A DNA stretch of 64,000 nucleotides from Paenibacillus polymyxa. GTDB taxonomy: Bacteria > Bacillota > Bacilli > Paenibacillales > Paenibacillaceae. The notes beneath the pieces are model-generated. The model did no database searches. It was not told the DNA's origin and saw only the letters and a list, made by a program, of their open reading frames with translations. The DNA lies in the NCBI RefSeq assembly GCF_015710975.1, contig NZ_CP049783.1, positions 5,179,001 through 5,243,000 of the forward strand, read 5' to 3'. Made by a program: the position numbers and the translations under genes. Positions 1 to 64,000 of the stretch are shown here, piece by piece (the stretch's first letter is position 1; each line of letters opens with the position of its first letter).

Positions 1-1458
1 CATTACCCCTTTGGGCTGGCCTGTTGTTCCTGAGGTGTACATAATATAGGCCAAGCGATCAGCTGCGGTCGCCTTCGGTTGTTCTTCAGCTGCATAAACC
101 TGCTGTATTGGTTTAGCTTGTTCTGATTGCGTATCTTCTGTTGGGATAGTTGTAGTAGAAGCAAGTTCGGGACTAGCAGAAATAGAATAGAGTGGGTTTA
201 AGCAGTCCACATATCCCATATTACCCGTATCTGTACTCATCCCGTTATCATACGACAAAACGGAATTGCAGCGATCAGCATCATCTGTTTCATAGATCGC
301 ATCATCACTCAGGTCAAGTACTATTCCCTTAAAATCTGTGGGCCGATGCTCCATTTTTTGTACAAGCAGTATCTTGGTCTCGGAATCCTCCAGCAAATAA
401 CGCACGCGCTCGTCCGGGTAATCAGAGTCAATCGGAACATACACCCCGCCTGCTTTAAGAATCGCGAGCATGCCTACAATCATCTCAATTGAGCGCTCAG
501 CTACAATGCCGACTGTCTGTTCGGTACGGATTCCCTGCTTACGTAAAAAATGAGCCAGTCGGTTGGCCTTTTCATTTAATTTTTCATAGGTTAGGCTATT
601 GGGTCCAGACACTACTGCCACCTGCTGTGGTACCTGCTTCGCCTGTATCTCGAACAATTCATGAATGGAAGCATCACGTGGATAATCTACAGCTGTATCG
701 TTGAAAGTATGAACCAGCTGCTCTACTTCTTGTTCTGACAGCACTTGTGCTGTGCAAATCTCCAACTCTGGCTGATGTAAAACAACGGTATACAGCCGTA
801 ATAGCTGCTCAACAAAGCGTTCAATCGTCATCTGGTCGTAACGGTCGCTACTGTATTTCACGTTTAGAGAAACTGCAGCATTTTCCCATTGAAATTGAAA
901 ATCTAGCTCAGATTGCACGTGATGTAGAAAATCAGAAATGTGAATATTTCGCAAGGAGGCCGTGGTGTGGATAAGAGGCTTGTCGTCCTTGTTACGTAGG
1001 ATTTCAAGCCCCTCGGTATAGTTCCAAAAAGGAATATTTTGGTGTTCAATAGCTTCGCTGACAGAGGTTTTGATCTGAGACAGCAAGGTTTTGAAGGTCG
1101 TTGAAGAATCCAGCGTATTTTTCAATAAAAGCAGATGGTTGATTGGCTTGGTAGCACCGTTGCCAGACTTGGCTACTGGAATGCCCAGCAGCACACTTTC
1201 CTCACCTGTGTATTTATGCAATAAGCTCTCAACTCCAGCCAGCAGAACCATAAACACGGCCCATGGAGCTCCACCTGTTATAGATAATATTCTTTGGGAA
1301 ATTTCAGATGGAAATGTGAGCGTGTACGTAAGAAAATTAGAACTCGTTGCAGCTGTATCCTTGGACACATGATTGGTGTATGGCAAGCAAGTGATATGAT
1401 CCTCAGATTCCAGCTTATGACTCCAGTAGTTTTTTTCCTTCTCAAATAAGGCTTTCAA
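1..1458 (-). CDS. triE: Second tridecaptin-type NRPS, N-terminal part (modules 11 onward; cut by window edge)
   Basis: 486 codons are visible and the gene continues past base 1. Residues about 1-240 match only the C-terminal half of a condensation domain (an NYWSHKL stretch onward); the half with HHxxxDG is absent, so this is a non-catalytic remnant. An adenylation domain then begins (LTYEKLNEKANRL) and reaches core motif [11 protein letters not shown] at the edge. This A domain resembles A1 of the first synthetase, including a long insert before that motif, so Val or Ile is likely; the specificity residues lie outside. I chose the TTG at 1458 because AGGAGG (1466-1471) lies 7 nt upstream; the ATG at 1464 is only 1 nt from it. 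The gene follows the ten-module NRPS by 165 bp, and that synthetase ends in a full C domain that would serve this module. Confidence 0.85.
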   Translation of the reverse strand, partial: MKALFEKEKNYWSHKLESEDHITCLPYTNHVSKDTAATSSNFLTYTLTFPSEISQRILSITGGAPWAVFMVLLAGVESLLHKYTGEESVLLGIPVAKSGNGATKPINHLLLLKNTLDSSTTFKTLLSQIKTSVSEAIEHQNIPFWNYTEGLEILRNKDDKPLIHTTASLRNIHISDFLHHVQSELDFQFQWENAAVSLNVKYSSDRYDQMTIERFVEQLLRLYTVVLHQPELEICTAQVLSEQEVEQLVHTFNDTAVDYPRDASIHELFEIQAKQVPQQVAVVSGPNSLTYEKLNEKANRLAHFLRKQGIRTEQTVGIVAERSIEMIVGMLAILKAGGVYVPIDSDYPDERVRYLLEDSETKILLVQKMEHRPTDFKGIVLDLSDDAIYETDDADRCNSVLSYDNGMSTDTGNMGYVDCLNPLYSISASPELASTTTIPTEDTQSEQAKPIQQVYAAEEQPKATAADRLAYIMYTSGTTGQPKGVM

Positions 1459-1478
1459 TGACATCCCTCCTGCTTCAT

Positions 1479-1596
1479 GGGGTCTGTACCCCTGTTGGAA
1501 TGGTGCTTTGTTACGTAATTGAGCAATGTGTCGGAAAATTAATACTTTGCAGGCAAGGGCAGTCGGACAAGCCGCCGCCCTCTGCGCATGCAAAGT
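1479..1596 (-). promoter_or_regulatory. Structured intercistronic region between the two NRPS genes
   Basis: Two hairpins lie in the 165-bp gap. One spans 1544-1596, with outer arms ACTTTGCA/TGCAAAGT and inner arms AGGGC/GCCCT. The other is GGGGT-CTGT-ACCCC at 1479-1492, just upstream of the ribosome site of the second NRPS. Neither is followed by a convincing T-tract, so they look more like processing, stability or translational elements than terminators. Function is inferred. Confidence 0.4.
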
Positions 1597-1623
1597 GAAA
1601 TCATTTCTTTTTAGAAAACTGAT

Positions 1624-2975
1624 TTAGAAAATAAAGTCGATGGAATCTGGCGAGAAGCCTTCCGGCTGCTCGCTCGAGTTCACCTGAATATCGCTTAATA
1701 GCAAATCTGGATTAGCTCCAACCTGGGACAGGATCGCTATCAAATCTCCGGTTAATCGTTCAATAGCATCTGCGCCAAACAGCTTTGTGCAATATTCGAA
1801 GGAACCCTTGATCTGCCCGTCTTCATCACTCATGGACAAGGTCAAATCGAATTTGGAAATACGATGCTCCTGAACATACGGACTAAAGGACAGTGTTTCA
1901 AGCTTCGCTTCCTGTGACTCCGTATTTTGCAGTACAAACATGGTGTCAAACAACGGATTACGGCTTGCATCCCGCGCTACATCCAGCTTTTCCACCAACT
2001 CCTCAAGCGGATAATCCTGATGCTCGAAGGCTTGTAGCGTACGTTCTCGGGCTTCCAGCAGGTAGCTGTGGAACGTTTGGTCGCCCTGCGGCTGGTGCCG
2101 GATGGCTAGTGTATTGACGAACATGCCGATCAGTGGCTCCAGTTCTGGCAACAAGCGGCCTGCTACCGGCGTACCGATGATCAAATCGTCCTGACCGCTG
2201 TATTTGGACAGCAGGACGGTATAGGCACTCAGTAGCACCATGTACAGCGTACTTCCGGTCTGTGCCGCGATTCGGCGCAGTTGCTCGGATACATTCGAGT
2301 CAACAGTAAAATCATACATTGCTCCCTCGAAGCTGCGAACAGCAGGTCTAGGGTAAGCAATCGGCAGCTCCAGTACAGGCAACTCTCCGGCTAAATGCTC
2401 CAGCCAGAACTGTTCCCGGCGTTGGTATGATTCACGCTGCATTTCCTGCTGCTGCCACACCGCATAGTCCTTGTACTGAATGGGCAGCGGCGCCAAGGCC
2501 TGTCCCTCGTACAATTGTCCCAGCTCCTGCACGATATTGTTAGACGACACACCGTCTGAAATAATATGGTGCATGTCGTACATCAGGAGGTGACGTTCGG
2601 GTCCGGTTTGAATGAGACGGACACGCAGCAGAGGTGCCTGCTGAAGATCGAAGCTGCGTACAAAAGACTCGATATAGGCTTCGGCTTCGGACTCATGGGC
2701 CTGCAGGCGCTCTACTGCAAACGCTACCTGATCGTAAACCCGCTGAACAACCTCGCCGTCCACCATTTCGAAGGAAGTTCGCAGCGTTTCATGGCGGGCT
2801 ATTAACTGACGGAACGCATCCTCCAGTCGATCTGCCTGAAGCGGCCCCTCCACGACTAATACACCCGGCATATTGTAGCTGACCTCCCCACCGTCCAGAT
2901 GGCTCAAAATATACAGTCGTTTTTGAGCCGAGGAAGCAGGATAGTAAGACTGTTTGGCAGCTGTAGGGATCACCG
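1624..2975 (-). other. Terminal condensation domain C11 at the end of the first NRPS
   Basis: This is a complete C domain beginning [14 protein letters not shown] with HHIISDGVS, then a tail of about 25 residues ([17 protein letters not shown]) and a stop. It should condense Glu10 with residue 11 loaded on the next synthetase. Boundaries are approximate. Confidence 0.8.
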
Positions 2976-5900
2976 TATAGGTGTCTGTGCCCTGCGCGGT
3001 GATCAGCTGGGCTTGCTGCTCAATCGTAAAGTGCTGGAACACCTCACGCAGTGTAATTCGGCTGCCCAGTTCCTGATGGATTTTGGCCACCAGCGTCGTG
3101 GCCCGCAGGGAGTGTCCACCCACATCGAAGAATGAGTCGGTGACTCCTACGCTGGACAGCTTCAAGACATCCTGCCAGATTTGGGCTAGCTTGGCCTCCA
3201 GTGGCGTCCGCGGTGCCACATACTCCAGGCCTCCTTCAAGGCGTGCTTCCGGTGCTGGCAATGCCTTCCGGTCAATTTTCCCGTTTGGCGTCAGCGGGAA
3301 ACGATCCAGCTGTACCACATACGTCGGGATCATGTAATCCGGCAGCTTCGGCTGCAGCGCATTCCGCAGTTCCGGTAGACTCAGCGACTCCGAAGCTACG
3401 ATATAGGCACACAGATCCTTGTGTCCGTCCTCGTTTTCCCATGCTGTGACTACGGCTTTCTGAATGCCGTCCACGGTCAGCAGCTGTGCTTCCACCTCGC
3501 CCAGCTCGATCCGATACCCGCGAATTTTGACCTGATGGTCGATCCGGCCTAAATACTCGATACTGCCATCCGGCAGCCACCGTGCCAGGTCGCCTGTCCG
3601 GTACATCCGGTTTGCGTAAGTGCTGTCCGCTGGATCAGCGGCCGTCGCATCAGCAAACGGATTCGGGACAAACTTCTCAGCCGTCAGTTCCGGCAGGTTG
3701 AGGTATCCTCGTGCGATACCTGCCCCTCCGATATAGAGTTCACCCGCGATCCCTATCGGTACCAGCTGTTGTCGAGTGTTCAAGATGTACACAGCCTGGT
3801 TGGCTATCGGCGTTCCGATGGATACCGTGTGCTCCCCTTTTTCCAGCAGTACATTCAGCGACTCTACATCTTCAATCGTATAGGCGGTCGCATCTACGGT
3901 CGCTTCGGTCGGACCATACACGTTCGTAATGACCGGATGATACCCGGACCATTTGTGCAGGAACCCCTGTACCAGCTGCACGGATAAGGCTTCGCCCCCG
4001 ATCAGGTAATGCTTCACATCCGGCGCTTCTGTCACGCTGACGCTTTCGTTCAAAATATGCAGATGCGCTGGTGTGCCGTCCGACAGATCAATCCGGTGCA
4101 TGCGGTAGTAGGCGATCAAATGCTCTCCGCTCAGGCTGACGTCACGGGACACCACATGCAGGGTATGACCTAGCAGCAAGCTGGCAAAGATTTGCTTCAC
4201 CGAAGCGTCAAATACAAATGCGGACAGCCATGCGATGTGAAGCGGCTGAGCATACCGACTGTACACTCGCTCATATAAAGCGTCTACCAGATTGCCGACA
4301 CTGCCTTGCTCAATCATAACCCCTTTCGGCTGACCGGTTGTACCTGACGTGTAAATCATATAGGCCAGGTTATGCAGGCCGGCGACAGGGATCAGGTTGC
4401 TCGCATCCTGTGCTCCCCATTGAGCTTGAACGCCCTCATCGTCAAGGACTATAGCTTCTACTGTGGATGGCAAGCTCAGCGAGAGGTTGGCGGCTCTGCT
4501 GGTGATCACGACCTTGGCCCCACTGTCTTGAAGCATGTAGTCGATCCGTTCCTGTGGATACATCGTATCCATTGGCACATACGCGCCTCCGGCCTTCAGT
4601 ACCCCCAGAATGCTCACCAGAAGATCCGCAGAACGTTCCAGCAGTACGCCTACCGGTTGATCTGCTTCAACACCTTTCGCCCGTAGCACACGGGCCAACC
4701 GGTTCGCCTGCTCATTCAGCTCAGCGTAGGTTAGCGTCATATTCCCAGATACAACGGCTATCCGCTCAGGGCTGTTTTTCGCTTGCTCTTCAAAACGCTC
4801 GCTGAGCGACAGACCTTGGAGTGTTCCACGCACGCTGTGCGCGTTCGGATCATTGAACACCTTCAGAATCTGTTCGGTTTCTTCGGTCGTAATCAGTTCC
4901 AGCTCACCCAGCTTCGCATCCGGGTTTGCCGCCACGGCTTCGGCTAAGCGAATAAAGTGACGTGTCATCCGTTCAACGGTTTCCCGTTGATACAACGCAG
5001 TTGCATATTGCAATCCGAACTGGATGCCTGCCTCTTCCTCTCTGGCTTCCAGCGTGAAGTCAAACTTCGCCGGTGTTTGCTCCAAGCCGTATGGACGGAA
5101 GCTCAGGTCTGCCAGTTGCAGCTCGCCTTCCTCCGTCGTTTGCAGGGTAAACATCGTATCGAACAGCGGATGGCGACTCATATCCCGCTTCACATTCAGC
5201 TTTTCCACCAATTCCTCAAATGGATAGTCCTGATGTTCGTAGGCTTGCAGGGCCCGAACCTTCACTTCTTCCACGTAGCTGCGGAAGGTATGTTCCGCTG
5301 TCGGATAGTTTCGCAATGCCAACGTACCGACGAACATGCCGAGGATTGGCTCCAAATCGGCATGCGGTCGTCCGGCAATCGGCGTGCCGACAACGATGTC
5401 CTCTTGGCCGCTGTATTGATGCAAGAGTGCGGTGTACGCCGCCAGCAGCACCATATACAGGGTAGAGCCTGTGTGCGCCGCCAGTTCCTTCAGGCGTTCG
5501 CTCACTTCGCGTCCCAGCCCAAACACCACGGTATCGCCTGCCGTACTTCGTATCGACGGACGTGCAAAGTCTGTCGGTAAATCCAGCACAGGCAGTTCCC
5601 CCCGGAAGGTGTCGAGCCAGTAGGCTTCCTGGCGCTGCATCCACTTCTGATGGACCTCGCTTTGTTGCCATACGGCATAGTCTTTGTACTGTATCCGCAG
5701 TGGCGGCAGCTTTTCACCGTCATACAAGCGGACAAATTCTTCAGTCAGTACCCCCATCGACACGCCATCCGAAACGATGTGGTGCATGTCGAGCATGAGT
5801 ACATGCTGCGGTTCCTGCCCTGCTCCTGATACGCCTAGATCTACCAAGCCTACCCGCAGCAGCGGTGCGGCTTTGAGATTAAACGGACGGACAAAGCAAC

Positions 5901-8900
5901 TCACCAGCTCTTGTACTTCCTTGTTGACCCTCGTGTCTGTGTCCGTAGTCGCACCCTCAGCTTGTACCTTCGTAAATTCGACCTCGAACGGTACGGTGTC
6001 CTCAATAGACTGCATTGGCTCGCTGTCCACCAGATCAAAGCGGGTACGCAAGGACGCATGACGGGCGATCAGTTGACGGAATACGTCCTCCACTCGCTTC
6101 ACGTCCAGCGGACCGCTCACTTGCAGCACCGATGGCATGTTGTAGTTCACATCCTGCGGATCGAACTGATGCAACACATACAGTCGTTTTTGCGCCGAGG
6201 ACAAGGGATAGAAGCTGCGCTCTTCCGTTACTGGAATGGACGCATATGTTACTTGATCCAGCTGTTCCAATACAACGGCCAGTTGTTCAATGGTTGGTGC
6301 TTCAAAAATACTGCGCAGGGGAAGCGGCTTGTTCAGTTCCTTGTGAATCTTCGAGGCCAGTGTGGTCGCCCGCAGCGAGTGTCCGCCAATCTCGAAGAAG
6401 TTTTCCTTCACACCGACCTGAGTGAGGCCTAGTACATCCTGCCAAATTTGCGCCAGCTTCACTTCCACCCACGTTCGCGGTGCGACATAGTCGGCTCCGG
6501 TTTGCAGGCTGCCTTCTGGTGCTGGCAGGGCCTTGCGGTCGATTTTACCGTTCGGTGTCAGCGGCATTTGCTCCAACTGTACCAAGAAAGAAGGCACCAT
6601 GTAGTTTGGCAGCTCCTCACCCAGTAAACTGCGCAGTTCACCAGCGCTTACGTCTCTTTCAGCGACATAGTACGCCACCAGTTGATTTTGTCCCTGCTCG
6701 TCCGCTTGGGCCAGGACGATGACCTCTTGTACGTCCTCCACTTTCAATATTTGTGCCTCGACTTCGCCCAGCTCAATCCGGTAACCCCGGATCTTTACTT
6801 GATGGTCAATCCGGCCCAAGTATTCGATGTTTCCGTCTGGCATCCATCTTGCCAAGTCGCCTGTGCGGTACATCCGCTCATACCCGGCTTCGCCAGCCGC
6901 AAACGGATTCGGTACAAATTTCTCCGCCGTCAGCTCTGGACGATCCAGGTAACCACGTGCCAGACCCGGACCAGACACGCACAGCTCACCCGCTACGCCT
7001 ATCGGAGCCAAATGCCCGTGTACATCTACCATGTATACCCGATGATTCGGCACAGGACGTCCAATGGAAATCAGCTGTCCTGCTCTCTCATCCTTGGATA
7101 CCGGCCAGATGGATGTCGCTACCGAGTTTTCAGTTGGACCATAGCCATTGTAGTACGCCACCTGATCCTTCCACTTGTATACCAGCTCTGTTGAAGCGGC
7201 TGAACCCGCAGTGACCAGAATACGCAGATTTGGCATCCGCTGCGGCTCCAGATACACCGCATAGGTAGGCGGCAATGCTGCCACCGTGATGTGGTGATCC
7301 GCCATATATTGTTCAAACCGTTCGTAGTCCAAAATCGTCTCTGACGTTGGCACGTACAACGTGGCTCCGCAGAATAGAGCTTGGAAGATTTCCCAGCAAG
7401 CCGCATCAAACGAGTAGCTGGCGAACAGCAACATATGATCTGAGGTACTGATCTCGAATTCCTGATCAAAATACGTTTTCAGATTGCATAGCCCGTGATG
7501 CTCCAGCATAACACCCTTCGGCTGCCCCGTTGTCCCCGATGTATAGATCACATACGCCAGATCGTTCGGACCGGACAACGGCTCCAGGTTAGAACCATCC
7601 TCGTGATACACACTTTCTGCCCCATTCAGCACCAGCATGTGACCGTCGAAAGCTACTTTGTCCACCAGATGACCTTGAGTTAATAACAGCTTCGCTCCCG
7701 AGTCATCCAGCATATAGCGGATACGCTCTTCCGGATAGGTTGGATCGATAGGTACATATGCTCCTCCGGCTTTCAAAATGCCTAACATACCCACGATCAT
7801 GTCTATCGAGCGTTCGGTCATCAGACCCACCAGCCGATCTTTTGTCACACCTTGACTGCGCAAGGTACGAGCCAGACGATTCGCGCGTTCATTCAGCTCG
7901 CGATAAGTCAACTGCTCTCCTTCGAAGTACAACGCTGGCTGCTCTGGTGTGTGCGCCGTTTGTGTCTCAAACAGACCATGGATCGTTTGCTCGCTTGGAT
8001 ACTCGGCGGCTGTATCTCCCCATACGCTGAGAATTTGCTCGCGTTCCTGCTCGCTTAACACATCCAGTTCCTGCACCCGAATGTCCGGATTCGCTACCAC
8101 TTGTTCCAGTAGCTGTATTAAATGGCCCTGAGTCCGTTCCACGACTTCCCGATCAAATAACTTCGTATTGTACTCAAATCGGATTTTCATCGCTTCCTGC
8201 GGCATGACGACCAGATTGAAATCATAGTTCGTTTGTTCAATCATACCTGCATTGCTGATTACAAAATCCGACGCTGCACCTTCGCCAAGCTGCTCGACCT
8301 GCTCCTCCACCGGATAGTTTTCAAACACGATAATGTGGTTGATCAGCTCTTGCTTTTGCTCGGTCAAGGCTTGAATTTCATACAGCGGATACGTTTCATA
8401 ATCTTGAGAAGCCAGCGCCTGCTGCTGATTCGTTCTAATCAGGTCGGCAAAGGTGTCCTCAGCTCCACTACGGATACGTACGGGAATGGTGTTAATGAAC
8501 AAGCCCACCATATTTTCGATCCCCGGAATATCAGCCGGACGACCCGACACGACACCGCCAAATATAGCATCATCACTACCGTTGTACTTTTGAAGCAGTA
8601 AGCCCCAGGCTGTTTGCAGTAATGTATTCGGGGTCACGTGGTACTGCTTGGCTACCATTTCCATGCGCCCTGTCAAATCCTTACCTAGATCGCACAACAC
8701 ATGCTCAAATTGTGCACCGTCCGCTTTTGCGCCGACTTTTCCGGTTGGAATCGACGTTTGTTGATCATAGCCCAGCAAATAATCTTTCCAGTATGAGGCT
8801 GCTGCTTCTACATCCTGGGCTTCAAGCCACTCAATATACTGACTGTATGGAGTCACCGGGGCGAGCTTTGGTTCTCTATGTTCTACGGCTGCAAAATAAG

Positions 8901-11900
8901 CCTCAAACACCTCATCCGTTACCAACGCCACACACCAGCCGTCCATTAGGATGTGATGAGAGCTCCACACAAAGTAATAATCCTCATCACCTGTCCGTAA
9001 AATCGCCACGCGCATCAACGCATCCCGGGACAAATCGAATCCGGCTGCCTTGTCCTGGCGAATAAATTCCTGCACATACGCGTCACGTTCCTGATCATCC
9101 AAATGACGCAAATCTTCATAGCTGAAACCAACATCCTTGCGCCGGAAAATCACCTGCACGGGCTCATCCTGCCAGCCGCTAATGAAATTAGCTCTAAAGA
9201 TCTCATGCCGCTGCGCCAAATGATTCAAGCTATCTTGGAAAATATCTGCCTGGAAGCGTCCACGCAAGTCAAAGGTCGTTTGTTCAAAATAAGCCCCTGA
9301 CGCTGCATCCATCAGGCTATGGAACAACATGCCTTTTTGCATCGGTGTCAAGGCATATACATTTTCCAGTTCCCCGATGTCACGAGTCCGCTCTACTAAC
9401 TGATCCAGCTCGGCCAAGGTTACAGGTTTAAGCATCACATCGCTTGGCGTCAGCTCCTGCTGTTTGCGACCCGCGCAATGTGCGATGATGTCCTGCAGGC
9501 TGGTTCTGAGCGCTTCGGCTAGCTGTTCCATCGTTTCCTTGCGATATTCCTGATGGCTGTAGCTGATCGTCAATTGCAATTGACCTTCTGAAATCAGTCC
9601 GTTCAAATCCAGCGTGTGCGATCTGGCTGCATGTGCGCTCAGCTCGGCACCGCTAGCGTAAGGAGACACGCCAATGGATTGATTTTGCATATCCTGATCA
9701 AATTGTCCCAAATAGTTAAAGCTGATTTCAGGTTCGGTTACAAAACGCTCTTGCTCACATGCTGCGGACAGGTATCTCAGCATACCGTAGCCAATACCCT
9801 TTTGCGGAATCCGGCGTAGCCCTTCTTTCACCTGTTTGATGCGCTGTGAAAGGTCTTGGCTCACACTCATATCCAGCACAACCGGGAATTGGGTCGTAAA
9901 CCAGCCTACCGTGCGCGTAATATCCAGCTCGGGCAGAATGGATTCCCGTCCATGGCCTTCCAGGTTGACGAGCACTCGTTCAATCCCCGCCCAGCGATGA
10001 ATAGCCAGGCCGAGTGCGGTCAGCAGCAAATCATTCATATCCGTGTTGTAGGCACGATGTGCTTGTTTTAACAGCTGCTCCGTTTCCTGAGCTGTCCACG
10101 TGACTGTCATGAGCTCGCTGTCTTTATTCAAGGAATGAAAAGGGGATTCGTCTTTTGGAAGCGGCTCATACACACCTTGTTCTACTTCTTGCCAGAAGGC
10201 GAGCTCTGCTGCCATTTCTGGGCCGTTCGCATAGTGAGACTGTCCCTCAGCCCAGGTACGGAACGAATCCGTTTTGTGCGGAAGACGAGTCGGTTGTCCG
10301 TTCAATGCTTGTTCGTAGGCTGTCGTAAGATCCTCGAACAAAATGCGCCAAGAAACGGTATCTACTACTAAGTGATGAATAGCTATCAGCAAATGATCTC
10401 CATCTGGGCAATGGAACAGCCCCAGCTTCATCAGCGGTCCTTCGCTTAAATGAATCCCCGCCTGAATTTCATTCGCTTTGGCCTCAATCGCCGCAGACAC
10501 TTCCGACTCCTTCCTGAAGTCTGCCTGATCCAGCGTATACAGCTCACCCTCACCCACCGCGCGATTCCAAGCTTCATACCCGTGTTCGGTAGGACGGAAA
10601 ACGATCCGCAGTGCATCGTGATGACTAACCATTTGATCCATCGCTGTGCGCAGTGCCGCTTCATCAAAACCATCCTTGCTATGCAGCATGATGGACTGGT
10701 TGTGATGATGAGCATCCGCCAGGTTTTGCTCCAAGAACCAGTGTTGAACGGGTGTCAGCTTCACCGCGCCCACCACTTCGCTTTGATCCGCCAATCGGGT
10801 AACGGATTGGACTTTCGGCGCCAATGCAGACACCGTTGGATGGCTGAACAGGTCTTTCATCTCCAGTCGATAACCTGCTTGTAGCAAGCGGGACGATACT
10901 TGCAGCGCTTTGATCGAATCGCCGCCCAGCTCGAAGAAGTTATCCTGCGTGCCTACGGCCTCCACGCCGAGCACTCCGGCCCATACCGTAGCCAATACTT
11001 GCTCCACCTTCGTACGTGGGGCCACATAGGCGACTCCGGTATGAATGCTGCCTTCCGGTTCCGGCAAGGCCTTACGGTCAATTTTGCCGTTGCTGGTCAG
11101 CGGGATCGTCTCCAGTCGCATCAGCCGTGCTGGCACCATGTGCGCTGGCAGTCCGGCTTCCAGCGCGGCCTGTACTTCCTCGATCCGCAGCTCGGTTTCT
11201 CCCGTGATGTATCCGCACAAATACTTGTGTCCACGCTCGTCCGTCCGGTCGATGACTACGGCTTGACGCACACCCGGCACCCGCTGAATCGCCGTTTCAA
11301 TCTCGCCCAGCTCGATCCGATAGCCCCGGATTTTGACTTGATAGTCCATCCGGCCGATAAAGTCTACATTGCCGTCCGGCATCCACCGCGCCAAGTCGCC
11401 GGTGCGATACAAACGTTCACCCGGTACGTACGGGTTCGCTACGAATTTCTCGGCTGTCAGGTCCGCACGGTTCAGGTACCCCCGTGCGACCCCGATGCCG
11501 CCGATGCACAACTCGCCCAGTACACCGATCGGTACCGGATTCAGCTGGCTGTCTACGATGTAGAAGCGTGCGTTCAGCCACGCCTGTCCAATCGGCACAT
11601 TCCCGCTGCTTGGCAGTTTCGACAGCTCTTCATCGTAGAAGCTGGAGTCAATCGCCGCTTCCGTGACGCCATAGCTGTTGATGATACGGATATCTGCGCC
11701 AAACCGTTCTTGCAGCACTCGGTAGTCCGTCACGCTGCAGCTATCCGAGCTCGTAATCAGCAGCTCCAGACTGCTCATGTCCAGCCCGTGTTCATGCACA
11801 TGCTGCATAAACGGTACGATCAAGGCTGGAGTCGATTCGAACACGGTAATCTGATAATCGCGAATCCAGCCGTACAGACGGCTTGGATCAATCCGATCCT

Positions 11901-14900
11901 CTTTCGGACAGATGACCATCGTGCCGCCGTTATAAAGCGTCCGTGCAATATCGCCGACGAACACGTCGAAGGAGAAGCTGGCCAGTTGCAGCAGTCGGAC
12001 CGGGAACTGGTTCAGACGGTAATCCCGGCGATACGCCGCAGCCGTATTGACCAAGCTGCGATGCTCGATCATGACGCCCTTCGGACGTCCCGTTGTCCCG
12101 GACGTATAGATCACATATGCCAGATCGTGCGGCTCGTTGATGTGATCGACGTCTGTGACATCTCCGGTATACAGCGACTCATCGTCTAATGCTAGTACAG
12201 TGTGCAGACGCAGCCCTGTTGCCAGCTCGGATGCTGCTTCGCGGCCAGACTTCGAATCTGATTTCAAGCTTACGCCTTCATTCAGGCGGTCTCTTTCCAT
12301 CGTTTCAGCACTAACCGCTGTTTCCAACTCACCCTCGGTCTTTCCTTCGCCCAGAGCCCCTTGGCTTTCATTCAGCCATGCTTGCGTGCGCTCCTGCAAA
12401 CTGGTTTGGGTCAACAGCACCGTCGCACCGCTGTCCTCCAGCATGAAACGAATGCGCTCGGACGGATAGTCTGCATCCAGCGGCACATAGGCGCCTCCAG
12501 CCTTCCATACCGCTAGTACGCCGACCAGCATGTCTACCGAGCGTTCACTCCAAATGCCGACAATGGATTCGCGTCCAATGCCTTCTTTTCGCAGTCTGCG
12601 CGTCAATTGGTTCGCACGCTCGTTCAGCTGGCGGTACGTAAGCTGCTGCTCCTCGTACACCACCGCCACATGATCTGGCACAAGCTGTGCCTGTTCTTCC
12701 ACATAAGCATGGAATAAGACTTCTGCTTCAGCCGCAATCTCCGATACGCCTACATCTCCAAAACCGTAGAGGATTTGTGCCTTCTCCTCGACAGTTACCA
12801 TATCCAGAGCTGCCAGTGGCTGCTGTGGATGAAGTGTAATGGCACGTACGAGTTCGGTAAAATGCTGTGCAAAGCGTGCAATGGTCTCCGGCTTGTACAG
12901 CGCCGTGCTGTATTCCAGACTGCACAGAATGCCTTCTGGCTGCTCTACGGCATCCAAGGTCAGATCAAATTTGGACGTAGGATTGTCCGTCGGATACGGC
13001 TTGAAGGTCAGACCTTCCAGCTCGAACTCCTGCTGCTCAAATGTTTTCAGCTCAAACATCGTGTCAAACAGCGCATTCCGGCTCGTATCCCGCGTTAAAT
13101 TCAGCTTTTCAACCAGCTCTTCAAACGGATATTCCTGATGCTCATACGCACGGAGCGCATGCTCTTTGACCTCTTGCAGGTAATCCAGGAACGTTTTGTC
13201 GCCACACGGATAATTGCGAATCGCCAACGTGTTGAGGAATACGCCTACCAGGCTCCCCAGTTCCGCATGTGGTCTTCCGGCAATCGGCGTGCCGACGATG
13301 ATATCCTCTTGACCCGTGTATTTATGCAAGAGCGTGCTATACGCTGCCAGCAACACCATGTACAAGGTAGAGCCAGTTTGCGCGGCCAGCTGCTTCAGCT
13401 GCTCGCTGTCCTCCATACGGATCGCAAACTCAAATCGAGTTCCTTCCAGACGCTGTACAGCAGGTCTTGTAAAATCCGTTGGCATATCCAGCGCCGGGAT
13501 TTCACCAGACATGGTTTTCAGCCAATAGCTTTCTTGCTCACGAAGGCGTTCACTTTGCATATCTGCATGCTGCCAAACCGCATAGTCCTTGTACTGAATC
13601 CGCAGTGGCGGCAGTTCCTGGCCTTCATACAATTGAGAGAACTCCTGCACGATAATGCCTTCCGTCACGCCATCCGAAATAATATGGTGCATGTCATAGA
13701 GCATGACGTGACGCCCCGGTCCATTTTCGATCAACTGAACCCGCAGCAATGGGGCTTGTGCGAGATCAAATGCACGTACAAAGTCCTGTGCGTACTGCGG
13801 TGTCTCTTCTTCACTTGCCTGTACATACTCCACGCTGAATGGGGCGCTGGATTCAATCCGCTGAATCACCTCACCATCCACCATCTCGAATCGGGTTCGG
13901 AGGGCCTCATGACGGGCAATCAGCTGGCGGAAGGCTTGTTCCAGTCTTTTTTTATCCAAGGAACCTTCGATAATCAAAGCTCCTGGCATGTTGTAGCTAA
14001 CCTCTCCACCTTCCAGGTGACTCAGAACGTACATCCGTTTTTGTGCCGAAGAAACGGGGTAATATTCGCGCTCCTCTGCCACAGGTATGGATACATACGT
14101 TTGCTGGGTCTGATCTTCACCCATCACCTGTACCAATTGCTCAATCGTCGGATATTGGAAAATATCTCGCAAGGCCAGCTTGTGATTCAGCTCCTGATGA
14201 ATTTTCGCCATCAGGGTAGTAGCGCGCAGCGAATGTCCTCCCACTTCAAAGAAGTTATCCTGGATGCCTATTTGGTGATGATTCAGAACGCTTTTCCAAA
14301 TACGGACCAGCTGCTCTTCCAGCTCTGTGCGCGGCGCCACGTACTTCGTGCCTCCTTCGAGACGTGTTTCTGGCGCTGGCAACGCTTTGCGATCAATTTT
14401 TCCGTTTGGTGTCAGCGGGAATTGATCCAGGGGTACGACATACGTCGGGATCATATAGCTCGGCAGTTTAGGCTGCAGTGTGCTGCGTAGCTCCGGCAAA
14501 TTCAGCGCCTCCGAGGCTACAACATACGCGCACAGATCCTTGTCTCCGTCTTCGTTTTCCCAGGCGGTGACGATCGCTTTCTCAATGCCAGTCACAGTCA
14601 GCAGCTGCGCTTCCACCTCACCCAGTTCAATCCGGAAGCCCCGGATTTTGACCTGATCATCCATCCGGCCGATAAAGTCTACATGGCCGTCCGGCATCCA
14701 CCGCGCCAAGTCGCCGGTACGATACAGTCGTTCACCCGGCACGTACGGGTTCGCTACGAATTTCTCCGCCGTCAGGTCCGTACGGTTCAGGTACCCCCGT
14801 GCCACACCAGCACCGCCGATGCACAGCTCACCCAATACGCCAATCGGCACTGGATTCAGCTGACTATCCACGATGTAGAAGCGTGCGTTCAGCCACGCCT

Positions 14901-16068
14901 GACCAATCGGCACATTACCACTGCCTGGCAGCTTCGACAGTTCTTCGTCATAGAAGCTGGAGTCAATCGCCGCTTCCGTAACACCGTAGCTGTTGATGAT
15001 GCGGATCTCCGTGCCAAACCGCTCCTGCAGCACCCGATAATCCGTCACACTGCAGCTATCCGAGCTCGTGATGAGCAGCTCTAGACTACTCATATCTAGT
15101 ACGTGTTCATGCACATGCTGCATAAATGGTACGATCAAAGCCGGTGTGGATTCGAACACCGTAATTTGATAATCACGAATCCATCCGTGGAGACGGCTGA
15201 AATCAATCCGGTCGTCTTTCGGACAGATGACCATTGTTCCCCCGTTATAGAGTGTCCGCGCAATATCGCCGACGAACACGTCGAAGGAGAAGCTGGCCAG
15301 TTGTAGCAGTCGTACCGGGAATTCGCTCAGGCGGTAATCCCGACGATAGGCCGCAGCGGTATTCACCAAGCTGCGATGTTCGATCATGACACCTTTTGGA
15401 CGTCCGGTTGTCCCCGACGTGTAGATCACATACGCCAGATCCTGCGGTTCGTTAATATGATCGACGTCTGTAGTATCTCCGGTGTACAGTGACTCATTGT
15501 CCAATGCCAGTACGGTGTGCAGACGCAGCCCTGTTGCTGGCTCGGATGCTGCTTCGCGGTCAGGTGGCGAATCTGATTTCAAGCCTAAGCCTTCATTCAG
15601 GTTGTCCCTTTCCATCGTTTCAGCGCTAACCGCCGTCTCCAGCTCACCCTTAGCATTTTCATCGCCCAAAGCCCATTGGCTTTCATTCAGCCATGCTTGT
15701 GCGCGCTCCAGCAGGTCGGTTTGAGTTAACAGTACCGTCGCACCGCTGTCCTCCAGCATGAAACGAATCCGTTCGGATGGATAGTCTGCATCCAGCGGCA
15801 CATAGGCGCCTCCAGCCTTCCACACCGCTAGTACGCCGACCAGCATGTCTACCGAGCGTTCACTCAAAATGCCGACAATGGATTCGCGTCCGATGCCTTC
15901 CTTTCGCAATTTACGCGCCAATTGGTTCGCACGCTCGTTCAGTTTGCGGTACGTCAGCTGTTGCTCCTCGTACACCACCGCCACGTGATCTGGTACAAGC
16001 TGGGCTTGTTCTTCCACAAAGGCATGGAACAGGGCTCCTGCTTCAACAGCATCAGCACCTAATACCCC
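1624..16068 (-). CDS. triD: Tridecaptin-type NRPS, third reading-frame segment (A7 to terminal C11)
   Basis: This is the 3' part of the ten-module synthetase, shifted out of frame with the preceding segment by a one-base loss in a C-run at 16065-16068. Domain order, with approximate residues of this segment: A7 (35-575), T7 (610), C8 (665-1100), A8 (1140-1680), T8 (1715), E8 (1768-2210), C9 (2235-2670), A9 (2715-3190), T9 (3230), C10 (3285-3725), A10 (3775-4275), T10 (4320), C11 (4372-4815). Codes predict Dab7, D-Dab8, aromatic9 and Glu10. C9 carries the DGWC-type motif seen after epimerised residues, while C8, C10 and C11 carry DGV-type motifs. The protein ends about 25 residues after C11 without a thioesterase, so the chain must pass to the next synthetase. 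An open frame extends upstream to 16242, but its first residues ([10 protein letters not shown]...) are out-of-frame noise, not a real N-terminus. Confidence 0.85.
2975..6240 (-). other. NRPS module 10 (C-A-T): L-Glu
   Basis: The A10 code is DAKDLGVVDK, the glutamate code of surfactin module 1. C10 is L-type (HHIVSDGVS). The carrier is GGHSLRATT. Boundaries are approximate. Confidence 0.86.
6240..9390 (-). other. NRPS module 9 (C-A-T): L-aromatic, probably Phe
   Basis: The A9 code reads DAWAVAGVAK, differing from module 5 only at the fifth specificity position (Val instead of Phe). Phe is assigned from the tridecaptin sequence. C9 is D-type (HHILMDGWC) after D-Dab. The carrier is GGHSLRATT. 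Boundaries are approximate. Confidence 0.75.
9390..14110 (-). other. NRPS module 8 (C-A-T-E): D-Dab
   Basis: The A8 code is DVGEISSIDK (Dab). C8 is L-type (HHIISDGVT). The carrier is GGDSIKALQ, followed by an E domain. Boundaries are approximate. Confidence 0.86.
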
Positions 16069-17490
16069 ACATTTCCAAATCCATCGATGAGTTGCTCTTT
16101 TTCCTCGGCGGTTACCATATTCAAAACTGCCAGGGGCTGCTGTGGATGATAGGCAATAGCTCGAACGATTTCCGCAAAATGCTGTGCCAATCGCGTCATG
16201 GTCTCCGGCTTGTACAGCGCCGTGCTGTATTCCAGACTGCACAGAATACCTTCTGGCTGCTCTATGGCCTCCAAGCTCAGATCAAACTTGGCCGTATGAT
16301 TGTCCAGTGGATAGGAGCTCAAGGTCAGACCTTCCAGCTCGAACTCCTGCTGCTCCATTGTTTTCAGCTCAAACATCGTGTCAAACAGCGCATTCCGGCT
16401 CGTATCCCGCGTTACATTCAGTTTTTCAACCAGTTCTTCAAACGGATAGTCCTGATGCTCATACGCACGGAGCGCATGCTCTTTGACCTCCTGCAGATAA
16501 TCCAGGAACGATTTGTCGCTGGACGGATAATTGCGGATCGCCAGCGTGTTAATGAACACACCCACCAGATTACTGAGCTCCGCATGCGGTCGTCCGGCAA
16601 TCGGCGTGCCAACGACGATGTCCTCTTGAGCTGTGTATTTGTGTAAGAGCGTAGTGTACGCCGCCAACAACACCATATACAGAGTAGCGCCGGTTTGTGC
16701 CGCCAGTTCTTTCAGGCGTTCACTAACCTCACACTCTAGTACAAATTCGATCGTATCCCCTGCCGTACTCTGCACCGCTGGGCGGGCAAAGTCAGTAGAG
16801 AGATCCAGTACAGGTAGTTCACCTTGGAAGGTGTCAAGCCAGTACGCTTCCTGACGCTGCATCCATTCCTGGTGGGCTTCGCTTTGCTGCCATACGGCAT
16901 AATCCTTGTACTGAATCCGCAATGGCGCTAGCTCTTCACCGCCATACAAGCGGACAAACTCGTCGGTCAGGACCTCCATGGATACCCCATCCGAGACGAT
17001 ATGGTGCATGTCAAGCATAAGCAGATGTTGAGCTTCCTGCTCTACTCCCTGAGCGCCCAGATCCACCAAGCCTACCCGCAGCAGCGGCGCAGCTTTGAGA
17101 TCAAACGGACGAACAAAGCTCCGTACCCGCTGTTGCGCTTCTATGTTGACTCTTGTGTACGTATCTGTAGTTGTGTCCTGATCTGTGTCCGCAGTCGCAC
17201 CCTCTGCCTGTACCTTCGTATATTCCACCTCGAACGACACAGTGTCCTCAATCCATTGCATTGGCTCGCTGTCGATTAGCTCAAAGCGAGTACGCAAGGT
17301 CGCATGGCGGGCAATCAGTTGACGGAATACGTTCTCTACTCGTTTCACATTCAGCGGACCGCTCACTTGCAGCACCGACGGCATGTTGTAATTCACATCC
17401 TGCGGGTCGAACTGATGCAGCACATACAGTCGCTTTTGTGCCGAGGACAGTGGGTAGAAACTACGCTCCTCCGTCACCGGAATGGACGCA
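14110..17490 (-). other. NRPS module 7 (C-A-T): L-Dab; frameshift in the C-A linker
   Basis: The A7 code is DVGEISSIDK (Dab). C7 is L-type (HHIVSDGVS) and the carrier is GGHSLRATT without an E domain. A one-base loss at 16065-16068 falls in the linker between C7 and A7, outside any catalytic motif. Boundaries are approximate. Confidence 0.85.
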
Positions 17491-20400
17491 TACGCCACCT
17501 GATCCAGACCTTCCAGAACAGCTGTCAGTTGTTCAATCGTTGGGGCTTCAAAAATACTGCGCAGAGGAAGCGGCTTGTTCAGCTCTTGGTGAATCTTCGA
17601 GGCCAGTGTCGTCGCCCGCAGCGAATGTCCGCCCATCTCAAAGAAGTTTTCCTTTACGCCGACCTGCGCCAGGCCCAGCACATCCTGCCAGATTTGCGCC
17701 AGCTTCACTTCCACCCACGTCCGCGGTGCGACATAATCGGCTCCACTTTGCAGGCTGCCTTCCGGTGCTGGCAGGGCCTTGCGGTCAATTTTGCCATTGG
17801 GACTCAGCGGCATTTGCTCCAGCTGTACAAAATACGATGGCACCATGTAGCTTGGCAGCTCTCGGCCCAGCTCACTTCTCAGCTCGCTAGCACGGATTTC
17901 TTGCCCCGCGACATAGTAGGCCACCATTTGTTTTTGGCCCGTTTCATCCGCACGAGCCATGACAACCGCTTCTCGTACCGATTCCACTTGGAGTAGCTGC
18001 GTTTCGACCTCGCCCAGCTCAATCCGGTACCCACGGATTTTCACCTGATGGTCAATCCGGCCCAGATATTCAATGTTGCCGTCCGGCATCCATCTCGCCA
18101 AATCACCAGTGCGGTACATCCGTTCGTCTCCTGCTTCCCCGCCAGCAAACGGATCTTTCACAAATTTCTCGGCCGTCAGTTCCGGACGGTTCAGATAGCC
18201 TCGGGCTACGCCGACACCGCTGATGCACAGTTCCCCTGCAACCCCAATCGGCTGCAATTGCTCCGTGCCTTCCTTCACGATGTACAGACGGATATTTTGA
18301 ATCGGTTTTCCGATCGGAATCGCTGCATATTCCTCATCCGGCTCGCAATCGAAGTACGATACGTCCACCGTTGCTTCGGTTGGGCCATACAGGTTGACTA
18401 GCTTCGCTCCGGCCAGGCTCGATACGAGCCGCTGGAACCGGGCCACATGCTGTGGCGGCAACGCTTCACCACTGGCAAAGACATGGCGCAGCGTGCCCAG
18501 CTTCGCTTGTATTACTTCCCGTGGCTGCTGCTCCACATACTCCAGAAATGCATGCAGCATGGCGGGTACAAAGTGCATCGTGCTCACACCGTCGCGGGCA
18601 ATTGTGTCGACGATGTCTTCCGGGTTCTTTTCCCCGCCCACGGGCAGCAAGCTCACCTTCGAGCCGACCATCGACCACCAGAACAGCTCCCACACCGACA
18701 CATCGAAGGTGAAGGCGGTCTTTTGCAAGATCGTATCTTCTGCACTTAGGCCATAGCGATTATGCATCCACAAAATCCGGTTCAGCACGGAATGGTGCTC
18801 CACCATCACGCCCTTCGGTTTTCCCGTAGAGCCAGAGGTGTAGATGACATAGGCGACATGGCGCGGTCCAGCTAGGGGCTCCAGATTCGAGTCATCCTCG
18901 TGATAAATATCCTTGCCATCCTGCTCCTGACGATCCAGCACCAGCACCTGGCCGTCGAAACTCAGCGACACTTGCTCCGTCAGATGTGATTGTGTCAGCA
19001 CCAGCTTCGCTCCCGAATCCTCCAGCATAAAGCGGATACGATCGGCCGGATATTCCGGATCAATCGGCACATAGGCTCCGCCGGCCTTCAAGATCGCGTA
19101 GATGCCTACGATCATGTCCAGTGAACGGTGGACCAGAATACCCACGGGCTGATCCGGCTGAACCCCTTGCGCACGCAAGGTCCGGGCGAGACGGTTCGCT
19201 CGCTCGTTTAGCTCCGCGTAGGTCAACGACTCTGCACCACACAGTACTGCCACTTGCTCCGGTGTATTCGCTACCTGCTGCTCAAACAGACTGCTTAGCG
19301 TCTGATCCTGCGGATAGGCTGCCGCCGTATCTCCCCACACCTGAACGATCTGTGCCTGCTCTTCCGCTGTCACTAGTTCCAGCTCATTCACACGGATATG
19401 CGGATTGTCAATAATTTGCTCGATGACATGCAGTACATGTCCCTGCATCCGCTCGATCGTAGCCCGATCGTACACATTCGCGTTGTATCTGAACATGATC
19501 CGGAAGGTTTCATCTGGCATCACAATCAAGTCCAGATCATAGTTCGTTTGCTCGACAACCTCTACATTCGTAATGTCAAACGCGGATGGACGAACTTCAC
19601 CCAGCTGCTCGACTTGCTCCTCGACCGGATAGTTCTCAAACACCATAATGTGGTTAATTAGATGCTGCTTCTGCTCGGTCAGCGCCTGTATTTCATACAG
19701 CGGGAAGCTGTCATATACGCCTGAAGCCAGCGCTTGCTCCTGCGTTTTGCGCATGATGTCCACAAACGTGGCATTTCGCTCACTTTGAATCCGCACTGGG
19801 ATGGTATTAATGAACAGGCCGATCATATGCTCTACACCCGGAATATCCGTCGGACGTCCAGATACGACACTACCGAATACAACATCCTCGTTGTTATTAT
19901 ATTGCTGCAAAATAAGGCCCCACACGCTCTGCATCAGCGTATTGATCGTGACTTGCTGCTGCTTCGCAATCCGGTACATAGCTTCGCTCCACGTTGGTTC
20001 CAGCTCTACCGTTATTTTTTCAGAAACATATTTGCTGGTATCGCTTGTTGTCGTAGACAGAACACTTTCGCTGCTATCCGCCACTTGGTCTTTCAATGAA
20101 GTATCCGCTCCAGGTAACAACGTCTGCTGTTCAAAACCAGCCAAATAACTGCTCCAATACTCTTTTGCCGCACGTTCATCTTGGCGCTCTAGCCATTCGA
20201 TATATTGGCCATACGGTGTGATCGGAGCAAGCTCCGGCTGTTTCTGCTCCAGCAGCGCAAAATACGTACCAAACACCTCGCCCGTAACGAGCGACAAGCA
20301 CCAGCCGTCCATGACAATGTGATGGAAGCTCCAGACCAAGTGATACGTTTCTTCATCGGTCTGCAATATCTGTACGCGCATCAGCGCATCCGTACCGAGA

Positions 20401-22787
20401 TTGAAGCCTCTCGCCTGATCCTCCTGCTTAAACGCCTGGATATATGCCTGTTGCTCCGCTTTCGGCATGGTGCGAATATCCTTGAAGGAAAGATCGCTAT
20501 TTTTATGACGGAACACGATTTGCAATGGCTCCGGACCGTTCCCTGTCTCAAATTGATGGAAATTCGTCCGCAGCGCTTCATGACGCTGTGTCAGCACATC
20601 CAGACTCTTACGGAAAATAGCAACATCAAAGCTGCCCTTTTGATCAAACGACGCTTGCTGGAAGTATGCGCCTGAGTCCGGCTCCATCAGACTATGGAAC
20701 AGCATCCCCTTCTGCATGGGAGAGAGAGCATACATATTTTCAAGCTCGCCCACAGAAGTTGTTTGCTCCGTCAATTGCTCCAGCTGCTCCAGTGTCAGGC
20801 CCTTGAACAAGACATCGCTTGGCGTTAGCTCACTCCGCTCTTGGGAGGCACAATGCTTGATGACTTCCTGCAAGCTTTCCTGCAATAGCCGGGCAAACTT
20901 CTCTACGTTTTGCTGTTGGTATACGTGGCTGTCATAACGAATTTCCAGGGTCAGCACACCTGCTGTAATCATGCCGTTCACATTCAGCGGCTGCTCCAGT
21001 ACGGTGCGGTCACTCAACGGCTCTCCACCTGGATGTGAAGACAGCGTGATCTCCCCATTTTCCAAGTCCTGATCAAATTGTCCCAAATAGTTAAAGCTGA
21101 TCTCAGGCTGCAGGCTCCAGGAAAAGGTAGCATCATCCTGAGGCAAATATTTCAGAATACCGTAGCCAATGCCCTTATGCGGCACATGTCGCAGGTCCTC
21201 TTTTACCCGCTTGATGCGCTGCCCTACTTCTGCCTTTCCATCGACATCCAGCAGTACTGGATACTGACTCGTAAACCAACCCACGGTACGTGTGATATCG
21301 ATATCGGGAACAATGGCTTCCCGGCCATGGCCCTCCAGATTGACCAGCACACGCTCCTGACCGCTCCAGTTGTACAATGCGGTACCGAGTGCGGTTAACA
21401 GCAGATCATTGACCTCGGTGTGGTACGCACGATGTGCTTCCTGCAGTAGCAGTCGGGTGTCCTGTTCGCTCCACGCCACGCTCACCGTCTCACTGTCTCT
21501 GACCACAAAATGCTGTCCTGCCGCTCTTTCTTGATCCTTAGGTAGCGATGCGACTTCCGCGTGGGCAAGACGCTGCCAATATTCGCGTTCTTTGTCGATA
21601 GCCGGACTGTTCGCATATTGAGACAAACGTTCTGCCCAAGTGGAGAACGAGTCCGTTTTATATGGCAAGCGAATTGCTTCTCCCCGAACGGCCTGCTCAT
21701 ATCCAGTCGCAAAATCCTCAAACACAATCCGCCATGAAATGCCGTCCACAACCAAATGGTGAATCGCAATCAGTAAATGATCTCCATCTATGCAGCGGAA
21801 AAGTCCCAGCTTCACCAGCGGTCCTTCGTCTAGACGAATCGAGCTTTGGATGGCATTGGCTTTCGTTTCAATGGTTGCTGCCACCTCTGCAAGGGTTGGC
21901 ATATCTGTCAAATCCACAACGTCCAGACTGTACAGCTGACCTTCATTTAAACCGCGATTCCACGCTTCATAGCCCTGTTCGGTCTGACGGAAGACCATAC
22001 GCAAGGCATCATGATGCTCCGTCAGCTTGGTCATCGTTTGACGCAATGCGGCTGCATCGAAGCCTTCTGCTCGATGCAGCATCACCGACTGGTTAAAATA
22101 ATGCGGCTCTGCCGAGGCTTGTCCAAAGAACCACTGCTGGATCGGGGTCAGCTTTACGCTGCCTGATATCTCGCCCTGATCGGCCGTACGACTCACTTTT
22201 TGTACATGACCGCTCAGCAGCGAAATGGACGGATATTGGAACAAATCCTTCATGTCCAGCTTGTAGCCCGCTTGCAGTAAGCGGGACGATACCTGAATCG
22301 CTTTGATCGAATCGCCGCCGAGGTCAAAGAAATTATCCAAAATCCCGACGCTCTTCGCTCCTAAGACAGACTGCCAAATCGAAACCAACGTCTGCTCCAG
22401 TGCTGTGCGCGGCTCTACATAATCCGCTCCGCTTTGCAGGCTACCCTCCGGTGCTGGCAGGGCCTTGCGGTCGATTTTGCCGTTCGGTGTCAGCGGCATC
22501 TGCTTCAGCTGGATGAAGTATGAAGGCACCATGTAGTTGGGCAGCTCCTCACCCAGCAAGCTGCGCAGCTCACCCGCGCTGACGTCTCTTTCAGCGACAT
22601 AGTACGCCACCAGTTGGTTTTGTCCCTGCTCATCCGCTTGGGCCAGGACGATGACCTCTTGCACGTCCTCCACTTTCAATATTTGTGCTTCGACCTCGCC
22701 CAGTTCGATCCGGTAGCCCCGGATTTTCACTTGATGATCGATCCGGCCCAAATATTCAATGTTGCCGTCTGGCATCCATCTCGCCAA
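16059..22787 (-). CDS. triD: Tridecaptin-type NRPS, second reading-frame segment (end of A5 to C7)
   Basis: This is the central part of the same synthetase, separated from the upstream frame by a one-base deletion at about 22790 and from the downstream frame by the loss at 16065-16068. It holds the C-terminal part of A5 (beginning in the motif after YRTGD), T5 (GGDSIKA, residue about 160), E5 (212-650), C6 (680-1135, HHIVMDGWC), A6 (1185-1680, code DVWHFSLVDK, serine), T6 (GGHSLRA) and C7 (1775-2230, HHIVSDGVS). The ATG at 22787 is internal to an A domain and has no ribosome site, so this is not an independent gene. The T6 carrier sequence is the non-epimerising type and C7 is the L-type, giving L-Ser at position 6. 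Confidence 0.85.
17490..20770 (-). other. NRPS module 6 (C-A-T): L-Ser
   Basis: The A6 code is DVWHFSLVDK (serine). C6 is D-type (HHIVMDGWC), as expected after an epimerised residue. The carrier motif is GGHSLRATT and no E domain follows. Boundaries are approximate. Confidence 0.87.
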
Positions 22788-25320
22788 GTCCCCGTACGGT
22801 ACATTCGTTCATAGCCTGCTTCGCCAGCCGCAAACGGGTTCGGTACAAATTTCTCCGCCGTCAGTTCTGGACGATCCAAATATCCACGCGCCAGACCCGG
22901 ACCAGATACGCACAGTTCACCTGCTACGCCGACCGGAGCCAAATGTCCATGCACATCCAGCATGTACACCCGGTGATTCGGCATAGGACGACCGATGGAA
23001 ATGAGTTGGCCTGCCCTTTCATCCTCGGATACCGGCCAGATCGACGTTGCCACCGAGTTTTCGGTTGGACCGTAGCCATTGTAGTACGCCACTTGATCCT
23101 TCCACTTGTATACCAATTCTGTGGAAGAGGCTGAGCCCGCAGTGAACAGAATACGTAGGTTTGGCATCCGCTGCGGCTCCAGATACACCGCATAGGTCGG
23201 CGGCAAAGCAGCCACCGTGATGTGGTGATCGGCCATATATTGCTCAAACCGCTCGTAGTTCAAAATCGTCTCTGTTGTTGGCACGTATAACGTGGCTCCG
23301 CAGAACAGCGCTTGGAAGATTTCCCAGCAAGCTGCATCAAACGAGTAGCTGGCGAACAGTAGCGCATGATCCGACGTACGGATCTTGAGCGTCTGATCAA
23401 AATACGTTTTCAGATTGCACAGCCCATGGTGCTCCAGCATCACGCCCTTCGGCTGCCCCGTCGTCCCTGACGTATAGATCACATACGCCAAATCATTCGG
23501 GCCGGACAACGGCTCCAGATTGGAACCATCCTCGTGGTACACCGTTTGCTCACCATCTAGCACCAGCATGTGGCCGTCAAACGCGACTTTGTCTACCAGA
23601 TGGCTTTGTGTTAACAGCAGCTTCGCTCCCGAGTCGTCCAGCATGTAGCGGATACGTTCCTCCGGATAGGTTGGATCGATAGGGACATACGCACCTCCGG
23701 CTTTTAAAATCCCGAAGATCCCCACAAGCATGTCCACCGACCGTTCGGTCATCAGACCCACCAAACGATCTTTCGTCACGCCTTGACTGCGCAAGGTACG
23801 AGCCAGACGATTGGCGCGTTCATTCAGCTCGCGATAAGTCAGCGTTTCTCCTTCGAAGAACAAGGCTGGCTGCTCCGGTGTCTGCGCCGTTTGCGCCTCG
23901 AACAAGCCGTGAATCGTTTGCTCGTTTGGATAGGTTGCCGCTGTATTGCCCCAGACCTCAACGATTTGCTCGCGCTCCTGCACCGTAACCATATCCAGCT
24001 CACACACGCGAATGTCTGGATTCGCTGTCACTTGCTCCAGTAGCTGCACCAGATGACCTCGAATGTGCTCTACGCTTTCCCGTTCAAAGGCCAAGGCATT
24101 ATAGCCGAAGCTCATGTGAATGGTATTCCCCGGCAGCACTACCACGTTAAAGTCATAGTTGGTCTGCTCGACAGACTCGGCTCCTGTGATGGTGAAGCTG
24201 GACGCCTCACCGCTACCTAATTGCTCGATTTGTTCCTCGACCGGATAGTTCTCAAAAATAAGAATATGATTAATCAAATCCTGCTTAAGCTCCGACAATC
24301 CCTGAATTTCATACAACGGATACGTATCGTAGACATGGGAATCAATCGATTGCTCCTGGATGTGCTTCATCACGTCAGAGAATACACTGTCCTTATGACT
24401 GCGGATACGTACCGGAATCGTATTGATAAACAGACCAATGATATGCTCCACATTCGGAATGTCTGCCGGACGTCCAGATACCACGCTGCCAAACACGACA
24501 TCATCGGTGCCATTATATTTTTGCAGCAAAAGGCCCCAAACGGTCTGCATCAACGTATTGACGGTGACCTGATAACGCTTGGCTATTTGCTGAATACCAG
24601 CGGTTAGCTCCGCGCCCAAATCAAAATCCAGACGCTCCGCCTGATACCCTGTTTTGCCCTGGATTTTTGCCTGTGGCAAACGGGACTGCTCCTCATATCC
24701 TTCCAGAACCTTGCTCCAGTAGCTTGATGCGGCCTGACGATCCTGCTGCTCCAGCCATTCGATATATTGACTGTACGGGGTTACAGGGGCCAGTTCCGGT
24801 TGTTTATGGGCCAAGATCGCAAAATAGCTTGTAAACACTTCATTTGTCACCAGTGACAAGCACCAGCCGTCCATCACGATATGATGGAAGCTCCATACAA
24901 AACGGTACGTATCCTCACCTGTGCGCAACACAGCAACACGCATCAAAGCGTCTTGTGCCAGATCAAAACCTCTTTGCTTGTCTTTACGTGTAAATTCAAG
25001 GATGTACTCGTTTTGCTGCTCTTCCTCCATATCCCGCAAATCCTCAACATACAGTTCACTGCGCTTATTCCGGTACACGACCTGAAGCGGTTCATCCTTC
25101 CAGCCGCTGTAGAAGTTCGTGCGCAGTACCGTATGCCGCTGCACCAAGACATCCAGACTGGCCGCAAATGCAGCAATATTAAAATGCCCTCGCAGATTAA
25201 AGGATGCCTGTTCAAAATACGCTCCCGATTGCGAATCCATCAGATTGTAAAAAAGCATCCCCTTTTGCATTGGCGTCAGTGCGTATACATTTTCCAGCTC
25301 ACCGATACGTGCCGCCTGTT
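20770..25320 (-). other. NRPS module 5 (C-A-T-E): D-aromatic, probably Trp; contains a frameshift
   Basis: The A5 code reads DAWAFAGVAK, an aromatic-type pocket. Trp is assigned from the tridecaptin A1 sequence rather than from the code alone. An E domain follows. A one-base deletion at about 22790 lies in the A domain between YRTG and the DLARW motif. Boundaries are approximate. Confidence 0.75.
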
Positions 25321-28300
25321 CCGCAATCTGCTCCAGCTCTCCAGTCGTTAAGCCTTTGAAGGATACATCACTTGGCGTCAGTTCCGGTTGTTCCTGAGCC
25401 GCACAATGCGCAATGACCTCTTGCAAAGCGGATTGCAGCAGTCCCGCCACACGCTCCAGCGTTTCTTTACGATACTGCTTACGGCTGTAAGCAATTGTCA
25501 AACGCAGCGTGCCTTCCGAGATCATCGCGTTTAAATCCAGCGTGTACGGCAAGCGGGAATGGGCATCCTCTGTCTCCCCTGCATGGTAGGACGACAACGT
25601 GATTCCACTGTTTTGCAGATCCTGATCGACTTGCCCCAAATAGTTAAAGCTAATTTCCGGCTCGGCTGCAATTGCATGTGCTTCACCTGATCCGGACGCA
25701 GGGGACAGGTAGCGCCAGGTGCCATAGGTCAGCCCTTTATGCGGAATCCGGCGCAAGCCTTCCTTCGTTTCTTTAATCCGCTGAGCCAGTGTCATTTCCT
25801 TGCCGGTCTCCAGCAGCACTGGATACAAGCTCGTAAACCAGCCTACAGTACGTGTAATATCCACCTCTGGCAGGATCGTTTCCCGACCGTGTCCCTCTAG
25901 GTTCACCAGCACATGGCCTGCGCCTGTCCAGTTGTGGAGCGCGAGTCCCAGCGCGGTCAGCAGCAAATCATTGACCTCGGTGTTGTAGGCGCGATGGGCC
26001 TGCTTCAGCAGTTGCTCGGTTTCAGCTTCGGTCCACGCTACTGTCAGCACTTCGCTGTCTGCGTTCAAGGAGCCCTCGTAGGCAAAATCCTTAGGCAGCG
26101 GCGTAGCTTCCGCTTTGGCCTGTTCCAGCTGCTTCCAATAAACTTCATCCGAGGCAGCCTCAGGACGGTTGGCGTAAGAAGATAACTCCTGTGCCCAAGT
26201 TTGGAAGGAATCTGTTTTATACGGCAATCGTACAGGCTCACCCTTGCTCGCCTGCTCGTAGCCTGTCGAGAAATCTTCGAACAGAATCCGCCACGACACT
26301 CCGTCCACCACCAAGTGGTGAATGGCGATCAGCAGATGGTCGCCTTCGGCTGTACGGAACCTTCCCAGCTTCACCAACGGTCCTGCGGACAGGTCCATGC
26401 TGCTTTGAATTTCCGTTGCCTTCGCTTCCAGCGCTTCCGCATAGTTTTCCTGTTTACGGTAGTCCACTGTTTCCAGCGTATACAGCGTGCCTTCCTCTAC
26501 AGCCCGTGTCCAAGCCGTATAACCAGCGGAAGTCTGACGGAAGACCATACGTAGCGCATCATGATGCTTCACGAGGTGATCCATCACTTGACGAATCGCC
26601 GTCTCCTCAAAGCCCTCAGCGCGATAGAGCATGACCGCCTGATTAAAGTGCTGCGGACGCTCGCGCTCCTGCGCAAAGAACCAATGCTGGATCGGAAGTA
26701 GCGCCGTTTCCCCGCTCACTTCTTCTTGATTGGCCATACGACGGACCTCATGCATATGCGGTGCCAGGGCTGCAACTGTCGGATATTGGAACAAATCCTT
26801 CATGTCCAGCTTATAGCCGGCCTGGAACGCACGGGATGCGATTTGGATGGCTTTGATCGAATCACCGCCCAGATCAAAGAAATTGTCCAAAATACCGACC
26901 GTCTGTAGTCCCAGTACGGACTGCCAGACCGCGACCAGCGCGCGTTCTTGCACCGTACGCGGCTCTGCATAGTCGGCTCCGGTTTGCAGGCTGCCTTCCG
27001 GTACCGGCAATGCCTTGCGGTCGATTTTGCCATTAGGGCTCAGCGGCATTTGCTCCAGCTGTACAAAGTAGGACGGTACCATGTAGCTTGGCAATTCTCG
27101 GCCCAGCTCACTTCTCAGCTCGCTGGCTCCGATTTCTTGCCCCGCAACATAGTAGGCCACCATTTGTTTTTGGCCCGTTTCATCCGTACGAGCCATGACC
27201 ACCGCTTCTCGTACCGATTCCACTTGGAGCAGCTGCGTTTCGACCTCGCCTAGTTCAATCCGGTACCCCCGGATTTTCACCTGATGGTCGATCCGGCCCA
27301 GATACTCAATGTTCCCGTCCGGCATCCATCTCGCCAAATCGCCGGTGCGGTACATCCGTTCATAGCCTGCTTCCCCGCCAGCAAACGGATCTTTCACAAA
27401 TTTCTCGGCCGTCAGCTCCGGACGGTTCAGGTAACCACGGGCCACACCGACACCGCCGATGCATAGTTCCCCTGCTACACCAATCGGCTGCAATTGCTCC
27501 GTGCCTTCCTTCACAATGTACAGACGGATATTCTGAATCGGTTTCCCGATCGGAATCACTGCATATTCCTCATCCGGCTCGCAATCAAAGTACGATACGT
27601 CCACCGTCGCTTCGGTTGGTCCATACAGGTTGACCAGCTTCGCTCCGGCGAGAGTCGACACGAGCCGCTGGAACCGGGCCACATGCTGTGGCGGCAACGC
27701 TTCACCACTGGCAAAGACATGGCGCAGCGTGCCCAGCTTCGCTTGCGTTACTTCTCGTGGCTGCTGCTCCACATACTCCAGGAATGCACGCAGCATAGCG
27801 GGTACAAAGTGCATTGTAGTCACGCCGTCGCGGGCAATCGTGTCCACGATGTCTTCCGGGTTCTTTTCCCCGCCCACGGACAACAGGCTTACCTTCGAGC
27901 CGACCATCGACCACCAGAACAGCTCCCACACCGACACGTCGAAGGTGAAGGCGGTCTTTTGCAGAATCGTATCTTCCGCACTCAAGCCGTAGCGATTATG
28001 CATCCACAAAATCCGGTTCAGCACGGAATGGTGCTCCACCATCACGCCCTTCGGTTTTCCCGTCGAACCGGAGGTATAAATGACATAGGCAACATGATGC
28101 GGTCCAGCTAGGGGCTCCAGATTTGAGCCGTCTTCGTGGTAAATGTGCTTGCCATCTTGCTCCTGACGATCCAGCACCAGCACCTGACCATCGAAACTCA
28201 GCGACGCTTGCTCCGCCAGATGCGCTTGCGTCAGCACCAGCTTCGCGCCCGAGTCCTCCAGCATAAAGCGGATACGATCGGCCGGATATTCCGGATCAAT

Positions 28301-31300
28301 CGGCACATAGGCTCCGCCGGCCTTCAGGATCGCGTAGATGCCTACGATCATGTCTAATGAACGGTGGACCAGAATGCCCACAGGCTGATCCGGCTGAACC
28401 CCTTGCGCACGCAACGTCCGCGCTAAACGGTTGGCTCGTTCGTTCAGCTCACGGTAGGTCAACGAATCCGCTCCGCACAACACCGCCACTTGCTCCGGTG
28501 TATTCGCTGCCTGCTGCTCGAACAGTGCACTTAGCGTTTGGTCCTGCGGATAAGCTGCCGCTGTATCTCCCCACACCTGAACGATCTGTGCCTGCTCTTC
28601 CGCTGTCACCAATGCCAGCTCATTCACACGGATATACGGATTGTCTACGATTTGCCCGATGACGTGGTTGATATGACCATAGATACGCTCCATTGCAGAC
28701 CGGTTATACACCAGTGCATTGTACTCAAGCAGAATAGAGATATCTTCATCTGGCACGACAATCAGGTTAAAATCGTAGTTGGTTTGCTCTGCAAGTTCCA
28801 CATTGGCAATAGAGAAGCCTGTTTGTGCCTCTGCTTCGCCGGAATCGCCCATCTGCTTCTTCATTTGCTGCCCGATGGGGTAGTTTTCAAAGACCATGAT
28901 GTGATTGATCAGGTCTTGTTTTTGTTCAGTCCGTGCCTGAATGTCGTAGAGCGGGAACGTGTCATAGACACTGGAGGCCAAAGCCTGTTCCTGTGTACGC
29001 TGCAATACGTCAGCAAATGTAGCATCCGTTGCACTGCATATGCGTACCGGAATCGTGTTGATAAACAAACCAATCATGCTCTCCACACCTGGAATTTCTG
29101 CCGGACGACCGGATACCACACTACCAAACACAACATCCTGATGATTATTGTATTTCTGTAAAATAACGCCCCAAACGCTTTGCAGCAATGTGTTAATCGT
29201 GACATGTTGTTGCTTGGCCATTTGATTTAAGGCGGCACTCCGTTCTTTACCCAACATCAATGGCAGCTTTTCCAAAACATAGCCGGAATTTGAACTTTGA
29301 CCGCTTCTGTTTGTGTCGTCATCCCGTTCTGCTACAGAAACTTGCGCATTCTCACCAGGCAACAAGGTTTGCTGCTCAAAACCTGCCAAATAGTCACTCC
29401 AATAACGAGATGCTTCCTGTGCATCTTGGTGTTCCAACCATTCGATATAGTCACTATACGGCTTGACAGGTGCGAGCTCTGGCTGCTTGTTCTCCAGCAA
29501 GGCAGCATATGCACCAAACACTTCGTCCGTCATCAGGGACAGGCACCAGCCGTCCATCACAATATGATGGAAGCTCCATACAAACCGGTACGAGTGATCA
29601 CCCGTGCAGAAGACAGCTACGCGCATGAGCGCATCCTTGCTTAAATCAAAGCCACGAGCTTTGTCCTGAGTCACAAATTCAGCTACAGCGTGTTTACGCC
29701 CTCTGACATCTTCATAACGGAAGCTCGGATTTTTATGGCGATAGACGATTTGCAAGGGTTGTCCATGCCAGCCGCTGTAGAAATTCGTCCGTAATATCGC
29801 ATGTCGGCTAACCAGCAGCTTCAAGCTTTCCTCGAATATAGCTGGCGTAAAGTGGCCCTCAAGATCAAAGGTTGCCTGCTCAAAATACACGCCGGTTTCT
29901 GCATTCATCAGACTGTGGAACAGCATCCCCTTTTGCATGGGGGTCAACGGGTACACATTTTCCAATTCCCCAACCGTCTTGGTCTGTTCCTTAATCGTAT
30001 CGAATTGCTCCAGGGTCAGGCCTTTGAACAGTACATCACTCGGAGTCAATTCGGTCTGCTCCCGTGTCACACAATGCTCGATCGTTTCAAGCAGATTGGA
30101 TTTCAACAGATCAGCCAGCATTTGGACCGTATCTTTACGGAAGGCTTTGCCGTTATACCGAATGTCGAGTTCCAGGATGCCGTTCGTGACGATTCCGCTC
30201 ACATCGAGCGCATATTTCATCTTCGTCCGGTCACTCACGACCGATCCCATCGAGTAAGGAGACATGCGGATATCGCTGTTTGGCAAGTCTTGATCCAACT
30301 GTCCGAGATAGTTAAAGCTTACTTGTGGCTCGGCAAAAGCTTGATGTTGACCAAGGTTCAGTACATCTGCTTGCTGAATCGCTTGACCAGATTCACTCCA
30401 ATATCTCCAGATTCCGTAGCCCATTCCCTTATTCGGAATCTGACGCAGGCTCTCTTTGACCTGTTTGATTCGATCCGACAAAGCATGACCACGACCGATA
30501 TCCAGCAGCACCGGATATGGACTCGTAAACCAGCCTACCGTACGAGAAATGTCTGTATCCGGCAAAATGTTCTCCCGTCCGTGTCCCTCTAAATGAATCA
30601 AACTGCGTTCATGACCCGTCAACGTGTACAGCGTCATGCCTAGTGCAGTCAGCAGCAAAGCGTTCACTTCCGTGTTGTACGCGCGGTGTGCTTGCTTCAA
30701 TAGTTTTTCTGTCTCTTCTTCCGTAAGCTGGAAGACCACGGTATCCGTGTCAGCCCAGGTAAACGGTTCGGCCTCCGCTTGATCCTCAGGCAAACGTACT
30801 TGGTCAGCCAAAGCAGCAGCGTTCCATTGCTTCCAGTAGGCGTATTCGCTGTCCATGGCTGCGCTATTCGCATAGACGGAAAGTTTTTGTGACCAGGAAC
30901 GGAATGAATCTGTTTTGTCCGGTAACTGGAGCGTCTCTTCACGGATGGCCTGTTCATAGGCTACAGCTAAATCTTCGAACAAAATGCGCCATGATACCCC
31001 GTCCACGACCAAATGGTGAATTACCATCAACAGATGATCCCCATCTGCACAGTGGAACAAACCAGCCTTCAACAGCGGCCCTTCATGCAGCTGGATACTG
31101 CTTTGAATTTCACTAGCTTTCGCCTCAATAGCTGCGCTGAGCGTGGCTTCATCCGTCAAGTTCGTAAAGTCCACCACGTCCAGGTGATACAGCTCGCCTT
31201 CCTGTACTCCGCGGTTCCAGGCTTCATAGCCTTGCTCGGTCTTGCTGAACACCATCCGCAGAGCATCATGGTGCGCTGTGAGTTTGTCAAGTGCCTGACG

Positions 31301-34300
31301 CAGAGCGGACTCATCAAACCCTTGCTTCTGGTGCAGCATCACCGCCTGATTAAAGTGATGCGCATCTACTTGCTCCTGGGCAAAGAACCAATGCTGGATT
31401 GGAGACAAAGTTGTTTCCCCGCTCACTTCTCCCTGATCTACCCTACGACTTACCTCGTGCATATGCGGTGCCAGTGTTGCGACGGTTGGGTAGCGGAACA
31501 AATCTTTCATGTCCAGCTTGTAGCCTGCGTGGAACGCACGCGATACGATTTGAATTGCCTTGATCGAATCGCCGCCCAGGTCAAAGAAATTGTCCAAAAT
31601 CCCGACAGTGGACACGCCCAGGATGGACTGCCAGATCGCTACGAGTGCTCGTTCTGCTACCGTACGTGGCGCTGCATACTCTGCACCGCTGTGCAGACTG
31701 CCTTTCGGTGCTGGCAGGGACTTGCGGTCGATTTTGCCGTTCGGTGTCAGTGGCATCTGCTCCAACCAGATGAAATACGACGGCACCATATAGCTTGGCA
31801 GCGCTTGTCCCAGCTTCTGTCTCAGCTCACCAGCTCCAAGCTCTTGACTTGCGACGTAGTACGCCACGAGCTGGGTTTGACCCGTTTCGTCCGTACGGGC
31901 CATGATGACTGCTTCTTGTACGGACTCCACCTGCAGCAGCTGCGATTCGATCTCGCCCAGTTCGATCCGGTAGCCCCGGATTTTAATCTGGTGATCCATC
32001 CGCCCCAAATATTCAAGGTTGCCGTCCGGCATCCATCTGGCCAAATCGCCTGTACGATACATCCGCTCATGGCCTGCCTTGTCACCAGCAAACGGATGAT
32101 TTACAAATTTCTCGGCCGTCAGTTCTTCACGTTTCCAGTACCCACGGGCCAAGCCTTCCCCGGCAATACATAACTCACCCGGCACACCGACGGGCTGCAA
32201 TTCCCCATTCGCATTCAGGATATATATTTGGGTATTCGCGATAGGGCGTCCAATATGAATATGTTGAGCATGGGTCAGTTCCTGCACGGTCGACCACACC
32301 GTCGTTTCTGTAGGTCCGTACATGTTATAAATACGGGGACCGTTGATTTCTTGCAGTGCTGCAAGCAGCTTGGACGGCAGGGCTTCGCCCCCGACCATAA
32401 TGGCCTTCACACCTTGCAACGCTCGGGAGCCTGCTTCATGACCCAGCAGCATTTGCAACCGGGACGGCGTCATTTGCAACATTTCAATATGATGATGAGC
32501 AATCAATTCACCCAGCGCCTGAGGATTCACCTGATGCTGGTGGTCGCCAAGCACCACCGTCATTCCACCCAACAGAGGCAGGAGGGTCTCCAAGACGAAA
32601 ATATCAAAAGAAATGGTCGTCAGTGACAACATCGTTTGGCTCGTTTCAAAGTCAATGACTTCGCGCATCCCGGTAATAAAGTTGAGGACCGAGCGATGCT
32701 GGAGCATAACTCCTTTCGGATTTCCAGTCGAACCAGAGGTATAGATGACGTAAGCCAAATGCTCTGGGCGTACAATTGCCTCCAGGTTACTGCTTTCTCC
32801 CTGATACAATGCTGCATCCTCAAGAAATAGGGCATTGGCGTGGCAATGGTGCTCTTCTGCCAAATCACGACGGGTCAGAAGCACTGCGGCCTCGCTATCT
32901 TCCAGCATGTATTGAATACGAGAGGACGGAAATTCGGGATCAATCGGCACATAAGCACCGCCTGCTTTTAGCACAGCCAGCAGACCTACGATCATTTCCA
33001 CGGAGCGCTGCACCATCAGACCGACCAGTTTGTCAGGTCCTACTCCCTGTGCTTGAAGCACTCGTGCCAGCGAATTCGCCCGTTCATTTAGCTCCTGATA
33101 AGTCAGACGCTGATGTCCAAACACCAGTGCCACCTGATCCGGTGTCTGTGCCACCTGTTCTTCAAACAGCTGATGGATCGTTTGATGAGACGGAAATGCA
33201 ATAGTCGTGTCATTAAATCCGGCTGTAATCTGTTGTTTTTCCGCTGCTGTGAGTAGTTCCAGCTCTTCCACCCGAACATGCGGGTTGAGCGAAATTTGCT
33301 CCAAGAGACGCGCAAAATGTCCATATAGGCGCTCAATACCTGCTTGATCAAAGCTGAGCGTGTTATACATAAAACGAATCTTGATGCCTTCACCTGGCAT
33401 CACGACAACGTTCAGATCGTAGTTGGTTTCCTCTGTAGACACCACGTTTGAAATTGTGAAGGGATCCTGTCCATCACTGCCCAGTTGCTCTACCTGCTGC
33501 TCCACCGGGTAATTTTCAAATATCATAATATGGTTGATTAAATCCTGCTTCTGCTCGGTCAGTGCTTGAATTTCATACAGCGGGAACGCATCGTAAGCAT
33601 TGGAAGCCAGCGCCTGCCGCTGTGTTCGTTTCATCAGCTCGACAAAGCTTTCACCTGGTTCAGACTGCACACGCACTGGAATTGTATTGATAAATAGCCC
33701 GATCATGTGCTCCACACCTGGAATATCCCCTGGACGACCGGACACAACGCTGCCGAACACGACATCCGTACTGTTGTTATATTTCTGCAACAAGACGCCC
33801 CATACCGTCTGAATCAGCGTATTGATCGTCACCTGATTTTGCTTCGCCACCCGTTCGATCTGGGCAACCAGCTCTGGCTGGAATTCGCAATCCAGATCTT
33901 CAGCGATATATTCCCCGTCTTGCATCGATTTCGGCTGTGCTTTTTGCTGCGGAAGCGTAATTTGCTGCTCGTAGTCCGCCAGATACCCACGCCAGTATTG
34001 CAGGGCTGCCTCACGGTCCTGACGTTCCAGCCATTCGATAAAACGACTGAACGGCGTGACAGGCTCCAGCACTGGCTCATCACCCGCACGCAGTGCCAGA
34101 TAGCTACCGAATACTTCCTGTGTCATAAAGGACAAGCACCAGCCATCCATCAAAATGTGATGGAAGCTCCAGATAAAGTGATACGTTTCATCCCCAGTTT
34201 GCAGGATCGAGATACGAAGGAGTGCATCCTCCGCGAGACGGAATCCTTTCGCTTTATCGGCAAGGGTAAATGCCTCAACACGTGCTTTACGTTCTTCTTT

Positions 34301-37300
34301 TTCCAGTCCGCGCAGGTCTTCATAGTACAACTCTCCGCTGCGATTGCGGAAAACGACTTGTACAGGCTCGTCCTTCCATGAACTGATAAAGTTCGTCCGT
34401 AATGCTTCATGACGCTGTACAAGCAGATCCAGGCTTTTACCGAAAGTAACCACATCGAAGCGCCCATTCAGCTCAAAGGATGCTTGCTCAAAATAAGCCG
34501 CCGAGCTCTCATCCATCAGGCTGAAAAAGAGCATACCCTTTTGCATCGGTGTCAAAGCATATACATTTTCCAGCTCGCCCAGATCCCGCGTATCTTCCAC
34601 CAATTGTTCCAGCTCGTCCAGCGTTACATGGTTTAACAGAACATCACTTGGGGTCAGCACTGTTCTTTCTTGGGCAACACAATGGCTAATCACCTCACGC
34701 AAGCCGGATGCCAGCAGTTCTCCCAGCCGCTCCATCGTTTCATGACGGAACTGCGTTGTACCGTAGCGAATCGTGAACACCAACTCGCCATCCTCGATTA
34801 ATCCGTTGATATCCAGTGCAAAATCCATAGTCGCGTTCGTGCTGACAGGCACACCAATGGAATAAGCGGAAGGCTGTAAATCGTTGCCTTTATAATCCTG
34901 ATCGAATTGGCCTAAATAGTTAAAACTGATCTCAGGCTGAGTCTCTAACTGCACGCCTGCTTTCTCCAGCACATTTAGATCCGACAGGTAGCGTAAAATC
35001 CCATAGCCGATGCCTTTTTGCGGAATATGACGCAGCCCTTCTTTGGTCCGCTTGATCAGGCGAGCAGTATGTCCCCCTTCTCCCAGACTTCCATCCAGGA
35101 CAACCGGGAATTGGCTCGTAAACCAGCCGACCGTGCGCGTAATATCCACATCTGGCACAATGGCTTCCCGTCCATGGCCCTCCAAGTTGATCAGCACTCG
35201 TTCGGAACCCGACCAGTCATAGACGGCTTTTCCGAGCGCGGCTAGCAACAGGTCATTCATTTCCGTGTTGTACGCGCGATGAGCTTGTTTGAGCAGCTGC
35301 TCCGTTTCCTGCTTCGTCCAGCGGACCGTCACCACCTCACTGTCTCCCAGCCGTGCATTATCATTTGCAAAATCCTTCGGCAAAGGCTTCGCAAGGCTTG
35401 CTTCGGCTTGTTCGATATGCTGCCAGTAGGCCAGTTCCCACTCCATCGTCGCACTGTTGGCATAGGCTGACAGTTGTTTGGCCCATACCTGGAACGAATC
35501 TGTTTTATGCGGCAGCCGAATAGCTGTGCCAGTTTGACCTGCGACTGCCTGCTCATAACCAGATGCCAAATCCTCCAGTAAAATACGCCAAGATACACCG
35601 TCCACCACCAAATGATGAATGACGATTAATACATGGTCGCCCTCAGCACAATGAAACAGACCGAGCTTCACCAGTGGACCCGCGCTCAAATGAATGCTGG
35701 CTTGAATTTCACTCGCCTTAGCTTCAACAGCGGCAGATTCGTCTTCCACTCCGCTGAAATCTACAATATCCAGCGTGTATAGCTCGCCTTCATCTACACT
35801 GCGGTTCCAAGCGGCATAGCCCTGCTCCGTCTCACGGAATACCGTGCGCAGTGCGTCATGATGCTGGACCATACGGTCCATCGTACGGCGTAGCGCGTCG
35901 ACGTCAAAGCCCCCAGCTCGGTACAGCATCATCGCCTGGTTGCTGTGGTGCAGATCAGCCGGCTGCTGCTCGAAGAACCAGCGCTGAATAGGTGTCAGTT
36001 CCACCTGGCCTACTGCCTCTTCCTGACTGGCCATCTTGCCATCTGTACGAAGCAACGGACTGAGTGCCGCTACCGTCGGATGGCTGAAGAGGTCTTTCAT
36101 GTTCAGTCGATAACCTGCCTGCAGCAAGCGGGAGGATACTTGCAAGGCTTTGATCGAATCGCCGCCCAGCTCGAAGAAGTTATCCTGCGTGCCTACGGCA
36201 TCCATGCCAAGCACTGCGGCCCATACCGCAGCCAATACCTGCTCCACCGTAGTACGCGGTGCCACATAGGCTGCTCCCGTATGGATGCTGCCTTCCGGTT
36301 CCGGCAAAGCCTTGCGGTCGATTTTGCCGTTGCTGGTCAGCGGGATCGTCTCCAGTCGCATCAGGCGTGCAGGCACCATATGCGCTGGCAGTCCGGCTTC
36401 CAGCTCTGCTTGTACTTCCTCAATCCGCAGCTCGGCTTCTCCCGTGATGTATCCGCACAAATACTTGTGTCCACGCTCGTCCGTCCGGTCGATGACTACA
36501 GCTTGTCGCACACCTGGTACCCGCTGAATTACGGTTTCAATCTCGCCCAGCTCGATCCGATATCCCCGGATTTTGACTTGATAGTCCATCCGGCCGATAA
36601 AGTCTACATTGCCGTCTGGCATCCACCGCGCCAAATCGCCGGTGCGATACAAACGTTCACCCGGTACGTACGGGTTCGCTACGAATTTCTCGGCCGTCAG
36701 GTCCGCACGGTTCAGGTATCCCCGTGCGACCCCGGCACCGCCAATGCATAGCTCACCCAGTACGCCGATCGGCACTGGATTCAGTTGGCTGTCTACGATG
36801 TAGAAACGGGCGTTCAGCCATGCCTGACCAATCGGCACATTCCCGCTGCTTGGCAGCTTTGACAGCTCTTCGTCGTAGAAGCTGGAGTCAATCGCCGCTT
36901 CCGTGACCCCATAGCTGTTGATGATACGGATATCTGCGCCAAACCGTTCTTGCAGCACTCGGTAGTCCGTCACGCTGCAGCTGTCTGAGCTCGTAATCAG
37001 CAGCTCCAGACTGCTCATGTCCAGTCCGTGCTCGTACACATGCTGCATAAACGGTACGATCAGAGCCGGAGTCGATTCGAACACGGTGATTTGATAATCA
37101 CGAATCCAGCCATATAGACGGCTTGGATCAATGCGATCCTCTTTCGGACAGATGACCATCGTGCCGCCGTTATAGAGCGTCCGTGCAATATCGCCGACGA
37201 ACACGTCGAAGGAGAAGCTGGCCAGTTGCAGCAATCGGACTGGGAACTGGTTCAGACGGTAATCCCGGCGATAGGCCGCAGCCGTGTTCACCAAGCTGCG

Positions 37301-40300
37301 ATGCTCGATCATGACACCTTTTGGACGTCCTGTTGTCCCCGACGTATAGATCACATACGCCAAGTCTTGCGGCTCGTTGATACGTTCAATATCCGTGGTA
37401 TCCCCGGTGTACAGCGACTCATCGTCAAGTGCCAATACAGTACGCAGACGCAGCCCTGTTGCCGGTTCGGATGCTGCTTCGCTGTCAGACTTCGAATCTG
37501 CTTTCAAGCTTACGCCTTCATTCTTTTGACGGTCTCTTTCCATCGTTTCAGCGCTAACCGCCGTCTCCAGCACACCCTCGCTCTTTCCTTCGCCCATAGC
37601 CCATTGGCTTTCCTCCAGCCAACCCTGTGCGCGCTCCTGCAAGCCGATTTGCGTGAGCAGCACCGTCGCACCGCTGTCCTCCAGCATGAAACGAATGCGA
37701 TCGGACGGATAGTCTGCATCCAGCGGCACATATGCACCTCCGGACTTCCATACCGCTAGTACGCCGACCAGCATGTCCACCGAACGCTCGCTCAAGATGC
37801 CGACAATCGATTCGCGTCCAATGCCCTCATTCCGCAATCTACGGGCCAGTTGGTTCGCGCGCTCGTTCAACTCGCGGTACGTAAGCTGCCGCTCCTCGTA
37901 TACAACGGCCACATGATCCGGCATAAGCTGCGCTTGTTCTTCCACATAGGCGTGGAACAACAATTCCGATTCCTTTTCATCACTCCATGCAGCTACGCCT
38001 ACTGATCCAAAACCATCGATGATGTTCGCTTTTTCCGCAGCAGTCACCAGCTCAAGCTCATCCACCAGTGCATCTGGTCGGTGAATCGCTTCTTCAATCA
38101 TATGCAGCAAATGCTCACGGATTTGCTCTACAGCTGTACGTTCCAACACCTGCGCGTTGTACTCCAAATGGACATGGATTTCATCGCCCGGCACCACGGT
38201 GATGTTGAAATCATAGTTTGTTTGCTCTGACATGGAAGCATTGGCAATCGTAAAGCCATTGTTCCCGCGGCTACCCATCTGCTCCATGCGCTGTTCCACG
38301 GGGTAGTTTTCAAACACGATAATATGGTTCACCAGGTCCTGCTTCTGCTCGGTCAGGGCCTGAATTTCATACAACGGATAGGTTTCATAGGAACGGGAAG
38401 CCAGTGCCTGCTCCTGAATCTGCTTCATTAGCCCAGCAAACGTCATCTCTTTCTCACTGTGAATCCGTACAGGAACGGTGTTAATGAACAACCCAATCAT
38501 TTTGTCGATGCCCGGAATATCCGCTGATCTGCCGGAGACGACACTGCCAAACACCACATCCCGACTGTTGTTATACCGCTGTAGCACAACGCCCCACGCT
38601 GCTTGCAGGAATGTGTTGACCGTCACTTGCTTTTGCTTAACCAGCTTGTTCATCCGCTCCGTCACTTCACGGCCCAGTGTAAATGAAAGCTTGTCCGCTT
38701 CATATGCTTTAGCGTGACCGTCCAGCTGTTTGACCTGCGGCAATACGGTCTGCTGCTCAAAACCTGCAAAATAATCACGCCAGAACCGTTCTGCCTCCGC
38801 GTTGTCCTGCCGATCCAGCCATTCAATATATTCACTGTATGGCGTTACCGGGGCAAGCTCCGGCTTGCGGTCTTCAAGGATGGCAAAGTACGTATGAAAC
38901 GCTTCCCCGACAACCAGGAACAAGCACCAGCCGTCCATCAAAATATGATGAAAGCTCCATACAAAACGGTACGACTCCTCACCTGTACGTAAAATAGACA
39001 CCCGCATTAGCTCGCCTGAGCTGAAATGAAAGCCTGCCGCTTTGTCACGTTCCGCAAAATCAGCAAGGTATGCGGCCTGCTCTCCTGGTTCCATCGAACG
39101 CACATCTTCAAACCGGAATCCAGCCGCTTTATGGCGGTACACTACCTGTAAAGGCTGCTCATTCCAGCCACTATAAAAATTCGTTCTGAATATTTGATGG
39201 CGATCCACCAGCTGATTGAGGCTTTCGGCAAAAGCCTCCACTTGAAAGCTGCCTTGCAGATCAAATGTCGCCTGCTCAAAGTACGCCCCGGATTGCGGCT
39301 CCATGAAGCCGTGGAACAGGATGCCTTTTTGCATAGGGGTTAACGAATAAATGTTTTCCAGTTCTCCAGCAGCAGCCGTCTGCTCTACAATATGATCCAG
39401 TTCTCCGGCTGTCAGTCCCTGGAAGGACAAATCGCTTGGGGTCAGCTCCGGCAGCTCTTTGGCCACACAGTGAGCCAACACCTCACGCAAGCTCTCCTGC
39501 AGCAGATCAGCCAGTTTTTTGATCGATTTTTTCATAAACATTTTGTTGCTGTAGCTGATCGTCAGTTCCAGGGCACCGTCCGTGATCATGCCATTGATAT
39601 CCAGAGCGTACCGCTTGGTCAACGTGTCACTCATGGAAGCTCCGACGGAATAAGGAGACATGCGGAATGCATTCTGCTTCAAATCCTGATCGAATTGGCC
39701 GAGATAGTTAAAGCTGATTTCCGGCTCGACCACAAAAGCTGATTTCCCTTCCCCATCAGCAAGATATCTCAAAATCCCGTATCCAATCCCTTTATGCGGC
39801 AAACGGCGTAGCCCTTCCTTGACGTTCTTGACACGCTGTCCCACATTCCGGTCCTCGCCCATATCCAGGACCACTGGAAATTGGCTGGTAAACCAACCGA
39901 CGGTGCGCGTAATATCCATATCCGGCAAAATGGCTTCCCGTCCATGACCCTCCAGATTTACAAGCACCTGACCGATGCCTGCCCACTCCTGAACGGCCGT
40001 ACCCAAAGCTGTCAGCAGCAGGTCGTTTGCTTCTGTATTGTAGGCCCGATGGGCTTGTTTCAAAAATTGTTCCGTTTCTTCGACCGTCCACGCTACGGTC
40101 AGTGTCCGATCATCGCGAAGCTGTGGTTTGGCCTGAGACTTACGAGTATAATCCTTAGGCAATGCCTCTTGTGCAGCACCAGATCGCTCCACCTGCTCCC
40201 AATATGGCCGTTCCTTCTCCAACGCAGTGCTGTTCGCATAAGCTGACAGCTGATCCGCCCAAAGGCGGAAGGAATCCGTCTTATTCGGCAAGCGGACAGA

Positions 40301-43300
40301 CTCGCCCTGTAAAGCCTGCTCGTAACCTGTTGCCAAATCCTCCAGCAAAATACGCCAAGACACGCCGTCGACCACCAAATGGTGGATCGCTACCAACAAA
40401 TGGTCTCCATTGGTGCAACGGAACAGACCCAGCTTTACCAGCGGTCCTTCATGTAGATGGATGCTACTTTGAATTTCGCTAGCTTTGCTCTCCAGCAAAT
40501 GGGCAAAGTCAGACTCCTGGGTATAATCCACCACTTCGAGGCTATACAGCTCTCCTTCTTGCACACCACGGTTCCATGCTTCATAACCACCCTCTGCATT
40601 TTGGCGGAATACGATGCGCAAAGCATCATGATGCTCGACAATGCATTGCAATGTTTGATGAAGCGCCGTTTCGTCCAAACGATCCTCACGGTGCAGCATC
40701 AGAGCCTGGTTATAGTGCTCAGGATTAGATGGCTGCTGTTCAATAAACCAGTGCTGAATCGGTGTCAAGGCCACGTTTCCTCTGACTTCTCCTTGATCGG
40801 ACACGCGGGTCACCCGCTGCACCCGTCCATTTAGCTCAGCAATCGTTGGATACTGGAACAGTTCTCTCATTTCCAGCTTGTAACCATTTTGCAGCAATCT
40901 CGAAGACACCTGGATGGCCTTAATCGAGTCGCCTCCCAAATGGAAGAAGTTATCCAGTACACCAATTTGTTCGATACCCAGTACAGATTGCCATACCGAT
41001 ACCAATATCCGCTCTACCTCATTACGGGCGGCTACATAATCCTCGCCGGAATCCACGCTTCCCTCCGGCTGTGGCAACGCCCGCCGATCCACCTTGCCAT
41101 TCGGTGTCAACGGCAATTGCTCCATCTGTACAAAATACGACGGCACCATGTAACCTGGCAATTCCTGGCTCAAGGCGCTTCGTAGCTCACTTGCCGTAAT
41201 ATCCGCAAGGGTGACCACATATGCGCAAAGCTGTTTTTGTCCCTGCTCATCCTCACGTGCAATGACGACGGCTTCTTGCACCGCCTCCAGCTTCAACAGC
41301 TGCGCTTCCACCTCGCCCAATTCAATCCGGTAGCCACGGATTTTCACTTGCGCGTCGATCCGTCCTTTGTATTCCAACGTCCCGTCCTCATTCCAGCGAA
41401 CCAAATCGCCTGTACGGTAGCAACGCTCTCCACTGCGGAACGGACTATCTATGAACTTTTCAGCTGTTAAATCAGGACGATTCCGGTAGCCACGTGCCAC
41501 CCCGTCGCCGCCGACGATCAGTTCACCCCATGCCCCCACAGGCTGAAGTTGCATGGAACGGTCTACGACATACGCTGTGGAGTTGTGGATCGGACGCCCG
41601 ATCGGCACTGCTTCCGATTGCACGCCAGCAATCGCATGAGTTGTAGAAAAAGTTGTATTTTCCGTCGGGCCATAGCCATTGATAATCCGTAGGGACGGAT
41701 GAGCCTCCAGCACCCGGTTAATGTGCGGTACGGATAACACATCACCGCCGACCAACAGTTCTTGTACCCCCTCGAACAACTCCAGATCCTGCTGGGATAG
41801 CTGGTTAAAGAGTGGCGCAGTCAGCCACATTGTTGTAATACCATGGCTGCGGACAGCTTCCTTGAGCTTCGGCGCATCCAAAATGACATCCTGGCTTACC
41901 AGTACAAGCTGTCCTCCATTCAGCAACGCACCCCAAATTTCGAAGGTGGACGCGTCAAAGACAACAGCGCCGGTTTGCAAAATGCGCGTGTCAGCACCCA
42001 GTTGCGCATAGTTTGTATTTTTCACCAAGCGCACAACATTGCGGTGTTCTACCATAACCCCTTTAGGCTGTCCGGTCGTACCCGAAGTGTACATAAGATA
42101 GGCAAGTCGATTACCAAATGGATGTGCTCCAGTAGTACTGTCTACGACAGACGAAGAAGATTCCTTTAAAAGGTCATTTTTCAGATTTGAATAATAGGTA
42201 AAATCTGCATGACTAGCTTCGTTTTGTTCCCCATGTATGTTATTTGCATCTTGATTATTCTCTGCCTCGTACACAGCGGCATCGCTCAGATCCAGCACAA
42301 TTCCGGTGTAATCCTCCGGTTGCTGTTTCGCATGCTGCACCAGCAGCAACTCCGCTCCCGAATCTTCCAATAGGTAGCGCACACGTTCAGCCGGATAATC
42401 AGGGTCAATCGGCACATATGCGCCGCCCGCTTTGAGAATCGCCAGCATGCCGACGATCATATCTACGGAACGCTCAGCAACGATACCTACAGTTCGCTCA
42501 GTGGTAACACCGTTCCCGCGCAGCGTGTGAGCCAGCCGATTGGCTTTTACATTCAATTCGCCATAAGTTAAATGGGCGTTGTCAGACACAACTGCTGTCT
42601 GATTCGGTGTACGTGCCGCCTGTTCCTCAAACAGCTCATGAATGCCTGCTTCGTGTGGGTATTCCACTGCTGTAGCATTGAATACGTCGACGATTTCCAC
42701 CCGTTCTTCCTCACTGATCAGCGACAATTCCTCTATCCGCTTGTGTGGGCCCTGTACCATATGCTCCGCCACACTCAAAAATTGTTGAATAATTCGAGCA
42801 ATTTCCTGCTCACTAAACAGCTCGGTACGATAATCCAGGTATAATACGAGTCTATCGTCATCCAGCATTTCAACCATGTGAATATCGAAGTCGTTCACTG
42901 TATCTCCGCAGAAATCGTTATCCACCTGCTGAATCGCTTCATCAAAACGGGAGAAGCTCAAGGTACGGTACTGAATAGATGCCCCAAATAAACGTTGGAT
43001 GTCCAGACTACTTTGCTGTTCGCGTAAATCTTGAATAATTTTGTTGTACGGGTAACGCTGATGCCGCAAAATGGACGCCTGCTCCTTCCCTACACCCTGC
43101 AAGAAGGCCAGCAGTTCGGATTCCGGTTCGACCAACAGACGAGTAGCCACGGTGCTGACGAACATGCCGATGGTATCCTTTTCTTTCTTAGACGTACGGT
43201 TGGCATAGAGAGTCCCTACGGTTAAGTCCTGCTCACCCGTCACTTTATGCAAATAAATATACAGAGCCGCCAGAAAGAACGTGAAAATACTGATTTTATG

Positions 43301-44023
43301 TTCCTCGCAAAAAGCCGTAACACCACGATACAATTCATGCTTCAGTATAAAACTCTCCCGGCGTGCAGCTGTGCTCAGTGTCAGCGGGTTATATGATTTT
43401 AAGCCTGTGGTCTCTGGCAAATCAGCAAACTTTTCCGTCCAATACGTCTTGTCCTTTTGATAACGGTCAGATTGCTCATAGCTTTGCTCTACCTGAATAA
43501 AATCCAGATAAGGATTGCCTTTGGTCGGTGCATCCTGACCTGTACCATGCACAATATTCATATAATGTCCGGTGATTTCATTAATGGCCTGATTCATGGA
43601 CACGCCGTCCGAAATAATATGATGCATTTTAAAATTGAACCAGGTTTCTTCTACCCCTAGCTGTAAAATAACAAATCGGTACAGCTGCGAATCCAACAAT
43701 GAGAACGGTTGTGGATTATGGCGCTTTAACCATTCATTCGCTTCTTCCGGGGTTACTTGAAGCGTTTCAATATTTTCCGCTGTAAACGGCTCTACATATT
43801 GATATGGGATTCCATCCTGAGCAGTGATTTTGATACGGAAAGAATCGTTTTGGGCAATCACTCGGTTCATTGCTTGCTGCAATGCATCTATACGAACAGT
43901 TCCTCTAATTTTTACAGTACCGATAATGGTTGAAGTGTTCCGATGAGGATACAAAAGCTCCGTATACCAAATACGTTGCTGTGGCTGGCTTAGGGAAAAC
44001 AATTGAACATCTTGCTGTGTCAT
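22727..44023 (-). CDS. triD: Tridecaptin-type NRPS, first reading-frame segment (starter C1 to A5)
   Basis: This is the 5' part of the lipopeptide synthetase. Domain order with approximate residues: starter C1 (1-440), A1 (480-990), T1, E1 (1086-1530), C2 (1540-1985), A2 (2040-2555), T2, E2 (2670-3120), C3 (3150-3580), A3 (3635-4110), T3, E3 (4200-4650), C4 (4685-5125), A4 (5185-5680), T4, E4 (5770-6210), C5 (6240-6675), A5 (from 6720). C1 is N-terminal and is expected to attach the fatty acyl chain. Codes predict Val, Dab, Gly, Ser, aromatic. The frame breaks after YRTG at about 22790 by one missing base and stops at 22727. I chose the ATG at 44023 because GAGGAG lies 8 nt upstream; the ATG at 44041 overlaps that site. 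With one base restored at each of the two breaks, the whole gene (44023 to 1624) is exactly 14,134 codons. Confidence 0.9.
25320..29990 (-). other. NRPS module 4 (C-A-T-E): D-Ser
   Basis: The A4 code is DVWHFSLVDK (serine). C4 has HHIVMDGWC. The E domain has a standard [10 protein letters not shown] motif. The A domain is nearly identical to that of module 6. Boundaries are approximate. Confidence 0.87.
29990..34600 (-). other. NRPS module 3 (C-A-T-E): Gly, with an epimerisation domain
   Basis: The A3 code reads DILQMGMVWK, closest to the glycine code DILQLGLIWK. The T domain is the GGDSIKAIQ type, followed by a full E domain with intact [10 protein letters not shown] and EGHGRE, although glycine has no chiral alpha carbon. 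The following C4 is D-type. Boundaries are approximate. Confidence 0.82.
34600..39400 (-). other. NRPS module 2 (C-A-T-E): D-2,4-diaminobutyrate
   Basis: The A2 code is DVGEISSIDK, which I know as the Dab code of polymyxin-type synthetases. C2 carries HHILMDGWC (acceptor of a D-residue donor) and an E domain follows. An insert of about 60 residues sits before [11 protein letters not shown]. Boundaries are approximate. Confidence 0.87.
39400..44023 (-). other. NRPS module 1 (C-A-T-E): D-Val, lipoinitiation
   Basis: The A1 specificity residues read DAFWLGGTFK, the classic valine code apart from a conservative change. The starter C domain has [10 protein letters not shown]1 has [10 protein letters not shown] and EGHGRE. 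An insert of about 70 residues rich in Asn, Ser and Asp precedes the [11 protein letters not shown] motif. Boundaries are approximate. Confidence 0.85.
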
Positions 44024-44074
44024 CCGTCTCTCTCCTCGCAAAATAGATATTTGGTAAAAAGAAAATTCGCATAT

Positions 44075-45940
44075 TTATGCGGTTTGTTCCTCTGGATGCT
44101 TTCGAAACTGAAGCTCATACAGCTCCGCATAATGACCACCCTCAGCAAGGAGCTGGTCATGAGTTCCCTGTTCTTTGAGCTCGCCATCGGCAAGAACACA
44201 GATCGTATCCGCCCTCTCAATCGTAGACAATCGATGGGCAATAACTAATGTCGTACGATCCTTCATCAGCTCATCTAAGCCCTGCTGAACTTCATATTCC
44301 GACTCTGCATCCAGGGCCGAGGTGGCTTCATCCAGCAGCAAAATCGGCGCATTTTTGAGCAGAGCACGGGCAATCGCGATTCGCTGTCTTTGACCCCCGG
44401 ACAAATTGGCTCCGCGTTCACCGACAATCGTGTCATAACCCTCCGGAAGCTCAGCTATGAAGCCGCTGGCATAGGCTGTTTTGGCCGCAGCCTTTACTTC
44501 CTCATCCGTGGCATCCGGTGAGCCGAAGCGGATATTGTCTGCTACTGTACCGTGGAACAGTGTAGCCTCCTGTGGTACATAGGCCATTAAATCCCTAACC
44601 TCATCCAACCGAAATTCTTCTGCCAAGCGGCCGCGAACCCGCAGCACACCTTCATCCGGTGGGTAAAATCCCAGCAACAACTTCATCACGGTGCTTTTCC
44701 CACCACCACTCGGACCGACAATCGCGGTTACCTGCCCTTCTGGCACGACCAAGTTCAATCTTCGCAGCGTTGGACGGTCTGGCTGATAGCCAAAGCTGAT
44801 ATTGTGCAGCTCCAGCGCAGCAGCAGTCTGTTCAATAGAGAGGTCTGAATCCACAGTCTCGACACCGTCATAGGATTCCTTAGGTTCACGGGCTGATGAA
44901 GCTGACACCTCTGGATCGATAAGCCCGGTTACTGATTCCTTCTGTTTCGCCGCGGGAAACTGTTCCTCTTCCTTCGACTCATTCAAGATTTCGCGGATAC
45001 GCGCCAAGCCTGCCAAAGAGTTTTGTAACAGGGATACAGCTGCCCCCAGCTCCAAAAATACCGTTGAAATACCCGTTTGCAGCTGCACAATCTGTCCCAA
45101 AACTCCGAGCTCCATTTGCTTCTGCGAAACCAAGATCAATCCAGCAACAAGCACACCGCCCAGCGTAATAAATTCAATAACAAAATTACACATATCCTGC
45201 AGTCCCATATGACGTCCCTGTCGGATACTGATGCGATTTATGTCCTCGCTTGCATCGTTGCAAAGTCCACCCACTTTTGTCCTTAACCCAAATAACTTCA
45301 CCGTCTGTAAACCGGAAAGCAAATCACTCAATCGTTCCGTGAACCTGCTCATCCGTCCCTGTAATTCTTCACTCGTCTGTCGCATTTTCTTCGCAAAATG
45401 AGCATTTATCCAGGCTGAAGCTAGTCCTAGTAGAACCGCCATAATCCCAAATCGCCAATCCAGCACCATCAGAATGACTAGTGAGCCTAAGAAAAGCGAA
45501 GTTTCCAGTATAATCGAGCGAATATGAACGGTGTAAGCCTGCTCCAGCGTTTGGACATCGTTTGTCATGCGGGAAACAAGATTACCCGAATGGTGTTTTT
45601 CGGCTTTTTCATACGATAGCTTGACAACATGACCGAATAGTTTCATTCGTACATCGGCAATTGCGAGCTTGACACATCGTTTATACATATAGCTGCACAC
45701 TGGGGAAATAAGACTTAACGCCAAAAATGTGCCGCTGACCAAATAGACCGCTCGGTACAGCTCCTGTACATCGCCATTAACCGCAAAATTCAGCAAATAA
45801 TGCACCACAAAAGAAAGCAAAATTGTGATGCTGGCATTGGTCAGACTGTTGCCAACCAACCCCGTAAAATACCATTTTCGATGCGGCTTCATCAGGGACA
45901 TCAATTGCTTAAATTCATAAAACCCCTGCTTGAAGGTCAC
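44075..45940 (-). CDS. triC: ABC exporter, membrane and ATPase domains fused (second of the pair)
   Basis: This is a half-transporter of the ABCB/MsbA type, about 621 residues. An N-terminal six-helix membrane domain (residues about 15-310) is followed by a nucleotide-binding domain with Walker A GPSGGGKST, signature LSGGQRQR and Walker B ILLLDEATSALD. A charged, poorly conserved linker separates the two. Together with the upstream exporter it probably forms a heterodimer that exports the lipopeptide or protects the producer. I chose the GTG at 45940: AAGGAG lies 8 nt upstream, and the start overlaps the preceding gene by 26 nt, suggesting translational coupling. The open frame continues to 46036, but that part lies inside the upstream gene. 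The NRPS starts 51 bp after the stop. Confidence 0.88.
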   Translation of the reverse strand: MTFKQGFYEFKQLMSLMKPHRKWYFTGLVGNSLTNASITILLSFVVHYLLNFAVNGDVQELYRAVYLVSGTFLALSLISPVCSYMYKRCVKLAIADVRMKLFGHVVKLSYEKAEKHHSGNLVSRMTNDVQTLEQAYTVHIRSIILETSLFLGSLVILMVLDWRFGIMAVLLGLASAWINAHFAKKMRQTSEELQGRMSRFTERLSDLLSGLQTVKLFGLRTKVGGLCNDASEDINRISIRQGRHMGLQDMCNFVIEFITLGGVLVAGLILVSQKQMELGVLGQIVQLQTGISTVFLELGAAVSLLQNSLAGLARIREILNESKEEEQFPAAKQKESVTGLIDPEVSASSAREPKESYDGVETVDSDLSIEQTAAALELHNISFGYQPDRPTLRRLNLVVPEGQVTAIVGPSGGGKSTVMKLLLGFYPPDEGVLRVRGRLAEEFRLDEVRDLMAYVPQEATLFHGTVADNIRFGSPDATDEEVKAAAKTAYASGFIAELPEGYDTIVGERGANLSGGQRQRIAIARALLKNAPILLLDEATSALDAESEYEVQQGLDELMKDRTTLVIAHRLSTIERADTICVLADGELKEQGTHDQLLAEGGHYAELYELQFRKHPEEQTA

Positions 45941-47750
45941 GACGCTCACTCCTTTCCTCAGGCAGTGAATACCCGTTTTCCTCCGTTTGCTGTCCTTCAA
46001 AATTTTGCAAATACAGCTTTCGGTACACACCTTCACGGCCTAGTAATTCCTCATGTGTACCCGATTCCACAATGCTCCCCTGATCAAGTACGATAATGCG
46101 GTTCGCCTGGCGTACAGTTGACAGTCGATGAGCTATGACCAGTACCGTCCGGTTTTGCATTGCTGCATTCATTGCAATCTGTACCTGAGCCTCCGACTGG
46201 CTATCGAGTGCTGAAGTCGGCTCGTCCAGTAGAAGCAGCGGAGCATTTTTCAGCAATGCTCTTGCTATAGAAATACGCTGCTTTTGTCCTCCAGACAATC
46301 CGCCTCCCCGTTCGCTCAACAGAGTTTCATAGCCCTCGGGTAGCTGAACAATAAAGTCATGCGCATGTGCCGCTTTCGCCGCCTCGACAATTTCTTTCCG
46401 GGTCGCCTCCAGACGTCCATATCCGATATTTTCTGCAATAGTGGCCGGAAAAAGCGACGGTTCCTGAGATACCATCGAAATATGGCTACGCAGGCTTGTT
46501 AGGTTCCAATCTGTTAAATTCTTACCAAACAATTGAACGGTTCCGGCATGCTCTCCAGGTTCATTAAATCCGCAAAGCAGCTTGAAGATTGTGCTTTTAC
46601 CGCCACCGCTGGCCCCAACAATCGCTACCGTTTCTCCTTGTCCTACCTGGAAGCTAATCTCCTTCAGCACCGTGTTCCCTTCGTTGTAGCCAAAGGTTAA
46701 ATGCTCAAAGCTGACTACAGGAATGTCGTCCTTGCTTTCTGCATCGTCTTCCTTGAGATCTTGGCTTATTGAAGTGATTTTCCCGTCTTGCCGCTCATCT
46801 GGCCAATCCAGCACCTCAAACAAATGCTTCGCTGCTCCCCCCGCTTCCTTCATTTGCGAAATGATCGTCGGCAGCATGGCAACAGGCTGCAATATGAACG
46901 AAATAAGATATAAAAAAAGGACAATGCCACCAGCATTCAACTCACCTTGTTGAATCAAATATCCACCGTACACAATGACCAAAATAATCGGTGTTGCCAG
47001 CATCATCACACCTACTGGAGTTATGAACGCATAGCGTTTTTCTAGCCGCAATCCGCGCTTGATGACCTCCTCCGTAATCACCATATACTTCTTCAACAGC
47101 ACAGCCTGCATATTAAATGCCTTGACGATAGGAATTCCTCCGATCGCATCCTGTCCCACCGCGTTCAAATGAGCAATTTTCTCCTGAAGCTCCTTGGAGT
47201 ATTTCTCAATTGGCTTGCTCATCAGTGAGGTTATGATCATTCCTACAGGCATAAGCGCAAGACTTGCCAAAACCAGTTTCCAGCTTGTCAGTAAAAGCAA
47301 CGTTAAGGATGCCGTAAACACAAGTGGCAAATAAAACAGATTAGCAAACTGCTGGATAAAAAAGTTCTGCAACAGCGCCGTATTGTTTGTTAGACGGGAT
47401 ACCAAATCTCCGGTGAACTTGCTCTCCACGCTGGAAACAGGTAAATCATAAAACTTATGTACGAGATCGCCTCTCAAGTCGCGCAGGGCACTAACACTAA
47501 AACGTGCCGAAGCGTACCTCATCACAAACTTACAAGGCATTCCAATTACCGTCATACCAACAACTAGATAGATCATGTTCTGGGTGGAGGAGAATGTTCC
47601 CTGTGCCATTTGCTCTATGGCCTTACCCAAAATAATGTCAATAGCTGCCAAACACAAGGAGGAAATCACGGCTATAAAAACCCAAAGATTATAAGGCTTT
47701 ATATAACGTGTGAGTCTCCGAAAAGCAGAATTTGATCGAAACAAAGGCAT
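45915..47750 (-). CDS. triB: ABC exporter, membrane and ATPase domains fused (first of the pair)
   Basis: 611 residues. Six predicted membrane helices in about the first 310 residues are followed by an ATPase domain with Walker A GASGGGKST, signature LSGGQKQR and Walker B LLLLDEPTSALD. The family exports lipids, peptides and drugs; the position between the thioesterase and the synthetase suggests lipopeptide export or self-resistance. The ATG at 47750 directly abuts AGAGGG, leaving no spacer. The TTG two codons later (47744) has a 6-nt spacer and may be the real start. The 3' end overlaps the next exporter by 26 nt. A 206-bp gap without an obvious promoter or terminator separates it from the thioesterase gene. 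Confidence 0.88.
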   Translation of the reverse strand: MPLFRSNSAFRRLTRYIKPYNLWVFIAVISSLCLAAIDIILGKAIEQMAQGTFSSTQNMIYLVVGMTVIGMPCKFVMRYASARFSVSALRDLRGDLVHKFYDLPVSSVESKFTGDLVSRLTNNTALLQNFFIQQFANLFYLPLVFTASLTLLLLTSWKLVLASLALMPVGMIITSLMSKPIEKYSKELQEKIAHLNAVGQDAIGGIPIVKAFNMQAVLLKKYMVITEEVIKRGLRLEKRYAFITPVGVMMLATPIILVIVYGGYLIQQGELNAGGIVLFLYLISFILQPVAMLPTIISQMKEAGGAAKHLFEVLDWPDERQDGKITSISQDLKEDDAESKDDIPVVSFEHLTFGYNEGNTVLKEISFQVGQGETVAIVGASGGGKSTIFKLLCGFNEPGEHAGTVQLFGKNLTDWNLTSLRSHISMVSQEPSLFPATIAENIGYGRLEATRKEIVEAAKAAHAHDFIVQLPEGYETLLSERGGGLSGGQKQRISIARALLKNAPLLLLDEPTSALDSQSEAQVQIAMNAAMQNRTVLVIAHRLSTVRQANRIIVLDQGSIVESGTHEELLGREGVYRKLYLQNFEGQQTEENGYSLPEERSERRDLQAGVL

Positions 47751-47956
47751 CCCTCTTTTTCATTGCCACACTTTAGCAGTGCGAACTTTTTAGATTGGCG
47801 ATGGACGTCATTGAAGTAAACTCTGTGTCTGAAATGATGAGGGCCTGTACAGAAAAATTGGATTTTAATCTACGCTGGAAAATGCATCATGGTGGGTGGT
47901 TTTATCGGTTATTGCTGAGATGGTGATAACGAAGTGTATCGTGATGTGTGGGACAT

Positions 47957-48781
47957 TCAACTCTGCCTGAATCGTGGTTGTGGAGTGCTTGTGTTGTAAG
48001 TTGTATGAGCTGCCGCAGCGTGGGCCATCGGCGAGGATGCGGAGAGAATGTCCTCGACTGCGCTCATAACCTCTTGCTCTTGTTCATGGATGAAAAAGTG
48101 ATTGCCTTCGAACATCCGGACATCCATAGGTGACATCGTATGCTGCTGCCAGGCACGAAGTGAATCTGTGCTAACCTCAAAATCCCTCGTTCCCCCTAAA
48201 ACCGTCATCGGGCATGCCAGTGGATCTCCCGGCTGATAAACATAAGTTTCACATACCTTAAAATCTGCACGCAGACGAGGCATAATAATTTGCATCAATT
48301 CTGCATTTTGCAGCACCTCTTCGGGGGTGCCCTGCATCAAACGAAGCTCTTCGGTGAAAGAATCGTCTGCTAAATTATGGAGCCGTTTCTTGGAGTATGG
48401 AAGTTGAGGAGCGGATTTACCAGATACGATGATATGCACAGGTAGTTTTCCAGCTTTGCTGTATAACTGCCGCGCTGTTTCAAATGCGATCAGTGCCCCC
48501 ATACTGTGCCCAAAAAAGGCAAATGGCTTATGTATGTATGGAGCCATAGCGGGAACCAACGATTGGACGATGTCTTGAAGGGTTTCCATTGGAGCTTCAG
48601 TGGAGCGGCTCTCACGTCCTGGGAGTTGTATTGGCAACACAGTAATATCAGGCGCGAGCCTGGACTTCCAAGAGTTAAATATGTAAGCACCACCACCGGC
48701 GTAGGGGAAGCAGAATAGTTGGAGCTTCGCAGTCGGTTGGGCCTCTGTTTTAGCGAACCAAGATTGTGATCGAGTCGTCAT
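47957..48781 (-). CDS. triA: Type II (external) thioesterase of the lipopeptide cluster
   Basis: 274-residue alpha/beta hydrolase of the GrsT/SrfA-D type, which clears mis-primed or stalled acyl groups from carrier domains. It begins with the family's FCFPYAGGGA oxyanion region (about 23-32). The nucleophile elbow is GHSMGA with Ser93, the Asp lies in RDFEVS, and the His in EGNHFFIHE near the C-terminus. I chose the ATG at 48781 because GGAGG lies 7 nt upstream; the open frame extends 39 codons further, but that part is Lys-rich and unlike the family. It is the first gene of the cluster, followed by the exporters. Neither synthetase segment visible here has an integrated thioesterase. Confidence 0.92.
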   Translation of the reverse strand: MTTRSQSWFAKTEAQPTAKLQLFCFPYAGGGAYIFNSWKSRLAPDITVLPIQLPGRESRSTEAPMETLQDIVQSLVPAMAPYIHKPFAFFGHSMGALIAFETARQLYSKAGKLPVHIIVSGKSAPQLPYSKKRLHNLADDSFTEELRLMQGTPEEVLQNAELMQIIMPRLRADFKVCETYVYQPGDPLACPMTVLGGTRDFEVSTDSLRAWQQHTMSPMDVRMFEGNHFFIHEQEQEVMSAVEDILSASSPMAHAAAAHTTYNTSTPQPRFRQS

Positions 48782-49503
48782 ATGAATTCCTCCATCCTCT
48801 ATGCAGTTCATAATTTTACAGTAAATCCTTATATCTCTTTTTTTCTTCCAACACTTTCTAGCTTTTTTAAATATACAAACTTTAAAACGGCTTGACACGG
48901 GACAAAAGGGCTAAATTACTAGACTTCATAAAAATAAAACAAAATCCATATTATGCTATTTGTTTCCAAACTACAAAAACAACAATTTGACTTTTTCGCT
49001 CATTATCTGCCCATCATGATCTGTAAATCTAGCCTAAAACATAATTTCACATTTTCACGAACATTGTAAAACTAAAATCATTATGATTTACAATTACGCC
49101 CAAACCCCTTATCCTATAACAATTTTATCTTTACATGCCATTAACATAAATGTAACAAATTCAACCTGATATCATCCGACAAATTCCGCCTTTTTCCGCG
49201 CCCACCTTCAACCTCCTATATAATGGAACTAATTTAAAAAAAGCGCACACAAACCAAAATTAATAACTCTTTAAATTTTTAATAAACCGGGTTTTTAAGT
49301 AGTTCTAAAGAACTATATTATGCATAATTTTTTTTGACTCTTCGTCTAAAAAAATTAGTTCGAATTGATTTTTTCGCTTCCAAAGCTATGTTTTTTTCTT
49401 TTCAAGCCTAATAGAAACTTTTCAATTTTACTTCATAAGTACCTGTTTTTTAGAAATTTATATCCTTGATTTTACTCTTTCATCCCCCAAAAACAGTAAC
49501 AGC
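48782..49503. other. AT-rich gap of about 720 bp upstream of the lipopeptide cluster
   Basis: I see no convincing protein gene. The stretch is far more AT-rich than its surroundings and probably carries the cluster promoter and operators. It includes a perfect 7-1-7 palindrome at 49075-49089 and AGTTCTAAAGAACT at 49301-49314. A 14-codon minus-strand reading frame (49161-49205) has an ideal AGGAGG 6 nt before a GTG. I could not find a good sigma-A promoter reading toward the cluster by eye. A TTGACA on the plus strand at 48892 lacks a good -10. Confidence 0.5.
49063..49094. promoter_or_regulatory. Nested palindrome, candidate operator
   Basis: The core at 49075-49089 is AAATCAT-T-ATGATTT, a perfect 7-1-7 inverted repeat. 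It is flanked by ATTGTAAA (49063-49070) and TTTACAAT (49087-49094), which also form an inverted pair. The 7-1-7 geometry resembles Fur/Zur/PerR boxes, but the bases are not a clear match to any of them. It lies about 290 bp upstream of the thioesterase gene. Confidence 0.35.
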
Positions 49504-49541
49504 AAACAGCAAGTCTCCCTTTAGTCAGAGACTTGCTGTTT
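49504..49541 (-). terminator. Intrinsic terminator downstream of glpX
   Basis: A perfect 14-bp stem (AAACAGCAAGTCTC paired with its complement) with a 10-nt loop starts about 54 bp beyond the glpX stop. On the minus strand it is followed by a T-rich stretch. Confidence 0.75.
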
Positions 49542-49594
49542 TATAAGTTTATTATGATTGAATTCACCAGCGAGGGAAGTCTTGACTTCAAATT

Positions 49595-50572
49595 TCAAGA
49601 GGATGCCGCTGCCGCGAGCGTACCGGAAGAATCAGCAGTATGATGAATACTTCGCACGAAACGAATCGTTTTTGTATCTGAATGCATTACAACTGAATGG
49701 GTTTCAGCTCTGTGACCAGGCAGAGAACGAACCCCCTGCAACCACTCACCAGGCGTCACGCCTGTAGCGACAAACATCACGCCTTGGCGTCCGACCATGT
49801 CCTCCATCGACAGCAACGCCCCTGGATCAGTAATACCCATGCGTTTGCAACGTGCAATCTCTTCTTCTCCATGAGGTAGCAAGCGGCCCTGTATTTCTCC
49901 GCCCATGCATTTCAGCGCGGCCGCGGCCAATACACCCTCAGGAGCGCCGCCAGAGCCGATATGCAAATCTACACCGCTGTCCAGGCAGGTTTCAATTGCA
50001 CCCATCACATCCCCATGACCAAGCAGCTTGATCCGAACGCCGCTTTCCCGCAGAAGCTGAATGATCCCGGCATGCCGTGCACGATCCAGAATGGACACCG
50101 TAAGATCGGACAAGGATTTCCCCAGTATGCGCGCTGCTTTTGACAATGTAGTCGGGATCGTGTCCTCTAGTGACAGCTTTCCAGCCAATGCCGGACCAAC
50201 AGCTAATTTTTGCATGTACATATCCGGAGCGTGTAGTAGACTACCACGAGGTGCAGCAGCAATGACCGACAGTGCGTTATTCAAACCGTTCGCCACCGTT
50301 TCCGTCCCTTCGAGAGGATCAACAGCAATGTCCATGGCTGGCCCTCTGCGATTGCCTACTCTCTCCCCGATATACAGCATGGGAGCCTCATCCATTTCGC
50401 CTTCGCCAATCACGACCGTGCCGTCCATGGATACCGCATTAAAATGAGTACGAATGGCTACTGTTGCCGCCTCGTCCGCGCTATTCTTATCTCCACGCCC
50501 TGTCCATTGTGCCGATTGCAGTGCCGCTGCCTCTGTTACCCGAACGAATTCCAATGCCATTTGACTCTCCAT
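49595..50572 (-). CDS. glpX: Fructose-1,6-bisphosphatase, class II
   Basis: 325 residues. It hydrolyses fructose 1,6-bisphosphate to fructose 6-phosphate in gluconeogenesis, in the cytoplasm. Family signatures are visible: GEGEMDEAP (about 56-64, metal-binding acidic residues) and DPLEGT (85-90), within the Li-sensitive phosphatase fold. Length is normal for GlpX. I chose the ATG at 50572, with GGAGG 7 nt upstream; the frame is open to 50617, but the added residues (MPVGNIIFRRGGG) are not family-like. It lies next to, and is oriented with, a PPDK regulator and ccpN, all linked to the switch between glycolysis and gluconeogenesis. It has its own terminator and a 217-bp upstream gap. Confidence 0.93.
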   Translation of the reverse strand: MESQMALEFVRVTEAAALQSAQWTGRGDKNSADEAATVAIRTHFNAVSMDGTVVIGEGEMDEAPMLYIGERVGNRRGPAMDIAVDPLEGTETVANGLNNALSVIAAAPRGSLLHAPDMYMQKLAVGPALAGKLSLEDTIPTTLSKAARILGKSLSDLTVSILDRARHAGIIQLLRESGVRIKLLGHGDVMGAIETCLDSGVDLHIGSGGAPEGVLAAAALKCMGGEIQGRLLPHGEEEIARCKRMGITDPGALLSMEDMVGRQGVMFVATGVTPGEWLQGVRSLPGHRAETHSVVMHSDTKTIRFVRSIHHTADSSGTLAAAASS

Positions 50573-50631
50573 ACCTATCCCTCCACCTCTCCTAAAAATG
50601 ATATTACCTACAGGCAAATAAATATTTTCAG

Positions 50632-50717
50632 GGCAGCTTTGCTGCCATTTTATTTATATCTTTATATAATCTCCTATATCCTACGGCCGATCCTTATCTT
50701 TAGAGCAGCTTTGCTGC
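50632..50717. repeat. Duplicated short hairpin upstream of glpX
   Basis: GCAGC-TTT-GCTGC occurs twice, with first copies of the arm 72 bp apart (50632-50646 and 50705-50717). Each copy is followed on the plus strand by a T/A-rich run with partly similar sequence, suggesting a small tandem duplication. It lies in the 217-bp gap between the PPDK regulator and glpX and could act in termination of the upstream unit, or in the glpX leader. Confidence 0.4.
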
Positions 50718-50789
50718 CTTTTATATTTACACTCCTGTATCCCGTAATTATATTTTCTTTATAAGCGCTGCTTCTAAGTTGTTTCGCTT

Positions 50790-51593
50790 CTATAACATTC
50801 TGATAATCAAGCCTGCTGTCTCTTCAATGGCTTTATCTGTAACATCAATGACCGGACAATTCAGCTCTTTAAACAAAGACTGCGCATACGCGATTTCCTC
50901 TTCCACCCTTGTCGCTGTGGCGTATTGCACATTATTAGGAAGCCCCATAACCTTTAGTCGTTCACTGCGTATTTTCAACAGCAGCTCCGGCTGGATCGTC
51001 AATCCGAATACTCGGCCATGCTGAACATCCTTCAACTGAACAGGCGGTGTAAGCTCCGGTACAACCGGAATGTTGACTGTTTTATAACCTTTATGTGCGA
51101 GAAACATGGATAAAGGAGTTTTGGAAATACGTGACACTCCAAGCAATACTATATCTGCTTTGAGAATGGCGCTCACATCTTTGCCATCATCGTATTGAAC
51201 TGCAAAATCCAGTGCCTCTACACGCCGAAAATAGTTGTCGTCCAGTCGGTGCAGTAGACCAGGCTTCTCTTTGGGATCGTTATGAAACGTATCGGCAAAC
51301 GCCTGCATCATCGGTCCCATAATATCGACAGCCCGCACATTCAGCCGGACAGCCTCTTCTTTCATCGCCTCTCTCAATTCCGGCTGTACCAGCGTATAAG
51401 CTACAAAGCCTTTACGCTCGGCAACTTCCTCCATTACCCGACTCAGCTCGTCTTCATCCCTCACGTTCATAAATCTTTTGATCTCTGTGTCTGGTAACTC
51501 AAATTGGCGCATGGTCGCCTGTACGACAGCTTCTGCCGTCTCACCAATCGAGTCTGAACAGATCGCTATAAAATGACTGCTCGCCTGAACCAT
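50790..51593 (-). CDS. Pyruvate, phosphate dikinase regulatory protein (bifunctional kinase/phosphorylase, DUF299)
   Basis: 267 residues of the PpsR/YqfL family, which uses ADP to phosphorylate, and Pi to dephosphorylate, the active-site threonine of pyruvate phosphate dikinase or PEP synthase. The nucleotide-binding loop GVSRISKTP is at about 152-160, and the family's N-terminal ICSDSIGETAE is intact. The ATG at 51593 has GGAGG 6 nt upstream. It follows ccpN by 13 bp, the same pairing as yqzB-yqfL in Bacillus subtilis, so the two are almost certainly one transcript. Confidence 0.93.
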   Translation of the reverse strand: MVQASSHFIAICSDSIGETAEAVVQATMRQFELPDTEIKRFMNVRDEDELSRVMEEVAERKGFVAYTLVQPELREAMKEEAVRLNVRAVDIMGPMMQAFADTFHNDPKEKPGLLHRLDDNYFRRVEALDFAVQYDDGKDVSAILKADIVLLGVSRISKTPLSMFLAHKGYKTVNIPVVPELTPPVQLKDVQHGRVFGLTIQPELLLKIRSERLKVMGLPNNVQYATATRVEEEIAYAQSLFKELNCPVIDVTDKAIEETAGLIIRML

Positions 51594-51606
51594 TCGATTC
51601 CTCCCA

Positions 51607-52251
51607 TTAATCCTCTGCTACCATATCGAGCAACATTTTAATAATATTTGTTTTTGTAATACGTCCCACGACTTTCCAGTGCTCTCCTGGTTTGTCAGAA
51701 TCCGAAGGGACGACGACAGGCAGGCTGTCGATTTGACGAGCAATAATTTTGCGTGCTGCCTCTAGTACGGTATCCTCTGGGGAAACAGTGACCACATTCG
51801 CCTGCCGGGTCATCACAAGACTGACAGGAATGGTTGCTGCATTGGGATTGCCTAACGTTACCTTGAGTAAATCCTTGCGGGAAGCCACCCCTGCCAAATC
51901 TCCGTCTTCATCGGTGACAATCAAATTGCTCACATTTTCCAAAAATAGAGCTACGACAGCTTCCTGAATTGTGGTTGTTTCACGTACGATGACTGGAACC
52001 CCGTGAAGATCACCGACTTTCATTTGCAAAAGCCGGAATTTTTCCTCCCGGTTCGGCGTGCCCCGCTTTCCAACAAAATAACCGACCTTGGGCTTAGCAT
52101 CTATGTAATTCAGAATGCCCAATTTGGATAGGTCGGTCCGAATGGTCGCCTTACTGAGATTAAGCATTTCCGCAATCTGGTCACCCGTTATCGGGGCATG
52201 CTTTTGTACGATGTTTAAAATTTCTACTTGTCTTGCCGTAAGGTCGATGAT
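51607..52251 (-). CDS. ccpN: Transcriptional repressor of gluconeogenic genes, CcpN family (HTH plus two CBS domains)
   Basis: 214 residues if it starts at 52251. The N-terminal winged helix-turn-helix (about 3-60, with ITGDQIAEMLNLSKATIRTDL) is followed by two CBS domains (about 78-135 and 143-210), which sense adenine nucleotides in this family. B. subtilis CcpN represses gapB and pckA during growth on sugars. Frame, length and homology require coding sequence upstream of the first ATG (52167), which lies inside the DNA-binding helix. No ATG, GTG or TTG exists in that stretch, but AGGAGG sits 7 nt before two ATC codons (52251, 52248), so an ATC start is likely. It is first in an operon with the PPDK regulator and has a good promoter at 52292-52320. 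Confidence 0.88.
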   Translation of the reverse strand: MIDLTARQVEILNIVQKHAPITGDQIAEMLNLSKATIRTDLSKLGILNYIDAKPKVGYFVGKRGTPNREEKFRLLQMKVGDLHGVPVIVRETTTIQEAVVALFLENVSNLIVTDEDGDLAGVASRKDLLKVTLGNPNAATIPVSLVMTRQANVVTVSPEDTVLEAARKIIARQIDSLPVVVPSDSDKPGEHWKVVGRITKTNIIKMLLDMVAED

Positions 52252-52291
52252 GAACGCCCCTCCTTTTTTTGCTTGCGATCTGATATAGAAT

Positions 52292-52320
52292 ATAATACGT
52301 CATATATAATAATAAATCAA
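52292..52320 (-). promoter_or_regulatory. Sigma-A promoter of ccpN with an overlapping CcpN-like box
   Basis: TTGATT, a 17-nt spacer and TATTAT read toward ccpN, giving a leader of about 35 nt. TATGACGTATT (complement of 52294-52304) overlaps the -10 and matches the CcpN consensus I recall (TRTGHYATAYW) at 10 of 11 positions. Autoregulation is an inference. Confidence 0.55.
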
Positions 52321-52405
52321 CCTAAAAAAGCATATAAAACATCACATATATAAAATTAAAGTGGTTATTCATGTTTTTTTATCATTTAAAACACTTATTC
52401 CATAC

Positions 52406-52453
52406 AAAAAACGGGTGCTTTATCCCCCCTCTTTCGAGTAAGGCAAAGCACCC
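52406..52453 (-). terminator. Terminator of the MacA-MacB-TolC-like operon
   Basis: GGGTGCTTT (52413-52421) pairs with AAAGCACCC (52445-52453). On the minus strand the stem is followed by a run of six T. It lies just after the stop of the permease gene. Confidence 0.8.
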
Positions 52454-52459
52454 TCTTTC

Positions 52460-53671
52460 CTATTCGTATCTTAAAGCATCAATCGGACGCAGCTTCGAAG
52501 CCTTGCGCGCCGGATATACTCCAAACAGTACGCCGACTCCCATGCAGCACAGAAAAGAGTACAACACTGGCTCTATCGAATACACAATCGGCATTTGGAC
52601 GAATTTCTCAAGCAGCTTTGCACCCCCAAGACCCACCATTACACCGACTAGTCCACCCATTAGACTAAGAAAAACAGCCTCAGCCACAAACTGCAGCATA
52701 ATATCACTGCGCTGCGCACCAATCGCTTTGCGAATTCCGATCTCCCTCGTACGCTCCGTGACGGACACCAGCATAATATTCATAATACCAACACCGCCAA
52801 CACCGAGCGCAATTGCAGCTACACCGATCAGCAGCATATTCATAACCCGGTCAACCCCAGACACTGTTTTTAAGATTTCCGTCTGGGTCATGATTTGAAA
52901 ATCATCGCCCTCTGATGGCTTTAGCTCATGTCTGGCACGCAGCACCTGCCGGATTTCAGCACTTGCCTGATCAATCCTGTCCTCCGTTGTTGCAGAGGCA
53001 TTCACCTGCTGAATGCTCATATTGCCCAGCCGTTCCATTCCAGTTGTAATCGGTACATATACCTGCTGCCCGCTGTTGCTCATATTGGAATTGGAATTGG
53101 TCAGCACACCAACCACCTTAAAAGGCAACTGCTTGATCATGATGGTCTCACCGACTGCCCTGGAGGCATCCGGGCCAAAAATATTACGGGCTGCATCACT
53201 CCCCAGCACAGCCACATTCATCCGTTTATCCACTTCATAGTGAGTAAACGACCTGCCCTGAGCTAGCGACAGCTTTCTCACATGGACAAATGCCAGCGAA
53301 GTCCCCTCAATTTGCCCGCTGACCTTATTGCGACTCCACGTAATATCTGCACTGGTCATCGCACTTGGTGCTACCTCTGCGACTGCTTTTTGCTGCTCTA
53401 GCGCCTCGATATCCTCCAGAGATATCCCTTTCGTCTGATTGAACGACATGGAGCTGGACCCATCATATGGAGCATAAGGATAGATCATCAGCAGATTATT
53501 TCCCATACTATTGATCTGCGATGTAATTGTAGCGGTTGATCCTTTACCGATGGCTACAATCGCAATCACGGCGGCCACTCCGATAATAATGCCCACCATG
53601 GTCAGCAAGGATCGCAGCATATTGGTTCGCAAACTATTGAGCGATACACGAATAATTTCCTGAAATTTCAT
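52460..53671 (-). CDS. MacB-like ABC transporter permease (MacB_PCD and FtsX domains)
   Basis: 403 residues. The N-terminal helix (about 20-43) is preceded by the family's SLNSLRTNMLRSLLTMVGIIIG. A large extracytoplasmic domain (about 45-270) follows, then three C-terminal helices with the FtsX-family stretch RTREIGIRKAIGAQ. It is the membrane partner of the ATPase encoded immediately upstream; start and stop overlap by 4 nt (ATGA), typical of translational coupling. With the adaptor and the TolC-like gene it forms a macrolide/peptide-type efflux set. The substrate cannot be told from sequence. Confidence 0.9.
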   Translation of the reverse strand: MKFQEIIRVSLNSLRTNMLRSLLTMVGIIIGVAAVIAIVAIGKGSTATITSQINSMGNNLLMIYPYAPYDGSSSMSFNQTKGISLEDIEALEQQKAVAEVAPSAMTSADITWSRNKVSGQIEGTSLAFVHVRKLSLAQGRSFTHYEVDKRMNVAVLGSDAARNIFGPDASRAVGETIMIKQLPFKVVGVLTNSNSNMSNSGQQVYVPITTGMERLGNMSIQQVNASATTEDRIDQASAEIRQVLRARHELKPSEGDDFQIMTQTEILKTVSGVDRVMNMLLIGVAAIALGVGGVGIMNIMLVSVTERTREIGIRKAIGAQRSDIMLQFVAEAVFLSLMGGLVGVMVGLGGAKLLEKFVQMPIVYSIEPVLYSFLCCMGVGVLFGVYPARKASKLRPIDALRYE

Positions 53672-54387
53672 GCCTTCACTTCCTCTGCCGCCATTCTTCG
53701 TTTCTCAACAGGCTGATCCTTTTCAATCCGCCCATCTCGAAAATGAATCAGACGCTTGGCGTATTCCGCAACCTCCTGATCATGAGTAACCAGTACAACC
53801 GTTTTCCCCTGATCGTTCAGACGCTGAAAAATCCCCATGATTTCCACACTTGTTTTGGAGTCCAAAGCTCCTGTCGGTTCATCCGCCAAGAGAATAACCG
53901 GATTGTTCACAAGTGCACGCGCAATGGATACCCGTTGCTGTTGACCGCCTGACAATTCGTTTGGCCTGTTGTTCATCCGGTCGCCTAGACCTACACTTGT
54001 GAGGGCATCCATGGCCCGCAAACGACGCTCCTTGGCAGAAACTCCCGCATAGATCATAGGCAGTTCCACATTCTCCAAAGCTGTTGATCGCGGAAGCAAA
54101 TGGAATTTTTGAAATACAAATCCGATTTTCTGATTACGTATAATAGCCAGTTCATCCTCGCGGGCATCTAAGATCGAATATCCATCCAAATAAAATTGTC
54201 CTGACGTAGGTAAATCCAGACAGCCGATAACATTCATCATCGTGGACTTGCCTGAACCAGACGGTCCCATAATCGCAACAAAATCACCGTCAGCAATATC
54301 AAGTTGAACCTCACGCAGAGCATGAATTTCCTGATCTCCGACATGGTACACTTTTTTCAAACCCTCAATCTGAATAACATATCTCAT
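53668..54387 (-). CDS. ABC transporter ATPase, MacB/LolD type
   Basis: 239 residues. Walker A GPSGSGKST is at 41-49, signature LSGGQQQR and Walker B VILLADEPTGALD follow, with the LolD-type Q-loop FVFQKFHLLP. It powers the FtsX-type permease encoded next. The ATG at 54387 lies 6 nt after the adaptor stop with only a weak ribosome site, so translation probably depends on coupling. It is the third gene of the four-gene operon. Confidence 0.92.
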   Translation of the reverse strand: MRYVIQIEGLKKVYHVGDQEIHALREVQLDIADGDFVAIMGPSGSGKSTMMNVIGCLDLPTSGQFYLDGYSILDAREDELAIIRNQKIGFVFQKFHLLPRSTALENVELPMIYAGVSAKERRLRAMDALTSVGLGDRMNNRPNELSGGQQQRVSIARALVNNPVILLADEPTGALDSKTSVEIMGIFQRLNDQGKTVVLVTHDQEVAEYAKRLIHFRDGRIEKDQPVEKRRMAAEEVKA

Positions 54388-54393
54388 GCCCGT

Positions 54394-55851
54394 TTAAAAG
54401 CCCCCCTGCATGCCGCCCATTGCGGAAGGATCTGGCGGAGGTTCAGGAGCAGGCACAACAATCGTGTCCCCCTCCTTTACACCGGATTTAAGCTCTACTC
54501 GGTCTGGCGTGTAAAATCCGAGTTCTACGGGCTTAAATGTGCGTGCCCCGGGATTCGCAGCGTTAGCAGAAACATACACGCCATCCTGGCCTCCTTCGGA
54601 TCTCAGTGCAGTCGCAGGAACGAACAGTACATTTTTGTGTACTCCCAAAATAACGGCCACATTCATAATCATGCCTGTTTTTAGCTTACCTTTCGGGTCA
54701 TGTACAGACATCTCCATCAAATACGTCGTCATCCCTTCATCCGTAGAGGCTTCCGGTGAGACAAATTGCACCTTGCCTGGAAACGATTCACCCGGATATG
54801 CATTGGTCGTCAACACAGCCGTAAGCCCCTTTTTGACCTTGACAATGTCGGTCTGACTTACCTTCACAACTACCTTAAGGTCGTTGGAATCCGAGTTATT
54901 CATTACAATAAATGGAGCCGTCGGACTGGTCCCTACATCCCCGTTCACCTTTAAAATCACTCCGTCCCACGGCGCCGTGACCTGAAGCTTGTTTAACTCA
55001 TTTTTTTTCTGCTCCAACTCAGTTGCCAGTCTTCGAACCTCTATCCGTGAGGATTGAATACTCGATGCATCAGCCGGAACCTGAGTCTTGTGAAGCTCAG
55101 CCATTGCAGCACGGTAGCCAATTTCAGCCTCTGAAATGGTGCGACGTTTTTGCGACATAATTTTGCGGAACTGTAAATCTAGATTATCATAGTCCGTTTG
55201 TGCTTTATCCAATGCTTGCTCAGCCTGCTCCAATTCACTATTGGATACTGCCCCGGCATCGTGTAAAAATTTTTGGTCTTCATATGCCTTCCGTGCCTGC
55301 TCCAACTGCTTTTTGGAAGCTTTCTTCTGACTCTCGGCTTCTTCCAGCTCAAATGATTCTTGCGCTGTATCGACAGCCATTTTGGCCCGAAGTACATTTG
55401 TTTTCTGAATTTCAATATCCTCCGCCTTCGGACCCTTCTCCAATTCAGCCAGCTTGGATTTCGATATCTCCAAAGAATCAGACGCACTTTGTATTTGCAT
55501 TTTAATTTCTGAACTGTCCAGAAGCGCCAGCACTTGCCCTTTTTTGACCTTGTCCCCGGCTTTCACGTTCACCGCAGCCAGCTTGTTATCGCCTGCACTC
55601 GTAAAGTTCAGCTTCACTTCCTTGGATGCTTGCACGGTGCCGGACGTGTCCAGCTTCTCGCTCACATCGCCGCGCTCTACTTTAAACGTCTCGTCCTGAA
55701 CTATAGGTGCTGCCTGCTCTTTGGGCATATTCAGATATACTGCTGCTCCGCCTCCGCCTACAATCAGCAAAACAATCGCAGTCCAGATCCACTTTTTTCT
55801 CCGTTTTCTCCGTAGCTTGATTAAAGCATCATTTAAAACCGTTTCTGCCAA
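54394..55851 (-). CDS. MacA/HlyD-type membrane-fusion (periplasmic adaptor) protein
   Basis: 485 residues. A short basic cytoplasmic N-terminus and one membrane helix (about 21-41) are followed by a beta-barrel/lipoyl half-motif (GDVSEKLDTSGTVQAS), a long coiled-coil hairpin (about 110-270, rich in Lys, Glu and Gln), and the second lipoyl and barrel portions (VTAPWDGVILKVNGDVG). It ends in a Pro/Gly/Met-rich tail. In Gram-negative bacteria such proteins link MacB to TolC; here it probably spans the wall and modulates the ABC pair. Start is TTG at 55851 with GGGAGG 8 nt upstream. It lies between the TolC-like gene and the ATPase gene. Confidence 0.9.
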   Translation of the reverse strand: MAETVLNDALIKLRRKRRKKWIWTAIVLLIVGGGGAAVYLNMPKEQAAPIVQDETFKVERGDVSEKLDTSGTVQASKEVKLNFTSAGDNKLAAVNVKAGDKVKKGQVLALLDSSEIKMQIQSASDSLEISKSKLAELEKGPKAEDIEIQKTNVLRAKMAVDTAQESFELEEAESQKKASKKQLEQARKAYEDQKFLHDAGAVSNSELEQAEQALDKAQTDYDNLDLQFRKIMSQKRRTISEAEIGYRAAMAELHKTQVPADASSIQSSRIEVRRLATELEQKKNELNKLQVTAPWDGVILKVNGDVGTSPTAPFIVMNNSDSNDLKVVVKVSQTDIVKVKKGLTAVLTTNAYPGESFPGKVQFVSPEASTDEGMTTYLMEMSVHDPKGKLKTGMIMNVAVILGVHKNVLFVPATALRSEGGQDGVYVSANAANPGARTFKPVELGFYTPDRVELKSGVKEGDTIVVPAPEPPPDPSAMGGMQGGF

Positions 55852-55864
55852 CGCCTTTTCCTCC

Positions 55865-57028
55865 CTATGTGCTCCATGGCTTGTTCAACGTATACTCATT
55901 TTGATCCAACTCGATCGCCAGCTCTTCCATTTGCCGTTCAATCTGGTTTACTTTCAACTGGTTGTTTTTCAATTCCATCTCAATAATTAGACCTCTGACC
56001 CACTTTTTGTGTGATAACTCCAAGGCTTCTTTTGCTGTACGCAAGCTTTCTTCCAGTTGTACGTATTTCTTTTGGTTTTCCTTAACCGTGGCATACAAAT
56101 TGCGGAGTGATTCAGCAAAATCCTTTTGACCTTTGGCGAGCTCCTCCTTAGCTGTATCAACATCCATTTTAGCTAGATCGTAAGCACCTGCACCGTTATT
56201 AAAATCAAAATATCTCACATTGAGTTCCGAAGTTTTGATACTATCCTCCAGCTTCCATAAATTCGGATTCATGTCTGTCAGCTGTTGTATATGTAATTCA
56301 ATATCCAGCTTCTTCGGTTCCTTGTACACGGGTCGATCCACCATTTCATAGGCTGTTCCGTTAGGCTGTCCCATAAGGAAGTTCAGAGCATCCCTGGATT
56401 TTTGCAACGCAATTTTTCCCTGCTCGACCGCTTGCTCCGCCTGGACTCTGGCCTGTGTACTCTCGTTTTTCGCATATTCAGACAGCTTGCCTCGCGCAAA
56501 TTTGGCAAGTGCAATCTTTTCCTCCGCTTGGGCGATTTCAAGCGCCTCCAGATCATTTTTCACCTGATTCTCTGCTACAAACACACTTTGGTAGCTTTTC
56601 ATTACATTAAAATAAATCTGGTCTTTGGCATATTGCGCTTGCTTTTTGCTGGCTAGATAGGATAGTGTCGAGGAACTGTAATTCCTCCAGGACGTTTCAT
56701 TATCAACATACTCATTGTCTATATAATCGATAGGTGAATTACCCAGCTCCTTTTCGGCATTTTTCAATTCAAGTCTACGGCGCTCTACATCCCGCTCGGC
56801 GGTACGCGTATTGTAGCTGTTCGTCTGTGCCCATTCCACTGCCTGCTTAAGCGTTAATGGAGGTAGAGCCTGTCCCGTTACGGATGATGTCTTTGACGTA
56901 GCTGCAGCAGATGAATTAACTGACATATTTGCTGACATGCTTCCTGATGGACTGTCAGCCTGTACAGTGGTGACCAAACCTGTAGAAAAGGACAATACAA
57001 GCAGCACGGCAGCCGCTTTTTGCTTCAT
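55865..57028 (-). CDS. Secreted TolC-family-like coiled-coil protein
   Basis: 387 residues. An N-terminal signal peptide (MKQKAAAVLLVLSFSTGLVT, cleavage near VQA-DS) is followed by a largely alpha-helical, coiled-coil protein. It has the outer-membrane-efflux family opening LTLKQAVEWAQTNS and two helical repeats (about 50-215 and 240-380). I chose the ATG at 57028: a GGGGAG site lies upstream and the signal peptide begins here, although the frame is open to 57148. Paenibacillus has no outer membrane, so the protein is likely extracytoplasmic and partners the adaptor encoded 13 bp downstream. It is the first gene of the operon. Confidence 0.8.
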   Translation of the reverse strand: MKQKAAAVLLVLSFSTGLVTTVQADSPSGSMSANMSVNSSAAATSKTSSVTGQALPPLTLKQAVEWAQTNSYNTRTAERDVERRRLELKNAEKELGNSPIDYIDNEYVDNETSWRNYSSSTLSYLASKKQAQYAKDQIYFNVMKSYQSVFVAENQVKNDLEALEIAQAEEKIALAKFARGKLSEYAKNESTQARVQAEQAVEQGKIALQKSRDALNFLMGQPNGTAYEMVDRPVYKEPKKLDIELHIQQLTDMNPNLWKLEDSIKTSELNVRYFDFNNGAGAYDLAKMDVDTAKEELAKGQKDFAESLRNLYATVKENQKKYVQLEESLRTAKEALELSHKKWVRGLIIEMELKNNQLKVNQIERQMEELAIELDQNEYTLNKPWST

Positions 57029-57231
57029 AAATGAATTTCTCCCCTTTCGGTGCATCTTCGAATCTTTTCCATTCTTTTCGACATAAATTTCCACGAATTC
57101 TTCGCATTCTAATTGTACTTTCAGGTTTATGTTGGTACAAGGTGTCAAAACAATACATTTTTGTAACCTTTGCTGCCAGATTACTCGTTGTAAACTACTT
57201 TACACCCCACCAGACATAGATTTAATCTGTT

Positions 57232-57275
57232 TTTACCTGAACTTTACCTAAATTTCAGCTAATTTTAAGGAAACT
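57232..57275. promoter_or_regulatory. 11-bp-periodic direct repeats, candidate response-regulator site
   Basis: TTTACCT at 57232 and again at 57243 (TTTACCTGAAC TTTACCTAAAT) are followed by two weaker units at 11-bp steps (TTCAGCTAATT, TTAAGGAAACT). Tandem 11-bp spacing is typical of OmpR/PhoP-type regulators. The array lies in the 318-bp gap between the divergent TolC-like operon and the small plus-strand gene; I see nothing else definite in that gap except a weak TATACT at 57302. Confidence 0.45.
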
Positions 57276-57346
57276 AACAGCATCTATTAAGGTTTGGAAC
57301 ATATACTAGAGAAAGAATAACAGCCGCTCACTAGGAGGGTTAATAG

Positions 57347-57535
57347 ATGATAAAAGAATCTCGCATGACAACTACTAACGAACCGTCTGATTTATGGATG
57401 ACTCGCTTTCTACGCGAATCAGATCAAAAAAAGAAACAACTCATTCGGGAAGCCCGAAAAAATAATGATATACCGCTAATGAACAGTATTTCTTTTCACC
57501 TTGCCCAGCGTGACCAGCAGCATCTGATTGGATAA
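57347..57535 (+). CDS. Small hydrophilic protein of unknown function, 62 residues
   Basis: A short, strongly charged protein with no signal peptide or membrane helix; the middle is Lys/Arg/Asp-rich (about 25-45). I do not recognise a family. It is likely real because a perfect AGGAGG sits 8 nt before the ATG and a strong terminator follows. It is divergent from the export operon and shares its regulatory gap, so it may be co-regulated with it. An alternative start is the ATG at 57365. Confidence 0.6.
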   Translation: MIKESRMTTTNEPSDLWMTRFLRESDQKKKQLIREARKNNDIPLMNSISFHLAQRDQQHLIG

Positions 57536-57603
57536 GCTTAACTGGGAAATCTAGTGCTATATATGAATACCCCCCTTCGTTAATCTACATGATACGCCAG
57601 TTT

Positions 57604-57651
57604 AAAAAGAGACGGGACAAATCAAAACTATGATTTGTCCCGTCTCTTTTT
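57604..57651. terminator. Bidirectional intrinsic terminator
   Basis: A 20-bp perfect stem (57604-57623 with 57632-57651) with an 8-nt loop has A and T runs at its two ends, so it works in both directions. It sits between the convergent small-protein gene and the ATL gene. Confidence 0.85.
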
Positions 57652-57716
57652 GGCGAGGATTCAGACTAGTGTTATATTGTGTCTCAAAAACAATGCCACC
57701 TTTGCTCGTTCCTCGC

Positions 57717-58040
57717 CTATTCTTCCATCTCCGTCTGCGGATGATATAGATATTGATCCAGCGGGATACGTCCGTTTGCATTAAACTGTATGCCCTCTTC
57801 TTCCAAGTACAGGCGCTGCAGGGATGCGGACTCATCCTCCTGCAAAGCAATCTCGCCCAAGCGGTTGACTACTCTATGCCATGGAAGTCGATGTTTTTGG
57901 CTCAGTGTATGCAAAATTCGCACCACCTGTCTAGCACCTCTTGGGCTTCCGGCCTCTGCCGCAATTTGACCATAAGTCATTACTTTTCCCTCAGGGATCA
58001 GCAATATAATCTGAAGCACTCGGGCAGTGAAAGGCTGCAT
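57717..58040 (-). CDS. Alkyltransferase-like protein (ATL), MGMT C-terminal domain without the catalytic cysteine
   Basis: 107 residues. It has the DNA-binding domain of O6-alkylguanine-DNA alkyltransferases, with TYGQIAAEAG, the GSPRGARQV helix and the active-site motif as PWHRVV (Trp54) instead of PCHRVV. Cys-to-Trp is diagnostic of ATL proteins, which bind O6-alkylguanine and flag it for nucleotide excision repair without removing the alkyl group. The ATG at 58040 has GGAGG 9 nt upstream. It is monocistronic, between two terminators. Confidence 0.92.
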   Translation of the reverse strand: MQPFTARVLQIILLIPEGKVMTYGQIAAEAGSPRGARQVVRILHTLSQKHRLPWHRVVNRLGEIALQEDESASLQRLYLEEEGIQFNANGRIPLDQYLYHPQTEMEE

Positions 58041-58100
58041 GTTCTAATTCCTCCGCGTTACTATTGCTTTTTTCCATTATTATAGCACCCTGAACAGAGG

Positions 58101-58140
58101 CCAAAAACCCCTGCTCCTACAAATGTAAGAAACAGGGGGG
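58101..58140 (-). terminator. Terminator of the acetylesterase gene
   Basis: CCCCTG (58108-58113) pairs with CAGGGG (58133-58138), with further partial pairing inside the loop. On the minus strand it is followed by five T. It lies just downstream of the acetylesterase stop. Confidence 0.65.
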
Positions 58141-58157
58141 GAACCTATCATTGCAAT

Positions 58158-59318
58158 TTAGAATCCACTCAGGCCCTGTCTTTTTAAATCCTGTGCTACC
58201 AATCGCGCCAGTTCCCTTGCACCCGCAAAGTTTGGATGTAGTGTATCACCGTTCATATACAAAGCCAGCGTAGCATCTTTGCCAATAGAGGTGAAATAAG
58301 CTGAACTAAGAACATTCAGATCGACTAAAGGCGTTTGTTCCTCTTGAGCCAGTGCCAAAATAGCGCTTCTATACCATCTGTTTTCAGCGTTGTGTACATT
58401 GTTAGCATTAAAGTCAGTGGCTCGGCCTTGCGGTGTTGACAGAATTACCGTCGCCCCCTTAGCCTTCACCTGCCGAATCATATCCCGCATCCAATCCTTA
58501 AACTCCGCTTCGCTTTCGTTATGCTTTGGATTGGTGTCATTAATGCCTAATTGGAGAATAAAATAATCCCCTGGCTTGATATATTGAACGATCGCCTCTA
58601 ACTGACCATCGTGATGGAAGCCTCTAGCAATCTGGCCCCCTGACGCCATATTGCGAATTTGAAAAGTATTCGTGTTTACAAACTCTGGCAGCAGTTGACC
58701 CCATCCTGCCTGCACACTGCTATCTAGCGGATAATAGTTACATACCGTAGAATCCCCGCCGATATAAATCGTGCGATTCGTAACTGGATTGCTAGACAAT
58801 TGCCTGATTTCCAGTGCACTGAGTGTGAAGACTGCGCCCTCTTTGCCTTCAGTAACTAGCAGATTTAATTGTCCGTCTGTCACTGGAATTTGAAAACGAT
58901 CCTTAGCCCCATTTCCCGTCATATTTATGACCTGATACACCCCTTCGGCCGCAACACTCGAACGAGAAGTATTTCCTAAAGTAACCGACACCTCATACAA
59001 ACCTGGAGGAAGATCGACGTCGAAAGTATTCTCGCTTTTCGTACCTGTAGCCAAGAATCGTACCGCATCACTTGCCACCCCAGTCCCCGATGCACTGACA
59101 TTACGCATATTCTCAGGGGTACGAAAGCCATAGCCACGTGCTGAGTCATAGGACACCGAAGCGCTCACTCCGGTATACCCCGTTTCGACCGTACCCCCGC
59201 CAAAATCAAACTTGTACTCGCCAGTTGATGCATGTGCCGGGGTAGCTATACCCAGCCCCGGCGCACCACATAAAAAGGCTGCTAAAAGCATACCAGTCAA
59301 TCCTTTTTTCCACTTCAT
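58158..59318 (-). CDS. Secreted rhamnogalacturonan acetylesterase (SGNH hydrolase, CE12-like)
   Basis: 386 residues. A signal peptide (1-30, cleavage AHA-S) is followed by a beta-rich N-terminal domain beginning YKFDFGGG (about 33-172) and an SGNH hydrolase domain. The nucleophile is in IYIGGDSTV (Ser190), the oxyanion Asn in LQLGINDTN, and the catalytic pair in DTLHP (Asp358, His361). The family removes acetyl groups from pectic rhamnogalacturonan I, fitting a plant-associated lifestyle. The ATG at 59318 has GGAGG 8 nt upstream. It is monocistronic with its own terminator. Confidence 0.88.
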   Translation of the reverse strand: MKWKKGLTGMLLAAFLCGAPGLGIATPAHASTGEYKFDFGGGTVETGYTGVSASVSYDSARGYGFRTPENMRNVSASGTGVASDAVRFLATGTKSENTFDVDLPPGLYEVSVTLGNTSRSSVAAEGVYQVINMTGNGAKDRFQIPVTDGQLNLLVTEGKEGAVFTLSALEIRQLSSNPVTNRTIYIGGDSTVCNYYPLDSSVQAGWGQLLPEFVNTNTFQIRNMASGGQIARGFHHDGQLEAIVQYIKPGDYFILQLGINDTNPKHNESEAEFKDWMRDMIRQVKAKGATVILSTPQGRATDFNANNVHNAENRWYRSAILALAQEEQTPLVDLNVLSSAYFTSIGKDATLALYMNGDTLHPNFAGARELARLVAQDLKRQGLSGF

Positions 59319-59522
59319 TCTTCATTCCTCCTCCAGATTTTTAATTGCATGAAGCAAAGAATATTTTTGTAAGCGTATACATAAAATTCTACCCATGGTT
59401 GCAGGGTTGTACCTATGTCATTCTTATGCAATTGAAAAGTAGCTTATTCGTTAAGCTGAACTTGTACTTGTCAGCCTGCATAGTGAGTATGATCCAGTAT
59501 ATTATATGCCTGTACACAAAAA

Positions 59523-59548
59523 AGCTTCGCAGATCCAACTGCGAAGCT
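59523..59548 (-). terminator. Terminator of the unknown beta-rich protein gene
   Basis: AGCTTCGCAG (59523-59532) pairs perfectly with CTGCGAAGCT (59539-59548), loop of 6. On the minus strand it is followed by six T. I see no gene in the rest of the 267-bp gap. Confidence 0.85.
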
Positions 59549-59585
59549 CCCTGAAGCAAAATTCCGTTAGTTCAAAACTACTGCA

Positions 59586-60008
59586 TTAATCCGAAACCAA
59601 AATCCCGTCGAAGCTCTCTGGACCTACTCGTATTGTACCCAGCAGGTTAGCTGATACAAAGGCTGTATACACCAATTGTGGCGTAATCGGTGGGTTAAAA
59701 TCATCTGCTGAGAACGCAATAACCTGTGGAGCTAATAAACTTAAATTAAAAGTTGACGTAGCCGAATAAACAACAGGGTCTGTTATCTGCGTACCTCTGA
59801 CAATAGTAATTGTAATCCCCACTAAATCAAGTGGAATTTGAAGAGATATAGTTCCTTTAAGCAGAACCCGTGGTGTACCTGTAGCTCCTTGGGTGTTTAA
59901 TCCGATCTGTCCGAACAATTGCGGCGTATTTAAAAGAGTGATTGGGATGGCAATAGAGTTGGCTGTCGAAGCATTTTGGGATGTTCTTCCATCAATAAAT
60001 GTTCCCAT
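59586..60008 (-). CDS. Uncharacterised beta-rich protein, 140 residues
   Basis: I do not recognise the family with certainty. There is no signal peptide. The composition (many Thr, Ile, Val, Leu and Asn, few charges, alternating hydrophobic residues) suggests a beta-sandwich, as in spore-surface or exosporium proteins. I chose the ATG at 60008, with GAGGAGGAG 5 nt upstream, over the longer frame to 60095. A CATAnnnTA motif upstream could be a sigma-K -10, but no correctly spaced -35 was seen. It is divergent from the CHRD-domain gene. Confidence 0.6.
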   Translation of the reverse strand: MGTFIDGRTSQNASTANSIAIPITLLNTPQLFGQIGLNTQGATGTPRVLLKGTISLQIPLDLVGITITIVRGTQITDPVVYSATSTFNLSLLAPQVIAFSADDFNPPITPQLVYTAFVSANLLGTIRVGPESFDGILVSD

Positions 60009-60176
60009 AGTTTCTCCTCCTCTCTCTATCAGATACTCATAATCTATGAAAAAATCAGTTTTGTGCTTGGACTGAATAACTTGTAAAACACACAACTTCT
60101 GATGAATAGGCGAATGTACAGCCCCTTCTCTGATCCTGTGAATACACTAAACCAACACTGGGAAAGGAGGGACGTA

Positions 60177-60602
60177 ATGTCCAATAAGTTTAGAGCCACG
60201 TTGAGGGGGGCTAATGAAGTGCCTCCTGTCAGAACGAATGCGACAGGAACTGCGGAATTTCGTTACCGTCCAGCGAGCCAGCAATTAAGCTTTGAGCTGA
60301 CGGTTCGCAATATTTCACGGGTAACTGAAGCGCACATTCATCTGGGACGAAGAGGTGAAAATGGTCCTGTTGTTGCTACACTGTTTGGCCCTTCGAAGTT
60401 TGGGATTACCGTAAGAAGAGGTGTCGTTACCGGCGTGCTGCGTGCAATTGATCTTACCGGTCCACTCAGAGGCAGAACCATTAATGATTTGGTATGCCAA
60501 ATTAGAGAGGGCAATGCCTACGTCAACGTCCACACGATCCGTCATCCGAACGGTGCCATTCGTGGGCAAATCAGACGCGCACCTATCAAACGTTGCAAAT
60601 AA
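60177..60602 (+). CDS. CHRD-domain protein
   Basis: 141 residues, almost all one CHRD domain: FRATLRGANEVPPV near the start, AHIHLGRRGENGPVVATLF in the middle and VNVHTIRHPNGAIRGQI at the end. CHRD domains occur in chordin and many bacterial proteins of unknown role. No signal peptide is visible, but the Arg-rich composition and pairing with a beta-rich neighbour suggest a surface or spore-layer protein. The ATG at 60177 has AAGGAGG 6 nt upstream; the frame opens at 60102 without support. Confidence 0.85.
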   Translation: MSNKFRATLRGANEVPPVRTNATGTAEFRYRPASQQLSFELTVRNISRVTEAHIHLGRRGENGPVVATLFGPSKFGITVRRGVVTGVLRAIDLTGPLRGRTINDLVCQIREGNAYVNVHTIRHPNGAIRGQIRRAPIKRCK

Positions 60603-60620
60603 CGAATGAACATGAGTACT

Positions 60621-60668
60621 AAAAAGAACTTCCATGCTGCTCATTTTGAGCCTATGGAAGTTCTTTTT
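60621..60668 (+). terminator. Terminator of the CHRD-domain gene
   Basis: A 15-bp stem (60621-60635 with 60654-60668, core AAGAACTTCCAT) is followed by a T-run. Confidence 0.85.
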
Positions 60669-60673
60669 TTTAA

Positions 60674-60738
60674 TTCTTAACAAAAGTTAAGAAGTTCATA
60701 AGCGATTCTTAAGCCGCTCCCTTTCAGGTTGTTAAGAA
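60674..60738 (+). promoter_or_regulatory. Cluster of TTCTTAA/TTAAGAA half-sites upstream of the acyltransferase gene
   Basis: An 8-bp inverted repeat TTCTTAAC-AAAA-GTTAAGAA lies at 60674-60693. TTCTTAA recurs at 60706 and TTAAGAA at 60732. Four copies of one heptamer in 65 bp, directly ahead of a gene next to a two-component system, suggest an operator. The rest of the 199-bp gap shows no clear promoter. Confidence 0.45.
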
Positions 60739-60801
60739 CTTTATCTTTTAATAGAAAGAGTTCAACAAGATACAGTTCACTACTGAAAGGAAATGAAGCT
60801 T

Positions 60802-61995
60802 ATGAAGCCTACGACCAAAGAAAAAATTCCTGAATTACAGTTGGTCAGAGCCATGGCGATTTTAGCCGTCTTAATGGTACATGCCACTTCCTATGCAACA
60901 GTCCAACTTACAAATTCCAGCCTTTATGTTGTATATAATGCGCTCAATGTGTTGATGAAGTACGGTACCCCTGTATTTATCGCGCTTAGCAGTATGGTGC
61001 TGTTCTATAACTATAAGGATCGTCCGCTGGGACGACAGCTCTTGAGGCGCTTTTATAAGCAGAGATTGCTGTACATCCTCTTACCTTATGTCATGTTTTC
61101 TCTGTTTTATTTCATCCTGTCCCTTATGGCTGGCAGTACCGAACCATGGAGTATAATTACACTTGCGGAAAACCTTGCTCTGAAACTGGTTACGGGCAAA
61201 GCGTACACCCATTTATATTATATTTTTATCATGATGCAATTTTATCTTGCATTTCCATGCATACTGTGGCTGTTCCAGCGTTATCGGCAATTTCCGCAAT
61301 GGTCTATTGTCATTGGGCTGCTGCTACAGTGGTCATTTATAATTAGCAACAAATTTCTTTTTCAGGTTCAAAATAAAGGCAGCTGGGCGCTGTCCTATGT
61401 GGCCTGCTACATGCTGGGCGCAGCTCTCGGCTATTACTATCCCCAGCTTCGAACTTGGTTTCTGGTACGTAAGGAGGAACGAAGCTTTACAAGTATGCTG
61501 ACATGGATCGCAATTTGGGCTTTATGGCTGATTTCAGCCACCATTCATGTCTATATGTGGTACGAAAATAGATTGTACGGAACCTCGTACAATTCGCTAG
61601 TTTTTGAACTTATGTATAACATGTACAGCCTGTCTAGTACGCTGGTATTACTACAGATTTCCTTTTTAATGTATAGAAGACAACATTCCTTTGTCATTCG
61701 CAAGCTGGAACGTCTGGGCACACTGTCCTTTGGTGTGTATCTCATACATCCATTTTTCCTACTCTTGTATCGGCAGTTTTCACCACACATTGGCTCACCG
61801 CAGCTTATTCATGTGTGGTACGCTGGAGGTTTTTTCTGTGCACTTCTTTGTTCTTGGCTCGTCGTGTCGGTCATCGCCCGCTTCCTGCCATGTGCTTGGA
61901 TTTTGTTTGGTCAGCTACCGGGCATAGGAAAAAGGAAATCCCCGCGAGAAGAGCGCATGTCTTCGCCCGAAACGCTACTATTCAAAGGCCGATGA
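60802..61995 (+). CDS. Membrane acyltransferase, acyltransferase-3 (OafA/YrhL-like) family
   Basis: 397 residues, polytopic with about ten hydrophobic helices. The N-terminus ELQLVRAMAILAVLMVHATSY carries the family's R-A-x-A-x-x-x-V-x-x-H pattern. Such proteins O-acylate wall polymers, exopolysaccharides or lipids; the substrate is unknown. I preferred the ATG at 60802 because the AAAGGA site is only 1 nt from the ATG at 60793. The C-terminal tail is basic and cytoplasmic. It is followed after 107 bp by a VanRS-like two-component system on the same strand, which may control it. Confidence 0.85.
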   Translation: MKPTTKEKIPELQLVRAMAILAVLMVHATSYATVQLTNSSLYVVYNALNVLMKYGTPVFIALSSMVLFYNYKDRPLGRQLLRRFYKQRLLYILLPYVMFSLFYFILSLMAGSTEPWSIITLAENLALKLVTGKAYTHLYYIFIMMQFYLAFPCILWLFQRYRQFPQWSIVIGLLLQWSFIISNKFLFQVQNKGSWALSYVACYMLGAALGYYYPQLRTWFLVRKEERSFTSMLTWIAIWALWLISATIHVYMWYENRLYGTSYNSLVFELMYNMYSLSSTLVLLQISFLMYRRQHSFVIRKLERLGTLSFGVYLIHPFFLLLYRQFSPHIGSPQLIHVWYAGGFFCALLCSWLVVSVIARFLPCAWILFGQLPGIGKRKSPREERMSSPETLLFKGR

Positions 61996-62102
61996 TATCC
62001 AACAAACGACCTGAGAAGAGTGTCCATAGCCTCCATCGCCAAAAAGGTATATAATACGCCCATATTGTATACTGCTGGAAAGAACAGAAAGGGTGCACAA
62101 CC

Positions 62103-62813
62103 ATGCATAACATGCATAACGGAACCATTTTATTAGTAGACGATGAACCTGAAATTATTAAGCTCATGCAAATATATTTAGAAAATGAAGGATATCGCTT
62201 GCTCATGGCACGGGACGGACTGGAAGCGCTGGAGCAGGTTAATCGGGAACAGATAGATGTAATGGTGCTGGATGTGATGATGCCCAACATGGACGGGATT
62301 GAAGCCTGCATGAAAATCAGGGAAACCGAGCATTTTCCGATCATTATGTTGTCTGCGAAGGGACAAGATATGGACAAAATTACAGGGCTTAGCGTTGGGG
62401 CCGATGATTATGTCACCAAGCCGTTCAGCCCGCTGGAGCTAGTGGCACGCATCAAATCCCAGCTACGTAGAGTACGGAAATATACCCACTCCTCTCCTAT
62501 ATTGGAGCATGAAATGGTACTGGATGAACTCTCCATTAACACTGTTACACATGAGGTCACTCTCGCTGGAGAATCCGTTAAGCTGACTCCGCGTGAATTC
62601 GCTATTGTTGAGCTTTTGGCTCGACACCGGGGTCAAGTGCTGAGCATGGAGCAGATTTATGAGAAGGTCTGGAAGGAACAATATCTGGAATCCAACAAAA
62701 CGCTAATGGTACATGTGCGTAAAATTCGCGAGAAAATTGAGACTGATCCGCGAAAGCCCAAATACCTGAAAACAGTGTGGGGCATCGGCTATAAAATGGA
62801 AAAATTCGATTAA
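62103..62813 (+). CDS. OmpR-family response regulator, VanR-like
   Basis: 236 residues. The receiver domain (1-120) has Asp13/14, phospho-acceptor Asp57 in VLDVMMPNMDG and Lys106 in TKPF. The C-terminal winged helix (about 140-232, KLTPREFAIVELLARHRGQVLS) is the OmpR type. It resembles VanR and similar regulators of cell-envelope genes. The kinase gene follows 15 bp downstream. The ATG at 62103 has AAAGGG about 9 nt upstream. Confidence 0.92.
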   Translation: MHNMHNGTILLVDDEPEIIKLMQIYLENEGYRLLMARDGLEALEQVNREQIDVMVLDVMMPNMDGIEACMKIRETEHFPIIMLSAKGQDMDKITGLSVGADDYVTKPFSPLELVARIKSQLRRVRKYTHSSPILEHEMVLDELSINTVTHEVTLAGESVKLTPREFAIVELLARHRGQVLSMEQIYEKVWKEQYLESNKTLMVHVRKIREKIETDPRKPKYLKTVWGIGYKMEKFD

Positions 62814-62828
62814 TGGAGGACTTGCGTC

Positions 62829-63935
62829 TTGAAGGCAAAACGATACGATACGCTGGGATGGAAGCTGGCAGCCCTTAGCCTTGCCGCCTTCACTTTAACT
62901 GGACTAATTTTAATGGTGTTTTATTATGGAGCGTCTTTGCTGTTATGGCTGAATCCCTCGCGTTCTTTTTTTGGCACTCGGCTGATCCGCTGGACCGTCA
63001 ATCACATTGGTTCCTCACTGATCTTGCTGGTGTGTGGGCTGCCTTTATATATTTATTTCTTTTTCCTTTTTACCAAAAATACGATTGGCTATCTACGCGA
63101 GATTACGACAGGGATGCAGAATTTCGCGGACGGAAATTTATCCTATTCGATTCCGGTATCTTCCGCAGATGAACTGGCAACCTTGGCAAAAAATATGAAC
63201 ACCATGGCAGACAAGCTCCGTCTTTCAATAGAAGAAGAACGGGCTTCCGCCAAAGCGAAAAACGACCTGATCACTGGTGTATCCCACGATCTTCGCACCC
63301 CGCTAACATCGGTGATTGGCTTTTTGGAGTATATTGAAACCGACCGTTACCGGGATGAAATTGAGCTACGCTATTATGTAAACATTGCTTATGAAAAATC
63401 GCTGACGCTTAAAAAGCTGATCGACGAGTTATTTGAATACACGCGTGTGAGTGGTGGTAGCCTGCCACTGGAGCTGGAGCCTGTAGACCTCGGCAAATTG
63501 CTCACTCAACTTGCTGAGGAATTTGTACCCTCACTGGAACAGGCGGACATGTCCTATCGTGTCCGAATCGTTGAGCCTGTTCGGATTTTGGCCGACACGG
63601 ACGAGCTGGTGCGCCTGTATGAAAATTTATTTTCCAATGCGATTCGATACGGAAAGGATGGCAAGCGTCTCGATATCACGATAGGACGTGAAGGCGATGA
63701 AGCGATAGTGATCTGCACCAACTACGGCACCCCGATTCCACCGGAAGATGTCCCACATCTCTTTGAACGGTTTTACAGAGTGGACAAATCACGCTCCAAG
63801 GAAACCGGAGGTACCGGGCTGGGCCTTGCTATTACCAAAAGCATTACCGAACTGCACAATGGCCGCATTTCGGTTAGGAGCAATCGTAGACAAACGGATT
63901 TTGAAACCCGTTTTCCGATCTATCGCGCCCGTTAG
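62829..63935 (+). CDS. Sensor histidine kinase, VanS-like
   Basis: 368 residues. Two membrane helices (about 12-38 and 58-82) flank a short extracellular loop, followed by a HAMP domain (about 83-135) and HisKA with phospho-acceptor His153 in VSHDLRTPLT. The ATPase domain has an N-box ENLFSNAIRYG and G-box GGTGLGLAI. Start is TTG at 62829, with GGAGG 9 nt upstream. The small external loop suggests intramembrane sensing of envelope stress rather than a large ligand. It is the partner of the regulator encoded just upstream. The last 65 bp of the window after it hold nothing I can identify. Confidence 0.92.
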   Translation: MKAKRYDTLGWKLAALSLAAFTLTGLILMVFYYGASLLLWLNPSRSFFGTRLIRWTVNHIGSSLILLVCGLPLYIYFFFLFTKNTIGYLREITTGMQNFADGNLSYSIPVSSADELATLAKNMNTMADKLRLSIEEERASAKAKNDLITGVSHDLRTPLTSVIGFLEYIETDRYRDEIELRYYVNIAYEKSLTLKKLIDELFEYTRVSGGSLPLELEPVDLGKLLTQLAEEFVPSLEQADMSYRVRIVEPVRILADTDELVRLYENLFSNAIRYGKDGKRLDITIGREGDEAIVICTNYGTPIPPEDVPHLFERFYRVDKSRSKETGGTGLGLAITKSITELHNGRISVRSNRRQTDFETRFPIYRAR

Positions 63936-64000
63936 ACGGGCAGTATAACGCTAACCAACCAACAACGTATAAACGATACCTGGTCCGTGTACACCAATCG

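Follow-up and report, generated by a model that had tools for sequence, protein, structure and literature searches.

Paenibacillus terrae NRRL B-30644 has been reported as a producer of tridecaptin A (PMC4408349), and its triA-E cluster was used as the reference for the present locus. According to one account of the family, tridecaptin A1 contains Val1, Trp5, Phe9, aIle12, and Ala13, tridecaptin B1 differs from A1 in the tail and at positions 1 and 9, and tridecaptin M1 differs from B1 in that Ile replaces Val11 and Ser replaces Ala13 (PMC8127968). It follows from these B1-A1 and M1-B1 differences, as given there, that A1 has Val11. The same source depicts the A domains of the family as loose, with tridecaptin M variants differing at positions 5, 9, 11, and 12 (PMC8127968). 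Position 9 is described as setting the spectrum of tridecaptins, the change from Phe to Trp extending activity to Gram-positive bacteria (PMC11106739).

We analysed a stretch of 64,000 nucleotides (the window; bases 5,179,001-5,243,000 of contig C1, which has 5,916,392 bases) together with 40 kb to its left, which was added as L009 and overlaps the window by 1 kb. Judged from its sequence, the locus is very probably (ca. 0.9) a Paenibacillus tridecaptin cluster for a tridecaptin A-type congener with Ile11 and a Trp-like pocket at position 9, in which triD is interrupted twice in this assembly. Ten proteins of the window were scanned with profiles, and the three belonging to the cluster were two ABC transporters and a thioesterase (Table 1); motif scans placed a very large NRPS on the minus strand adjoining the exporter genes. 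The genes follow the order thioesterase, two ABC transporter genes, 10-module TriD, and 3-module TriE with a TE. The triE gene (modules 11-13 and TE) runs on leftward from the window to L009:9251, and the far end of TriE carries a carrier domain (PF00550) and a thioesterase domain (PF00975, 6.4e-25); this terminal TE, located in L009, is distinct from the free-standing thioesterase. The initial annotation had placed modules 11-13 and the TE just outside the window; they were indeed found to the left, except that one lobe of a C domain and the beginning of A11 lie inside. A dat gene (diaminobutyrate aminotransferase) was found elsewhere in the genome with an open frame and a score above the cut-off. 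To the right of glpX, MacB-, ABC-, HlyD-, and OEP-like genes occupy window positions 52460-57148, and a gene for a beta-lactamase-fold protein follows triE (L009:7084-8985).

Table 1 Genes and reading frames of the cluster within the window
Feature	Position	Strand	Profile or ORF
triA-like free-standing thioesterase	47957..48898	-	PF00975 8.4e-54
triB-like ABC exporter gene	45915..47750	-	PF00664 + PF00005
triC-like ABC exporter gene	44075..46036	-	PF00664 + PF00005
triD frame 1: modules 1-4, C5, most of A5	22727..44041	-	7104 aa ORF
triD frame 2: A5 end, E5, module 6, C7	16059..22787	-	2242 aa ORF
triD frame 3: A7 to module 10 + C domain for residue 11	1624..16242	-	4872 aa ORF
triE start: C-domain C-terminal lobe, then first part of A11	1..1593	-	PF00668 185-456; PF00501 1-181

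Thirteen A domains were found across the window and the left extension, and the ten in the window, all on the minus strand, make up modules 1-10 as previously annotated. E domains follow modules 1, 2, 3, 4, 5, 8, and 12, the arrangement of tridecaptin clusters; those of modules 1-5 and 8 had been assigned before and were confirmed by the motif HHLVVDxxSW. DGWC-type C domains (HHIxMDGWC) are present in modules 2-6, 9, and 13, each directly after an E domain, and those of modules 2-6 and 9 bear out the matching C domains claimed for the window. The C domains of modules 1, 7, 8, 10, 11, and 12 carry HHIxSDG. Module 3 has a Gly code and yet an E domain, as does that of P. terrae NRRL B-30644, whose E5 motif, HHVVVDGISW, was counted as E. 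The triD part closes with a complete C domain (profile 2-451), and TriE opens with the C-terminal lobe only (185-456). Because the C domain for residue 11 also lies inside the TriD ORF in G025, G027, G013, and G063, this split between TriD and TriE looks like a family trait.

The pocket codes were DAFWLGGTF, DVGEISSID, DILQMGMVW, DVWHFSLVD, and DAWAFAGVA for modules 1-5, DVWHFSLVD, DVGEISSID, DVGEISSID, DAWAVAGVA, and DAKDLGVVD for modules 6-10, and DAFFLGITF, DAFFLGVTF, and DVFWLGGTF for modules 11-13. Ten of the 13, including those of modules 2, 4, 5, 6, 7, 8, and 10, are identical to the codes of P. terrae NRRL B-30644, which has DAWTFAGVA at 9, DAFWLGGTF at 11, and DAFFLGITF at 12. Colinearity of residues 1-10 with tridecaptin A1, as proposed from the window, thus holds for nine of ten codes and breaks at module 9. 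A text search of a limited paper collection found DVFWLGGT in one paper and did not find DAWAVAGV, DAWTFAGV, DAWAFAGV, or DAFFLGIT. From tridecaptin and code tables, we take tridecaptin residues 2-4 to be Dab, Gly, and Ser, residues 6-8 to be Ser, Dab, and Dab, and residue 10 to be Glu. We infer the residues from the codes common to both clusters, a single published producer being the basis for linking code to residue, and the predicted peptide is Val-Dab-Gly-Ser-Trp-Ser-Dab-Dab-(Trp/Phe)-Glu-Ile-(Ile/Val)-Ala.

The A9 code, DAWAVAGVA, did not recur when the codes of eight other clusters were read. At position 278 this pocket carries the Ala of the Trp5 domains, and at position 299 Val replaces Phe; it is nearer to the Trp pocket than to the Phe pocket. 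Over a 335-residue core, the identity of A9 was 89.9-93.1% against the A5 (Trp) domains from seven further clusters and, barely unlike this, 90.7-91.3% against three Phe-coded A9 domains; it was 91.9% against the A9 of G025, which has a Trp5-like code, and 88.4% against the A9 of G013. The code differs from that of the G025 A9 as well. The placement of A9 in the A-domain tree was not resolved, and a search of solved structures returned the A domains of gramicidin and tyrocidine synthetases as the nearest. Residue 9 might be Trp or a mixture of Trp and Phe, which is a guess made at low confidence.

The code of module 11 equals the Ile code of module 12 in P. terrae NRRL B-30644, and in the tree A11 forms a pair (99/95) with the A11 of G060, which also has the Ile code; the Val11 that had been expected is thus not supported. 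For the expected D-aIle12, module 12 has the E domain, but its code is one pocket residue off that of the producer; Ala13 was borne out by the code of module 13. The assignment to a tridecaptin-type cluster therefore stands at the level of the family by order, module count, E and C types, codes, and flank, whereas identity with A1, which matches by code at Val1 and Ala13, is not supported at positions 9, 11, and 12. It could still be argued that the product is tridecaptin A1 itself, with Phe9 and Val11, since ten of the codes agree with those of the producer, the E domains stand where the producer has them, and the family's A domains are described as taking more than one residue (PMC8127968). 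The Ile code of A11 with its grouping and the presence of Ala, not Thr, at position 278 of the A9 pocket make this very improbable. We prefer a tridecaptin A-type congener, which probably differs from the best-known tridecaptin at one or two positions. It is well supported that the locus is an ordinary member of the family, with Ile11 and the pocket at 9 as a modest predicted novelty. As a natural cluster with a further type of pocket at 9 together with Ile11, it would add a testable tridecaptin congener.

In the proposed route, triA would supply a thioesterase, triB and triC an ABC exporter, triD ten modules, and triE three modules with the TE. By analogy with the family, the first C domain would join the fatty acid to Val1; TriD would then assemble residues 1-10 and TriE residues 11-13, and the TE would free the product as a linear peptide. 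The product would be acyl-D-Val-D-Dab-Gly-D-Ser-D-Trp-Ser-Dab-D-Dab-(Trp or Phe)-Glu-Ile-D-(aIle or Val)-Ala, and its export and activity on lipid II are likewise presumed from the tridecaptin family. For the peptide part without the acyl group, the calculated neutral monoisotopic masses are 1446.76 with Trp9/Ile11 and 1407.75 with Phe9/Ile11, compared with 1393.74 for tridecaptin A1.

Among the described congeners, tridecaptin A5 of Paenibacillus sp. JJ-21 shares the Trp-like pocket at 9 and is presented as A1 changed at position 9 only (PMC11106739). It retains residue 11 of A1, unlike the Ile code here, a comparison that draws on the published description of A5 (PMC11106739). Tridecaptin M of Paenibacillus sp. 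M-152 is alike in Ile11 and in the gene set as far as described (PMC6535564, PMC8127968). It has Gly1, Ile9, and Ser13, where the codes here indicate Val1, an aromatic residue 9, and Ala13. Codes were read from 34 TriE-like proteins, picked by identity and length from the 120 listed among 2129 matches, and four of the 34 (P0001, P0002, P0003, and P0018) combine the Ile11 and Ala13 codes. P0001, which stands for 28 member sequences at 90%, is 100% identical to the present TriE over the 500 residues compared, and P0018 is from Paenibacillus sp. NRS-1782. Because these four proteins combine both codes, the Ile11/Ala13 type of TriE is already in sequence databases; literature searches found no text on this type.

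The cluster shares gene order, module number, E and C types, and the right flank (CBS-domain gene, kinase/pyrophosphorylase gene, glpX, triA, triB, and triC) with that of P. terrae NRRL B-30644 (L012), from which it differs in the codes at 9, 11, and 12 and in having triD as three ORFs. The segment from the CBS-domain gene through the kinase/pyrophosphorylase gene, glpX, and triA to the start of triB is kept in all six stretches compared (L011, L012, L013, L018, L019, and L021), in which the triA counterpart adjoins triB at 80.5-91.6% identity. The triB-like gene was 86-93% identical (607-611 of 611 residues) and the triC-like gene 84-91% identical to those of P. ottowii, two strains of P. terrae, and P. 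farraposensis. The triB match ends after 268 residues in P. brasilensis KACC 13842 (L018) and after 189 in Paenibacillus sp. BJ-4 (L021), and the stretches of these two strains that were compared gave no triC match. In BJ-4, the shortened triB is followed by part of the beta-lactamase-fold gene that here follows triE. These observations suggest that the cluster has been naturally lost in some lineages. In P. tyrfis (L014, L015), relatives of triA-C were found at 60-66% identity, with no matches to the flanking genes.

The reading frame of triD is not open in this sequence. One frame change falls near 22.79 kb, inside A5 but past its pocket residues, and the other near 16.07 kb, in the interval from the HH motif of C7 to A7. 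A single triD ORF of 14,057-14,093 aa is present in five of eight other clusters (G025, G027, G013, G063, and G075, the last being P. terrae NRRL B-30644), the count being confined to clusters in which the whole triD region was read. The triD of G060 is split once (11,354 and 2,793 aa), G061 has an ORF of 10,773 aa in which the later modules are different, and the G023 region, which contains 1,045 N, is fragmented; G062 (three modules after triC, 20 N) and G008 and G019, which run off their contigs, stand outside the count. Because triD is interrupted twice, this copy would give no full-length TriD in the form sequenced, and the cluster may not yield the antibiotic predicted from its codes. 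The interruptions, absent from the initial annotation, bear directly on any search for the product mass in culture extracts, and they are a warning for genome mining that codes alone do not prove a gene to be open.

Several, though not all, further NRPS genes of the genome are interrupted as well. The counterpart of a 7,926-aa ORF of G027, which is of fusaricidin size and which we take to be fusA, is split by an in-frame stop (G000:C1:1757001-1787000; L108, L109). For a 6,273-aa ORF of G027, presumably pmxE-like, the counterpart has a frame change with strong divergence around the break (G000:C1:2667001-2687000; L110), and L110 offers no good match to 960 residues of that ORF. The counterparts of the 5,786-aa and 3,373-aa ORFs of G027 contain three frame changes in total. 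The NRPS locus G000:C1:4905001-4938000 (L111, L112), with these three frame changes, is 99.5-100% identical to G027, as against 91.2-92.5% for triD, and possibly reflects a recent exchange.

Errors of sequencing or assembly in an intact and productive cluster would account for the triD interruptions, and we give this reading about an even chance. The three ORFs span the single 14,093-aa ORF of G027 end to end with no further interruption (frame 1, 92.5% to residues 1-7083; frame 2, 91.2% to residues 7083-9318; frame 3, 91.3% to residues 9323-14093). Small losses beside runs of equal bases are a signature of long-read error. Each of the three frame changes in the second NRPS locus (L111, L112) is a single small loss, and two of these adjoin a run of seven identical bases. 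Four breaks, of which triD has one and the second locus three, were scored as a single change in length, and every one of the four is a loss. However, the longest runs of equal bases next to the two triD sites are of three and four, the second site shows several small differences from G027, fusA has an in-frame stop rather than a frame change, and frame changes are denser in the NRPS genes than in the 400 kb adjoining the window. A polishing failure in repeats, considered within the cluster only, is unsupported as the cause, since at a threshold of 95% identity no 400-base piece of triD among those tested matched a second place in the cluster.

Real interruptions, by which triD would be a recent pseudogene, no tridecaptin would be made, and several lipopeptide loci would be decaying, have a chance slightly short of even. 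Consistent with them, several genes that are open in G027 are interrupted here, namely triD, the counterparts of fusA and pmxE, and two in the further NRPS locus; in the compared stretches of P. brasilensis KACC 13842 and Paenibacillus sp. BJ-4, the triB match ends early and triC has no match; and G060 likewise has a split triD. A frameshift in a fusaricidin synthetase gene has also been reported for the tridecaptin producer P. polymyxa NRRL B-30509 (PMC4408349). On the other hand, some NRPS genes are intact (triE and frames of 5001, 1127, and 2887 aa), some 14,000 codons of triD show no further decay, some of the losses are next to seven equal bases in a row, and the evidence for real interruptions comes from one assembly. 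A broader reading, in which an Ile11 and Ala13 congener with a relaxed aromatic pocket at 9 (Trp/Phe mixture) belongs to a strain that has recently suffered breaks in several genes of its lipopeptide repertoire (triD, the counterparts of fusA and pmxE, and the further NRPS locus), much of the antibiotic set being lost together, appears rather doubtful. The preferred reading remains the tridecaptin A-type cluster with triD interrupted in this sequence.

Frame changes numbered six in 120 kb of NRPS genes and three in the 356 kb compared near the window (binomial 0.010; 0.028 without pmxE), a weak comparison in that detection is easier in very long ORFs and the criterion for counting, at least 100 matched aa on both sides, was set after the list had been seen. 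The control flagged ten frame changes each way, both for this genome against the ORFs of G027 (356 kb) and for G027 against the ORFs of this genome (352 kb); with at least 100 aa on both sides, three remained in this genome and one in G027, seven and nine being dropped. The 400-kb control stretch of this genome includes 5,000 N. MFS genes, taken as a control, have split copies in both genomes.

Other arrangements were observed among the relatives. A second 10-module NRPS ORF, 14,084 aa long, is present in G027 (L105-L107, G027:C1:2732001-2792000), and its codes resemble those of tridecaptin B/M (Gly1, Ile9). Close downstream of it, no A-domain match fitting a second triE was found, and two types of TriD might share one TriE in G027. 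In G061 (L041-L043, G061:C1:4223901-4283900), modules 1-6 with tridecaptin A codes are followed by different modules; this hybrid cluster has ORFs of 10,773 and 2,963 aa, the codes DAWMFAGII, DAQDLGVVD, and DVWMLAAII, and extra C-domain stretches. G013 (L038-L040, G013:C1:3050201-3110200) shows another tridecaptin-type arrangement, with DVFWLGGTF (the Ala13 code) at 3, a Gly code at 6, Ser codes at 7 and 13, and DAWTVAGVA at 9.
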